A stretch of 64,000 nt of DNA from Corallium rubrum (taxonomy: Eukaryota > Cnidaria > Anthozoa > Scleralcyonacea > Coralliidae). This document shows, piece by piece, positions 1 to 64,000 of the stretch; positions within the stretch are counted from its first letter, which is position 1, and each line of letters begins with the position of its first letter. The stretch covers positions 9,099,866-9,163,865 of the forward strand of contig OZ036013.1 of NCBI GenBank assembly GCA_964035015.1. Direction: 5' to 3'. The position numbers and the translations under genes are program-made. The notes beneath the pieces are model-generated. The model was not told where the DNA came from. It saw nothing but the letters and a program-made list of their open reading frames with translations, and did not search any database.

Positions 1-338
1 AATCGAGTGTTAAGCTTCGGATACATGGGTAATATTTCTCTTACGACGGTGAAACAATGGCGATAAAATCGATGGGATGCCTTCGCGAGGAGGAAATTAC
101 TATCGTGCTTTCCGACGGCAAAGCAAAGTTTCCCCCCATTGTTGCCGAAAGTTGAAAGTTTTAGTGTTTTTATAGATACTCTACTAAAATACATAGGCTA
201 TTATCCGATTATCGGACATAGTTATTTCAATGTTGATGTGCAATTTATACGGAATTGCATCATTTATTTTACGTTACGTTGTAATGTTGTGGTGTAATTT
301 GGAATGTCGCACCGCCTGGATTTGCAATTTTGCTTTCT
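1..338. other. Unassigned sequence
   Basis: No coding region, RNA gene or repeat is recognised here. A short poly-C run sits near 131-137. Confidence 0.4.
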
Positions 339-960
339 ATTTAACAATTACACAACGAGACCGAGTTTTCCATGAGCTGATAACGAGGCGAAGTCGAGTT
401 GACTATCTGCTCGTAGAAAACGATGGCGAGTTGTCTAATTGTTTTAGTATCAACCATAAACAACTTTTCTTTAACGTAAATAAGTCTTATCAAACATTGT
501 TCCAAATTTTCAGATACTTTTACCTTTTTGTTTGCAGTAGTCTCCCCATTCAAAATGTATAGTAGTTCGATGGTACATGATAAACAATCGCTCACGAGAA
601 AACGAGATTGTAATTACTTTGCTTTAAATTTGGTGTTGATATACTCCGTAGGCATAAGCGAATTCATTGTCATATACGGAAATGTCAAACTGAACAATTT
701 TCCATTACTTTCGGGTCAATGTTTTCATGATTTCATCACTCGTATAAAAATTTTAGTGGACGCCATGTTTGGCCAAGTTTCCAGGTTTTGCTCGCAGCCT
801 GGATATGCCGTGGCTTCTGATTGGTCAGAAAAGGAGTATCCCAGGTATACGAACGTTTATCATTGGATAACGCTACTACGGTCTATCACCAATAGACCAC
901 TAGTAGTTCAGCCAGTCAGAAATCCGGATTTGTAATAGACCACTAGTTGGTTGATACTAA
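339..960 (+). repeat. Dispersed fold-back repeat, copy A
   Basis: This 0.62-kb block is closely similar to 25277-25813, from the shared start ATTTAACAATT to the shared end TTGGTTGATACTAA. Its first ~90 bases form an imperfect hairpin: ACAACGAGACCGAG near 351 pairs loosely with GGCGAGTTGT near 425. Copy A has about 85 bases near 735-820 that copy B lacks; short GATT repeats border the difference, so one copy probably suffered a slippage deletion. The ORFs inside are not conserved in frame and are not regarded as genes. It is likely a non-autonomous DNA element; no transposase is visible. Confidence 0.8.
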
Positions 961-1683
961 TAACCACGCAGCACGCTTTGAAATGCGGAACACTTGACAC
1001 TTACATGCACTGTAAAATTAGAAAGAATCTGTATTGCGAATACCAAATACCGGTGTATCGCCATCAACATACCGGTATTTTATCATATCATATATTTAAA
1101 AAAAAAATCACCCTCGAACTGAACCTCGAGAAAAATCAAGTTCAATACTATCATGTAATTTAAACGGAAGAATGAAAAGTTTTGTCAAATTATTTATATT
1201 ACATCCACTGCCAGGTACATGTAAATCGACCTGAACCAAGGAAAACGTACAAATTAATCATATTGATGATGCATCGTTTGCAAACATCTTCTAAATAGTC
1301 TGAAATATTGTTTACTCTAATAATTTCCTCAAATTTTCGTAAGGACGCGACAATGCCCTAAGACGTCCTTCTAGAGACTGCAAAACATTACTTCCAATGG
1401 CTATATTTATTACAAATAAAATGTTTCTACTTCATAACACTACACAGGAGTAGAATTTGAATAATGTGTAGAAAGACAAAAAAGCTTAAACCACTGCAAT
1501 CTTATAGAGGATACAGAGTGTTCGATCAACACATAGACAATTTGCCAGATAGCAGAGCTTTTCAGTATGGCTAATTGTAGACATTTCTTATCAAGTGAAA
1601 CCACTAACTTGTAAAGGGTTAATTAAATAAAAAAGTTAACTCTGTACATATCACCCAGGATGTACATGAGGAGCAGAGGCGGC
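961..1683. other. Unassigned AT-rich sequence
   Basis: No gene or repeat is recognised between the fold-back repeat and the SINE. Confidence 0.4.
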
Positions 1684-1955
1684 CTGTGCTCCCAGGCACT
1701 GCCTCTCGCCAAGAAAGTTAAGCCTGGTGAGATAGGGTTAGTACTTGGATGGGTGACCATCTGGGAATAACCCCGTTCTCGGGCTTGAACCATGTGGGTA
1801 GAATTTAGTTGGTCTCTCCTGGGCTCTGAAGGGTTGTCACTGGGTTCTATTGTTTTCCTTCCTCTGCAAAATCAACAGATCTGAGATTGGAGGGGTGCCC
1901 ACAGTAGTATAGGGAATGGGGGTTCTGGGACCGGTTGTGCCGGTGCTGCACGTCT
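1684..1955 (+). mobile_element. 5S rRNA-derived SINE, copy A
   Basis: The head carries a clear 5S rRNA internal-promoter match: AGTTAAGCCTGG near 1717 (box A region) and GGTTAGTACTTGGATGGG at 1737-1754 followed by TGACC and CTGGGAATA (intermediate element and box C). The 5S similarity ends there, and an unrelated body follows (TAGAATTTAGTTGGTCTCTC near 1799). The same head and body recur in opposite orientation at 2608-3040, so this is a repeat family and not a functional 5S gene. 5S-headed SINEs (SINE3 type) are transcribed by RNA polymerase III and mobilised by LINEs. Which LINE drives this family is not visible. Confidence 0.8.
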
Positions 1956-2114
1956 TAATTTATTCGGCGCTGCAGTGTTTATTACGTAACCTGGAACATG
2001 TTGAAACTTTTACGATCTATTTTTCTTTTCCTCTCCACGACTCTGTGGAACCTTAGTTTTTGTTCATTATAATACCTTGTCTGACATAAACATCGCAGAA
2101 TTTATAACGCTAAA

Positions 2115-2530
2115 CGTTGGAGTAGAGCATTTGTTTGTGTACCTTTACAGAGTAAAGAAACTACCGCAGACGGTAAAGAATTAAATATGGAGAAAACTTT
2201 GGAGAGCCTTCTAAAGCGACAAGAGGAAATGGAACAGACTTTATGAATTATCTTAGAGAATCTGTGATTAATAAATAAACAACAAAAACGGGAAACACCT
2301 AAATTATCTACAAACAGAGAACAATGCTTCGGCATCAAACAAACAGACCATATCTCTAAGAAGTGGTTGCAAAAGTAATGCTCTCTGTTAAAGTTCTCGA
2401 TGTTCCATCCATCGAGCATAAGGGGAAGAAACGTAAACTGTTGTTAATAGGAGATGGCACTTTGTACAAAGTCAAACGATCCAAGTTCGAAGAAACCGTA
2501 CAAGCAGGACAATTTATTTAAAACATTTGC
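2115..2530 (+). pseudogene. Unclassified repeat ORF, degenerate copy
   Basis: The DNA is similar to the open frame at 20901-21194, sharing TACCTTTACAGAGTAAAGAA and the residues LNMEKTLE followed by KRQEEME. Frames are broken here by indels and stops. The 3' part (2400-2530) extends beyond what the other copy keeps. I do not recognise the protein; it is a short, charged, helix-prone sequence. It is probably part of a transposon seen only as fragments in this window. Confidence 0.5.
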
Positions 2531-2607
2531 TCGTTTAAATAATTAGCTGACAATTTATACGCGTGATCAAGCGGTATGTATGTGAAGTTTGAATCCCGAT
2601 TAGATCC

Positions 2608-3040
2608 CGGCACCACCGGCCCCAGAATCCCCATTCCCTTTATCACTTGTAGTGTAGCTCCTTAATTGTACTTGCTATCATATACTCGCTATCATACCTA
2701 TACGTAGATGATGAATTTGAATTTATTTTGAATTTATTAAATTTGACACTTAACGTGTGGCAGGAGAGAGGAACAGAACTTTCGTCCCAATTGACACCAA
2801 ACTCCTATGTGTAGACAACTAAGACCTAGGTGTTGATTTTACGGAGGGAGGAAAAGCGGAGAATCCGGCGAAAAACCCTCGGAGCACAGGAGAGACCAAC
2901 TAAATTCTATACGCACATAAGTCCCAAGCTGGCGGAGTACCGAGTAACGGTCACCCATCCAAGTACTAACCCCGTCCGACCGGGCATAACTATTGGTGAG
3001 AGGCAGCGCCCTAACCGCACACGCCACCCGTGCTCCCCCA
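2608..3040 (-). mobile_element. 5S rRNA-derived SINE, copy B
   Basis: Read on the minus strand from 3040, it repeats the 5S-like head of copy A (GGTTAGTACTTGGATGGG then TGACC), then the shared body (TAGAATTTAGTTGGTCTCTC), and ends with the same tail as copy A (GGGAATGGGG, then CTGGG and a GCCGG box near 2608-2655). It is about 150 bases longer than copy A in the middle, so copy A may have an internal deletion. The two copies face each other across about 650 bases. Confidence 0.8.
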
Positions 3041-3694
3041 ACCTCTCGTTGATATACGCTTGAAGTTCGAGTGATTTACAAGAGAGTTAGAGGTAAAGTT
3101 TTACCGCATTGCCTTGCTGTAATCGTCACTCAGTCGTGCCAGTCATAACAGCGCAGTCACTCATCAGTTGATGAAACTTTAGTATTAAAGTGTTTCTACA
3201 CGTTGGTTATCAGCGATAATGGTCTAAAATCAAAGAACGAACTTACCAGCTCACAGGAGAATGATCCAAACGGCAATTATAGATGAATTTCACAAAAACC
3301 GAAGCGATATACTTCTTGCTTCGCGCGTTTCGCCATGATTTTAACAAGCATGAATAGCTATGGCCGCGCGCTCGCCTCAATTGTTTGCACCCCTTGCAAT
3401 ATGGCGGAAAACTTGAACTCCCCTATTGTCGAAGGTTACTAAAATTAAAAACTCGTAATCTGAAACAATTGTCCAATCAGACGCCCAGTTCACGTGATTC
3501 AAAATAAGTCCAGTCAAAGCATGCCATGACTCTGGCTCTGTAATACCACCATTGCTACTTAAAACTAGAATAATAGAACCAATACTGGGAGAAACAACGC
3601 TATACCAAGTATTTTATATTTAATTGCATTTTATTTAGTTTAACTGGTTTTGAGGCAGTTTATCAAATTGGATAATGTAATCTCTGAACAGCTT
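3041..3694. other. Unassigned sequence
   Basis: No feature is recognised. Confidence 0.4.
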
Positions 3695-4320
3695 CCTATA
3701 AAGCAGGGGGACCAGTACTTTTCTTACTATTTGTCCCTTCATGTATCCAGATCAACTATAGATACCTATGCTGGCGACACCACCCTATCTTCGAGCTCCA
3801 GTTGAAAGGAAATTCCTGCGCTTCATCAAACACTCTCGCAATATTTAGAGGAAGTGGGAAAGTGGTCTAGAGCAAATAATATGTACATAAATACGTCAAA
3901 AACTAATGCCATGCTGGCCGTGGGCAAGCGTCTCCGAAAGCATTTTGATCAATAACCTCCAAACCTACAGCTCAGCCTGAATAACAAAGAAATCGAAATA
4001 GTCAAAAGCCACAAATTGCTTGACCTAAAGATTGACCCTGTTAGACATATGACGAGCATATTGACGAGCTATGTAAAAAAGTGTCTAAAAGAATTGGGCT
4101 TTTACCTAAAACAGAAACAGCGGTTAGTTTACTATCAGGCTGTCATATAAACGCAGTCCTGTTTTACGTAAGTTCAGTCTTTCGCACGCAGAAGCTCGCG
4201 GCACGTGTAATTCTGGATGCCGAAGGTATGACTAGAAGAGTAACAATGCTCAATGAATTACGATGGGTCCCTTTCACACTGAGTCTTACATCAATCGCTG
4301 TGGAATCGCCTACAACTAGA
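3695..4320 (+). pseudogene. LINE reverse transcriptase, decayed C-terminal fragment
   Basis: Translation near 3760-4030 gives DTYAGDTTLSSSSS, an in-frame stop, then LSQYLEEVGKWSRANNMYIN and KTNAMLAVGK. This is a degenerate YADD active-site region and the thumb that follows it in CR1/Jockey-type reverse transcriptases. The YADD Asp is replaced (YAGD) and several stops are present. Further on, KLAARVILDAEGMTRRV and LNELRWVPF match the usual C-terminal region of the same group. The fragment is 5'-truncated. Near 4313 it meets a short motif (CTAGAAATACGT, then CCCCTCGCCC) that resembles the ends of the large inverted-repeat element at 37357-48218. Confidence 0.75.
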
Positions 4321-5257
4321 AATACGTAAACGCAAACCCCTCGCCCGCGCATGCCAGGTTATAATTGTCAGGTCAATAGCCTGGTCAGGTGAATAGCCTG
4401 TTGCAATGTATCTAAAGTTTTGACTGTAATCTTAACAGTAGTGCTTGTGGCCTATTAAATAATCCTAAACTGTAACAGGTGTTAATTATAGCCTCGTCCA
4501 CTAATGTACATCCTACTACTTTAAATAATATACATTTATTTAAATTATATAAATACAATTACATGATGTAATGAACATGCACTGTCAGCTCATAATTTTC
4601 TTTCCACAGATCAATATAAAGTTTGTATTTTTTTCTAAATAGAATTCCTCAAATTGAATAGCACAGTAACCAAAGTTTCTACCATTGCCTCAGCTTGTAC
4701 ATGTACTGTACTGTTTCAGGTGAACTATACTGAATATACAGCTTCCTAGCTTGGTCCAATTGAAAGACAATTATAAAAATGCCCTTTTTCTGCAATCAGA
4801 AAAAGCATAAAAACTTATCAGAGATTCACAATAATAATGTAAAATATATATTGGAGGGTATCGGAAAAGATCAGGTGTATGGATCATACAATCACAAAAT
4901 AGCTCAGTGATTTGCAGAACTGAAAAGGAACAAATTTTAATTTATGAAGAAGTTTGACTAATAAAAAAGTAAAAATCTTACTTGCTTGCTACTACAAAGT
5001 AGCATTAGAAAGCTAGCTTGACCACAGATGGTGTATTAACTACTAAGGTCCACCATAAAGAAGTCTGCTACTTAATTGTACTGGCCAAATCAGTCCCTCA
5101 CGTTTCTGAAAATGTTGGGAAATACCATAATTGTATTGGCTAAAGTACTTATTAAGTTATTCATAAAAATTAAATGTGGTTGCCTGGATGGTATATGTTA
5201 AGAACATAACCATCAACATTGATAGCCAGTAAGAGAATTGCCCAGTTGTACATGCCT
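4321..5257. other. Unassigned AT-rich sequence
   Basis: No gene, RNA or repeat could be supported. Confidence 0.4.
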
Positions 5258-5264
5258 ATATGTA

Positions 5265-5341
<77 letters not shown>
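5258..5341. repeat. (TA)n microsatellite
   Basis: Nearly pure alternating TA for about 80 bases. The open frame through it is an artefact. Confidence 0.95.
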
Positions 5342-5343
<2 letters not shown>

Positions 5344-6757
5344 GTGTAGTCAAAAAATCATTTATAGTCAAACTGGATGTTCTCTTGCATACACATAAAT
5401 GTGATGTTATACTTGAAGGTATTAAATGGCTCTAACTGTACAGTAGGCCTATGTAGAATTTCACACTATCCAAAGTTTCGCTTTTAAAACGATTTTTAGG
5501 GCAACCCATTGAGGAATTGTGATAAAGTGTTTGCAGGTTGCAGATTGAAATGATCAATCCAAATTGCAACGTTGCATATCAATATATTGCAAAGTCACGT
5601 GCAAGAGAACATCTGGTTTAACTATAACACCAAATTGTGCTAACGTGAGTGGAATACTGTGCATATAAATTACTTACATAATTATTACCTGATCATGAAA
5701 ATCACTAATACTGTATGATGATTACACTTGACTGTAAGTATAGTTACAGCTTGTTGCGGTACTTTTGTTTATACAGAAGAAAATACAGACTGTAATATCA
5801 GATTTGAATTCCTATAAAGCAGAAGAGAACACAGAATATTTAACTATAGAATGGTAATTAAAAATTATTGGTTAGGGAATCCTCTTTTACAGGCAACTCT
5901 ACAGAAGATTATAATATAGGACGGATTTGAAGACATGAGGGATTTGTGTTTGAATACAGAGTCTGTTAACTTTACGAAGACAATTCTGTTATTCTGCCCT
6001 TGACTATTAATAAATATACATTATTAGTGAGAGCAAAATAAGCATATTTAACTATTAACTACAGTATTAAACGATAGAAACTGCAATAAATCTCTTACCA
6101 TTCAGTCCATATTCTCAATAGTAGAGGGTGGTTACTGCTTTAATACTATAGTCTCTTTTTAATCACCACAGATCACTTAAACATTTATAGAACTTTGATA
6201 GAGGGATGATGATCAACACATACATATTTGCACTAAAACGATAGAATAAAAGCTTCCATATTCACAATTCACAATTTCTCAACTCATACCCAGTCCAAAA
6301 TTCCAAAACAGAGCAAAAAAAATAAAACAAAACAAAAAACGGTGAAAGGGTTACTTTGTCCATGCTTCGCCTAAATCGTTGACAAATGAAATCCAAAAAT
6401 TACTAAGGAAAGAAACAAAATGGAAAACAAGGCTATGCGTGAGGATACTTACCGTGTAGGCGCCAGAATCGACCGATTGATGATAATTGATGATATACAG
6501 ACTGTAGCAATTAAGGTTGGTTGGAACATGTTTGAGGCAATTTAATATTAACCACTGGCTCCGGACTTTACGAGGGTTTTATTGACCTGTCATATTAAAA
6601 AAAAAGTTCAGTGTCACTACATTACCACGAAGGAAAGAGGATACAGTTAATATGGACGGCAGGCTTTCATGCATTTAATTATTCCAGTCTTGAAATGTCC
6701 CACTCTTTCCAATAGATGTAATGAAACACACAAATTTAATTTACATATACCTTGATT
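5342..6757. other. Unassigned AT-rich sequence
   Basis: No coding region or repeat family is recognised in this stretch. Confidence 0.4.
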
Positions 6758-6931
6758 AAATAAAATAAAATAAAACAAAACAAAACAAAACAAAACAAAA
6801 CAAAACAAAACAAAACAAAACAAAACAAAACAAAACAAAACAAAACAAAACAAAACAAAACAAAACAAAACAAAACAAAACAAAACAAAACAAAACAAAA
6901 CAAAACAAAACAAAACAAAACAAAACAAAAC

Positions 6932-6960
<29 letters not shown>
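6758..6960. repeat. (CAAAA)n microsatellite
   Basis: About 38 near-perfect pentanucleotide units, preceded by a few TAAAA units that suggest the array grew from an A-rich tail. The frames that read as Phe/Cys/Leu repeats on the minus strand are artefacts. Confidence 0.97.
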
Positions 6961-6964
<4 letters not shown>

Positions 6965-7749
6965 GTATGAACATCATGCTAATGTACCAGCTATTCATTT
7001 ACCTTAATATTCTAAATTCTTTATGCAGTCCTGAGTCCTCGATCTCTGAATAAATTTTCCTTGATATGACTGAAATTCTCAATTATTTGATTTTACATTG
7101 TATATAGAAATTTCTTGATCAGTTTTGGAGATATGTATTAATTAATACAGTACTGCTGAGAAGTAACCTACAGTACATCTACAGTACATTTACATTATCG
7201 CTCATTCCTGTGAGTGCAATAAGTGACTATAAAACTTAATTATATATACTGTATAGACACAGTGGTTGAGTTGCTGCTTTGTGCAGCAAACAGATAATCT
7301 TATTTTCAGTCATTAACACAGAACAACCAAGGACCCCATTGGTTTGATCTAGGTTATTGTTGTATAGGCTACTTATAAGCAGTACTGTGTACAGTGTTGT
7401 TTCCAAAAATAATTGCAATTTTATAATTAACATAATGGCCTATTCACATTGTCTATGCTCATGTATATCAGCCTTCGTACAATGAATCTGTTAAAAATGA
7501 TGTACACTTAGTTTTGTATTGAATATAATTCATTTCCTGAAATTATAATTATACTGTATTTTATATCGTAGATATCGTTTGTGTTAACCCATTCCTGTCT
7601 AGATGACCTTGACCATTTTACTTATTAATTACCTAAATAATACAAATGTTTTGTATTTTTTGGGAAGGTCATCTAGCCTGTAATAAGTTACATACAGTAG
7701 AAAATAAATTGTAATTTATAGTCTATATTATAAAAAAATAAACCAAGAA
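6961..7749. other. Unassigned sequence with one palindrome
   Basis: No gene is seen. At 7602-7676, CTAGATGACCTT is repeated in reverse as AAGGTCATCTAG around a ~50-base loop, a small inverted repeat of unknown origin. Confidence 0.4.
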
Positions 7750-8385
7750 TGTACAGTAGGCCACCATGGAAGTACACATGTTAAGTGTATACCCAGGAAA
7801 CAGGCCTCAGCCACCTTGCTAACACAATAATGTGTGCAGGAACAGGCTCTCATTTTGTTCACACTAAATATAGTATGAAGGCCACCATGGAAGTGCATGT
7901 CAAACATGCACCCAGGAAACAGGCCATGCCACCTTGCAAACACAGTGAAGTGTCCAGGAACAGGCATCATCTGGCCAACCATATAGGGAGCAGGCCACTT
8001 TAATTATCAAGTACGTAATGTCTCCCATGTCTGGTTTAATATGTTAATAATTGATTGTTATACTGTATTTAAATGCAGCGACATAATTGTAATTAATATT
8101 AAATCAAAGCAATTCAATGTTTTTCTGCTCTTAATATTTTTACTGATTTTATTCAATTAATGCAAGATTGCCTATAACATTTGCCATCTTTTTAGAAAAC
8201 ATTGCCCCTAATTTTAGAACATTTCAAAATCACATATATTTTCAGACATTTGAGACACAGTGTACACACCACCTTGAAAGTACATGAAAACATGCACCCA
8301 GGAACCAGGCAAAGGCCACCATGAAAACACATAAAAAAGTGTCCAGGAACAGGCCTATAATCAGTCACATTCTTGGTATATATTT
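7750..8385. repeat. Diverged minisatellite, GGCCACC / CCCAGGAAACAGGCC units
   Basis: Units of roughly 55-70 bases start with GCCACCATGGAAGT or a variant and end with CAGGAAACAGGCC or CAGGAACAGGC. They appear about four times in 7750-7995 and about twice in 8265-8365, separated by an AT-rich spacer. The array lies just beyond the 3' end of the Helitron coding region and could be part of that element; the Helitron terminus itself was not identified. Confidence 0.7.
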
Positions 8386-8458
8386 GTTATCATACCTTCT
8401 ATTAAATTGCATTTACAATTTAATCTGCTAGTCTTTCTAATGACTAACTATCTGGTAC

Positions 8459-10626
8459 TTATCTCCCTGCAGTTCTCTGTGCAAGCAACTGCAACCTTTG
8501 CTCTTCATCAAGACGCTTTTGCAAATTTTTGTTTCTACCAATGGCTTTTAATCGATCAAATGTCATTGGCTCAAACACAATATCATTAATGGATCTCACC
8601 CTAGATGTAGCAACAAATGTACATCCAGCTACTTTCTCACTTCTACCCAAGTCAACGACAGCCTTTAGTAAAGTCTGTCCCTGTGACTTGTGAATAGTCA
8701 TTGCATACCTTAATCTCAATGGGACCTGTTGTCTTGACATGTACTTCCCATCAGCCATCCACTCAAATACTTTGGTGGCACTGGTATGCACTTGGGACAT
8801 GTATCAGTAAATCCCGGGCCTGTGTAGGCAGGGAAATGTACCAACACAGCGACAGGTAGATTTGGTGGTCCAAGATTTTCTGCAAACCAAATCTCTTCAA
8901 CCACTCCAAATGAACCATTGCAAAGGCCAACTTCAGCCCACAGGTTGGATGTCAGCATGACCTCTGCTTTCTTAGACAGGAAGAGCACTGCTTCTAAGCC
9001 GCCAGCCTCATCAGATGTAGCTGCTGATGCTCCATGGCCAGAGTTCTTTGCCTGAATCTTTGCCACCGCCTGTCCATTGCCTCTCAACTTCTCATAGTTG
9101 TACTCTGCTACACTCTTCTTGTCAAAATATAACCGAATAGCATCATTAAACTGATCCATTGCAATATTAGGTGTGGAATGTTGCAGTAGGAGATGCCAGT
9201 CTTGTTCTGTTACCTGTCCATCTCTCAATCTCATCAGCAAGGCTCTGAATGCTTGTGCGTCGACATTCTCACCAGCCTGTCGCATAATCTCATTCAAAAT
9301 AACTATAGAATCAAACAAAAGATATAATGAATGACCATGATCACTAATAGTGGTTCCATTTCCTGCAATATACAATGGCCGGTCACCCACTGGTGGCAAC
9401 TGACCAAAGTCACCAAGGAGGATCACTGAAATACCACCAAATGGCTTATCTTCATTCCCTGTGCCAGCACGCAATCTATTGTCTAACCACGACAACATTT
9501 TGTGACCAATCATTGACATTTCATCGACAATGAGGTAAGCCTTACCTTCCAGTTTTAACTGTAACCGTTGCAACGACTCACCCTGTAGGTCTTTATACTG
9601 ACGTATAGGACGTGGGGAAGCAGAGTGTAATGTCTGATCATTAATACTAAATGCTGCAATACCTGTTGTTGCAGTTATTATGCAACTGTCACCCAAAACC
9701 TGTTTTAAAGCAGTGATTAGGTACGTCTTACCTGTTCCTGCAGTACCACATACAATCATGTTGACTGGGTCAGGTTTCTCACCATTTTGCATATGAGATA
9801 TAAGAATATCATATGCAAGTCGTTGCTTCTCATTCAGGGTTGTTGGATCAATGGGAACTTCATTGCTCACTTGTACATGTCGTTGCCCTCGTTCTTCTGC
9901 ATCTTTTCTCTGCTGATAGATCCACCCAGGGCATTCTCGGAGCATCTCCACTGGAACTGTTCGTGCAGCTGCGTACCAGTCATTCCCAACCCCCAACAGC
10001 TGATCACCCAACTCCTCATACCGTTGGTTCAATCTGCATAACAGCATCCAGTCATCGAGTTGATTTTCTGGATCATTATTATATTCATCAACATCATTAT
10101 TGTTGCCTGTGTTATCATCATTACTATCCTCTTCATTTCCTTCACCTGACATGTGTTGGAAAACTCTGTCCCGCTCTTCCTCATGACCTAAAACATTCTC
10201 TGAAGCAAAATCAGTCTCAAGAAACATGTAATAGGTGTTGATGAACATTTCATCATTCTCATCATTATTGTCCCATGCATTTGATGGTTCACCCTCCCAG
10301 GGTTTGAACTTGATCAACTGAAATTTGCAATATCTGCCAAAATCAGGCCCATGGGGGTTTGCTGACACATTTGGAAAGGTCCTCACAATATATGGTAATG
10401 GTCGCCTTCTTATTTCAGATCTGATTCTTGTGTACTGTGACACATACTGCATCAAGTTCAACTGAGATAGTCCATGGTACCTGCTATTCTCAGTTGAACG
10501 CTTACCATAATCTTCAATTGTAGATTTTTGCAAGACCTCTTCACTTTGATCCTCAGTGTCCATGACAACTCTCCTACTGTTATCTAAAGACACAGTAACA
10601 AAGTTATAAGTACATCCTACCAAAGG
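8459..10626 (-). pseudogene. Helitron PIF1-type helicase segment
   Basis: It reads on from the Rep segment in the same frame after one stop codon. An acidic Asn/Asp/Glu-rich linker comes first. Walker A is CGTAGTGKTYL near 9725-9757, Walker B is YLIVDEMSMIG near 9500-9530, and LLGDFGQLPPVGDRPLY is the PIF1 motif III region. C-terminal motifs VPLRLRYAMTIHKSQGQTL and FVATSRVRS lie in another frame, so a one-base shift near 8770 separates them. SF1B helicases of this family unwind DNA 5' to 3'. No endonuclease domain follows, which fits a canonical Helitron more than a Helentron. Confidence 0.9.
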
Positions 10627-11218
10627 CTAGCTCAGCAGCATATGTGCAGTCTCCTGTGCTGCCATGTCACGATCTCCAACAACTTGGATCATTGCCTTTT
10701 TGATCGGTGATGATACCTGCTCATCATTGTGTAATCTAGACACACATGATTGCAAAATTTCTGATGCTTGCTTTGACCGTGGCTCTCCTTTTGCAGCATA
10801 CTTTGCCATATATCTAGCACAAGCATTCTGATCAACAATTACCTGCAAATCAACATTAGCTCTCCAATTCTCAAGCATGACCCTATTATGTGAATTTAAT
10901 CTAGGGTCATTTCTTTTTGTCACCAACTCTGTACTCACCTTGTCATGTGGCAACTTCTCATAACACAGTTTCGTTTCCTCCTCCAATGCCTTTGTGAAAC
11001 CAAATCTGCATTCTGCAGGAACATCATAACCTTTCTGCTTCAAGCAGTAGGCTGGGCTGCATCTCGTGTGCCTCTCCACAGTATTCACCAATCTGTGGTA
11101 GTCATCATCTCTGTTGTGAACCGCACTCGGTTTGACAGCTGATGGATGTGGCTCAGGAATTTTCCATTGTTCACCTGGTAATTCCTCATTGACGGTTGTC
11201 ACTGGCCAGTCAACATAT
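10627..11218 (-). pseudogene. Helitron Rep C-terminal segment with catalytic tyrosines
   Basis: Third coding segment. It contains CSPAYCLKQKG and CRFGFTKALEEE, then VIVDQNACARYMAKYAAKGE, in which the YMAKY pair matches the two-tyrosine motif 3 of Helitron Rep. The tyrosines carry out strand nicking and transfer. The frame ends at TAG 10627-10629 (reading MLLS, stop, PLVGCTYNF), a nonsense mutation, because the same frame continues directly into the helicase segment. Confidence 0.87.
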
Positions 11219-11381
11219 CTTCAAGATAATAATAATTGAAGTAAAAAAAAATTAAATACTATAATTTTAAAAAAAATAAGAAACTGTTGTCAATCTGTTA
11301 GCTCTTAAGTCATAAGAATTGTCCAAATTAAGCCAATTTAAACAATACAATTGTAAATATTAAGTATATGTTACTACTCAC
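11219..11381 (-). other. Small intron in the Helitron gene
   Basis: On the minus strand the intron begins GTGAGTAG and ends TTGAAG. It is 163 bases, AT-rich and full of stops. Splicing gives ERQLVK joined to YVDWPVTTVNEELPGEQW without a frame change; the YVDW sequence fits the usual Helitron Rep continuation. No transcript evidence is available. Confidence 0.75.
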
Positions 11382-12171
11382 TTCACTAACTGCCTCTCGG
11401 CTTCTTTTCCACGGTCAATATCTTCCTGGTAAAAGAAATCAAAATCTTCCATTGACATTGTGGTATCAGCTTGGCTGAAACCCCACCCCTGGGCAGCTTG
11501 AGCTCGTAACAATGGAATATCAGGGGCATTGTTTAACCGGGCACACCCATGGGCATGAATACTTCCCCTGGCCTGATATTCGTAGCGGAACCAATGCCAC
11601 TCTGCATCCAAAACACCATTCAACCAATGTCTGATAAAGTCATCCAGACGCTGCTTAAAATACCAGTCGGTCAAATGGGGCTTGTCAATCACAGCTTGTG
11701 CTCGTTCTGACCTTGTAGCATCTTCCCCTGTCTGCAGTAGTCTTTGCAGATCTGGCCAGTAACTATCAGCAGCACTAAATGTAAAAAAGAAAGTTGGACA
11801 ACCTTTCTGCTCTATTAGTGCTAGCAATTCTTGCAAGCGTTGATACCAGTACTGATTTGTACCTTGCACCTTGGACACATAACGCTGCAATCGATTCACC
11901 ATTTGCTTACCACTCATTAAATTAACCATCTCTTTTAGCTCTTCCATGGTCAAGTTGGCATCAGCTGGATGTTGTCGCAAGTAAATATTTGCTTGTGACA
12001 ATAGTTGATGTCTGTGCTTCATATCTAGGGCCCAGTACGGAAAACGTGGGTGAGAAGCAAACCTCCATCTATACTCACCATTTGGCAACACTTCAGCAAA
12101 TTTTTCCAGGTGCTTAAATGCCTCAGTCAAAGTGACACCATGTTGCCTGGCCCGTGTGGTTGGATCACCTT
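11382..12171 (-). pseudogene. Helitron Rep (HUH nuclease) segment
   Basis: Continues the Helitron protein after the 8-base frameshift. The order is RARQHGVTLTEAFKHLEKF, then YWALDMKHRHQLLSQANIYL (Helitron-like N domain), then PTFFFTFSAADSYWPDLQRL (Rep motif 1), then FRYEYQARGSIHAHGCARL, whose IHAHG is the metal-binding HUH motif of rolling-circle Rep nucleases. The segment ends at a good splice donor (GTGAGT on the minus strand at 11381-11376). The next coding segment joins in frame after a 163-base intron. Confidence 0.88.
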
Positions 12172-13917
12172 TCCCAAATTCCCAAATGGAAACAATGTGG
12201 GAAAAGCCATTGTCGCTAGACCATCTGTCTTAAACTCATTCACTACATTACCTTCTGTAGATGGCCAGTCTAGTGGATCCTTCTCATTCACTGTCTCTCT
12301 AATTGCATCAGCTTCCTTCCTCTGCCTTTGTCGGTGAGGAATGAATGAGCTGCTCCCACAACCTACAAGAGATTCTTCAACACTGTTGTCAGTACCTACT
12401 GGCTCCTGTGGTGGGCCTTCATTTTCATGTTCAGGAGCTGTTCCCTGTACATGTGGTTCAACAACATACCTGAGGTCATCTGGAACACCATTTTCAGGCA
12501 TGCTCTGTATTACCTCTCGATCAATCTCTACATCTTTGAAGTAGGGATTGTTGGTCTTTAGCCATAACACAGCCTCAAGAACTCTGTGTCGACGAACAGT
12601 GAAATCTCGATGTGTGTTATCCACTCCATGTCTTCTTATTACCAAAACAGGTAAATCAGCTACGTGACATGGCAACCTAGACAAGAAACTGTGAATATCT
12701 TGGGGTAGGTTTAGTACATGTCCCTTGTACCCTCTCTGCCCGCCATGTTTTCTGTACACACTCATAATGGGACAGACCCTGGCAATTAACATTTCCTCTA
12801 CCTGGGTTAACCCTTCTAGCTGCTGTGGTACTATACCTGGATCCATGTCATTATCCACACCATAAACTTTTGGAGTTTTCTTATCTCTCTTGCACCGATT
12901 GCATAGGTAGTTTTCCACTCTCAAATTCTGCTTGGTTGGCCAGGCTTCCTTACAAACATTGCACTGTCTGTGCTCTAACACTTCTTGGCCATTGTGAAAT
13001 CTCTGTATTTCATTTTTAGCCCACTGTTCCTTATGTAAAGGACTCTCAACATTTTGCCACCCCCCTTGGTGAAGATATTCTTTTCGACTGTCAACCTGTG
13101 CCTGTTGTACAGATACATTTTGGGCTCTTCTCTCTGAGGAATTCTGCCTGACATGCTCGAGTCTTCTTGCTCGTTCTTCACACGTTTCAGACTCAATCCG
13201 CTCTGCTATATTTTGTCTCACCACTTGTAGCCGTTCTGCTCGTTCTTCAGACGTTTCCGACTCAATCCGCTCTGCTGTATTTTGTCTAACCACTTGTAGC
13301 CGTTCTGCTCGTTGTTCAGACGTTTCAGACTCAATACGCTCTGCTGTATTTTGTCTAACCACTTGTAGGCGTTCTGCTCGTTGTTCAGACGTTTCGTCAT
13401 CAATTCGTGCAGCTGTATTTTGTCTAACTACTTGCAGCCGTTCTGCTCGTTGTTGTGGAGTTTCTTCATCAATTCTGGCTCTCGTATTTTGTCTAAGCAC
13501 TTGTAGGCGGTCATTTCGTTCGTCAGGCTTTTCTTCCACTATTCTTGCAGTGGTGTTTGTCGACAGAATCTCGAGTCGGATTGCTCTTTGTTGTGGCGTT
13601 TCTGTTTCTATTCTTGCTCTCGCCTGTTGTCTCAAACTTCGCAGCCTTCTCTCTCTCTGTTCACTACTTTCTCGCTGCCTTCTCTCTCTAACACCCTGAT
13701 TGTGCTTACCTCTACTTTTTTCTGAACGTTTTTTGTAGGCTTCTCTTCTCTTCGCTAAGCGAACTTCCCTCTCTTCCGCTGTCTCAACTTGTAGCCTTCG
13801 ACGAGCCAGCTCTCTCCGTTTTCCTAATCTTTCCGCCTTTTTCTCGTCGCTTTCTCTTCGGGTTCGCTCTTGTCGCTTTTCTTTTCCACTTTGTTGATTT
13901 GTTTGTTCTCTTTCCAT
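12172..13917 (-). pseudogene. Helitron polyprotein, N-terminal coiled repeat region
   Basis: Starts at ATG 13917 and stays open for almost 600 codons. Residues ~1-270 are extremely Arg/Glu/Gln-rich and contain about six near-identical units of roughly 22 residues with the core EQRAERLQVVRQNTAERIES, predicted to be a long charged coiled coil. A Cys-rich segment follows (CNVCKEAWP, then CNRCKRDKK), a likely zinc-binding CxxC-CxxC pair. After it come LEGLTQVEEMLIARVCPIMS and FLSRLPCHVADLPVLVIRRH, typical of the region before the Helitron-like N domain. The frame is lost at 12171-12188, where TTTGGGAA is tandemly duplicated on the minus strand. Removing one unit would restore continuity with the next segment. 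Confidence 0.85.
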
Positions 13918-14144
13918 ATTGATAAATTTTTGTTTGAATATATTTATTCACTCAAAAATCATTGCAAAACACTTTTTTCGTCTTGAAAAAGACGAAAAAC
14001 CGTTGTGAAAACGATTTTGCAGTAAAAGACGGTTATTTTCTACGTGCTACATCACGTGATTCCCAATTTAAATATAAATTCGTACCAATAACATTGTTAG
14101 TCACCAGTGCCCAACAATTCTTACCGCGTGACACCATACCAAAC

Positions 14145-14145
<1 letters not shown>
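13918..14145. other. Unassigned spacer upstream of the Helitron gene
   Basis: About 230 bases that may include the Helitron 5' end and promoter. No terminal TC motif could be assigned. CTTGAAAAAGACGAAAAACC near 13981 is part of an imperfect local repeat. Confidence 0.3.
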
Positions 14146-14238
<93 letters not shown>

Positions 14239-14256
14239 AATAAATAAATAAATAAA
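14146..14256. repeat. (TA)n then (AATA)n microsatellite
   Basis: Alternating TA to about 14236, then five to six AATA units. It directly abuts the GC-richer arm at 14257-14385, the same arrangement as at 40575-40737 and in the palindrome at 42840-43131. Confidence 0.95.
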
Positions 14257-14385
14257 CTATTTCCCAGATTTCGTCTCCCTCGCTTTTTCTACACGCGTGT
14301 AAAATGGACTCCACGCATGTCGAGATTAGCACCCTCACCCGGGCTCCGGGCCTTCGACCCTCCGCCCGGGCTCGGGGATTATATT
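14257..14385 (+). repeat. Solo arm of the TCCCCGAGCC fold-back family
   Basis: Shares TTTTTCTACACGCGTGTAAA, GGACTCCACGC, GAGATTAGCACCCTCACC and a terminal GGCTCGGGGA-like end with 40640-40737 and with both arms of 42840-43131. In each case the inner end of the arm faces a (TA)n tract, so a single arm looks like half of a fold-back element. A 12-base palindrome, TACACGCGTGTA, is conserved in all copies. Confidence 0.8.
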
Positions 14386-14776
14386 CGTGACAATTCGTGA
14401 CGACGAGTTGTTGTGCACGACCACTGCTCTTTGGTTACATAGAGATTTGGGCCCCTTTCGTCCGGTTTTGGACGTGATCTTTCACAGAGTGGTGGGTAAA
14501 GTCTTCCTCAACAAGAATTTGTGATACGCTAAGCATAACTCTTTCCATCAAGAGAATTTTCAGCGGAAACCTCATCGTAGATCTTGGTCGTTGGTTTTCA
14601 AGCTCGTGCACCCAAGACGGTTGATCATTCACATGTAAGCAAACAAAACACGCTAAAGCCGCTTACGAAAGCGCGCGTGCTTCAACTAACATTAAACTCG
14701 ACCGAGCGCGTGCACTAATTAATATTAGAACAAATTTCCATGAACTGTACTTGTGATTGTCAAAGTCACGTGCATT

Positions 14777-16399
14777 ATGGTCTTATCTCGCACTATATGC
14801 GTTATCCTTTTTATATGGTTGATTTTCCGTGGGTTTTGTACCACTGAGAAAGACTCGTCGGCCTTGTTATATACAGCAAAGGACCTTCTTAGAGCTCCTT
14901 ATTTTCCTCAAACAGGTCGTCGGGGGAAGCGAACAAGATCGCCTTCGCTACATCTAGTTGTGCGCAATAGCACATCTCTTTTGCAAAGATCTTCGTTGGC
15001 TTTGATGTTGGTGCTTTTAGCAAACGACGTGGAGACGAATCCAGGTCCAGACCGCACACCCGTAAATATCCCTATCAAATGCTCCACCATCAACCCCAGG
15101 AGTTTAAAGAGTAGTCACAAAGATGTCACCAGTTCTTCAACTATTTGTAATCTTCAACGCTTCCAAGATCTAGTGTATTCCGAAAACTTGGACGTCGTCT
15201 GTGTCAACGAGACGTGGCTCAACAAAAATATCTGTGATGTAGAAATATTACACTCTGAATACACCATCTTTAGGAAGGACCGAATCAATCAAAGTGGTGG
15301 AGGTGTCCTCATAGGCGTCAAGACAGCTTCATTTAAATCAGTAAAAGAATGCTTACCGAAGTCAGAGGAACTGCAACACCTAGAGATTGTGTCAGCTGAC
15401 CTTGTAACCGCCTCCAACCATCATCTTCTCTTTTGCTCTTGCTATCGTCCTCCTGACGCCGATCCAAGTTGGATGGAGAAATTCAACAGTTTTCTGGATC
15501 AAACTTGTGATCAGTACAGGAATGTAGTGATATCAGGCGACTTTAATCTACCTAACATCTCATGGGACACGATAGGCAATACAGTTGGCGCTAACGAACT
15601 GAGTTTTGTCGAGATACTTAATGATCATTTTCTATCTCAACTTAATACAACACCCACTCGTGGTAGCAACGTACTGGACCTTGTGATCACAAGCGTGCCA
15701 GAACTAGTTAGCGTGACAGAGTTACTCCCCCCCCCCCCCCCCGGGAAAACCGAGATCTTTACGGATCACTGCGCAATAATGCATGAGTTCTCTGCTTACG
15801 TGAAGGCTCCAATAAAGGCACAAAGGTATGTTTACAACTACGATAAGGGTGACTTTGTAGGTCTACGCGCTGCACTAGGAGATATTAATCTATCTTCCCT
15901 CGCTGGAGATAATAATGATGACATCAAGACCGACTGGCAACGATGGAAAAACGCTTTTATGTCAGCAGTTGCCACTTATATTTCCGCGAAGAGGTTAAGA
16001 GGACGAAATCCTGCACCGTGGATTAACGGTCCGATCTTAAACATGATCAAGAAAAAAGAGTCAGTCCGACAAAAGCTTAAGATCTCCCCTAGCAACTACT
16101 TGCAACATAAATTTAAAACTCTGCGTGCTGTTGTCAAAGGCTTGCTTCGAGAGAGTCGCGAAAAATTCTTCAGTTCCCTTGCGTCTGACTTCAAAGATAA
16201 CCCAAAACGCTTCTGGTCGGTACTGAAACAAACATCAAAGTCAACGAGTGTTCCCGACCTGATCTCCACGGCAACCAGCGGGGCCAGTGATTCAGTGACT
16301 TCACCTCTAACTCCAAGGGTTTCTGCTGATAATCCCGAGGGGATAGCAAATCTATTCAACAAATACTTCGCAACAGTGTTTACAAGCAGTGACGTGTGA
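14777..16399 (+). pseudogene. LINE ORF: leader, 2A motif and APE endonuclease
   Basis: ATG 14777 opens with MVLSRTICVILFIWLIF, a hydrophobic signal-anchor or signal-peptide-like segment. Near residues 75-91 comes LVLLANDVETNPGP, an exact DxExNPGP 2A motif. In 2A peptides the ribosome skips the Gly-Pro bond, so the leader would be released from the downstream enzyme. The APE endonuclease follows: INPRSL, VVCVNETWL (catalytic Glu), GGGVLIGVK, VISGDFNLPNISWD and FTDHCAIM (Asp-His pair). A run of 16 C at 15727-15742 encodes a Pro stretch. The linker PWINGPILNMIKKKESVRQK precedes the RT. The frame ends at TGA 16397-16399, but homology continues in another frame from 16389, so this is a frameshift and not the natural end. 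Confidence 0.9.
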
Positions 16400-17675
16400 A
16401 GACCAAACCTTCTCCGAACCAGACGATCCCGTTATAATTGAGTTGGTGCTCTGTGACGCTGAAGTGCACGCAGTACTGAAATCACTTGAGACAACAAAAG
16501 CAACAGGTCCTGATAAAATTCCAGCGAGACTACTGAAACAGACAGCCGATATCATAGCACCATCTTTATGCAAGCTGTTTAACAAGTCACTTGATTCAGG
16601 AACATTGCCAGAAGAGTGGAAGCTAGCAAACGTAGTACCTGTGTATAAGAAAGGCGACAAAGAGCACACTGAAAATGACCGGCCAATCTCTTTATTATAT
16701 CTATAACATCTAAAGTCCTGGAACGCTGCGTTCTTAACAACATCAAAGATCATCTACTGGAGACGGTCAACAGTAGTCAACACGGCTTCATAACTGGTAG
16801 ATCTTGCGTAACCAATCTCATTGAATGCCTTAACTATGTTGGGTCAATCCTGGACAGTGGTGGATAAATAGATGTGGTCTACCTGGACATGTCGAAAGCC
16901 TTCGATAAGGTCAACCACCAACTATTGATACGAAAGCTATGCAATACGTTTGGGCTTGGAGGCCACCTACTTCAATGGTTTCGCTCCTACCTAACCAACC
17001 GTTGTCAGCGTGTGACAGTTCTAGGTGTTACGTCAGATACACTCCCTGTTACATCTGGAGTGTCACAAGGTTCTATCCTTGGTCCAGCCCTATTCCTGTT
17101 GTATGCAAATGACCTTCCCGATACTGTCCAATCAAGTCAAGTAGCCATGTTTGCGGATGATACCAAGTTATTTAAGGCAATCAAATCAACAGATGACGCA
17201 GCAAAACTACAGGCGGATCTACAGACTCTCGAATCCTGGTCTACTGTTTCGGGGTTCGTTTTTAATGAAAAAAAATGTAAGACACAAACAATCACCCGTA
17301 AAATGAAACCAGTTGTCACCACCTACACCACGGGAGACTCTCGACTATTGTCAACTAAGAGCGAGCGTGATCTTGGTGTCTGGATTTGTACCGACCTTGC
17401 CTGGAACAAACAAGTTAACGAACAATCTGTACGTGTTAACAAATCATTAGGATACATTAGGAGAAATACCAGAAACATCCAATATACATCAGTTAGGAGA
17501 ACAATCTACTTAGCACTCATACGCTCTCACTTTGGTTTTGCAACGCAAGTCTGGGCTCCTCAATCTATTGATCAAATTGTAAAATTAGAACGAACTCAAA
17601 GGCGTGCAACAAAGTACATACTTAACTTGCCATTTACTTGTGCAGTTAAACATACCCGTCCAGACTATTATCATT
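16389..17675 (+). pseudogene. LINE reverse transcriptase domain, broken
   Basis: Starts with TTKATGPDKIPARLLKQTA and WKLANVVPVYKKGDKEH, the conserved N-terminal RT blocks of CR1/L2/Jockey-type LINEs. A frameshift near 16700 follows PISLL. The next frame has SQHGFITGRSCVTNLIECL, a TAA at 16866, then VVYLDMSKAFDKVNHQLL (motif A Asp), TSGVSQGSILGPALFLLYAN (motif B) and AMFADDTKLFK (motif C, catalytic DD). The thumb continues to RRATKYILNLPF. Catalytic residues are intact but the frame is not. The enzyme would copy LINE RNA onto nicked genomic DNA. Confidence 0.9.
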
Positions 17676-18087
17676 ATCTTTACTCCCAATCTGTTATTGG
17701 TACGAATACTTGGACATGGTACACTACTTCAAAGTTACTCATGGTTTAATTAACTCATCATATCTTCCGCTTATTAAAAACACAACCAGGTACACCAGAT
17801 CATCCAGAAGCAACACCAGTACACCTAAGTACGTAGTTCCACGATGCAAAACGACAACACACCAAAGATCGTTTTGGATAAGATCGACTAGAACTTGGAA
17901 CACCCTAACTGATAAGTTTGACTTAAGCATGATTACTCTTAATTTATTTAAGTCTGTAATGTTTAATTACTATTTCACTGCCTTGGAGAAAATGTACGAC
18001 TGTGAAGATCCACGTACATTTAAGACGAACTGTCCAAGATGCAACAACTCCCGGAGCCTATTAGGCCCAATAAACTGTTGCTATTAG
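17676..18087 (+). pseudogene. LINE ORF C-terminus
   Basis: Reads on from the RT in another frame after an indel near 17665: WYEYLDMVHYFKVTHGLINS, then RSFWIRSTRTWNTLTDKF and NCPRCNNSRSLLGPINCCY. The end CPRCNNSRSLLG is a CxxC motif shared with the end of LINE-4 near 58650 (CPKCNSARSLLG). The stop TAG at 18085-18087 is therefore probably the natural one. A 3' UTR of about 150 bases follows. Confidence 0.8.
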
Positions 18088-18357
18088 AGCTGTAATTATT
18101 ATTTTATTGTCAATTGTCTATATTTATTTTTTACAGTCTTTTGTGGGCCCGCAGTAATTGGCCATGCTGTTGCGGTTACCCAGCCATTTTCTTTTTAGTG
18201 TTATTTTTTTCAGTATTTATGTATATAATTAGATGGCAAAGCTAATAAAATAAAATAAAATAAATACAAAAGGATAAACGAAAATACTCCAGACTATATA
18301 CATAAGGATAAAACATACAAAAGGACAAACGAAAATACTCCAGAAAATACTCCTGAC

Positions 18358-18806
18358 TTCGTTGGACTACGAACTACTCTTGAATCTCTGAATTTAGATT
18401 CCTTGATCACAGCCGACAGCGAAAAAACCACGACTGGAAAAATTGGAAGAAGGCATTCCTAACAGCGGTGTCTCAACACATACCAACTATGAAGCTGCAG
18501 GGTCGAAATTACGTTCCTTGGATGAATGGCACAATACTTCATAACATAAAAAAGAAAAACTCTATCAGACTCTCGTACGCAAAAAAATCTCGTACGCCAA
18601 ATGAATACCTCGAGGAAAAGTTTAAAAACATTCGTGCCTCAATCAAACGCATGTTGCGTGACAGTCGCTGCAAGTACATAAACTCTATTTGTGCCTACCG
18701 TGGACACAATCCCAAACGCTTCTGGTCGCTATTTAAGCTCAACTCCAAGACTCGCAACATTCCTGAAAAGCTCTCTATGAAAGTAACTGAAAGTGATGGG
18801 ACGTAA
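18358..18806 (+). pseudogene. LINE linker-region fragment
   Basis: Encodes VPWMNGTILHNIKKKNSIRL and NPKRFWSLFKLNSKTRNIPE, homologous to the endonuclease-RT linker of LINE-1 (PWINGPILNMIKKKESVRQK; NPKRFWSVLKQ). It is cut off at both ends and lies just after the tail of LINE-1. A ~45-base near-duplicate with ACGAAAATACTCCAGA precedes it at 18276-18350. No endonuclease or RT is attached. Confidence 0.8.
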
Positions 18807-19197
18807 GTAGATACCCCCTCCCCCCCATATAGCATACAAAGGAATGCCGCCTCATTAATATTCAGCGTGACTAACGCACCGTGACTCACGCATGACGAAC
18901 GCATGACGAACGCCTGTGACATGATTGGGCAAGATTGCGATAACCTAAAGAGAAATGGATAGAGGCACTTTATATTTTTTATCTCAAGGCATGTCTGTAG
19001 GAATACAGAGAGTTTTGAACAGCCTGAAGTGTCTGAGATAACGTATAGCCTTGAATTAATAGTATATCATGAATATTATATTAACCTAAATGATCAAACA
19101 GTCATATACACGTTTTGTGGCAATAAGTGTTAACAATTTTAGAGCGTTAACGTTTACTTTGGCCTAGCTTGTAGAGGAACGAAACAGAAATGGATAG
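18807..19197. other. Unassigned sequence next to the large fold-back
   Basis: Contains a short tandem GACGAACGCAT motif near 18893. A segment near 18950-19020 resembles 19185-19250, so an older outer repeat of the fold-back family may be present. No gene is seen. Confidence 0.4.
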
Positions 19198-20857
19198 AGA
19201 TATTTTATATTTCTTATCTTAAACCTGGTTTGTAGGAATTTAGCGGGCTTTTGGTTAACTAATCTGAGTGTTATTTACGAAGAGATGAATGTTGACAGTT
19301 TTGGTCGAATTATCGCTTATCCAACCCTAGCGTTTAGAGTATACGAATCCTTGGATGATGAATCAATTCGAGAAGCCGTAAGAAGAACGATCATTGATTT
19401 CATGTGAAAATATAAACGGAATAACTCTTCAAGCTGGTTGCTACGCTTTCTGTTACTAAGTGTGATATTTGCATATTTATCCTCAGTGCACGTGCAGGGG
19501 ACAAAAGAAACTCTTCCTTATCTTCCTTATCTTCCTCTTATCTTGTCATTATCTTCCCATTATCTTCCCATTATCTTCCCATTATCTTCCTTATCTTCCT
19601 TATCTTCCCCTTATCTTCCCCTTATCTTCCCTTTATCTTCCTTATCTTCCTTATCTTCCCCTTATCTTCCCCTTCTCTTCCCCTTCTCTTCCTTATCTTC
19701 CTCTTATCTTCCCCTTATCTTCCCCTTATCTTCCCCTTATCTTCCTTATCTTCCCCTTATCTTCCCATTATCTTTCTTATGTTCCCTTTATCTTCCTCTT
19801 GTCTTCCTTATATTCCACTTTACAATTATTCAATCTTATAAGAATCAGTCTTATGGGAAGCTAAGTGGCATATAAGGAAGATAAGAGGAAGATAAAGAGA
19901 AGATAAGAAAGATAATGGGAAGATAAGGGGAAGATAAGGGGACGATAAGACTAAGATAAAGAAGATAAGGAAGATAATGGGAAGATAAGGGGAATATCAG
20001 AGGAAGATAAGGAAGATAAGGAAGATAATGGGAAGATAAGGAGGAGATAAGAGGAAGATAAGGAAGATAATGGGAAGACAAGGGGAAGATAAGAGGAAGA
20101 TAAGGAAGAAAAGAAAGATAATGAGATGATAAGAGGAAGATAAGATGAAGATAATGGGAAGATAAGGAGGAGATAAGAGTAAGATAAGGAAGATAAGGGG
20201 AAGACAAGGGGAAGATAAGAGGAAGATAAGGAAGATAAGAAAGATAATGAGATGATAAGGGGAAGATAAGAGGAAGATAAGGAAGGTAATGAGATAATAA
20301 GGGGAAGATAAGAGGAAGATAAGGAAGATAAGGAAGATAATGGGAAGATAATGGGAAGATAATGGGGAGATAAGAGGAAGATAAGGAAGATAAGACTCCG
20401 AACTCCCGGCTCCGAGCTCCAAACCCTTGCCTAAATAAATATTTTAAACTGATTGTTGTGAATTCTGTCTTATGCAAAATACACGCTAATGACTTTCTCG
20501 CCCAGACTTGCCTAATCCTCTTAATTGCCCCTAATGAGTTTCTCTTTTGTCTCCTGCAGGTGCACTGAGGATAAATATGCAAATATCACACTTAGTAACA
20601 GAAAGCGTATCAACCATCTTGTAGAGTTATTCCGTTTATATTTTCTCATGAAATCATTGATTGTTCTTCTTACGGCTTTTCGAATTGATTCTTCATCTAA
20701 GGATTCGTATACTCTATACACTAGGGTTAGATAAGCGATAATTCAACCAAAACTGTCAACATTCATCTCTTCGTAAATAACACTCAGATTACTTAACCAA
20801 AACCCCGCTAAATTCCTACAAACCAGGTTTAAGATAAAAAAAATATAAAGTATCTAA
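19198..20857. mobile_element. Large fold-back element with polypyrimidine/polypurine core
   Basis: The left arm (19198-19512) and right arm (20535-20857) are inverted copies about 320 bases long; for example TATTTGCATATTTATCCTCA on the left matches TGAGGATAAATATGCAAATA on the right. Between them, 19515-19805 is a CTTATCTTCC-type polypyrimidine array and 19870-20395 a GGAAGATAAG-type polypurine array, so even the core is self-complementary. Both arms encode the same degenerate peptide (VYESLDEESIRKAVRRTI). No transposase was found. Related pieces lie at 21990-22250, 22340-22480 and 24000-24150. Confidence 0.8.
20521..20721 (-). pseudogene. Arm-encoded short ORF of the fold-back element
   Basis: A 66-codon minus-strand frame begins MYRVYESLDEESIRKAVRRT and continues RIRFLLLSVIFAYLSSVH-like. 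The mirror copy on the + strand (19340-19510) keeps the same peptide with one stop. Because the arm is inverted, conservation of the peptide may simply reflect DNA identity. Family unknown; it may be a leftover of the element's original gene. Confidence 0.35.
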
Positions 20858-20900
20858 TGAAAGAACGCGCTAAATGGCTAAAATGGAGTAAAATTGGCAT

Positions 20901-21194
20901 GTGTACCTTTACAGAGTAAAGAAACTATTCGCAGACAGCACAGAACTAAATATGGAGAAAACTTTGAAATGCATTATAAGGAGACAAGAGGAAATGGCAA
21001 CATACTTCAAAAATTATGTAAGAGAGCAGCATGGGGAGTCCGCAAATGATAAACAACGCCAAAAACGGAAAATATCAAAATTACCTATAAAGAGCGAGCA
21101 GTGCTTTGACAATAGAGAACAAACGATATCTCTAAGAAGTGGGTGCGCTAGAAGAAGCCGTGAACACGCAGGACAAAAACATTTGTTTATGTAA
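20901..21194 (+). CDS. Unclassified repeat-associated ORF
   Basis: A 97-codon frame with VKKLFADSTELNMEKTLKCI, then IRRQEEMATYFKNYVREQHG, then a basic segment KQRQKRKISKLPIKSEQC. It looks helical and charged, with no motif I recognise. A second copy at 2115-2530 is broken. It directly follows the right arm of the large fold-back, so both may come from one parent transposon. Whether it starts at 20901 or belongs to a longer spliced protein is unknown. Confidence 0.4.
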   Translation: MYLYRVKKLFADSTELNMEKTLKCIIRRQEEMATYFKNYVREQHGESANDKQRQKRKISKLPIKSEQCFDNREQTISLRSGCARRSREHAGQKHLFM

Positions 21195-22700
21195 ATAATT
21201 AGCTGTTAATATGCATATCCACACTGTAATTTGTTATAAATATACAAAATAAACTACAAGGAACTATTATACTGTTGCTGGTATGTCTTTATTAGTTTTT
21301 CTTCAGATAAAATTACACACATATCAAATTAAACATCTTAATTCTTACACACTATATAGTCCAAGTAATTTTTTTAACTCGAAATAAAATTTAACTTTGG
21401 ATGAACTCGATAATGTTCTCATAACACATATATCATTAGTTCATGCAGATTGCTTTTCGTCGTTAAGTTTCTAGACTTTTCAAGAAGATACTCCTCGTAA
21501 GCCTCCCGAGGATTCTTTATCATACTGAGAACAGAATTCGAATGAGACGACGCGACGCTGTACATTCTCTATGGTAACACAACGCTAATGACTTTCTCTC
21601 CTAAACTTACCCATGCATTAATACCTCTTCATGGCCCTTATTATCCCCCAAAAACTCATGATCACCCCTAAAATGAATTAAATATTCTACTTATATGCAA
21701 ATCCGGTTATGTTTTGGTCATTAGTAACTTTAACGAGTTTTCTCTTTTGTGTTCTGCATGTGCGAGAATTTTATAATATACTAGCAACGCATTATTTAAC
21801 CAAGCTCTATAATTTTTCAAAGTGTTTGGTCAATGATGTTGTAGAATAATGTTCTTTTAAGTCTAGAATATAGATTCGTTACCATTCAAAGCATACTGCC
21901 CATGGGGACTAAGAAGTTTATCTGCTAAGATTACAAATAATCCTTTACACGTGGAGATGCCCAACGTTAAAGACTTTCTCCATTCATTCTGCGATTAATA
22001 GCGAGTGATTGTAAATAATTTCGATACTTATGGATTTTAACTTTTGCGTGCTTGGAACATGCACTGAGGATAAATATTCAAATATCACACTTAGTAACAG
22101 AAAACGTAGCAATGCTTTCAAAGTAATAAATCGCTTTGCCTTTATATTTCAACATCTAAAATCGTTCTTTTCATGACATCTTAAAGTGATTCCTCATTCT
22201 ATCTTCCTTCACTTATAAACGAGGGTTTAGTTAGCAACGATTCTAGGATAACTTACTCTGTTTGAATATAATATTCACGATATGCTATTAATTCTAGTCG
22301 ATACTCAGCCGTCCTGCAGCCAAATAATATTTCGTTTATTTATCACTTTTCGTTTATATGACCCTTAAAAAACGTTCTTATGGCTTTTCGAATTGACTCC
22401 TCATTCTATCTTCGTACGATTTCTTCACTTATAAATAATGGTTTAGGTAGCAATGATCCTACTAGGATGACTTACTCTGTTTGAATATTTAGGTTCTAAT
22501 ATAATATAATACTAGAAATACATTAATGCAAACCCCTCGTGTTCATTGTTTATTATTAATAATAACCTCTGCCTTCAATCCCAGGGGTGTATTAATACCA
22601 CTGAACCTTTAAATTATGTTGGTCACTCCAGACAAAGGAATTGCATTTTTTTTACCCTGTTTCACACAAAATGGCTAAAAATGGTACACAGTTCCAAACT
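21195..22700. other. Diverged repeats of the fold-back family, no gene
   Basis: Segments around 21590-21780, 21960-22250 and 22340-22480 repeat parts of the fold-back arms (CACTTAGTAACAGAAA, TAATGACTTTCTC). On the minus strand 21545-21420 encodes SMIKNPREAYEEYLLEKSRN in an open run of about 42 codons, of unknown family. Near 22509 a CTAGAAATACATTAATGCAA motif followed by ACCCCTCG matches the ends of the element at 37357-48218. Confidence 0.4.
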
Positions 22701-23384
22701 GAAAGAAAGGAAAATATAGGGTACCTTGTGCTAACCTAAATAACTGCCAGCATATAAGAACAGACCTTGCACCAGATCAAAAGTGTGATAATTATTACAC
22801 CGGTACCCTGTTGCAAACTAAAAATGGCAAAAATGAAACCATTCGCTTTCCATTGACACATCCCTGTATAGTCAATATATGAGAGTCCTGAACCTCCCAT
22901 TGTAGCATACCAGTATAAATTATATTGTCTTTTTGCACAAAATACAATATTTTGACAACCCATTTGTATTGCTGTTTAATTAGCTTATTATACCACAGCA
23001 ACTATGTGACTAATAAGGCAACCAAAATTTTTTCAGCTTTGGCAAATGCCCAACACAACAGCAATGCCCTAGGTAAACATTTTTAAAAGTACTGTGGATG
23101 AATGCCCCACTCCCAGGCACAAAAATTTTGCAAATGCCTGACACTGTTCCAGGGAGGAATAGCTTGGCATTACTCCAATTGATGAATTTATAATAAAAAT
23201 TACATAAAACATGTACAGTAAATGCATAAAAATGTCAAATACATAATTGTACAGTACATGTATGCCACCAACAATTCCTACACAGAGATATACTGTTATT
23301 ACGTTTTCTTTTGTTATTAATAAATAAATATTTAAAAAAATATCTCTGTACCTTCGCATATTTTTCGGCCTCTATTCATTCTCA
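22701..23384. other. Unassigned AT-rich sequence
   Basis: No coding region or repeat family is recognised. Confidence 0.35.
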
Positions 23385-23720
23385 CATAAATTCACTTCTC
23401 TTGGCTATTCTTTTTGCTGTGTTTTCTTGCCTAATTTCTAGCCTTTTTCTTCGCTGTTCCTCTCCGCTGTTGTAGTTCTAGACACCGTGTTCAACCTTGA
23501 AATTGCGAGTCGCTCTTTTCGTTTCTTCGACTATAAACTCGGATTGTGTTTTGTTTTCCTCATTGAAGTCGCTTTAATATATACTGTAGTTCTCCTTGTA
23601 ATCGTCTGTCTCTTGCTCTAGCCTGCTGCTGTTCCCTCCGTTCGCTTGTTTCTTTATCTTGTCTTTCTCTTGAATACGTCTCAGCATTTCTAGCCTATAA
23701 GCATGTTTTCTTCTCCGAAC
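23385..23720 (-). pseudogene. Helitron N-terminal coiled-region scrap
   Basis: The minus strand encodes, with frame changes, RRIQERQDKETSERREQQQA then RARDRRLQG, and QRRKRLEIRQENTAKRIAKR. These match the Arg/Glu/Gln-rich repeats at the start of the Helitron protein at 12172-13917 (for example ERLQVVRQNTAERI). No Rep or helicase sequence is attached. Confidence 0.55.
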
Positions 23721-24469
23721 TTTTGTACTCAAACTCGAACGAAAGTGATGTTTTTGACGTAAAATAGCAAAACTACAGAGAAAACGTGTACCCTTTTAAC
23801 CACCATCAACCCCGCGGATCCCCGACATGGTCTCCGTTGATCGTTACATATAAATAAATAAATAAATATATACACACAAATGGATCCTCCAAAACGCCAA
23901 CATGGGTACAATCCCCGACCGGACCTACCGCCCACTCCGTCGAGATTAGTACCCTAGCGTCGCGAGGCCCGCTTCGCGAACCACACGAACACGAGGGGAC
24001 AATATAATATTCATCATATGCTATTAATCTAAGTCTATACGAGCTCTGCCAATTCAGACATTTAGACTGTTCAAAACCCGCTATATTCCTCCAGACAAGG
24101 TTACAGATAAAAAATATAAAGTGTCTATATCAATTTCTCTTTGTAAAGAACGTCTATTTTGTTAAAGTTTACTGTACGCATGCTGTGTACGTCTACGTGT
24201 CCCACAATTATTGACTGTCAGTAGGGTAAAGTGTATAAATGAAAAGGTAACTATTACTAATAAGGGTATAAGTCGAGTGCCTTTTCATAATGACGTAATG
24301 TGGATCTTCTGAAATCAGTCGGAGAGCTGTCGGTTATGACGGGGGCTTGAGTAAGAGCTAGTGTTAGAGGGTTCAGGAAGACATGAATAAATAATAAGGT
24401 AGGGTTAGAGTGTCCCAAAGGAGCCTGAGGAGGATATGGGCAATCCTCATTAAAAATTCAATTTACTTA
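23721..24469. other. Unassigned, with one scrap of the fold-back family
   Basis: 24000-24150 resembles the outer part of the fold-back arms (CGCTATATTCCTCCAGACAA and AAAAATATAAAGTGTCTA). A few AATA units lie near 23850. No gene is seen. Confidence 0.4.
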
Positions 24470-24546
24470 ATTAATTAATTAATTAATTAATTAATTAATT
24501 AATTAATTAATTATGAATCAATCATAGTGGGGGAGGGGGGGGGGGG
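24470..24546. repeat. (TTAA)n array followed by a G-run
   Basis: About ten TTAA units (24472-24512) and, after 20 bases, a nearly pure G tract at 24529-24546. Confidence 0.9.
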
Positions 24547-24639
24547 TATTACTACTAGAACATATGTTAAAGTAGCGGAACAAAAGTGTGTAGATGAGCG
24601 GTGTGTTTTTTGGAAGGTGTGTTTTTTATAGGATGTTTA

Positions 24640-24885
24640 GTCAACCAATTCATAATTGGTTGATATAATCATTCCATATTGGTCACTACCAATTTAGAAT
24701 GGTTATTTTGACCAATTCGCAAGTGGTTAAAATAACCACATGTAAAGGTTGCAACCAATTTTATTTGGTTAAAATAACCATTCTATTGTTACATTAATGG
24801 TTACAACCAATTATTAATTGGTTGTACTAACCATTCCGTAATGGTCACAACAAAAAAAAGAAGTTATTTCAACCAGTCAGTTTTT
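24640..24885. repeat. Cluster of short palindromes built on AACCAATT/AATTGGTT
   Basis: Over 240 bases the sequence alternates AACCAAT or AACCATT with ATTGGTT or AATGGTT, forming about seven consecutive small hairpins separated by AT-rich links. It ends 45 bases before the splice acceptor of the AMSH exon. The order and spacing look like a tandemly grown palindrome, not chance. The type of element is unknown. Confidence 0.75.
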
Positions 24886-24929
24886 ACAGTGGATAAACTT
24901 GGTCCTTATTTTGTTTTGTTTTATTTTAG

Positions 24930-25051
24930 ATTTTGTAAGTGGATTACGCACAGTGGTTGTTCCGGTTGAGCTAATGAGGAAGTTTATCGCACTTGCTTCA
25001 CCAAATACGCGACAAAACCGCGAGACATGTGGTATTTTAGCTGGAAAACTA
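24930..25051 (+). CDS. AMSH/STAMBP-like deubiquitinase, JAMM domain exon (first part)
   Basis: The exon lies between a splice acceptor (TTATTTTAG ending 24929) and a donor (GTAAGT from 25052). After two bases completing a split codon it encodes FVSGLRTVVVPVELMRKFIA then LASPNTRQNRETCGILAGKL. This matches the start of the MPN+/JAMM domain of STAMBP/AMSH (VVVP, LASANT and ETCGIL blocks). The Glu of ETCGIL is the catalytic-base Glu of the family. The product is a zinc metalloprotease that cleaves Lys63-linked ubiquitin chains at endosomes in partnership with ESCRT. Start phase 1, end phase 0. The continuation is the exon at 61119-61256. Upstream exons (MIT and SH3-binding regions) were not found. 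Confidence 0.93.
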
Positions 25052-25276
25052 GTAAGTAAAATTACGTTTGTTGGTTTTTATTCCCGCAGTGCACCGATGC
25101 GCTCTTATATTGCGACAGAACAGAATAACCTGAAGATAACTGCTGGGCGTGGATTACAGATAAATTTGCTTATTACGGTCTGCTATACATGGAGTCACTT
25201 CATTGGAAAGATAGATATATTTAAACATTACTGTATTAGGTGGCACGTGTTTAGTTCAAATGGTGTAATGTATTAT

Positions 25277-25813
25277 ATTTAACAATTTGACAACGAGACC
25301 GAGTTTTCTATGAGCTTATAGTCAACGAAGCGAAGCCGAGTTGACTATCTGCTCGTAGAAAATGAAGGCGAGTTGTCTAATTGTTTTAGTATCAACCATA
25401 AGCAACTTTTCTTTAACGTAAATAACTCTTATCACACATTCTTCCAACTTTTCAGATAGTTTTACCTTTTTATTTGCAGTAGTCTCCCCATTCAAGGTGT
25501 AGAGTAGTTCGATGGCACATGATAAACAATCGCTCACAAAAAAACGAGGTTGTAATTACTTTGCTTTAAATTTGGTGTTGATATACTCCGTCGACATAAG
25601 CGAATTAATTTTCTTATTCGAAAATGTCAAGCTGAACAATTTTCCATTACCTTTGTGCCAATGTTTTCATGATTTGGTCAGAATAGGAGTATTCCAGGTA
25701 TAAGAAGGTTTATCATTGGATAACGCTACTATGGTCTATCGCCAATAGACCACTAGTAGCTCAGCCAATCAGAAAGCCGGATTTGTAATAGACCGCCAGT
25801 TGGTTGATACTAA
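25277..25813 (+). repeat. Dispersed fold-back repeat, copy B
   Basis: Second copy of the block at 339-960, better than 85% similar by eye. Its first ~95 bases form a clear hairpin: TATAGTCAACGAAGCGAAGC faces GAGTTGACTATCTG near 25316-25352. It ends at TTGATACTAA, 13 bases before recognisable LINE-2 sequence, so it probably truncated or inserted into that LINE. No gene is inside. Confidence 0.82.
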
Positions 25814-26090
25814 CGTATATTATATCATGGCCTTCGTTCAGCAATCGAAAATGTAAATTTGACATCCCTTCTCGACCCGTTGGTTGATATCAACGTAAAT
25901 TGGACACGCTGGAAAAACACCTTCGAAAGCACAGTGTCGAAGTTTGTACCAACAAAACGTTTTAAAACAAGAAACGGCCCACCATGGATCACTGGTCAAC
26001 TCTTTCGTGCTATCCACAAGAAAGAATCAGCGCGCAGAAAACTGAAACATTCTTTCAGCGAGTACATGGTTGAAAAATATAGACAATTAA

Positions 26091-26253
26091 TTAAGAAATA
26101 GAAAACGAGTCGCGTGCTTTTATGGAGTAATAACGGCACAAGGAAGTTGAAAGAACACGAGAGAAGCGTGCAAAACACGAGGCGATACCCGAGTGCCGTT
26201 ATTACTCCATAAAAGCACGCGACGAGTTTTTCTATTTCTTTTATAAAATATAC
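26091..26253. repeat. Palindrome near the left end of the Crypton-like element
   Basis: TATGGAGTAATAACGGCA near 26132 faces TGCCGTTATTACTCCATA near 26202, and the match extends outward to AGAAATAGAAAACGAG / CGAGTTTTTCTATTTCTT. Arms are about 47 bases around a ~60-base loop. Confidence 0.92.
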
Positions 26254-26521
26254 TAAGAAATAACACAAGCAAACATTTTATTCGTAAAGATCAAAATGTA
26301 AATTCTCCCTAACGTGAGAAATGTACACGTCACGAACACGCTTGTCCGGAACAGCTTGCTGCTTGCTCTGAACGAATTCAACGAAGAGTTAATAAACGAA
26401 CGATGGACGTCTAATTAATAACAGTTTTAAAATAAGTTGTCGCTGAAAACTTTACAGAAATGTGAATGTAGTATTGAACAAGTTAACGTAACAGACCATC
26501 AGTCTAATGTTTGCAAGAGAA

Positions 26522-28146
26522 TCACCGATCGTCACTGGATTTAATTACGATTTGGACATTTTCGATGGAGCAAGAACTAAACATACTACCAGCCATGGAG
26601 AAACTCTGTGCTTTGGTAGACGTTACTGCCACGTTTGCTAAAGAAGTATGGTTATCGATCGAAGGCTGAAGTGTATTGGACTGATCAGTATAAACTGGAT
26701 GGCCAGGGATCAGAGAACGAGACAAAACATCGCTGCAGTTGCGAAGTTGTGATGTAGACGGACGTGCGTTGTAATGAACCAGACTTTGTTCATTTCGATG
26801 ACCTGAGATTGTCTTGATATGTCGATTTGGAATACCAGCATTCGACCAAACTGTTATTGCCTTCGCTGTAACACTGTGGTTTGTGTAGACCATCGAAAGG
26901 CCAGCTGCTTTACTGATATCGGCCATCATTTTTCCCAATTTGTTGATACCGAGTGGCCGATTTTCATACCAGACTTTCTTCGACGACTTCCAGTTTTTGC
27001 CGACGGGATACTGAAAAAAGAGCAGAGCAGTTGGGGTTGACTTTTTGTAGGTAGAAAGCCAGGGCTTTGTAGCCATCAACAGGTTGGTCGGTCAGATACA
27101 TTCTTGCCTCCTTTTCGTTGCTTGAGACATCGTTTAAACCACCAGGATGAGTTTTTTTGATTGCTCGTCGTGGGTCATCTTAACGTACCATTGACCAGAA
27201 CTGTCAACTTCAAATGAGAAGCTGTTTACCGTGAGAGAACGCTGTCCTTCGCGACCTCTTCTGCACCAGTAGAGAACGACGTGAAACCATACACAGTGGA
27301 GAAGAGAAAGGAGTTAGCTAAGATTAAACACCTCGCTGGTTTTCAACTTGGCAAGGTCTTCTTGTTCGAGCGGCGGTTTGTGCTGAACGTTTTCTTTTCC
27401 ACTTTGCTTCAGCTGTTTTATTTTGGCGTCTAGCATCTGGTTTGACCTTGTAGACCTTGGGTTGGAGGTAATTTTAATTCCCCTGTTGAACGGCGGAGCA
27501 TTCAAGTACCTTTCTACGCCTTGTCTGAAGCCAACCAGCGCTGATTTGCTGTATTCTTGCTTGTCTCTTGTCCTGGCTTCGGCGTAGAAACGACGGAGGT
27601 TTTCGTCCAGTTGACCAATCGTCATATTCTCGATTTTAGTCAAGATATTTTTTTGATTGCACCATTCTAAATGTATGGAACAGTTTTCATGGTCAGGTAC
27701 TGTTTAAAACTATTGTGTGCATGAATACAAACAGGTGTATTATGTATAATTTTTGCAGCGAAAACTGAAATAGTTTTTTTTTAATAAGGAAACGAACAAG
27801 AATTTTAGTATAAACAAAGTTTGTAGTTTTGACGAAACAATGTATGTACAAAATGTTTTAAAACTGCAATGTACAGTTCACATAACTCATAAGTTTAAAA
27901 ACCTTCATTACAATAATAAAATAAAATTTACGTACCTTGAAAAGCCGAAATTGCCCGATTCGTTGCGTTTTTGGTTGCTTTTGAGTGCCGGTTGTCCAGC
28001 AAAACGTTTAGCTCCGGCTCCGAGGGAGCAGCAAATCTTCCTTTTTCTGAGTGAACGCGTCGTCTTTTTTCGACAGGCTCTGTCGTACACATTATATTTA
28101 ACGTTTGAGTTTCGTAGTCCACTGAACACAGTTTGTTTTTACTCAA
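26522..28146 (-). pseudogene. Crypton-like tyrosine recombinase (DUF3504 type), broken
   Basis: Exon 1 (28146-27936) starts at ATG and encodes KRRRVHSEKGRFAAPSEPEL then SKATKNATNRAISAFQ. A 269-base intron follows (GTACGT donor, TTTAG acceptor, 27667-27935). Exon 2 from 27666 continues EWCNQKNILTKIENM and LDENLRRFYAEARTRDKQEY, the SAM-like core-binding domain. After a TAA at 27314-27316 the frame reads VLYWCRRGREGQ, which carries the first catalytic Arg. A T7 run (27152-27158, plus strand) shifts the frame. The catalytic part has VYTNHSVTAKAITVW, SGHRNEQSLVHYNA and the Tyr. The HxxR motif reads HSVT, so the second catalytic Arg is lost. Related host genes carry the same DUF3504 domain, but the broken frame argues for a dead transposon. 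Confidence 0.82.
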
Positions 28147-28202
28147 TTTCGTTTTGTCAATATTAGAAAAAGTCGCGTTTATAAAAGCGAGTCAAAACCG
28201 TG

Positions 28203-28412
28203 TTTTGTTTAACAAATAAAACATAAAGCTCCGTGCATATGTACTCTTATAAAGGCACGTTTGACGTCATTTGAACACGAAAGAAGTTGAGTAGAGGCAC
28301 GAGGCGATAGCCGAGTGCCTTTACACTTCTTTCGTGTTCAAATGACGTCAAACGTACCTTTATTAGAGTACATATACACAGGAGCGGTATGTTTTATTTG
28401 TTTTATAAAATA
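28203..28412. repeat. Palindrome upstream of the recombinase gene
   Basis: Arms of about 95 bases are nearly identical in inverse (GACGTCATTTGAACACGAAA on the left; TTTCGTGTTCAAATGACGTC on the right), with outer ends AACAAATAAAACAT / TGTTTTATTTGTT. It lies 57 bases upstream of the recombinase ATG, so it could hold or block the promoter. Confidence 0.92.
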
Positions 28413-29670
28413 AGAAGGAGAAAAACCAAGCTAAAAGTGAGGTAGTTTTGGAATTTGGCGGGCTTTTCTGGCCAGCTGACGCCATTCTACGCCACTTTAC
28501 GTCATTCATGGTCTATGTTCTCTTATAAATGCACGGAGTCCAGCCAATCAGAGCGTGCGTAGAGGACACCTTATTTTATAATGAGTTATAACGAACGGGT
28601 ATTAACCAATCAAATTGCCCGATGTATGCTACCTATTTTATAAGATCCGATGTTAAACGCATGATCTCGGAGGCTCCGGATAACTTCTTCGCTTCGCTTG
28701 CTGCTGATTTGATGAAGAATCCAAAACGCTTCTGGTCAGTATTTAAACTCTCGTGGAAAAAAGCAACCTTGCCAAAGTTCATCTCTTTGGCAAACACCGC
28801 CGGTAACCATAACAGAATTGTTGCTTCTAACCCAAACAATATTACTGAACTCTTTTACCGCTATTTTATCGCAGTCTTTCACCTTATCAATAACTTTGCC
28901 TCAGAATCTTTCCACCGAAACAACCTTATCAATAACTTTGCCTCAGAATCTTTCCTCAAACCAAAATACGTTATCCAACATCGATCAAACAACCGAAGAC
29001 GTTTTTGCGGCTCTTAAACTGATTATTAGATGAGCATAAAGCGACGTGACCTGATGGTATACCAAACAGAATCCTGAAGGAAACTGCTGCACAGATAGCT
29101 CCCTCACTTTGTTTACTATTTAACCTATCTTTACAATCTGGTACCTTTCCTGAAGAATGGAAAATTGGAAACATTGTTCCTGTTTTCAAGAAAGGAAACA
29201 AAGAATTTTCAGAGAACTATACAGGCCAATTTCTCTTCTTTCAAACGTGTCGAAATTACTCGAACGTTGCGTTTTGGAAAAAAATAGAGACCACCCGCTT
29301 AATTTTTTTAATCCAAATCAACATGGTTTTATTCCGGGAAAGTCTTGTACCACAGACCTAGTCCAAGTACTGGAATATATTGGTCAGCAACTTGAGAACG
29401 ACAAGCACACTGATGTTGTCTACTTAGACATGAGTAAAGCTTTTGACAGGGCGTCCCACAGTCAGATACTCGAAAAGTTGCGAGAAATTAACATCGGCGG
29501 TAGTCTCCACTACTGGGACGTAAACAACGTGTCGCCATACCTCGAGCAACCTCATCTTCACTGCCTGTAACATCAGGTGTACCACAAGGATCGATCCTGG
29601 GACCAATTCTTTTATTGTACGTGAATGACTTACCAGACTCCGTTGTATCGTCAAGCGTACGCACAAGAAG

Positions 29671-30164
29671 GCGCGAGAGACATGAAGCGATTAATAGGAG
29701 AGGATGCGACGAATTTTCCCGTCAAAATAAGGACTATGCGGGCTAATTAAATATGGTCTGAGCTAAAGGATTAAATTGTCACATATATTTCAAGGTAAGC
29801 GTATTTTCAGTAGTTTTTAGTTTTTATTTCACTGTTGACGAATAGCGCGCCAAGCTATAGAGTCGAACTGGAGATTCTCTATTCTCTTAAGGTTTGTATG
29901 ATATTAGCGGCTCAGGTATGATGAACGAAGGGCACTGAATGCATAAACTTTCTTAGCCGATAAACTCAGTTCTGGGCTGCCTGGTTGTGATCTGTTCACA
30001 ATCATTGTCTTTTGTTTTGGTTAAAACAAGCTAATAATTCTCATCTTTTTTTGGCTTCTCGTGGTTTGGACAAAATCACAAGTCGCAAACGACGTGTTTC
30101 CCATACACTGCATTTAAGTCCAGTTATTTAGTGTCAACTCTCAAGCCTGCCACAAAGTACTACA
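29671..30164. other. Unassigned sequence
   Basis: Nothing could be assigned between LINE-2 and the endonuclease fragment. Confidence 0.35.
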
Positions 30165-30627
30165 AGAACACCATATGGAACTGCTGTTTATTTAAAAAAT
30201 AATCTACAATGTGTGTCTGAACCCTTGAGGTGTAACCATAATGATGTTGAAATAACAGTTATTAAAATTGATCAGCCAGTTTACAATTTACACATTGTTG
30301 GAATTTATCGCTCAAAATCTAAAGTAAAGATTTCTAAATTAATTGATGCATTAAAATTTCTTCATGAGAATATTTTAAAACATTGTGATACCCCTGTAAT
30401 TATGCTTGGTGATTTTAATATAAATTTAATGGAAAATTCCCCAGAGAAAAAAGCTCTATCTAAATATCTTAGTGAACAAGAACATTATGCACAGCTTGTT
30501 AATGAAGTAACAACTGACTATAAAACTCAATTGATCATATTTACACAAATATCCCTCAAAGAATTTACTGTAGTGGTGCTCTTGAATCTTACTTTAGTGA
30601 TCATAAACCTATCTTTGCATCTGTAGC
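30165..30627 (+). pseudogene. APE-type endonuclease fragment
   Basis: Encodes VYNLHIVGIYRSKSK, TPVIMLGDFNINLMEN, then after a frameshift near 30530 LDHIYTNIPQRIYCSGALES and SDHKPIFASVA before a stop. The GDFN and SDHKP blocks are the usual end of the APE endonuclease fold. The stop directly after the SDHKP block means the domain is C-terminal, unlike in LINEs, where RT follows. Helentron-type rolling-circle elements carry such a C-terminal endonuclease; that is the best guess, but no helicase is attached. Confidence 0.6.
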
Positions 30628-31086
30628 ATGATTCATTTACTTAAAATATGATAAGTTAACAAAAAAATGTACAATATACATTATCTATAGCTATAAGAGC
30701 GATTAAATACCATAGAGTGAACAGTACATGTATACTGAACAGTATTTAAAAATTCCTAAAATTTATTTGTCAATCTTTTTCTCCAAATACAAACAAGTCA
30801 CCTCAACCGCTTCGCCAGCCTAGTGGCAGGGGTAAATATACCCCTATTGGATAGGGGACCAGAGGCTGAACTATAGCTGGCCCCTCTTTTCACTGGCAGG
30901 AACAAGGTGTGTTATAGGTAAGTCTTCTTTTAATTGTTTACCCTTCCCATTCACTTAGTGTCACATAATCGGATTAAAAATAATTTACTGATTAACTGAC
31001 TAATTTTCTCAATTTACATTCCAGCTAAAAGTTGAAAAATGGTACACGATTGGTAATCAACCTACTGTAACTTAAGGAGTGAAAAT
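30628..31086. other. Unassigned, with strong stem-loops
   Basis: 30820-30905 contains nested GC-rich inverted repeats, for example GGGGTA/TACCCC and CCTATTGGATAGG near 30834-30866, and GCCTAGTGGCAGG / CACTGGCAGG as a direct echo. These could be element ends. No gene is seen. Confidence 0.35.
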
Positions 31087-31592
31087 TGGTAAAACTATTT
31101 TTTGACAATGTGGAACCAAAGCCGAACAATGATTACGCCGTTCTTCCCTACATCAAAGGACTAACAGAACCATTAAAGCGACTACTAAAACCACACAACA
31201 TCCAAGTTACAACAAAACCTCTCCGCACATTAGAACAAATATTTCCGTCAGTTAAAGACAGACCATCCCCGGAAGATCAGACCAACGTTGTTTATCAAAT
31301 TACCTGCTCAGATTGCTCATGGAGCTACATTGGTCAGACAGGAAGAACCTTCAACACCAGGAGAAAAGAACATAAAAGAAACGTGGAACAATGCAAAAGT
31401 GGATCAAACATCGCAAACCATGCTTGGACGAACGATCACCGAATAGACTTTGAAAACGGCAAGATAATTGACAAAGGCAACTATCGGCACAGAACAACCT
31501 TAGAATCTTGGCATACCGCAATCACGAAAAACTCAGACAACAACTCAAAGCATATGCCGGAACAATACCGATTTTTAGTCAAGAAACTTTAA
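31087..31592 (+). pseudogene. Penelope-like element 1: GIY-YIG endonuclease region
   Basis: The frame reads through 168 codons without its reverse transcriptase. After KDRPSPEDQTNVVYQITCSD it has CSWSYIGQTGRTFNTRRKEH, the GIY-YIG nuclease core (VYQI, then YIGQTGR, then Arg and His). Downstream SNIANHAWTNDHRIDFENGK and KNSDNNSKHMPEQY match the rest of the domain. In Penelope-like elements this nuclease is fused C-terminal to a telomerase-related RT and cuts the target. The RT part is missing, so the copy is 5'-truncated at about 31080. A hammerhead-like segment lies 120 bases downstream. Confidence 0.85.
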
Positions 31593-31712
31593 CTAATTAA
31601 TGATGCAACTTAGCGATCTATTCGTTTAGGCGGAACTGTCACTATATCACCTCCTTTGTCCATGTATGTAATTGTAAACTGTCATGTATGTCGTCATATC
31701 CATTCATTGTAA

Positions 31713-31756
31713 TTCACCCGTCGAAGGCTGCAGACTGGCAGCCGAAAGCTCGTAAC
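31713..31756 (+). ncRNA. Degenerate hammerhead-like motif of Penelope-like element 1
   Basis: CCGTCGAAGGCTGC, then GGCAGCCGAAAGCTC. The stem II hairpin (GGCTGC/GCAGCC) and GAAA are present. The CUGANGA box is altered (CCGTCGA) and no GUC follows GAAA. Position after the GIY-YIG ORF matches the two better hammerheads below. Not expected to cleave. Confidence 0.45.
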
Positions 31757-31849
31757 TCGAATAAATATTATAAACCAGAGAACGTTGTCAACATTAATAT
31801 GAATAATCCTGGTTTCGCATCCAACATCTTTAAAGGTTTTATTCAGTTG

Positions 31850-32325
31850 GATGTCAACTAAAGTCATGTCAAAACCAAAATAATGTACTTGTCAAACGGT
31901 GATGGCTCTGCCTATGGATGAATGTCTCTCATGTTACCATGCGATGAACTAATATGCCTCAAAGCAGTTATAAAAGACCCTTTATTTACAAGTAATATTT
32001 GGCATTTCACTTGATTAAACTGGATGTTCTATGCATGTTCGTTGCAACTGAAGTCATGTTGAAACCAAAATACTGTACTTGTCAAACGGTAATGGCTCTG
32101 CCTATGGATGAATGTCTCTCGTGTTACCATGCGACAAACTAATACGCCTCAAAGCAGTTCATAAAAGACCCTTTATTTACAAGTAATATTTGGCATTTCA
32201 CTTGATTAAACTGGATGTTCTATGCATGTTCGTCGCAACTGAAGTCATGTTGAAACCAAAATACTGTACTTGTCAAACGGTAATGGCTCTGCCTATGGAT
32301 GAATGTCTCATGTTACAATAAATGC
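31850..32325. repeat. Tandem repeat, ~190-base unit, 2.5 copies
   Basis: AAGTCATGTTGAAACCAAAA recurs about every 190 bases (31862 in variant form, 32051, 32242), with GGCTCTGCCTATGGATGAAT in each unit. Units are more than 90% alike by eye. Confidence 0.92.
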
Positions 32326-35284
32326 TCTGTGCCAACAGTCTGCATATAGATACCCATTGCAGCTTATAAACCTTCAAAAGATAAAAAAAACTGTACATTC
32401 ATGTACTGTATAGCAATGACAAAAATTACTTACTGACTACTCACAGAACGAGGAAAATTTTAGCTCTACTAATTAATGCTGGATTAACTGTTCATGAATA
32501 ATGTAAACTAGAACTAATACAGCAGTTAAATTGAAGCGTGTAACTATCGGAAAGATTTTTTCATACTGTATCCTCAAGACTTTTCATTGAATTGTACATG
32601 TATCGTCCAATTTAAAGCAAAATAAATCATTTGAATGTAAAAAGCTCAAGTGTTGTTTTTTATGTCGAAATGCAGTACTATTAATTGCTCTACGAAACTT
32701 TGCACTATCCTTGGGTTCTAGTTCTGTACACTAGCTGTCGTACGGTTTGACTAGTTCCCAGGTATAAATGTCGAAAAACAACCTCGGTCTACCAGTTCAA
32801 TGATGAGGGCATGGGAGCTCATAGACTTTCTCAAAGTCCTTTTCAAACATTCTTGACCTTTCGGTTCCTCGTTGAAAATGACTTTTCCCACCTGCAGCGC
32901 GCCAAAATTCACAGGTGAATTTTTCGAGCGGTGACGTAATTCGGGAAGTAATTATATTTATGCTAAATTGCTATGCAAGTGCTATCTTTGGAAGTTGAAG
33001 TTAAACAGACTCTTGGAAACGTTTTAGTAGGGGTAGAACCACTTTCCATTGCATGTACGACAACCCGAAACACGTCAAAACAGGGCGACGTACATTTCAG
33101 CGATTTCCCGCCAGAATATTTAATTAGATTAAAAAACCTGCAAGCGAAACAAGTCCGCCTCTTTCCTCCCGCTTTCCCCCTCTCTCGCCTTTCCGCTCGC
33201 CCGCAAAAACTAGCGCTAAGAGGCGGACCTGGAGCAAGTCTAGGGAGCTCAGTGAATGTTACGTTTTCAAACCGGCGCACATTACTACATAAATTACATA
33301 TAAGACTACAGTCATAATTTTGCTATTCTTTACATTAATGTTTAAAATAACAAGCAGCACTCTGCCCATGGTTGCTGATTTGAATCGGGTATTTTGGATC
33401 TTTTCCAGATCTTGTTTTATGGAACTATACTATAGTATCCTTACAGTACATAATTATGGCTTCTTCTTGTTGAGCGCTAGTTAGAGAAGCCGCTATTGGT
33501 GACGTAAGCTGATTTCTTGCGTAAGAAGAGTGTTAGTAATATCAGTATGTCTGTGTAGTCTTGGTGATTAAACTAAAAAGAATTATTTTATATAAGAAAG
33601 TTTATAGTCTTACACCATGTTATAAATTTTTTTTAATAATTTAATAAAATTTCATAACATGGTGTAAGGCTACAAACTTTCTTATATGAAATATATTTTC
33701 GCCATGCAAAACTTCAAACAACAAAAAGAAGTGTGACAGTATTAAAATAAAAGTAAGAAGTAAGTATGCATTAAAAGTATAAAGATGTACTCAACTGAGA
33801 AACACTACAGAAAAATTCACGTTCGAAAGCTGTTTTTCTCAAACTAGTTTATTATGTATATGTATTATTTATCAAAACTATATAATTATCATTAATCAAA
33901 TATCACAAACACTATATCGTGAATTGCGATATGATTACATCATTAAATATTAACTAAATTAGGGTACAAACAATCACAGTTAAGTAATTATTACTTAAAT
34001 CTATATTTATACTTACCTATATATATTTCAATAAATGTAATCCCAGTATTTTAATAGAAAGGTACCATACTCACAGCAAGCATGTGTCTTAGCAATGTTT
34101 TTACATAAATTATTAATGATAATAATTAATGAGGGAAATCTAAAAAAATTGTCAAAATTCAATCAATATTTGTAAATGCGAATAAAACCTTGACTAATAT
34201 AACAATGTCGTATCCAAGTTAACCGATATAGTAGAACATTGCTTTAACCGTGTAAAATTATTTGTTTTTGTTTCTACGACGTCGAAACACTTTATTCATT
34301 CTACTCATGACTGGGCATTTGCTAATTAAATATCTCAAACTCATTAATAACTCATGAGTTAATTAGCCAATTAAAGAAAAAATATTTGATCACGTGCGTG
34401 AGTTCTGAAACCCTGGTAAAGATCGCATTAACTGAATTCATAATTAAGAAATCAGATAATAAACGACGAAAACAAACAACCGTTTGTTACTACATTTGCA
34501 TTCTTAATTATAAATTCAACATGAGACCATTGGATACTAATATAATACTCTCGATTTCTTTCTTAGACGGTTGAGCAAATCTAGCCACCATGTTTGAAAA
34601 GTACATTGCGAAAATTAGTTGCAGTAACAAAATATTGTTGCTGCACATTGTCAGAAAATTATCTGCACTATGGATATTCGCAGTTGAATTATCAAATTAA
34701 ATCTCGGAATAGAGACGGATTCAATAAGAGAATAGAAAAATATTCGAGTGCGATGTTTATCTCACATCCTTATATAGGTTGGTCGCTCATATTTTATCCA
34801 TTACTTGTAACACTCAGCAATAATTGATGAAGAAAAGACAAAAGATATTTTCTATGCAAGAACGACAACTTATCATATTTGAAGGAGGGAGCTACACATA
34901 ACTAACTCGATTTACATACCATGCAATTAGCGAATGTGGGAGGCCTTGGTTTGGCACATGCGCATTGATTAATATAAGTTCCACATTTGCTATGTGGAGA
35001 CGCTCCTGTCGTACCTTATTCGAGATGATTGTGTCAAGGTTCCAGAAATTGGGCAACTATATTGCTCATCATAAATTCATGATCAAGGCATCAAAACAGA
35101 TAGCGACCTCGTTCTTGATGTCACTATCTAGTTAGATACCATGAATTTGTAATCAACAACTTAATTTACTCGGTTTAGTCTGGCCATCTTGGGAGTGTAT
35201 AGGATACACATCGCTAAAAAGAACAATAAGAATCGACTAAAATGAGCTATTAACTACAGTATGAGTTCTGTTGTCATTTCAAAT
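32326..35284. other. Unassigned AT-rich sequence with small inverted repeats
   Basis: No gene is supported. 33588-33692 is a palindrome (ATAAGAAAGTTTATAG, TTACACCATGTTAT and their inverse) with ~42-base arms. 33148-33225 has inverted AAGTCCGCCTCTT / AAGAGGCGGACC ends, and 48885-48960 has a diverged version of the same small element. A frame at 32973-33317 overlaps this and has no recognisable homology. Confidence 0.4.
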
Positions 35285-35775
35285 CATTAATTAAAGATTG
35301 CAGACAACATCCTGTGCTGTGTAGTTTATTTCTCTGCGTGCTGTTGTTCTGGAAGTTGACTGACTGTTCACGTTTCGCCTCCCAGTTGTCCAAGTTCTTG
35401 GCTGGCTGCTACTGCGACCTCCACGAGTTCGAGCACCACGGTGAGAAGTTCCATTTTGTGGTGTTGCACTAGGTCCATATCCTGAGAAAGCCGTTCTGTT
35501 GGCTTTATTGCCCAATTGGGGAGCATCTTTTGGAGGTTGTTTACTTGACTTTCCTACTTTGGTTCAACCGGTTGGCTCGGACATATATTCTTTTTTCTTT
35601 TCCCTTGCCCAATTGTCCAGGGTGTTGAAAAATGTTCTGATATTGTCTGCCGTCCAGTTCAACTTTAGATGACACCAACCACCTCCATCCGAAACATCCT
35701 AGTCCTCTGACATGTAATCAATTTTTAAAACCGCTTCAAACTGTTGATGTTCTTCCACAGTAGCCTCTGCATGGT
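35285..35775 (-). pseudogene. Unknown transposon-type protein, broken
   Basis: The minus strand, with two stops, reads EEHQQFEAVLKIDYMSED, GGGWCHLKLNWTADNIRTFF, NTLDNWAREKKKEYMSEPTG and then an Arg/Gly/Ser/Thr-rich tail ending TTARREINYTAQDVVCNL. An acidic block, a Trp-containing block and an RG-rich basic tail look like an accessory protein of a DNA transposon, but I cannot name the family. No transposase neighbour is visible. Confidence 0.45.
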
Positions 35776-36034
35776 TTTCTCCTCCTTTCTAACAACTGCT
35801 GAAAAAAAAGCGTACCCACTGATCAATATATAAAAGTGTGCATAACAATCAAGTTCTGTATTCTAGCGGTTATCACGCGTGGTACATGTATGCTAGACAG
35901 CTGTATATACGGAGCCAGTTTCCTTTAATAATTCCACCAAGCATACTGTACTGTGATGTGCGCAATAAAAAACGTATTAAGTATATGCCTTACCGTTCTC
36001 TCCTGCTGCGAATACACATTCCCCTCTTTTTCCC
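35776..36034. other. Unassigned sequence
   Basis: No feature is supported. Confidence 0.35.
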
Positions 36035-36867
36035 CAACCTCGTACCCAGGCTTTTCGCTTCCGCCTCGCCAACTCGTCGAGCAAAAACCCTGGCATGGGC
36101 TGGTCACGTGCCTCTCAGAATCTGGATATACTAATGGGGGAGGGGGGTCGTTTATACGTTCGTGTTTTGTTTTTATCATGTCTGGATTCCGCTGTCAAAA
36201 AGGGTATTTATACAAATGTTAATTTAAAGCCGAAGCAAGTCACCAGTGCTTAGAGGTTCTTTTTAATCGAAGAGATACCGTCCCTGTATTGCATACGGGA
36301 TATGGAATATCGCTGATTTACCAACTGCTTCCTTCCCTGCTCACTGAGAGAAATTTATACCTGCAGAGGCAATCATGTCGAAGCTCGTTAATCATTCCTT
36401 CTGCTGTTGTGCTCGTCGTTTCGCCGCTGAACTCGCTCATTGATGATCAGCTCAAGAATATAAATTCGTGTAATATAATGAAGTAACAGCTGCCGTTGAC
36501 GTTCTTAAAGTTATTAATCGAGAAGAGTTAGTAACTGGCAACCTAAGAGCGATAGTTTTGCAGTGAGTTAATACATCGCAAATCTTGAGACACAAGGGGC
36601 AGCACGAAGGTGGAATTCCCTCACTGTAGAACTTTTTCGGTGTATTAAACTGTTTCGACATCAAGCCAGGTTAAATGATACGAAATGATATGTGATCTCG
36701 TATCACGCCGAAACTATACCACAAGACAATACGTACTTACCATCCCCTCCCTAATAGCGGTATTTTAAATCCTCCTGGATTCTGGGAGGCACGTGACCAG
36801 CCCATACCAGGAATTTTCGCTCGACGAGTTCGCGAGGGCGGGAGAGAAAAGCCTGGGTACGAGGTTG
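36035..36867. mobile_element. TIR element with ends CAACCTCGTACCCAGG
   Basis: Inverted ends of about 95 bases: 36035-36128 (CAACCTCGTACCCAGGCTTT, then CTGGTCACGTGCCTCTCAGA) and 36772-36867, its inverse. The same outer end is found at both ends of 59693-60702. Between the arms is a scrap of RecQ-like helicase. A target duplication could not be defined. No transposase is present. Confidence 0.8.
36245..36560 (+). pseudogene. RecQ-like helicase fragment inside a TIR element
   Basis: With frame changes the + strand encodes DTVPVLHTGYGISLIYQLLP (Walker A region, where a working enzyme has GxGKS; here GYGIS lacks the Lys) and VVLVVSPLNSLIDDQLKN (motif Ia). After that comes EELVTGNLRAIVLQ. RecQ family proteins are 3'-5' DNA helicases; RecQ-like genes are also carried by some large DNA transposons. 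The fragment is dead and about 100 codons long. Confidence 0.65.
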
Positions 36868-37009
36868 CTTTTTCCGTGGAGTAACGGAATTATTCTCAAC
36901 TTTTTTTATTGTTCTAAAATGAATTTTCACGGCCTCTAAAACAAAAAAGCATATTAAAATTTTTAGCAATACACATTTGATTTCGTTGCGAAAATATTTA
37001 TTAATTGGA

Positions 37010-37356
37010 TAAGTTCACTGTTTGTTAGACGAAACCATGCGAGCCAGATTATCATTGCAATATAGAATTTAAGTTCATAAATTTATAAATGTGCATCCTA
37101 AGAAATGAGTAAATTTAATTTTTTAGTATTAATGTGTACAATAGACAATCTATGTGCTTTCAGACGAAACATCAGAACACGAGCCAGATTATCATTGCAA
37201 CATAAAATTAGTTTATTATAAACATATAAATGTGCATCCTAAGAAATGACAAATTTAATTATTTAGTTTTAATGTACAATAGACAATCTGTGTGCATTCA
37301 GACGAAACATCAGGACACAAGCCAGATTGTCATTGCAACATAAACTTAGTTTATTA
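37010..37356. repeat. Satellite array 1, ~130-base unit
   Basis: About 2.5 units with GAGCCAGATTATCATTGCAA, TAAATGTGCATCCTAAGAAA and CAATAGACAATCTGTGTGCA. The same unit occurs at 41785-41950, 42475-42839 and 48219-48765. The array is cut at 37356 by the end of the inverted-repeat element. Confidence 0.93.
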
Positions 37357-37759
37357 CTAGAAATACATGAATGCAACAACCCCTCGCCCACTTTTATTAA
37401 ATGGTTTTTTGAAACACCCCACCCAACCCTGATTTAAAATAAGCACTCCTGATATACAACCAATATAAAAATAGGTACGCAATGCGTACATGCGGATACT
37501 GGTTTTTATTTGGCCTACAGATAATGATTGACCAACGTAAATTGTTCGCCAAAATATACTGAAAATGCTTGACAACCTTGACATATCAGCATATGCTCTC
37601 ACGTATCATCTAGAATCGACAATAATTAATGTTTAAATGCCTTTAATAACTTAACAAGATAAATCCTTAATTCTAGCCCTTACTTAAACTCCAACCCAAT
37701 CCCTAACCCAAACCCTGCCCCAACCCTAATCTTAACTGTAATCTTAAAATGACAATTTT

Positions 37760-39736
37760 AGGTAAATTGGGAAAAACGAGAAACCCGGTAGCTAATCACA
37801 TTGTTAAAAGAATGTGATAATATATCGCTTTCGTTCCAATCTATTCTTTACTGTCTACATTAGACTCTGGTAACACATGAATTGATTTGTCTCAACAATG
37901 ATCAACGCGCTTTTTGAATAAGTACTTTATACGCCTACGTGTAACTCAAGCAGTACCAAATACAGTTTATTTCTGCGTATAATCAGACAATCAGATGGCC
38001 GAGGGCCTAACATGTCAACAGTACACTTGAAACATTAGTTAAAAGGCTATTCATATTCATAAAGATCCTGGTTCGAACCCAAACAAGCACTCGCTCTGTC
38101 TTTTCGTCCATGAAAAGCTTCTTGTTTTAGCGAGAAAGTTGAAGGGCGTTACGAAATAATTATAATAACACTTTGCATGTATGGTTTTATTATGCGATGC
38201 TGAATTACTGAACACGAAAAAGTATTGAGTGTGAACGAGCATTGACCGCGCGCTTGCTTTAGTATATTAAGATAACAGTGAATACATGTAATATCATAAC
38301 CTAAAATTAAGCTACGAAATGCATACTATCTGGTATATAGGTATGTGGTTTAGAAAGCAGTCACTGATTTGCAAAAATTGACAAAATCGTTTAAACTTTA
38401 CTGTATATCGACAGACCAGTAGACCACTATCAGCTATCAACTCATCGTGGATATTTTCTTGGCGTCTTGTGATTGCGTGCAAAAGCGAAACTCGACTTCC
38501 AATCTTCCAGTGGTTGTTCTCGTACACGCTCGTAAACCCTTCGGACATACGAATAAGACTTCTGAAGTATGCCTATTAGCGTTGCGCCTTGATCACGTGA
38601 TTGACGAAAACATTCGGATGGTTTAGCAACCAGTATCCGCAAAAACGCACGTTAAGTGGATTTACATAATAGTTTTATTTATTGTTCAACCTGCTGTTTG
38701 TTCTTTTTGTAATCTTGGCGGCAAGCAGCTTTTGGCACAGCATAACCTATGTTGACGTCATTACAGCTTGTTTTCCCCTGGACATGTTAACTGTTCAGTT
38801 TTGTGAACAGGAAAGAAAACATGAAACGCGGTCCCTATAATCGCATCAAAATATGATACTTATATCGCGTTAATTTCGCTTGAGTGTAATGTTAGGTAAA
38901 TCGGCAAAAACAGGAAACGCGGACGCTAATCGCATTGTTAAAGAATATGATATTTTTATGTTTTATATGTCTATGTTTTAGACTCTGGTAACATATGCAT
39001 TCATGCGTCTCAATAAATCGATGTTCAACGCGTTTTTTTAATGGGTATTGCATACGTCTACATGTAACATAAATAATGCCAAGCACGGTGGATTTCTACG
39101 TGTAAACCTATAACTAAAACATCTTGGTCGAGCGCTTATAAACACGTAAACACTTGAAACATTTAATAGTTAAAAGGGCATTCAGATTTCAGAAAGATCT
39201 TTAATCCGATGCCAAACAAGCGCTCACACTGTTTCTTCGTCCTTCGAAAGCTTGTCGTTTAGGCGACAAAGTCGAAATGCGTTCCGGAATTATTATAGTA
39301 ATACCCTGTATGGTTTTATTAGGTGATGCTTTTGAACACGAGAAAGTATGGCATGTAAATGTGCAGTCACCGCGCGCTTGTATAAAACGTACAGTACATA
39401 TATACACATACATATATGCATGCATAAAAATGTATTAAAATGCTGAAATACGTATTGTTTCGAAACCAGACTATCCGCAAAAATTCTCAAAAACGTTCAA
39501 ATTTATACGGACAGACCAGTAGCCCACTGTGAGTTGTCGACTTTTCATCATATTTCTTGGCGTCTTTTGATTGCGTGCAAATGTTCATTACATGAAACAA
39601 AACTCAACATTTATCTCCCATTCGTTGTTCGTGTTCACTTTCGTAAACCCTTCTGACATATAAATAAGACTTCTGAAGTATGCTGATTCAGACAATTGCT
39701 ATTGGTCTGCGTTGATCACGTGATTGACGAAAACAT

Positions 39737-39816
<80 letters not shown>

Positions 39817-39870
39817 CCGCGCTCATGACATAGCGGATTATGGTTTAGCAACCAGTATCCGCAAAAACAA
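37760..39870. repeat. Diverged ~1.1-kb direct duplication
   Basis: 37760-38648 and 38893-39870 are parallel copies (TAGGTAAAT, then CTCTGGTAACA; both ending GTTTAGCAACCAGTATCCGC). Copy 2 carries a (CA)n insertion of 75 bases. Both contain a tRNA-like pair of boxes: copy 1 has GATGGCCGAGGGCC near 37996 and GGTTCGAACCC near 38071. The boxes are too far apart (about 75 bases) for a normal tRNA, so a tRNA gene is not claimed. Confidence 0.75.
39740..39814. repeat. (CA)n microsatellite
   Basis: About 37 pure CA units inside copy 2 of the direct duplication; absent from copy 1. Confidence 0.97.
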
Positions 39871-40573
39871 ACAGATTTTAAAGCAAATGATAATCCTCGA
39901 GATAATTATAGAAGTTGAACATATCAAAGCAAAATTTAGATCTGGTTGTAAAAAATTTATGGTTTTTATAGGAGGATTCAAAAGGGATTATTTTTTGCCA
40001 AGCACTTAAATGGCTTATGGCTTCCCTACGTGGCTATGTATACATGTTTTCTAAAGGCAGAATTAAAAGTTAACATCTCAAAATTACCTTTATAATAGAG
40101 TCTGAGATAAAAACAATTCAGTAGAATCGAATCCCAGAAAGAAGTATTAAATAGACCAGGTTTCAGTCGAAAATTTGGAAATACAGCAAAAAAAATCGCC
40201 AAAGCCCATGCAAAGTCAATGAATAACATAAACATAAGCTTATAAAGGAAGTGTTTTAAGTTAGCTTTAGTTAAGCTGACTTATGGTTTGGACGAGCAAA
40301 GGGAAAGCACGAAAACGTGAAGCTGTATATCGTTTAGGTTATTAAGACAACAAGAATCCTACCGTGTATAACTTTAAAATGATTTGACCACTGAGTGACC
40401 ACAACCAATGCAATTCAGATCGAGTTTTGTTTACCATACGGCGTCTGGTTTCTTCAGGTTCTCTGGTTTCACTTCACGATATATTAAACCGGCTGTTTGT
40501 ATCCTTTTCTTCGTTGTTCTCTTTTGTTATTGAAGTAGAACAGGCTCCATTTCGTTAAACGAAAGCCGAAATA

Positions 40574-40574
<1 letters not shown>

Positions 40575-40628
<54 letters not shown>

Positions 40629-40737
40629 AACAAATAAATAAACTATTTCACAGATTTCGTCTCCCTCGCTTTTTCTACACGCGTGTAAAATGGACTCCAC
40701 GCCTGTCGAGATTAGCACCCTCACCGGCTCGGGGATA
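40575..40737 (+). repeat. (TA)n plus solo arm of the TCCCCGAGCC fold-back family
   Basis: A (TA)n tract (40575-40625) is followed by the same arm as at 14257-14385, ending GGCTCGGGGA at 40737. Satellite sequence (TAAACATATAAATGTGCATC) starts immediately after. Confidence 0.85.
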
Positions 40738-40817
40738 AACATATAAATGTGCATCCTAAGAAATGACAAATTTAATTATTTCTCGGGTGACCTGTGATCG
40801 ACCGAGTCTAGGTTTCG

Positions 40818-40934
40818 GTTGTTTTTTTTCCTGTTTTTGTTGTTGTTGTTTTTTTTGGGTTTTTTTGTTGTTGTTTTTGTTTGCTTGTTGGGTTTTTTTT
40901 GTTGTTTTTTTTTTTTGGGGGGGGGGGGGGGGGC
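40818..40934. repeat. T/G-rich low-complexity tract ending in a G-run
   Basis: Imperfect TTTTTTG/TTG units, then a run of about 18 G at 40917-40934. Confidence 0.9.
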
Positions 40935-41784
40935 ACAAAATGACATTGCATCATCCCGTCAGGCCTTGCGAAACTGTAAGGTGTGGTCGATTTTCGATTT
41001 TTCGAGTTCTTTCTTTTCGACACCTTTGCCTTTGATCGAGTTAGGTTGAGGTGATTTCCGCGGTATTAGTGAATTCATCAGTAGTTGATCAGTAATGTTG
41101 CTGACAAGGTTTGTCCATGAAGACAGAATAGACGAGTATATTACAGACGGAAGAAAATGTTCAAAATGCCGTGTTGACATCAATACCTCGGATTAAGCCT
41201 TGACGTGAGAACTAGAGGTACAAGAAAGAGCCACATAATATCAAAGAACATATACGTACTGTTTACCTAGTATTAAACGCCTTGCTGCTTGGTCCAACAA
41301 CTACGAAACACATGTGGTAAGCACCAAATGATGCAAAAAAAATACGTTTAGATGTATTAGTCGTCTGCATATCATGAAGGTGTCGTATTACATTCGGAAA
41401 TGTGTTTCAAAAATGCATGTTTAAATATTTTCTGTTGGTACGATTTGCATGAATTCTGTATCGGAACCATCGCTTGAATCTGCCGAATTCAGCACTATAG
41501 GTTTTGTGGTTTTGTCCAGTCTACTTAAAGAATTAAGATCGTTTAATTATTCGGCTAAACGGGCTTGTTGTTTACACCAAATCGCTCCATGGAACCAAGT
41601 ACTTCATATAAGACCATATATAGAGAATTTGTGTCGAGCGCTCTTCTGATCATGAGAGTTTTGTACTTTTTAACAAACACTTAATATGCACACGCTGTTC
41701 CTCAGGTTTTCTAGATGTGCGAAGACTGCGCCAATATTTGCAGAAATCAGTAGCCCGAATGAACGCCTAAGCAAGCGTCTTGTT

Positions 41785-41950
41785 TAGTTTTAATGTACAA
41801 TAGACAATCTGTGTGCATTCAGACGAAACATCAGGACACGAGCCAGTCTGATTATCATTGCAACTTAAAATTACTTTATTATAAACATATAAATGTGTAT
41901 TCTAAGAAATAACAAATTTTGAAATTTAATTATTTAGTTTTAAATGTGGT
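41785..41950. repeat. Satellite array 2, about one unit
   Basis: AGTTTTAATGTACAATAGAC through ACATATAAATGTGTATTCTA, matching array 1. Confidence 0.9.
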
Positions 41951-42474
41951 TAAATGTAATTTAAGCAAAGTTAACTGCCGATGTAGTTAGCCAGCGGACT
42001 ACCCCTTATGATCTTGGGGAGTCCCAAGGTCTTGAGGAGGCCCAGGGGTGCACATGCACGGTTCCCAATTGGCTGGGCTTGTGTCTGTAGCATTGCTGCT
42101 ATCTTCGCTGGCTTTGCTTGCTAGCCTGTTGCTCAGCTCTTGTGTCTTTGCATTTTGGATTGTCGCTTGTTCCCCCACCCTTCCCCCATCCCCTTTCAGG
42201 TAAGTAAAGTTAGACTCGTGTTATACGTAATATATATTCCACTGATTACTCAGTGTGACAGGTGCCGGGAGGTCTGCCTTGGCAGAGTTGTCATGGTGAC
42301 CTCTTACTGCTTACGATCTTGTCCCGAAGTTGGGATTGCTCAATTGCTTGCCCTGAAGTCGGGATTGCTCAATTGCTTGCTATGTTGCTTTGCTCATTGC
42401 TTACGGCTAGATTGCTTAGCCTTGGCCAACTATGGCACCTACCTCCAACCAACAACGAAGATCTGGCAGTTAAT
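41951..42474. other. Unassigned, with a 30-base tandem
   Basis: GGGATTGCTCAATTGCTTGC is repeated at 42332 and 42362. No gene is seen. Confidence 0.4.
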
Positions 42475-42839
42475 GAGTACAATAGACAATCTGGTGCATT
42501 CAGACGAAACATCGGGACACGAGCCAGATTATCATTGCGACATAAAATTAGTTTATTATTAAAACATATAAACATGCATCCTAAGAGGTGACTAAATTTA
42601 ATTATTTAGTTTAAATATACAATAGACAATCTGTGTGCATTCAGACGAAACATCAGGACACGAGCCAGATTATCATTGCAACATAAAATTAGTTTATTAT
42701 TAATACATATAAACGTGCATCCTAAGAGGTAACTAAATTTAATTATTTAGTTTTAATGTACAATAGACAATCTGTGTGCATTCAGACGAAACATCAGGAC
42801 ACGAGCCAGATTATTATTGCAGCATAAAATTAGTTTATT
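42475..42839. repeat. Satellite array 3, about three ~123-base units
   Basis: Three consecutive copies of CAATAGACAATCTG...AGTTTATTATTAA, ending AGTTTATTA at 42840, where the fold-back element begins. Confidence 0.93.
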
Positions 42840-42957
42840 ATCCCCGAGCCGGGCGACGGGCCGAAGGCCCGGAGCCCGGTGAGGGTGCTAATCTCGACAC
42901 GCGTGGAGTTCATTTTACACGCGTGTAGAAAAAGCAAGGCAGACGAAAATCTGGAAG

Positions 42958-43023
<66 letters not shown>

Positions 43024-43131
43024 CTTCCAGATTTTCGTCTGCCTTGCTTTTTCTACACGCGTGTAAAATGAACTCCACGCGTGTCAAGATTAGCACCCTC
43101 ACCGGGCTCTGGGCCTTCGGCCCGTCGCCCA
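42840..43131. mobile_element. Complete fold-back element: two arms around (TA)n
   Basis: The left arm starts TCCCCGAGCC and reads to AAAATCTGGAAGCTA (42957). A (TA)n loop of about 60 bases follows, then the inverse arm from TAGCTTCCAGATTTTCGTCT (43020) to near 43131. Arms are about 115 bases and nearly identical. The last ~11 bases of the right arm are missing where the Penelope-like element begins. Confidence 0.88.
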
Positions 43132-43689
43132 GCCGTTACGAGATATACGCTGTACCACAAACCAAGAAATGATGACGAACAAAACTATATTTATTTGAAA
43201 CTCCCTTTTATCAATGAGGAATTCAAACGACGTGCCCTCTCTGTGATACGCCGATCGGGAATCAGCAAGATTAAAGTTCATTTTATGAACGGCAGGCCGT
43301 CTTCCCGGGTGTTTGCTCCACCAAGAGATAGAATAAATTGCTCCGACAAGTGTGAAACATGCAAATCAGCTAAGAAACCTGGCCGATGTCTCACCAAGAA
43401 TGTGGTGTATGAAATTACGTGTTCTCACTGCGGAACGGTATACATTGGTGAAACCGGTAGAACAGTTGGGTCACGAATCAAAGAGCATCTCACCAGCGAC
43501 AAACAAACGGTATACAAACATCTCAAATCTCATAAAAATATATTATGCGATCACTCTGCTATTACTTGGAAAATTTTACACACTAACATTAGACAACAAG
43601 ATGAACGGAGATGTATAGAAGCTTTGGAAATAAAGAATCGTCTAGACAATATTATGAACGGCTGCATCGGGAGAACAATCTGTATATAA
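43132..43689 (+). pseudogene. Penelope-like element 2: Cys motif and GIY-YIG endonuclease
   Basis: An intact frame of about 185 codons after the fold-back. It starts within the C-terminal part of a Penelope-like protein: LKLPFINEEFKRRALSVIRR, then NCSDKCETCKSAKKPGRC (Cys cluster usually found before the nuclease), then VVYEITCSHCGTVYIGETGR (GIY-YIG core) and SRIKEHLTSDKQ. The end EALEIKNRLDNIMNGCIGR is typical. The RT is absent (5' truncation at ~43130). Open for its whole length, so relatively young. Probably non-functional because the RT is missing. A hammerhead ribozyme lies 135 bases downstream. Confidence 0.87.
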
Positions 43690-43823
43690 ACCGTCGCTAT
43701 TCTACATATTTTTATGACATTTAATTAACATATTTTACTCTAGTTAATTAGTCTTTTATGCCACTCTGTATTTTTAATTAGTCTTGCTTGTATATATTGG
43801 GCGTAAATAATGCCATTTGTAAT

Positions 43824-43861
43824 TCACACTGAAGAAGCCTTGATCGGCGAAACGTCTGTGA
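43824..43861 (+). ncRNA. Hammerhead ribozyme of Penelope-like element 2
   Basis: Stem I TCACA (43824-43828) pairs with TGTGA (43857-43861). The core has CTGAAGA, stem II GCC/GGC, GAAA, then C and GTC. Stem III is reduced to the self-complementary ACGT, as in the minimal hammerheads known from Penelope-like elements. The cleavage site would follow GTC at 43856. All core bases I know to be essential are present. Confidence 0.82.
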
Positions 43862-43938
43862 CTTAATAAAGTTTATGTCTGAAGAAATTTAATTATATAT
43901 TTTGTTCACGTATCCACCAGACATGGTACCCAAATTAT

Positions 43939-43939
<1 letters not shown>

Positions 43940-43978
<39 letters not shown>

Positions 43979-43989
43979 TATATATATAT

Positions 43990-44034
<45 letters not shown>

Positions 44035-44035
44035 G
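43940..44035. repeat. (TA)n microsatellite
   Basis: Alternating TA interrupted twice by TATCATA. Confidence 0.95.
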
Positions 44036-44454
44036 TCGTAGGGTGTCATGTGGTAAGAATTGTTGTACTGGTGACTGACAATGAAGCACCACAAAATTTT
44101 AAACTAAATCTATGGCTATATTTTGCGAAACGAAAGAAACGAAATGGAGCCCGCTCTACTAAAACAACAAGCGGCGGTTTAATATATCTTGAAGAGAAAC
44201 CAGAAAACCTGAAGATACTAAAGACACTAAACGCTGTATGGTAAACCAAAGGTCGATCTGAATTGGCAGTGTTTGTGGTAACTCAGGTAGGGGATTTGTA
44301 TATTTATTTTGGTGATTGGATTCATTGTATTAAGTTCCAAGACCGGCAATAGGTTTAAATAAAAGCCCTTTTATAGTCACTCGTCCGTTAAACTTAATCT
44401 AGCATCCATTATATAAAGTTTAATACATTGTGTTGTTTTCATGTTTTCGCTTAA
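44036..44454. other. Unassigned, one short open frame
   Basis: A 64-codon frame at 44050-44244 (LNLWLYFAKRKKRNGARSTK within it) has no recognised homology; it is not called as a gene. Confidence 0.35.
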
Positions 44455-45370
44455 ACCTAACCACCACTCCACGCACACCTGTCATGTACTTCCTTCCCAA
44501 ACTTCACAAACCCGACAACCCAGGCAGACCTATAGTGTCTGCTTGTGGTTGCCCAACCCAAGCCATTTCATCCTACCTTGACCACATCATGGCGCCCTTG
44601 GTTAAGAATTTACCTTCTTACATCAAGGACACCAAACATGCTCTGAAAATTTGTGACCGCATTAGTTTTCAGGGTTCACATCATTTCATCTTCACCATGG
44701 ATGTCAAATCACTCTACACTGTCATCCCGCATCACGATGGTCTTCAAGCACTTAAATATTTCTTTGATCAACGCACAACTCGGGAGCCATCGACCACTAC
44801 TTTGTTACGCCTGGCCGAGTTAGTGCTCACCCTCAACAATTTTTCGTTTGATGGTGAGCATTACCAACAAGTTAGTGGTGTAGCCATGGGTACAAAAATG
44901 GGCCCCAACTATGCCAACTTATTTGTTGGTTATGTGGAAAAACAAATCTTTGAACAGTACACTGGTTTCCTACCTGACTACTATGGTCGGTTCATTGATG
45001 ATTGCTTAGGCACTGCATCATGTTCGCGCGCTGACCTGGTTTGCTTCATTAACTATGTTAATGACTTCCACCCAGCACTCCAGTTCACATGGGAGATCAG
45101 TGAGACCAGTGTGTCGTTCTTAGATATTCTCGTCTCATTAATGGTAATAAGGTGAGCACTTTTGTCTTTTACAAGACCACTGACTCTCATAGCTACTTCC
45201 TCTTCACCTCTCATCATCCTAAACACACCAAAACTTCCATTCCTTTCTCTCAATTTCTTCGTCTTCGCCGCCTCTGCAGTGAAGACGACGATTTCAATGC
45301 CAAATGTTTGGAAATGAGAAACTTTTTTGTTAATCGCGGTTATCCTTCCCACCTCTTAGACACTGCCTTA
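44455..45370 (+). pseudogene. Penelope-like element 3: reverse transcriptase
   Basis: 5'-truncated RT: RTPVMYFLPKLHKPDNPGRP, then FTMDVKSLYTVIPHHDGL (motif A Asp), then YQQVSGVAMGTKMGPNYANL (motif B) and YYGRFIDDCLG (motif C DD), followed by VSFLDILVS. Catalytic residues are intact. A one-base deletion near 45135 shifts the frame, after which VSTFVFYKTTDSHSY and FFVNRGYPSHLLDTAL continue. The frame is cut at 45370 by a LINE insertion and resumes at 46532. Such RTs are related to telomerase and are not LINE-type. Confidence 0.9.
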
Positions 45371-46524
45371 TTTATATATTTTTTTTTTATTTATTTCATA
45401 TATTGTTGCTTACAGGATTAGCAAGTAGTTTTTAAAACTAATCGAGTGCTTTTCCTGCAAATATAAATACGAAGGAAAATTATGGCGAGTATAGAAAGTA
45501 TAAGTTATTGAAAATAAAATTAACATAATGAAAAGCGTTTGGTGGACATGATATATTCCATGGTGGAATTTAAAATCGAAACATTCACTCTATGTCCTAT
45601 GTAGTTAGAACCTTTTAAAAGTAATTCAACTTGTAGACTTTTATTTAAGGATAGAAAATTTATTGATGGATGTAACAAAGAGACGACTGAAGTCAGGAGT
45701 TTAACTCGGCAGTTGAAATATTTAGGGCAGAGCAACAAATAATGTTTAATAGTCTCATGCGCGGCTCCACAAGAGCAAAAAGCGTATGGAAGAATGTTAC
45801 GTTGGTGAAGATAAAAATTTAATGCGCAAAAGCCTAATCTCATACGAGTTAACAGAATGAGCGGGTATCTGATACCTATACTATAATGTTTAGGAGGTGA
45901 CGGACGGACTTGGTTACGAAGGCAATTCTTAAAACTTTCTAAAGGCAATGACCTGGTTTGTTCAGGTAGCTCATTCCACAACTTTATTGTTGATGGTAAA
46001 AAGCTATTTTTATATCTACTAGTCCTGCACATTAAAAGTTGTAAATCTGCAGGATTTCTTAATTTGTGAGTCAGTCTATTACCAGTATTTGTTGGTACCA
46101 GGTTACGTAAGTAGTTAGGCGCGTGGCCATGAAACATTTTGTGGAAAAGACACAGTTGATGCATTTTTCGTCTATCCCACATAGGTTCCCAACCAATTTC
46201 TTCATATGTTCTTTGTTGAGAAGTGCCTTTCATTGCACCAGTTACAATTATAGCACTTCTGTATTGTACATTTTCAATTGCATCAGACTCTCTCATCGTA
46301 CAATTACACCAGACGGTGTCAGCATATTCAAGAATGGGTCTAATATATGATAAATAAATTTTTTCTAGAGTAGATCTGTCAAGTCTGTACTTCAAGCTCT
46401 GCAGAATATTTACTCGTTTATTGGCTTTAGTTACCATTGAATTAATATGAGCAAACCAAGTCAGTGAAGAAGTTAAAGTGATCCCAAGATGTTTATGCAT
46501 TTCAACATTTTGCACTTGTTTACC
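45371..46524 (-). mobile_element. 5'-truncated LINE inserted in Penelope-like element 3
   Basis: 1154 bases flanked by the 7-base target duplication TGCCTTA (45364-45370 and 46525-46531). Minus-strand coding from 46524: HKHLGITLTSSLTWFAHINS, then SLKYRLDRSTLEKIYLSYIR and PILEYADTVWCN, then WNELPEQTRSLPLESFKNCL. The C-terminal CSCGAAHETIKHYLLLC is a Cys/His motif (CxC-x-H-x-C) of LINE proteins. The stop is near 45520. The 3' end is A-rich and lies at 45371. The frame is open for over 330 codons, so the insertion is relatively recent. Only thumb and C-terminal parts are present. Confidence 0.92.
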
Positions 46525-46531
46525 TGCCTTA

Positions 46532-47215
46532 CACAAGGTCTCCAACATTTCCCGTTCAGACACCTTAAGCGAACCTTTGACTACCATTTTTAATGAAAAA
46601 GTACCTCTAGTTCTCACTTTTCATCCCTTCAATTTCAAAGTAAGGGACATCATTAGCCGCAATTTCGACCTCATTAAAAATGACCCAGAAACATCTTCCA
46701 TTTTCTCTGAGAAACCCCTAGTATCTTTTCGGCATAGCAAAAACATCCGGGAAAACGTCGTTCACAGCTCACTGCAGCAAGCCTTGGTATCACATGTTGG
46801 CACCAGCTCTTGCTGTCGTGGTAGGTGCAACACCTGTAAATACTTAGACTCCTCAATTTCAATTTCGGCTCCAAAATGTAGGTTCAACATAACCCATAGT
46901 TTCACTTGCACTTCCTCCAACCTCATTTACTGTATCTCTTGCAGTAAATGTCCCATGCTTTACATCGGAGAAACTGGAAGACGTTTAGGTGACAGGTTTG
47001 TTGAACACCTTCGTGATGTCAAAAACAATGTGCAAAACAAACCTGTTGCCAGGCACTTCAACAGTGCCAACCACTCCTTTTCTAAAATGAAAATTTGCGC
47101 CATTCAGCCCATTACAGGTTGTAACGATACTCGTCGTAAACAAGAAATGCGTCTCATTTACAAACTTGGTACCATTCACCCTCACGGCCTCAATGAGCGA
47201 TTCTCTTTCATTTAG
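46532..47215 (+). pseudogene. Penelope-like element 3: GIY-YIG endonuclease
   Basis: Continues the RT after the LINE: HKVSNISRSDTLSEPL, then VPLVLTFHPFNFKVRDIISR, then CCRGRCNTCKYLDSS (Cys cluster), SNLIYCISCSKCPMLYIGET with GRRLGDRFVEHL (GIY-YIG core), and NSANHSFSKMKICAIQP. The stop TAG at 47213-47215 is natural. The frame has no lesion, so apart from one frameshift in the RT the element was intact before the LINE inserted. A hammerhead follows 250 bases downstream. Confidence 0.9.
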
Positions 47216-47465
47216 CTCACTCCACCACCATATTCCACACCTTTTCCTTAACCTTTTTCTGATGATTTAAATAGTAATTTATAACCCGTTTCTTTGCCTA
47301 TTTGCAGGTAGCTGACCCACAAATTGGGTCAGCACCTGTACACAGGCTACAATTGCATATTAATTTTTTTGTTTACTTTGTTTTTATTGGCTTACATGTG
47401 TTCACGTGATTCCCATTGTAGCTCTGCTATAAATACGCGTGACCACATGTGAGTTGTTTACTAAT

Positions 47466-47503
47466 TTCTCCTGACGAAGGGCCTTCGCTCGAAACGTCGA
47501 GAA
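47466..47503 (+). ncRNA. Hammerhead ribozyme of Penelope-like element 3
   Basis: Stem I TTCTC (47466-47470) pairs with GAGAA (47499-47503). Core CTGACGA, stem II GGGC/GCUC (one G-U pair), GAAAC, GTC with cleavage after 47498. Stem III is the minimal self-complementary ACGT as in element 2. Confidence 0.8.
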
Positions 47504-48218
47504 GATTTTTCTCTCTTTTTCAGGCCAACGTGACTTAACCCTGGTAATATTTAAATGATATACAGCTCCACTTATATTCGTGCTTACCTTTTTACACTAA
47601 CTTGTAAAACTTATCTGGACGTGGTGTTTTTCATTGACTATGTATATGCACTTCTTATTATTTATAGTACTCATGGGCCGACTTTGCCGATTTTCTAGGC
47701 AGTATTTCCAAATTTTCGCCAGAAACGTTGTCTGTTTAATATTTCTTTCTGGAATCCGATTCTACTGAATTGTTTTTATCTCAGACTTTATATTATAAAT
47801 GTAGTTTTGGAGCTGTTAACTTTTAATTCTGCCTTTGTAAAACATGTATGCAGAACAGCAGAGGGAAGCCATTTAATTAAAGACTTGCTAAAATAATTCC
47901 CTTGGAAACCTATAAACAATGAATATATGTTTTACACCTATAGTTCAATTAATGAAACCTAAGTTTTGCTTTCATATGTTCAATTTTCAAATCAGAAATC
48001 TGAAAGTAAACAGTCACCCTATAAATGCATATCAGGAGGGCTTTAATATTTTAATCAAGGGGCGTGTGTTTCAAAAATACATATAAAATTTAAAGATGAT
48101 CTGTGTGTCATTAATACAACAAAAACAGAAATTTGGGGGGAGGGGGGGGGGGGGGGGGGTGGGGTTAAAAAAGTGCATATAAAGCAGGCGAGGGGTTGTT
48201 GCATTCATGTATTTCTAG

Positions 48219-48765
48219 TAAACATATAAATGTGCATCCTAAGAAATGACAAATTTATAATTATTTAGTTTAAATATACAATAGACAATCTGTGTGCATT
48301 CAGACGAAACATCAGGACACGAGCCATATTATCATTGCAACATAAAATTACTTTATTATAAACATATAAATGTGCATCCTAAGAAATAACAAATTTTTAA
48401 ATTTAATTATTTAGTTTTAATGTGTACAATAGATAATCTGTGTGCATTCAGATGAAACATCAGGACACGAGCCAGATTATCATTGTAATATAGAATTAGG
48501 TTATCATAAACATATTACATATATCAATGTGTATTCTAAGAGATGACAAATTGAATTATTTAGTTTTAAATGTGTACAATAGACAATCTGTGTGCATTCC
48601 GACGAAACATCAGGACACGAGCCAGATTATCATTGCAATATAGAATTACAGTAGATTATCTTAAACATATACTTGGCAGCACCCTAACAGGTGGCAAATT
48701 TAAGTGTAATTATTTAGTTTTAATGTATATATAATAGAGAATTTGTGTGGTTTCAGACGACCCAT
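48219..48765. repeat. Satellite array 4, about four ~130-base units
   Basis: Starts TAAACATATAAATGTGCATC directly at the right end of the inverted-repeat element and carries four CAGGACACGAGCCAGATTAT-type units (last unit degenerate). Confidence 0.93.
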
Positions 48766-49339
48766 GATCAGATTTTCCTTTGACGGGCCGAATCAGGTAT
48801 AAATACAGTAGGTTAATATCAATATTTCGCGCCAGTATATGTTAATTAGATTCGAAACCGCAAGTGAAGCAGTGAACCAAGTCCGTCTCTTCTACCTTTG
48901 CGCTTTTTTCCAGTACTTAACGTTATAGATTATAAACTTAAGAGAGACGGACTTTATCCAGATTTAATGAGCACATCAAAAGTTTTATAAGGACAAAATA
49001 ATTGCCAGGATCACCCACATTAACGAGGTCTTATCAAGTCGACAGGTAGTGAATTAAAAAAGGCGCAATGCCCTACAAACCTTAAGATCCATGGGCACTT
49101 TTCTCTGTCGTTCGAATGGACGAGTTGCCTTGCGTATTTATTGTCACTGAAGTTGGCGCGCCAACAACTCTTGCTCCAGACAGCGTTTTCACAGAGGCGG
49201 CGGCCGCGCTGCTTGTCATTGGCTTCTTTCTGTTCGTCTAATCTCTGTAAACATCAAAGTGGTTTGCGTTTTAACTCAATAAAGTAGGCCTAATATATTT
49301 GAATAACAAATTTAACTATCAATAAATTTTTCGCACAAC
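48766..49339. other. Mostly unassigned
   Basis: A minus-strand ATG near 49219 opens MTSSAAAASVKTLSGARVVG, a short Ala/Ser/Thr-rich frame of uncertain status, preceded by a TTTACAG acceptor-like site near 49248. A diverged small TIR element (AAGTCCGTCTCTT ends) lies at 48885-48960. Confidence 0.35.
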
Positions 49340-49525
49340 TTACTCTGTTTGTCTCCGTTTGCTGTTCAAGAATGTCTTGAAGGATAGCATTCATACCATT
49401 AAACGTCTCCCCTGTGGGCTGTGGTATTATTTATGCTTCCTCCTCGTCTTCTAAACTGACGTTGGTATCGTTTATATCTATTCCTTCGGAGTTCGCGTCA
49501 CTAAGATCAGACATAACGACCAAAG
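49340..49525 (-). pseudogene. Exon-like acidic protein start, unknown family
   Basis: The minus strand starts at ATG ~49513: MSDLSDANSEGIDINDTNVS, LEDEEEA, one in-frame stop, then PQPTGETFNGMNAILQDILE and QQTETNR before GTAAGT, a good donor. A TTTACAG acceptor near 49248 would join LDEQKEANDK in phase. An acidic start followed by a Gln-rich helix is common in gag-like proteins of retroelements, but no family is recognised and the stop suggests it is dead. Confidence 0.35.
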
Positions 49526-50195
49526 AACTGAAACTCTCAGACAAATCCTACGAATACTCTTCGACCCTGACACTGTCTCTGAAAGCATTTGAAAGTGACA
49601 ACTTGTATAAAGTGTAACACAAGATGCATGAGTGCAAGTGGAGCTCTGGGAAGGTTGATATCCTCTGCGGAGGTATAAAAGTCAACATGCTCCACTACGA
49701 TAACCAGGGATTTAGATGTCTGCGGCGCAGGCTAGCGTACGAAGGCATCATTGTAGATTGAACTTGTATTTCATAAATTTTATGTAGTTGACATATGACT
49801 ATATAGAACAAGAGTCGTGTTGCATACCAATATTTTTGTGTGTCTTGCGGGAGGGGGGTGTGCATGGCGTGGGTCAGGGGAAAAGATAAGTGAGTTGAAT
49901 TCGGATAATAGCGTAGAATACCTGATTATAAGCTCACCTGGTTATATTAAGACAACAAGAAAATACCTTCCGGTAAGAAGACCCCCTGATATATTCCATA
50001 TTCTGAGAAATTAAACCTTGTGTGGTGATATTAAAGACGGGAAGTAAAACACCAACGTAGTTTGTCTGTTATTTGAAACCGAGATTTTTTCAGTCTATCC
50101 CAGATTATTAATCCATTCGTTTATACCCCCCCCCCCCCCCCCCCAGTAAAAAGACACTCTTTTTCTAACGGTTTAATATATGTGTCAGCGCCGAT
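49526..50195. other. Unassigned; poly-C run near the LINE-3 start
   Basis: A C16 tract at 50129-50144 lies about 50 bases before the LINE-3 ATG. No gene is supported. Confidence 0.4.
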
Positions 50196-50588
50196 ATGGC
50201 TGCCTTCTCGAATTTCGCGCTCCGTATTTTTTTTATTATTTTGACCTTCTCCACTGTTAATTCTTTTGGTTTTGGGAAAAATTGTGTTTCTAAACACCTC
50301 TCCCTGAATAAGCGATGTATATTCTGGATTTCCATTGATTCTCAGGAGATTTATTCTGAATTATGTTTCTTCAGCAACATCCGTCAACAATTCAAACGTG
50401 TATTATTTCAATTGAATTTTAAACATTCTACTCCTGTCTGCAAAACATTAAAACATGGATCAATAACTCTGGCTCTTCCTCACTCTATATTCTGGATGGA
50501 CCTTACTGTCTGTATGGATATACAATGTAATCCTGGTCGAACCAACCGCCTTCAAATCTTGTCAACGCCAACGGTCATCCAAGTTTAA
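50196..50588 (+). pseudogene. LINE-3 leader: signal peptide and degenerate 2A
   Basis: ATG 50196 opens MAAFSNFALRIFFIILTFST, a good signal peptide. Near residues 112-119 is MDIQCNPGR, at the place where LINE-1 has DVETNPGP. D, N, P and G are kept; the Glu is Gln and the final Pro is Arg, so ribosome skipping should be lost. After a frameshift near 50580 the LINE protein continues (KVVYSRQQLFNLRSI, then HRTRAGKSVNSSSRIFKI) into the endonuclease. The layout (signal, 2A, linker, endonuclease) parallels LINE-1. Confidence 0.7.
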
Positions 50589-51985
50589 AACCTCCCTGCT
50601 GCTAAAGTTGTATATTCAAGACAACAACTTTTCAACTTACGTTCTATAAATATTCCCTTCCGCCTGACCTTTACATTTCCTTAAAAAGTGAAGGATTTCT
50701 CAAAACCCATCGTACTCGTGCTGGAAAATCGGTCAATTCCTCCTCCAGAATTTTTAAAATTCAAACTGTTCATCGTCCACGTGATCATAACCCAACGTTC
50801 AGTCTTGGTCGTACTCGTGGCTCTAATCTAAACAATCTGATAAAAATCAAATGCTCTCCTTCTCAGCCGTTGGCTTCCAACCCACTTCATTTCTGTATAC
50901 TGAACGCAAGATCTATAAATGGAAAAACCTTACAAATTAAAGATTATGTAGTGGACAGAGAAATTGATGTTCTTGCTCTTACAGGAACTTGGTTGAAACC
51001 TGATAGTGATAACAATCCAGATTTTATCATTCGTGACCTTTGTCCAACTGGGATGTTCTTCAATCACATTCCTCTTTTAAATCGCATTGGCGGTGGTATT
51101 GGGTTACTCTACAAGAAAATCTTTAAAATGGAACATCTTAAATCTTCATCTTTTCGATCCTTTGAAGTTATGGAAGCAATGCTTCATGGCACCTCATCTG
51201 TCACACATATTGTAATTGTCTACCGACCGCCACCTTCATCAAATAACGGCCTCACGCACACTTTATTCTCTAATGAATTCCCATCATTTCTAGAAAGTGT
51301 AATTTCTTCACCTGGTGAACTTTTTATATCTGGCGACTTCAACTTTCATGTAGAAGATAATTCTGATAGTATGACATCAAAATTTCTGGATATTCTACAC
51401 TATTTTAATCTTACCGTTCATAATATCACGATTCCCACTCACAGAAACGATCATGTTCTAGATCTTATCATCACAAGGTCTGATGAGACAACTGCATTCA
51501 ATGTATCTGTTCATGATCCTGTCACATCAGATCACTATGCTGTTCACTGTAACATGAATATCAACAAAATACCCAATCCCAAAAAAGTTGTCTGTTGCCG
51601 CAAAATACGTTCTATAAATCTTGATGTTTTTTGTCATGATATTATTAATTCGTCCTCATGTCAATCTCCTATGTCTGATTTAAAAGATTTATGTAATCAA
51701 TATGATGATGTGCTGTCATCAATCCTAAACAATCACGCTCCCCTACTTACCAAGACTCTCCCAGCGTCCCAAAGCCCCCTGGTATACTGAAAACATTAGA
51801 AACAATAAAACAATTCGTCGAAATCTAGAAAGACAATTTCGTCGCTCTGGTCTTCAGATTCATCGTCAATCCTACGTTGATCAATGTGTCCTTGTTAAGA
51901 AACTTATTTTTGAAAAATGAATTATTATTCCAACCTTATTACTGATGCTGGTTCTGACAACAACGCTCTTTTTCGTTCTATTGAT
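50589..51985 (+). pseudogene. LINE-3 APE endonuclease, first copy
   Basis: LHFCILNARSINGKTLQIKD, then VLALTGTWLKPDS (the usual ETWL Glu is Gly here), GGGIGLLYKK, HIVIVYRPPP, LFISGDFNFHVED, HVLDLIITR and TSDHYAVHCN. The endonuclease is otherwise well preserved. A frameshift near 51760 breaks the linker. The last 600 bases (51386-51985) are repeated at 54689-55294 in the same orientation, on the far side of a 2.7-kb Penelope-derived block. Confidence 0.88.
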
Positions 51986-52883
51986 TAAGGTACCCAAAAG
52001 TGTTGACATCTATACAGACCACAATACCAATTTATACACTTCCACTTATACATACATCAAACAATTTACTATTTATATCTTGACATTATCCCACAATTAC
52101 CTCCAAGGACAATGACTACCCCTGTTGTCGGCACCACGCACGCTTCACTGTGACCTGGAAACGAATGACGCAACACTACTTTGCAATGTGGCGAGCCTGG
52201 ATTAGCTCTCTCCTTTCGCTACGGGGGTATCACAATTTTTATAAAGGTTTATGTGTAGTTAATGGGAACCACATTGGAGTTTTAGTCGTGTAATGTTGTA
52301 TAATAAGGGCGAATTTGAATGAAGGGCGCAATTAGCCTCCGGCTATGTTGCGTATGAAAGGCGACACGGAGCACGCTGTTGACAATGTTTGAGAATGTCA
52401 GTAGTGTCTTGGATGTAGGAGGTTACGTGGGGGATGAGTGAGTAAAGGGCTATACACATGGAAAAATAAGAGCTTGTAGTCAACTGGCATAAGAATTTGC
52501 TCTCTTTAACTATAAGCTTTACATGTGGTGTTTAGGAATGTCGCTGTCAGTCACAGTAAAACTACACAATGTGGCGAGCTTGGAAAAGCTCTCTCCTTTC
52601 GCTACGAGGTTATCCAGATTTTTTATAAGTTTGAGTGTAGTTAATGGGAACCACAAAGGAGTTTTAGCCGTGTAATGTTGAAGAATGAGGGAGAGATTAG
52701 AAGGGAATTTGAATAAAAAGCGCAATTAGCCTCCGGCTATGTTGCGTATGAAAGGCGACACGGAACACGCTGTTGGACATGCAGTGTAAAAATACTGTTT
52801 AAGAATCATGAAAAAACATCAGAAGAAGAAGAATTAAGGACTTGTAACGTATAGTATAGTGCAATCAGGATCTTAGGACTCAA

Positions 52884-52925
52884 CCCTGGACGCGTTTCGA
52901 CCTTCTGGTGGTCTCATCACCAGGG
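52884..52925 (-). ncRNA. Hammerhead ribozyme, altered copy
   Basis: Minus-strand mirror of the ribozyme at 54381-54422. Stem I (CCCTG/CAGGG), stem II (GACC/GGTC), GAAAC and GCGTC are intact, but the CUGAUGA box reads GTGATGA. The changed first C normally pairs with a core G, so activity is expected to be lost. Confidence 0.75.
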
Positions 52926-54380
52926 ATTTGGGGTTGGGAGTCAATGTAAATATCAAGTTAATTGTTGGAAGATAAATAATAATCGCTATCAACACAATAA
53001 TATTAGAGGAGAATAAAAGTGAGTGCTTACCAAACTTGTTGTGTGTTTTACGTAGTCCAACGCATTTGAAAATCTTGGAGTAGAGTAGGAAGGTAGCAGT
53101 GTGTAGAATTCTCGTAGCAGTTTAGTAGGAGAAACAAAGAATCACTTTGCCAGTCTTCAGATATGTAGTGAGGGTGTCCGTATGTAAGAGAAGGGTTTAG
53201 TTTTACTGTGACGAACAATGACATTCCTAAACGCCATGTGTAAAGCTTATAGTCAAAGAGAGCAAATTACTTTGCAGTTTGACTTTGAGCCTTTATTTTT
53301 CCGTATGGCCTTTCCATCTCCCTTTCCCCACATACCCTCCTACATCCAAGACACTACTGACATTCTCATACGAACATTTTCCCTCAAAACAACTCACCTA
53401 CTGATTTGATACTTATTACTGTCAATAGCTTGTATACAAACATATCAAATGACTAAGGCACATTTAAGCCTGCATTGATATGCTTAAAATACACAAGATA
53501 GCTGACATACATTAACACAAAATACATTACTTTTATACCTCCGCCTTTACCTACATCCAATAATTAATACTAATATCCCTACATAATCCTACAACTATCC
53601 CTAAGGACAATGACTATCCCCTTAATTCCTACAACACTTACGCACTTCTCACTGTGACCTGGAAACGAATTACCCTACCCAACAAATATACCTGTACCAA
53701 CAAAATAACTCTAGTTACACCTATAGAATAATTATACCGACTGTTCAATGACATGACATACAATTTCCTTTTGGCCACAAACTAATACAAACACACTGAC
53801 ATACCTACTTCCCAAAATACACAACCCAACATACCCATACTTTTTTCTATTAAAGTCAATAGCTTATACACAGACATATTAAATGATGAAGGTGTTAAAA
53901 CCTCCGTTGATATGCTTAAGGTACCCAAAAGTGTTGACATCTATACAGACCACAATACCATTTTATACACTTCCACTTATACATACATCAATTTACTATT
54001 TATATCTTGACATTATCCCACAATTACCCCCAAGGACAATGACTGCCCCTGTTGCCGGCACCACGCACGCTTCACTGTGACCTGGAAACGAATGACGCAA
54101 CACTACTTAACCCTTCTCTTACATACGGACACCCTCACTACATATCTGAAGACTGGCAAAGTGATTCTTTGTTTCTCCTACTAAACTACTGCGAGAATTC
54201 TACACACTGCTACCTTCCTACTCTACTCCAAGATTTTCAAATGCGTTGGACTACGTAAAACACACAACAAGTTTGGTAAGCACTCACTTTTATTCTCCTC
54301 TAATATTATTGTGTTGATAGCGATTATTATTTATCTTCCAACAATTAACTTGATATTTACATTGACTCCCAACCCCAAAT

Positions 54381-54422
54381 CCCTGCTGATGAGACCACCA
54401 GAAGGTCGAAACGCGTCCAGGG
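54381..54422 (+). ncRNA. Hammerhead ribozyme, canonical core
   Basis: Stem I CCCTG (54381-54385) with CAGGG (54418-54422). Core CTGATGA (54386-54392), stem II GACC/GGTC with a 7-base loop, GAAA, then ACGCGT-like minimal stem III and GTC with cleavage after 54417. This is the compact arrangement known from Penelope-like elements. All core bases are present. Confidence 0.88.
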
Positions 54423-54688
54423 TTGAGTCCTAAGATCCTGATTGCACTATACTATACGTTACAAGTCCTTAATTCTTCTTCTTCTGATGTTTTTTCATGA
54501 TTCTTAAACAGTATTTTTACACTGCATGTCCAACAGCGTGTTCCGTGTCGCCTTTCATACGCAACATAGCCGGAGGCTAATTGCGCTTTTTATTCAAATT
54601 CCCTTCTAATCTCTCCCTCATTCTTCAACATTACACGACTAAAACTCCTTTGTGGTTCCCATTAACTACACTCAAACTTATAAAAAAT

Positions 54689-57010
54689 CTGGATATTCTA
54701 CACTATTTTAATCTTACCGTTCATAATATCACGATTCCCACTCACAGAGACGATCATGTTCTAGATCTTATCATCACAAGGTCTGATGAGACAACTGCAT
54801 TCAATGTATCTGTTCATGATCCTGTCATATCAGATCACTATGCTGTTCACTGTAACCTGAATATCAACAAAATACCCAATCCCAAGAACGTTGTCTGTTG
54901 CCGCAAAATACGCTCTATAAATCTTGATGTTTTTTGTCATGATATTATTAATTCGTCCTTATGTCAATCTCCTATGTCTGATTTAAAAGATTTATGTAAT
55001 CAATATGATGATGTGCTGTCATCAATCCTAAACAATCACGCTCCCCTACTTACCAAGACTATCTCCCAGCGTCCCAAAGCCCCCTGGTATACTGAAAACA
55101 TTAGAAACAATAAAACAATTCGTCGAAATCTAGAAAGACAATTTCGTCGCTCTGGTCTTCAGATTCATCGTCAATCCTACGTTGATCAATGTGTCCTTGT
55201 TAAGAAACTTATTTTTGAAACTAAAATGAATTATTATTCCAACCTTATTACTGATGCTGGTTCTGACAACAACTCTCTTTTTCGTTCTATTGATCGTCTT
55301 CTTCACAGAAAGCCTGAGAAACGTCTCCCATCATGTTCTTCTACTACAGACCTGGCCAATGACTTTGTTAACTTTTTCAAACACAAAATCACCACAGTTA
55401 GAAGTCAATTCCTTGACTGTTCTACTTCTTCAAATTATAATTATTTTTACTTATTAGATACCCCGTTACTGAACTCTGAACTTACCACTCTATCTGAGAC
55501 GTCAATAGAAGAACTATCAGATATTACAAGAAAAGTGATATCCAAATCATGCTGCCTAGATCCACTTCCCCGTAGTCTAGCTCCTTCCCAATCTGTTCAA
55601 TACACTTCTACCTACTATCTGCAAAATCGTCAACTTGTCCCTCGAAAGTGGTTTTGTACCTACTTCCTTAAAATCAGCTGTTCTGGCTCCGTTACTTAAA
55701 AAATTTTTTCTTGACCATGAAGTTTTTGGTAATTTCAGGCCGATTTCGGGGCCAACCTGAAAGTTATCTCTAAAATCATCGAAAAGTTGTGGGTGTCCGA
55801 CTACATGAACCTCTCCAGTCTGCTTACGAAACATTTCATAGCTGTGAGACTGCTCTCATCCGTGTCCAAAATGACATACTACGTGCTATTGACGACCGAT
55901 GCTGTGTGGTTCTTCTCCTTGATTTAATGTCTGCTGCATTTGACACTGTAGATCATGATATTCTACTTGAACGTCTAAAATCCAAATTTGGTATCCGTGG
56001 TAATGCACTTAAGTGGTTCAGGTCTTACGGTAAAAGATCGGAAATTTTTTTTTTAAATGCGGTGTTCCTCAAGGATCTGTTCTTGGACCAATCCTATATC
56101 TGTTGTATACCTCACCAATTGGTGACATCTTACGACGCCATAACATGCTGTTTCATTTATATGCCGATGACACTCAACTCTACGTATCCTTCTCTTGCAA
56201 TGATGATCTCAACCTCAAACGCACTATGATGAACATTGAGAATTGTTTATCAGATATTAACAATTGGATGTCTTTTAACAAACTAAAATTAAATAAGGAA
56301 AAAACTGAATTACTCTACTTCTATTCCAAGCATAGCCCCCAAAAGACCTTTACTCCACTCCGATTTGGACCCGACCTCATTCAACCATCTAATTCCGCAA
56401 AAATTATTGGCGTTATTTTTGATAACACTATGTCGATGTATGCCCATGTAAACTCTGTTTGTAAAACTGCCTTCTACCATCTTCGTAATATCGCTCGCAT
56501 AAGGACATTCCTATCTGTAAAGACCACCAAAACCTTAATCCATGCATTCGTCACATCCAAAATCGATCACAACAATTCTCTCCTATGCGGCCTTCCAAAA
56601 AATCTTATAAAAGACTCCAATCTGTACAAAATGCTGCTGCCCGTCTTATCACTTTTTCCTGCAAACGTGATCACATCACTCCTATCCTTATGGATCTTCA
56701 TTGGCTACCGGTTGCAGAATGTATCAAGTTTAAAATCCTCATTCTTACATTCAAATCTCTTAATGGCCAAGCTCCTGTCTACATCTCCGACCTGATTACA
56801 CGCTACATTCCACGAAAAGCTCTCCGCTCTTCGTCCGAAATTCTTCTCAACCGTGTCAATTTTAATCTACTCTCTTATGGCCATCGATCCTTCTCCGTTT
56901 TCGCCCCTGAACTCTGGAACACTTTACGTAGAAGCATCAGATCTTCCCCAAGTCTTTCTATTTTTAAATCCAAAATCAAAACACATCTATTTAAGTCCGT
57001 CTTTAATTAG
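54689..57010 (+). pseudogene. LINE-3 second part: endonuclease end, linker and RT
   Basis: Repeats the endonuclease end, then APWYTENIRNNKTIRR, and reaches the [42 protein letters not shown] (motif A), [14 protein letters not shown] (motif C) and [18 protein letters not shown] are present. The C-terminus reads [20 protein letters not shown] and FAPELWNTLRRSIRSSPSLS, stopping at 57008-57010. This is a CR1/L2-lineage RT. Breaks are near 55690, 55760, 56035 and 56590. The 5' end of this part is a recombination junction, not a natural truncation. Confidence 0.9.
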
Positions 57011-57095
57011 TTTTGAGCTTTTATAACCGCCTAGAGCAGACCTGGATAGGCGCTATATAAATTAATAAATAAATAAATATTATATTATTATTATT
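57011..57095 (+). repeat. LINE-3 3' UTR and (AATA/ATT)n tail
   Basis: Ends with GGCGCTATATAAATT followed by AATA units and ATT units, the short microsatellite tail usual for CR1/L2-type LINEs in place of poly(A). Confidence 0.8.
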
Positions 57096-57239
57096 AATCT
57101 AGTAAATTAGTGGCATATATATCATGCGCATTCCCGATATTATCTTAAATCTCTTCACCAACGTTGATATAATTTCATGTATACATCTACGCCAGGCATT
57201 AGATTGGTGGTGACAGGAAGCGCGTTTTGAAACGATTTG

Positions 57240-58690
57240 TATCCGGTTTTCAAAATTTAAAAAAAAAAGGCATATCGTTATTCGTTATCATTCAACTGCA
57301 AGAAGTAAATTTATATTTATATATAGATAATTTCAAAAATTTTCAGAAAATTACAGAAATCAAAGACCTTGGCGTTCGTCGAACCCTCTATTTATCCATC
57401 GTTCGACGTCACTTTGGCTACGCAACCCAAGTATGGTCTCCACAATCGGTGGAATCAGTCAAGCGTATCAAAAGAGTCCAACGTCGAGCAACCAAAGTCA
57501 TTCTTAATCTTCCATTTCGTTCTTCTACAAGTCGTTGGGATGATGTTTGACCACAATTTTAGACGATCGGAGTACTTCACCCCAAACCCCTTCTCCCACA
57601 AAACTTTGTGTGTGTGCCATTAGTGTTTGCTTGATTGTTCGGCCTTTCCTTTTAAAGAACCGCTTGAATCATTGACATAAGATGAAAACTATTAGAAGTG
57701 TAAATCACCAGATAAGTAGTTATGAAATAAATAAAGTGTATCTGAGTTGTTCTGATGACAAAAGATACTTATTAGAATATGGCATTAATAGTTATATATA
57801 TATGGACATAAGAAAATAAAGTTCCAAGAAATTATGGTCACCTTTAGAAAATATGCATTTGTCGATTAAGCGACTTTAGGAAAACGCTATTATGGCTTTA
57901 GTTAAAGAAGTACTTACAGAAATAAAAAAGGCAGTATAGCGACTGTCCTAGTAAAACATAAAAAATATAGACGGTAAACCTCTGTCGGTGTATAGTAAAT
58001 GGCAGTACGAGCATATCTTTTTATTTTTAGCATCTGTAGCACTTTTTATTTCCATATGAGAAGTCACTTCAGTTTTTCACTTATTGATTACCTGTTTAGT
58101 GGAGAAATTTATATAAGAGCGTTAATCTAATTTATAAATCCTTTTGTAAATGCTTTTTTGGTGGGAATATTATAAAAGTAAACAGGTAATCAATAAGTGA
58201 AAAATTGAAGTGACTTCGCATATGGAAAAAAAGTGCTACAGGTGCCTAAAATAAAAAGTGGGCTCGTACCGCCATTTACTATACTACTAACCTAATTCCT
58301 CTCTCATACTGGCATGAATATCTTGATTTGATTTTCTTCTTCAGTGCTGTTAACGGTCTAGCATCATTGATCTTCAACTCCTACCTGTTCCATACCAACC
58401 AAAACGAATAACCAGATTCTACGCATCTCCCGAACTTGTTCAATTCCTGCCACCAAAATGTAAAACTCTCACTTTTCAACGCTCATTTTTTTCAAGAATG
58501 TGCAGAACGTGGAATGTCCTGCTAAATGAGTTGAGAGTGAATTGAGTAACACTCAACAACTTAAAAAATCAACTTATATCTTACTACACTCTCGCGCTGG
58601 ACTGTGCATACAATCCAGATAAACCTCGGTCATGGACATCAGTTTGTCCCAAGTGCAACTCCGCCCGGAGCTTGCTTGGTGACCTTCGCT
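57240..58690 (+). pseudogene. LINE-4 C-terminal region, split by a fold-back element
   Basis: 57355-57530 encodes ITEIKDLGVRRTLYLSIVRR and HFGYATQVWSPQSVESVKRI with RRATKVILNLPF. After an interruption of about 760 bases the protein resumes near 58300: LSYWHEYLDLIFFFSAVNGL. With frame changes it then reads KTLTFQRSFFSRMCRTWNVL and CPKCNSARSLLGDLRCCT before the stop. The ending matches LINE-1, so they are the same family. The RT core is absent (5' truncation). Confidence 0.82.
57991..58285. mobile_element. Fold-back element within LINE-4
   Basis: 57991-58103 and 58168-58285 are inverted copies (CACTTATTGATTACCTGTTT and AAACAGGTAATCAATAAGTG; outer TATAGTAAATGGC). The loop is 65 bases. The insertion may begin earlier (57545), since LINE-4 homology is missing from there. 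Confidence 0.88.
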
Positions 58691-58961
58691 GTTGTACTTA
58701 ACAGCTTTTACTATGCGGATTTTCATCGTTTTTTTATTTATTTTTCTTTTGATCTTGATTGAACTTTTTTCTTTTTTGTTTGTTTTCCCTCTTAATCTAT
58801 TTATATACGGGACCGCAGTAACTGCCACACGCTGTCGCGGCTACCCTTGCCACTTCTGTTAAATTTTTGTTTGTATATGTGCATGTTTGTCTGTCATTTA
58901 ATTATGTATATATTTATTTGGGTGTAGATATAAATATTCGTTATACACTGTTGGCAAAAAC
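58691..58961 (+). other. LINE-4 3' UTR
   Basis: Contains GGGACCGCAGTAACTGCCAC and GTCGCGGCTACCC, which resemble GGGCCCGCAGTAATTGGCCA and GCGGTTACCC in the LINE-1 3' UTR near 18146. This is followed by the AATA tail. Confidence 0.7.
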
Positions 58962-58976
58962 ATAATAAATAAATAA

Positions 58977-59028
<52 letters not shown>

Positions 59029-59031
59029 ATA
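58962..59031. repeat. (AATA)n tail of LINE-4
   Basis: About 17 AATA/TAAA units after the LINE-4 UTR, probably an expanded 3' tail. Confidence 0.93.
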
Positions 59032-59692
59032 CGCAAGAAGGAGTGTTTGATCTGTTGTGTTTGAAGGTGTGTTGAAAACGCACGCACTCATTTACTCACT
59101 CATTTACTCGCTCACTCTTGCAAGCGAGAGAAAGCAACCACAAACGTCGAACTTTATATTAAACAAAATACTTTACCAAACATTTTTATTTGGAAATATC
59201 TGAACGCTATTCGGATATATATCACAAGTCGTTTATAAAGATATGAAAGGCTATATACGAAATAGATCACCATTTTCATTATTTACATGTTTCAGAGTGA
59301 AGCGATGTAGGCAATACAGCAGCTTTATTATATCCGCCAGGAGGCTATGTTTTCATGCACCTCTGTTTGTTTTGCCTGTCCATCTATCGCCAGGATATGT
59401 CGCAAAGTACTGTACAGGTTTCCATGAAAGTTTGTGGAAAGATTGATCATAGATCAAGGAGCAAACATTAAAGTTTGGTTTGCTCACAGGGTCCTCTCTT
59501 TACACTTTCGTGCCTATTTCGCATTGCGTGCCTATTTTTATCCGACGGTCACAAACCCAGTACAACGCATACAGCAGGTGATGCTATATTATCCAATAGG
59601 ACGATGGTAAAACACAACGTACCACGTGACTTGTACATACGGTGAACATACAAATATAGAAAATTAACTACAAGATGCACGATGCATGCATG
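59032..59692. other. Unassigned sequence
   Basis: Short tandem CACTCATTTACTCACTCATT near 59083. A 67-codon frame at 59243-59446 has no recognisable homology. Confidence 0.35.
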
Positions 59693-60702
59693 CAACCTCG
59701 TACCCAGTTTCTTATCTTCGCCCCCCCGCCCACCGCTGCGAAAAGACCCTGGTTGCCGCTGGTCACGTTCTACTTAAAAAAAAGGGGTGGTGGTAATTAA
59801 CGATTCAAAAAAAACACACTCCGGGAGGAGTGACAAAGGAACAGTTGCAACCGCTTCACCTTTTTGTTTATATAAATATACTTATGTCTGGCGTCGTTGT
59901 CTGGCGCCGGACTGCCTGATCGCAAAATATTTGTTAAAATTAAAACAACAAGAAAACAAACGTACTCGGTGTTGACAAAACATATGTGGCTTTCTTCTTT
60001 GGTGTACGTCGCGAAAAACAGAAGATCACGTTGAATCCAAAAGTTAAAGAAACCCGGAAGAAGATATACCAATCGACTATTATGCACCGTCGAATACGTG
60101 TCGGCTTCATCGTAGTGTTGGCGATGTGAACTAACTTAAACATTTGTACAACAAGGCAAATTTTGAACTGCTTTACTCGGCCGAAATGCGCTACGGCAAA
60201 CGACTTCCTTGTAACGGGTGCTCTTCCTTGTTTAATCTGAAGGCCATGTGAAAGAAGATTGCAAAATTTCACAAAGTTCAAGACGTCGATTTGCGAGAGT
60301 CAAACCTCTTTCTCTCACATTAAAAAATGCAATGACATTTCAGCGTCTGCCCAGATAACCGCGGCGAAAAGTGCCGAAAGAATCGATTCAGGAAAGATTG
60401 CAACTATATACAGCAGCAAGCCGACTGTCCTTTGAACACGCGCATTTGTTATCAACAGAAACTCATGTAAATGCAGTTGTTGAATCGAGCCTTTCATTCT
60501 TTTTATTAAACTTATAGTTCGCCTAAATCTAATATCAGATTTTAGAATTTGAGCATTTAAACTGGACTTGTGTAGCATTGTCATTGAGTGTGCAAATTTG
60601 TTTAGGCGGCACGTGACCAACAACAACCAGGGTCTTTCACAGCAGTGGGCGAAGGCGCGGAGGAGGGAGGGGGGCGGAGGTAAGACCCTGGGTACGAGGT
60701 TG
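59693..60702. mobile_element. TIR element with ends CAACCTCGTACCCAG, ~1 kb
   Basis: Ends 59693-59770 and 60595-60702 are inverted (CAACCTCGTACCCAG, GACCCTGGTTG, GGTCACGT). Same outer ends as the element at 36035-36867, but the interior differs. No transposase is recognised; open frames inside are not homologous to anything I know. Confidence 0.8.
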
Positions 60703-61118
60703 GATGACATGGTGCCTTATCAGGCAGACACAAAAATCTGAGCGCAAAATTCTCCGTATATGGAAGAAATGCTTCATTGCGCTCATTAAAAATAAGGATT
60801 TTATGTTTGTTTTGTTTTTGTATGGGTGCAATTAAGGATTTTATTCATTCATACATGGGTATACCTTTGTTAGCGAGATGGTGTGTTTTCTTTTTAAAAA
60901 CATAATTGTAACCCACTGGCGGAAGAATGCAGTCTCTGAGTGCCCTCTTGTTGTGTAGTGACATTAATGCCCAAATCAAACGAGTGATTGCCAATTCGAC
61001 GAAGCGGGAGGTCAATTTGTTATGTTGTTCACGATTGCGCCGTAATAGTTACAAGCAAAGCTGCAATGGGTGGTGTAGTTTGTAATGTATATATATTTCT
61101 TTTAATGTTGCTATGTAG
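60703..61118. other. Intron sequence before the second AMSH exon
   Basis: No repeat or gene is recognised; a pyrimidine-rich tract (TATATTTCTTTTAATG) precedes the splice acceptor CTATGTAG. Confidence 0.5.
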
Positions 61119-61256
61119 AGCCAAAATATCTTCAATGTCACACATTTGATAATCCCGAAGCAAACATCAACTTCGGATTCGTGTACCACATTAAACGAAG
61201 AAGAAATCTTTATGTACCAAGATTCTGACGAGTTGATCACCCTTGGTTGGATTCAT
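61119..61256 (+). CDS. AMSH/STAMBP-like deubiquitinase, JAMM domain exon (second part)
   Basis: 46 codons between acceptor CTATGTAG and donor GTAAGT (61257): [40 protein letters not shown] and TLGWIH. This is the STAMBP block FTITHVLIPKQ...NEEELF...LITLGWIH. The last His is the first zinc ligand of the JAMM motif (H-x-H). Joined to 24930-25051, the catalytic Glu is 55 residues before it, equal to human STAMBP E280 to H335. Both ends are phase 0. The following THP block with the second His and the Asp ligand must be in a later exon, which I did not find in the remaining 2.7 kb. Confidence 0.94.
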
Positions 61257-61343
61257 GTAAGTGAAGACATCTGGTATTAACATTTCTTAACCTAGATCTC
61301 CAACTTCTCAATTGCATCTATAGTGGAAGGGGGACGCCAAACC

Positions 61344-61575
61344 ATGCACGAACCATCATTTTTAAAGTATATGTGGTATAAGTATATGGGTTAATTAATT
61401 GTCACGAGTGTGAACATTAATGCACGAACCATTATTTTTAAAGTATATGTGGTATAAGTATATGGGTTAATTAATTGTCACGAGTGTGAACATTAATGCA
61501 CGAACCATTATTTTTAAAGTATATGTGGTATAAGTATATGGGTTAATTAATTGTCACGAGTGTGAACATTAATTA
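61344..61575. repeat. Tandem repeat, 76-base unit, three copies
   Basis: TTTTTAAAGTATATGTGGTA recurs exactly every 76 bases (61360, 61436, 61512). Units 2 and 3 are identical by eye and unit 1 differs by one base, so this is a young expansion in the intron just after the exon. Confidence 0.95.
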
Positions 61576-61759
61576 ACCATTTTATCCCATGACTCTCTTA
61601 CGGTGAAATTATTTTCTTATTAATTTAAATTACCGGGAAAGAACCAAGAGTTAGAAAGGAAAATACTCATTAGCATGCGATAAGAAGTCAAAACGGTGGG
61701 ATAACTAGTTATCCGAGTGGGAAAACTCGCACTATAAATACACAGGGGATTATAGGAAA

Positions 61760-61951
61760 TTGCGCGCGCTGATTGGTCGAACTACTCCCGATAATCGCCT
61801 ACAGCGTTTATTCAAAATAGCCGCCAGCCAATTTGTCAATGTGACAGAAGGTAAAATTAACAATTTTGAAGAAAATGTTGTTCCTAAAAGTACAAAAATA
61901 TGTATTTATGCTGAAACAATTATTCGCCTCAGGCTCAATGACTATCGGTGA
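61760..61951 (+). pseudogene. Crypton-type recombinase N-terminal scrap
   Basis: The short frame contains KIAASQFVNVTEGKINNFEE and NVVPKSTKICIYAET. The pattern (F-x-NVTE, E-I-N, then PKSTK) resembles the first exon of Crypton/DUF3504 proteins, including SKATKNATNRAISAF at 28000. It is a scrap of about 60 codons with hairpins downstream. The match is by eye and weak. Confidence 0.45.
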
Positions 61952-62525
61952 ATAATAACCTCGACTTCGTCTATTCACCGATACTCACCTCCCCTTCGAC
62001 GAATAATTGTTTAATATACCTCATTATATTCGTTTTTACTGATCCTATCTCCGTTGACGTCAAACCATGACTGATTAGAACTAAACATACACGGTTTGAC
62101 GTCAACGGAGGTGACAACCCGTAACCCGCAAACCCGTATTCACGCAAACATGATATTACAAATGAATGACATAAAAAGAGGTGTATTAGCTATTTGTTTA
62201 CTCATGCATAAATTATCTTTGATGTGGGATCATGTGCCGCGGTTAATATACAGGTTAGTTACCTTGCATATTAAATTACCTACTATACCGCTTTAAAACT
62301 ACGTCTAGAATACTATTTTTTTTGTAAATAACCACAAATATCGTCTGTATCATGAATAAACTAAATCAGTTAATTATCTCGAAGTCGGTAATTAAGTGTA
62401 GTTACCTCCTTCTCGGTAATTAACTCTTATTTAAACGTCCCGCTCGATTTCGGTCGTTTAGTAAATGACCCTCATCGAGCGGGATGTTTAATAGCTAATA
62501 CACCTCTTTTTTATGCTATTACTTA
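61915..62525. repeat. Series of nested hairpins
   Basis: 61915-62015 folds (AACAATTATTCG / CGAATAATTGTT; TATCGGTGAATA / TATTCACCGATA). 62050-62115 folds (CTCCGTTGACGTCAAACC / GGTTTGACGTCAACGGAG). 62170-62200 pairs with 62487-62520 (AAAGAGGTGTATTAGCTATT / AATAGCTAATACACCTCTTT). 62430-62488 folds (GTCCCGCTCGAT / ATCGAGCGGGAT). This resembles the palindromes of the Crypton-like element in layout but not in sequence. Confidence 0.85.
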
Positions 62526-63011
62526 TAAATAAAGTATGTCTATATATTAACTTTTTCGTTCTGGCAAAGGGGCTGAAAAACTCCTACGCGAGTTCGTTTA
62601 TTGTGTGAATTAATAAGGCTGAAAGGAAAAGTGTAATGGAACAACTGTTTGCCAGTTTTGTTAACGTAGCGAAGACTTAATAAATTAAATAGTCTTCATG
62701 AAGAGCCTTTCACGGGTTAGCTAAGACAATAACAATCTTTTTATTAACGATAAGTACAAAAAATTGCATCGACATAAATAACTGTGTAAAACTGCAGTAG
62801 TTAATTACGAAGATATTTTTTTTTAAATAGTTTCGTTAACATTTTCAAAACATATTAAACTTTCCATGCATTTACTATCCAAAGCTTATTTGTCATTCAA
62901 ACCATATTTGTGTCCAATCGTTGCTGTGTTAAAGATTTGTATTCTCGTATGTGATGGTAGCCTAAAAGATGTGTTGTTAGCTTGGCTTTGAACCGATATG
63001 CTACCGGTTCT
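62526..63011. other. Unassigned sequence
   Basis: No feature is recognised. Confidence 0.35.
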
Positions 63012-63300
63012 TCACGATGTCCAAGATACTACTCAAATCAGTAGAGCGTGACGTGGACGATTTTTTTATCGCTTTCGAAGTGTCAGTTTTATTAACCGCG
63101 GATCAATTTCAAAGCAATCACGAGGTGAATTTTCACGTTCCACGTGATAAACATCCGATTGTTAACTCGTGAACGACCTACCACAATACACCTCGTGATT
63201 GCTTTGAAATTGATCTGCAGTTAACGGAACTGTCGCTTCGGAAGCGATCAAAACATCGTCTATGTCTCGCTCTACTGATTTGAGTGGTATGTCTTTGATG
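63012..63300. mobile_element. Fold-back element with ~110-base arms
   Basis: GATCAATTTCAAAGCAATCA near 63101 is mirrored by TGATTGCTTTGAAATTGATC near 63196, and the match extends outward to CTACTGATTTGAGT near 63270 versus ACTCAAATCAGTAG near 63032. Frames inside come from the inverted arms and are not genes. Confidence 0.9.
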
Positions 63301-63835
63301 TGGAAAATAGTGCGACATACTACCGCATTTGTACTGCGCAACATGCGTGGAAACTTTGATTAACATCAGCACTTTTGAATGGCAGAATGGCAGAGCTAGG
63401 ATATTTAAACGTATAGGCATTAAGGGATATCTCAAAACCTATTCTTAGACCGCTACACCTGTTTTCCCAGTCAGTTCGTTTAACCGGGTCAACCGAATCC
63501 ATGTATCACCCCCTATACCTGTTCTGTAAGTTTTGCCACAGATCATTTGTTAGTTGATTGGTTTTTCTTGCTTTGTTTTTGGCGAGTGTTTTTTTCTACT
63601 TTCATTCCGAAATTTTTTTCTCGCGCCTTTTTCCATGCTTTGTCGAGAATAGATCACGTACGAGAACCAAACAGAAACGTTGTGTTAAATGTGTTATAAT
63701 AATGTATACAATCATACTATTTCTTTCACTGCTGTTATTAACCTTCGCTCACGAGTTTCAGTAACTGTCGTGGTTTGTGTGTCGTGGGTAAAAGGTCGTG
63801 GGTAAAGTCGTGGGCCGGAAAATATACTAATATAT
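63301..63835. other. Unassigned sequence
   Basis: No gene is supported; no AMSH exon was found here. Confidence 0.35.
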
Positions 63836-63935
63836 TGGCAATGGCAATGGCAATGGTAATGGTAATGGTAATGGTAGTGGTAGTGGTAGTGGTAGTGGTA
63901 GTGGTAGTGGTAGTGGTAGTGGTAAAGGTAATGTA
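63836..63935. repeat. Hexanucleotide array GGCAAT / GGTAAT / GGTAGT
   Basis: About 16 units that change in order from GGCAAT to GGTAAT to GGTAGT, showing stepwise growth. Confidence 0.95.
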
Positions 63936-64000
63936 ATGATAATGTAATGTGATATAAAATTGTGAATGAAAGTGTAAGCCTATCAAACGGTTTTAAAACT

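What the first reader, a model, noticed from the sequence alone, without database searches (positions are those of the whole stretch)
24930..61256. AMSH/STAMBP JAMM domain split by a 36-kb transposon-filled intron
Two short exons with clean splice sites, 36,067 bases apart, join in phase 0 to give the family sequence. The catalytic Glu to zinc-His distance (55 residues) equals that recalled for human STAMBP. This is the only host gene I can support, and short exons like these are easily missed. The intron hosts at least ten distinct mobile elements.
Basis: partly seen in the sequence, partly recalled or inferred. Interest (0 to 1): 0.75.

Follow-up and report, generated by a model that had tools for sequence, protein, structure and literature searches.

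The report
Coral ubiquitin-enzyme gene with giant introns
The two short exons belong to a real and apparently complete gene for the endosomal ubiquitin-cutting enzyme AMSH in what looks like a soft-coral relative; the enzyme is ordinary, but introns carrying many mobile elements stretch the gene to about 290,000 bases.

Summary
Confirmed and extended. The exons at 24930-25051 and 61119-61256 have canonical splice sites, lie 36,067 bases apart, join in phase 0 and match human STAMBP at 9e-28. The window is C49:9099866-9163865 of a 474-Mb assembly. Nine more coding exons, including the missing THP...D exon, lie in order on the same strand of C49. The model encodes 410 residues over 289,603 bases, with 10 of 10 introns GT-AG, a USP8_dimer domain, a STAM-SH3-type motif and the full JAMM site. 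A whole-genome search scored eight of these exons and only one other place, at noise level. The closest named relatives are octocorals. Seven of ten introns exceed 16 kb, against 1 of 26 adjacent myosin-head exon gaps in the same genome. The introns carry LINE, Penelope-type, tyrosine-recombinase, Helitron and Polinton-type genes. The enzyme is an ordinary ortholog; the size of the gene is the notable feature. No transcript data were available.

The parts
24930..25051 (+). AMSH exon 7 (122 bases; catalytic Glu E264 in ETCG)
   Evidence: AG/GT borders, phase 1 in and 0 out; tblastn 69-81 bits class hits to octocoral AMSH
61119..61256 (+). AMSH exon 8 (138 bases; ends at zinc ligand H319 in WIH)
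   Evidence: AG/GTAAGT borders, phase 0; tblastn
25052..61118 (+). AMSH intron 7, 36,067 bases
   Evidence: lies between the two exons; GT-AG
1..24929 (+). 3' part of AMSH intron 6 (54,345 bases in all, begins outside the window)
   Evidence: exon 6 at C49:9070406-9070449
61257..64000 (+). 5' part of AMSH intron 8 (19,658 bases in all, ends outside the window)
   Evidence: exon 9 at C49:9180780-9180892
26525..27091 (-). tyrosine-recombinase ORF in intron 7
   Evidence: Phage_integrase 6.1e-05, below Pfam cut-off
28592..29567 (+). LINE fragment in intron 7
   Evidence: no Pfam match; similar to the LINE at 14744-17746
30132..30623 (+). LINE-type endonuclease ORF
   Evidence: Exo_endo_phos 0.0017, below cut-off
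31083..31589 (+). GIY-YIG ORF, Penelope-type
   Evidence: GIY-YIG 0.0015, below cut-off; similar to 43072 and 46451
43072..43686 (+). GIY-YIG ORF, Penelope-type
   Evidence: GIY-YIG 9.8e-06, above cut-off
44424..45152 (+). reverse-transcriptase ORF
   Evidence: RVT_1 1e-07, above cut-off
45523..46620 (-). LINE C-terminal type ORF
   Evidence: no Pfam match; weak similarity, 6.5e-05, to the LINE ORF at 16868
46451..47212 (+). GIY-YIG ORF, Penelope-type
   Evidence: GIY-YIG 0.0052, below cut-off
50606..51787 (+). LINE endonuclease ORF
   Evidence: Exo_endo_phos_2 1.3e-08
54581..57007 (+). second LINE copy, several ORFs
   Evidence: 54581 is 92% identical to 50606 over 133 residues; RVT_1 8.9e-15 at 56034 and 1.1e-04 at 55774
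57203..57547 (+). LINE fragment
   Evidence: no Pfam match; 56% to the LINE ORF at 16868 over 57 residues
8719..13947 (-). Helitron genes in intron 6
   Evidence: Helitron_like_N 1.2e-31, PIF1 4.3e-26; ORFs
14744..17746 (+). LINE in intron 6
   Evidence: Exo_endo_phos_2 8e-15, RVT_1 3.7e-20

Best explanation
The two exons are exons 7 and 8 of the AMSH/STAMBP ortholog of an octocoral-like cnidarian, apparently single-copy. The gene has 11 coding exons over 289,603 bases of contig C49, and most of its introns were probably enlarged by mobile-element insertion. Ordinary GT-AG splicing across very long introns would give a 410-residue enzyme with an N-terminal USP8_dimer/MIT domain that would bind ESCRT-III, a STAM-SH3-binding motif, and a zinc JAMM domain that would cut K63-linked ubiquitin chains at endosomes. 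Shown here: exons, order, phases, splice sites, open frame, domains, catalytic residues, and the absence of another scored copy. Inferred: transcription, splicing, enzyme activity, and insertion as the cause of the intron length.
For: Exact exons and splice sites. Eleven exons in order with 10 of 10 GT-AG introns and matching phases. USP8_dimer 5.9e-22 and JAB 6.4e-20. Human STAMBP catalytic chain 5.4e-67 and N-terminal chains 2.5e-32 and 2.6e-32. E264, H319, H321, S329, D332 in place. 62.7% identity to Dendronephthya AMSH over 424 aligned positions. Eight of nine genome-wide matches are these exons. Mobile-element genes in introns 6, 7 and 10.
Against: No transcript was available. Taken alone, exons 5, 6 and 11 have weak matches (best E 0.92, 0.31 and 0.10) and were not among the genome-wide matches; they rest on place, frame and phase. 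Exons 3 and 4 are weak (E 0.188 and 1.3; exon 4 is 4.65e-04). Introns 1 and most of the start of intron 3 were not read, and two masked stretches lie in the fetched region. The start codon is one of several nearby in-frame ATGs.
Confidence: 0.93

Rival explanations
1. The two exons are pieces of separate AMSH retrocopies or duplicated genes that happen to lie on one strand.
For: They are 36 kb apart and each is weak alone in Pfam; the region is full of retroelements.
Against: Both end at splice sites with matching phases, whereas a retrocopy would keep exons fused; the other exons lie before and after in order; the only other place scored in the genome was E 0.66.
Confidence: 0.01
2. The gene is a pseudogene killed by insertions, its exons still readable because the decay is recent.
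For: Heavy mobile-element load; no expression data.
Against: The 1,233-base frame is open, the catalytic residues and all 10 intron borders are kept, and no other AMSH was scored in the genome although octocoral and other animal genomes carry the gene. No dN/dS could be computed.
Confidence: 0.03
3. The intron length is an assembly artefact: repeats were collapsed, expanded or misjoined between exons.
For: Repeat-rich DNA is where assemblies fail; near-identical repeats occur in the introns.
Against: Seven introns are long independently; all exons keep order and strand on a 12.5-Mb contig; the window has no N; a myosin gene on another contig has one exon gap of 67 kb.
Confidence: 0.03

Closest known systems
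AMSH / STAMBP, human STAM-binding protein (PDB 3rzu, 3rzv, 9le4, 2xze)
   Same: Both domains match: catalytic chain 3rzv at 5.4e-67 and N-terminal chains 9le4_A and 2xze_A at 2.5e-32 and 2.6e-32; JAMM residues and the PxxDRxxKP motif align.
   Different: About half the residues differ; gene length here is 290 kb. The human gene structure was not examined.
AMSH-LP / STAMBPL1 (PDB 2znr, 2znv, 7l97)
   Same: Same catalytic family: 2znr at 1.4e-63; same Glu-His and His-Asp spacing.
   Different: Human AMSH-LP lacks a functional STAM-binding motif (passage of PMC9313428); this protein has a motif of that type and scores slightly higher against STAMBP.
Octocoral AMSH proteins (Xenia sp. P0002, Dendronephthya gigantea P0003)
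   Same: Closest named relatives: 79% and 77% over the two exons; 62.7% over 424 positions to Dendronephthya.
   Different: Their gene structures and intron lengths were not available here.
Transposon-expanded long introns, as in axolotl (PMC2633012, listing and opening of abstract only)
   Same: Conserved genes with introns far longer than usual.
   Different: Here the genome is 474 Mb, and long introns are concentrated in this gene compared with 26 myosin gaps.

Membership tests
AMSH/STAMBP deubiquitinase | MPN+ JAMM motif E-xn-HxH-x7-S-x2-D | tested here: met
   E264, H319, H321, S329, D332; motif as given in PMC9313428 (passage)
AMSH/STAMBP deubiquitinase | Catalytic domain of AMSH type rather than Rpn11, CSN5 or BRCC36 type | tested here: met
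   STAMBP chain 5.4e-67 against 2.7e-07 for the best Rpn11-like chain
AMSH/STAMBP deubiquitinase | N-terminal MIT / USP8_dimer domain | tested here: met
   PF08969 5.9e-22; human STAMBP N-terminal chains
AMSH/STAMBP deubiquitinase | STAM SH3-binding motif of the PxxDRxxKP type | tested here: met
   PIIDRAIKP at residue 221 aligned with PVVDRSLKP of human STAMBP; the motif pattern itself is recalled
AMSH/STAMBP deubiquitinase | Second, non-catalytic zinc site of the Ins-2 flap | tested here: met
   H334, C375, H381 and H383 align with His, Cys, His, His of human STAMBP; which residues form the site is recalled
AMSH/STAMBP deubiquitinase | Cleavage of K63-linked ubiquitin chains | not testable with these tools
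   needs an enzyme assay
AMSH/STAMBP deubiquitinase | Expressed, spliced transcript | not testable with these tools
   no transcript data held
AMSH-LP/STAMBPL1 (vertebrate paralog) | Loss of a functional STAM-binding motif, as in human AMSH-LP | tested here: not met
   a motif of this type is present

The most novel reading that the evidence does not exclude
A conserved, apparently single-copy endosomal enzyme gene of a cnidarian has become a refuge for mobile elements, and its length (290 kb for 1.2 kb of coding sequence) has a function of its own: it delays expression, depends on recursive splicing, or promotes backsplicing through the long inverted repeats in its introns.
Probability: 0.07. 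Interest if true: 0.55.

Novelty: new member of a known kind. Interest (0 to 1): 0.28.

Why it matters
It is a clear case of short exons scattered so widely that a gene caller or a fragmentary assembly would lose the gene. The Paramuricea clavata octocoral paper reports a median intron of 382 bases, 35% mono-exonic genes and low contiguity (passages of PMC7467007), so genes of this shape could be missing from such annotations. If the long introns are confirmed, they offer a test of how a conserved gene stays spliceable while mobile elements accumulate inside it.

Tried and rejected
Separate retrocopies: rejected; the exons end at splice sites, phases match, and no second copy was scored.

More AMSH exons inside the window: tblastn with nine AMSH proteins gave, besides the two exons, nothing above 28.1 bits; that best extra hit is a charged stretch of the Helitron ORF.

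N-terminal exons within the 68 kb before exon 4: none found, since intron 3 is 77.6 kb long; the whole-genome search located them.

tRNA genes and Rfam families at gathering score in the window: none.

A second intron control with kinesin motors (PF00225) did not complete, so the size comparison rests on myosins and two JAB exon pairs.

Papers holding both 'STAMBP' and 'cnidarian': 0 in the held library. The octocoral intron search (14 papers, all listed) and the long-intron search (12 listed of 125) show no such gene in the titles and abstract openings. Of these I read only passages of PMC7467007. Of the AMSH papers (5 listed) I read only passages of PMC9313428.

Full report
Observation. After a TTTTAG acceptor, 24930-25051 completes a codon and then reads FVSGLRTVVVPVELMRKFIALASPNTRQNRETCGILAGKL, ending at GTAAGT. 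After ATGTAG, 61119-61256 reads [46 protein letters not shown], ending at GTAAGT. They are 36,067 bases apart and join in phase 0. The joined 86 residues match human STAM-binding protein at 9e-28 and Pfam JAB at 8.9e-11, while each exon alone is weak (0.006 and 0.02). In 40 codon-block shuffles of the window the best tblastn score to the two octocoral AMSH proteins was 26.6 bits (default word size), against 69.3-81.3 bits for the real exons (word size 2).

Where it is. The window is C49:9099866-9163865, + strand, of an assembly of 474,352,983 bases in 312 contigs. The closest named proteins among the 120 listed of 793 found are from octocorals, Xenia 79% and Dendronephthya 77% over these residues. 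The host is therefore probably an octocoral; the species is not known to me.

The rest of the gene. Two octocoral AMSH proteins were aligned by tblastn to 264 kb around the window and the splice borders were read from the DNA. The Xenia protein was also searched against the whole genome, and the N-terminal exons were then read. The coding sequence is 1,233 bases with the stop, 410 residues, over 289,603 bases. All 10 introns are GT-AG and all phases match. Intron lengths in order are 49,853, 470, 77,601, 27,478, 4,708, 54,345, 36,067, 19,658, 1,680 and 16,510 bases.

Weak points of the model. Exons 5, 6 and 11 have weak matches by themselves (best E 0.92, 0.31 and 0.10) and were not among the genome-wide matches; they are placed by order, frame and phase. 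Exons 3 and 4 are weak (E 0.188 and 1.3), though exon 4 reaches 4.65e-04. The start is one of several nearby in-frame ATGs. Intron 1 and the first part of intron 3 were not read beyond the short loci around the exons, and two masked stretches lie within the fetched region; intron lengths are coordinate differences that include whatever is there.

Membership. The full model has USP8_dimer 5.9e-22 and JAB 6.4e-20. It matches human STAMBP catalytic chains down to 5.4e-67 and STAMBP N-terminal chains at 2.5e-32 and 2.6e-32. JAMM residues are E264, H319, H321, S329 and D332; AMSH-LP has E292, H347, H349 and D360 (passages of PMC9313428), so both distances, 55 and 13, agree. PIIDRAIKP aligns with PVVDRSLKP of human STAMBP; that this pattern is the STAM-binding motif is recalled. 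The review says AMSH binds STAM's SH3 domain through such a motif and that human AMSH-LP has lost a functional one (passages). Identity is 62.7% over 424 aligned positions to Dendronephthya, 76.3% over 194 and 64.8% over 122 positions to Xenia, and 47.6-49.4% to the five hexacorals compared. By these tests it is an AMSH ortholog.

Copy number. The genome search with Xenia AMSH at E up to 10 gave nine matches: eight are exons of this model and the ninth, on C20, is E 0.66. Only the best candidates are scored by that tool, so a very diverged copy is not excluded.

Are the introns unusual here? A Myosin_head search gave 69 matches, with 65 of 125 candidates scored. The 26 neighbouring pairs that are also neighbours in the profile have a median gap of 1,446 bases, and 1 of 26 exceeds 16 kb (67,099 bases). 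In AMSH, 7 of 10 introns exceed 16 kb, with median 23,568 bases. A rank test gives p = 0.0009, but introns of one gene are not independent, profile gaps only approximate introns (one of the 26 is 35 bases), and this is one family. Two neighbouring JAB exon pairs elsewhere are about 1.6 and 0.9 kb apart (C49 near 4.21 Mb, and C53). So AMSH looks expanded against these controls, while the 67-kb myosin gap shows that giant introns are not unique to it.

What the introns hold. Of 15 ORFs of intron 7 put to Pfam, 9 gave a mobile-element domain at E <= 0.01, 4 of them above Pfam's curated cut-off: tyrosine recombinase, endonuclease, GIY-YIG and reverse transcriptase. Of the 6 without a domain, 5 (28592, 29050, 45523, 54581, 57203) resemble LINE ORFs of the same window and 1 (27317) does not; the partner of 29050 was not itself put to Pfam but lies between two domain-bearing LINE ORFs. 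Intron 6 holds Helitron genes (Helitron_like_N 1.2e-31, PIF1 4.3e-26) and a LINE. In intron 10, of nine queries from eight ORFs, three gave matches: an integrase with chromodomain (5.5e-16, 1.7e-12), an A32-like ATPase with a C2H2 finger (1.4e-06, 1.5e-05), and a B-family DNA polymerase (5.4e-48, in one of its two pieces). That is part of the gene set recalled for Polintons; no capsid gene was shown. Of the seven introns whose letters were read in full, 4 to 10, between 9% and 47% is repeated within the 264 kb compared; this is a floor, since copies elsewhere in the genome were not counted. That insertion caused the length is inferred from this content.

Mechanism. From the roles of AMSH in the literature (PMC9313428, passages), the enzyme would be brought to endosomes by STAM and ESCRT-III and would cut K63-linked chains with zinc-activated water and E264 as base. 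Expression requires removing ten introns, seven of them over 16 kb, from a transcript of 290 kb or more. At 1-4 kb per minute (recalled), transcription would take about one to five hours. None of this was tested here.

Verdict. This is a real and ordinary enzyme gene of remarkable size: an annotation hazard and a handle on intron growth, not a new system.

Noticed in passing
C49:9184458-9195722 (loci L011, L012), in intron 10, about 21 kb beyond the window end: Polinton-type genes inside the last AMSH intron: integrase with chromodomain, A32-like ATPase with C2H2 finger, B-family DNA polymerase; five further ORFs there had no Pfam match.
   Followed up: partly
window 6772-10965 and window-relative 159865-164000: The Helitron region of the window has a copy 95.9% identical over 4,200 aligned bases about 153 kb away on C49, cut by the end of the fetched stretch; this suggests recent activity.
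   Followed up: partly
window 52611-53201 and 54105-54695: A 591-base inverted repeat, 99.2% identical between arms, in intron 7; perhaps the ends of a young non-autonomous element.
   Followed up: no
window-relative -47056 to -41641 (intron 4) and -8535 to -5556 (intron 6): Long inverted repeats, 2,025 aligned bases at 95.3% and 1,367 at 98.5%, which could fold in the pre-mRNA.
   Followed up: no
G000:C1:60964717-61031817: A 67-kb gap between two matches that are neighbours in the myosin-head profile: a possible second giant intron.
   Followed up: no
window 37042-37356, 42478-42841, 48219-48760: Three tandem arrays with units of 138-148 bases that share similar sequence, all in intron 7.
   Followed up: no
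window 13168-13550: A 69-base tandem repeat in the ORF upstream of the Helitron domains encodes a repeated QRAERLQVVRQNTAERIESETSE-type peptide.
   Followed up: no
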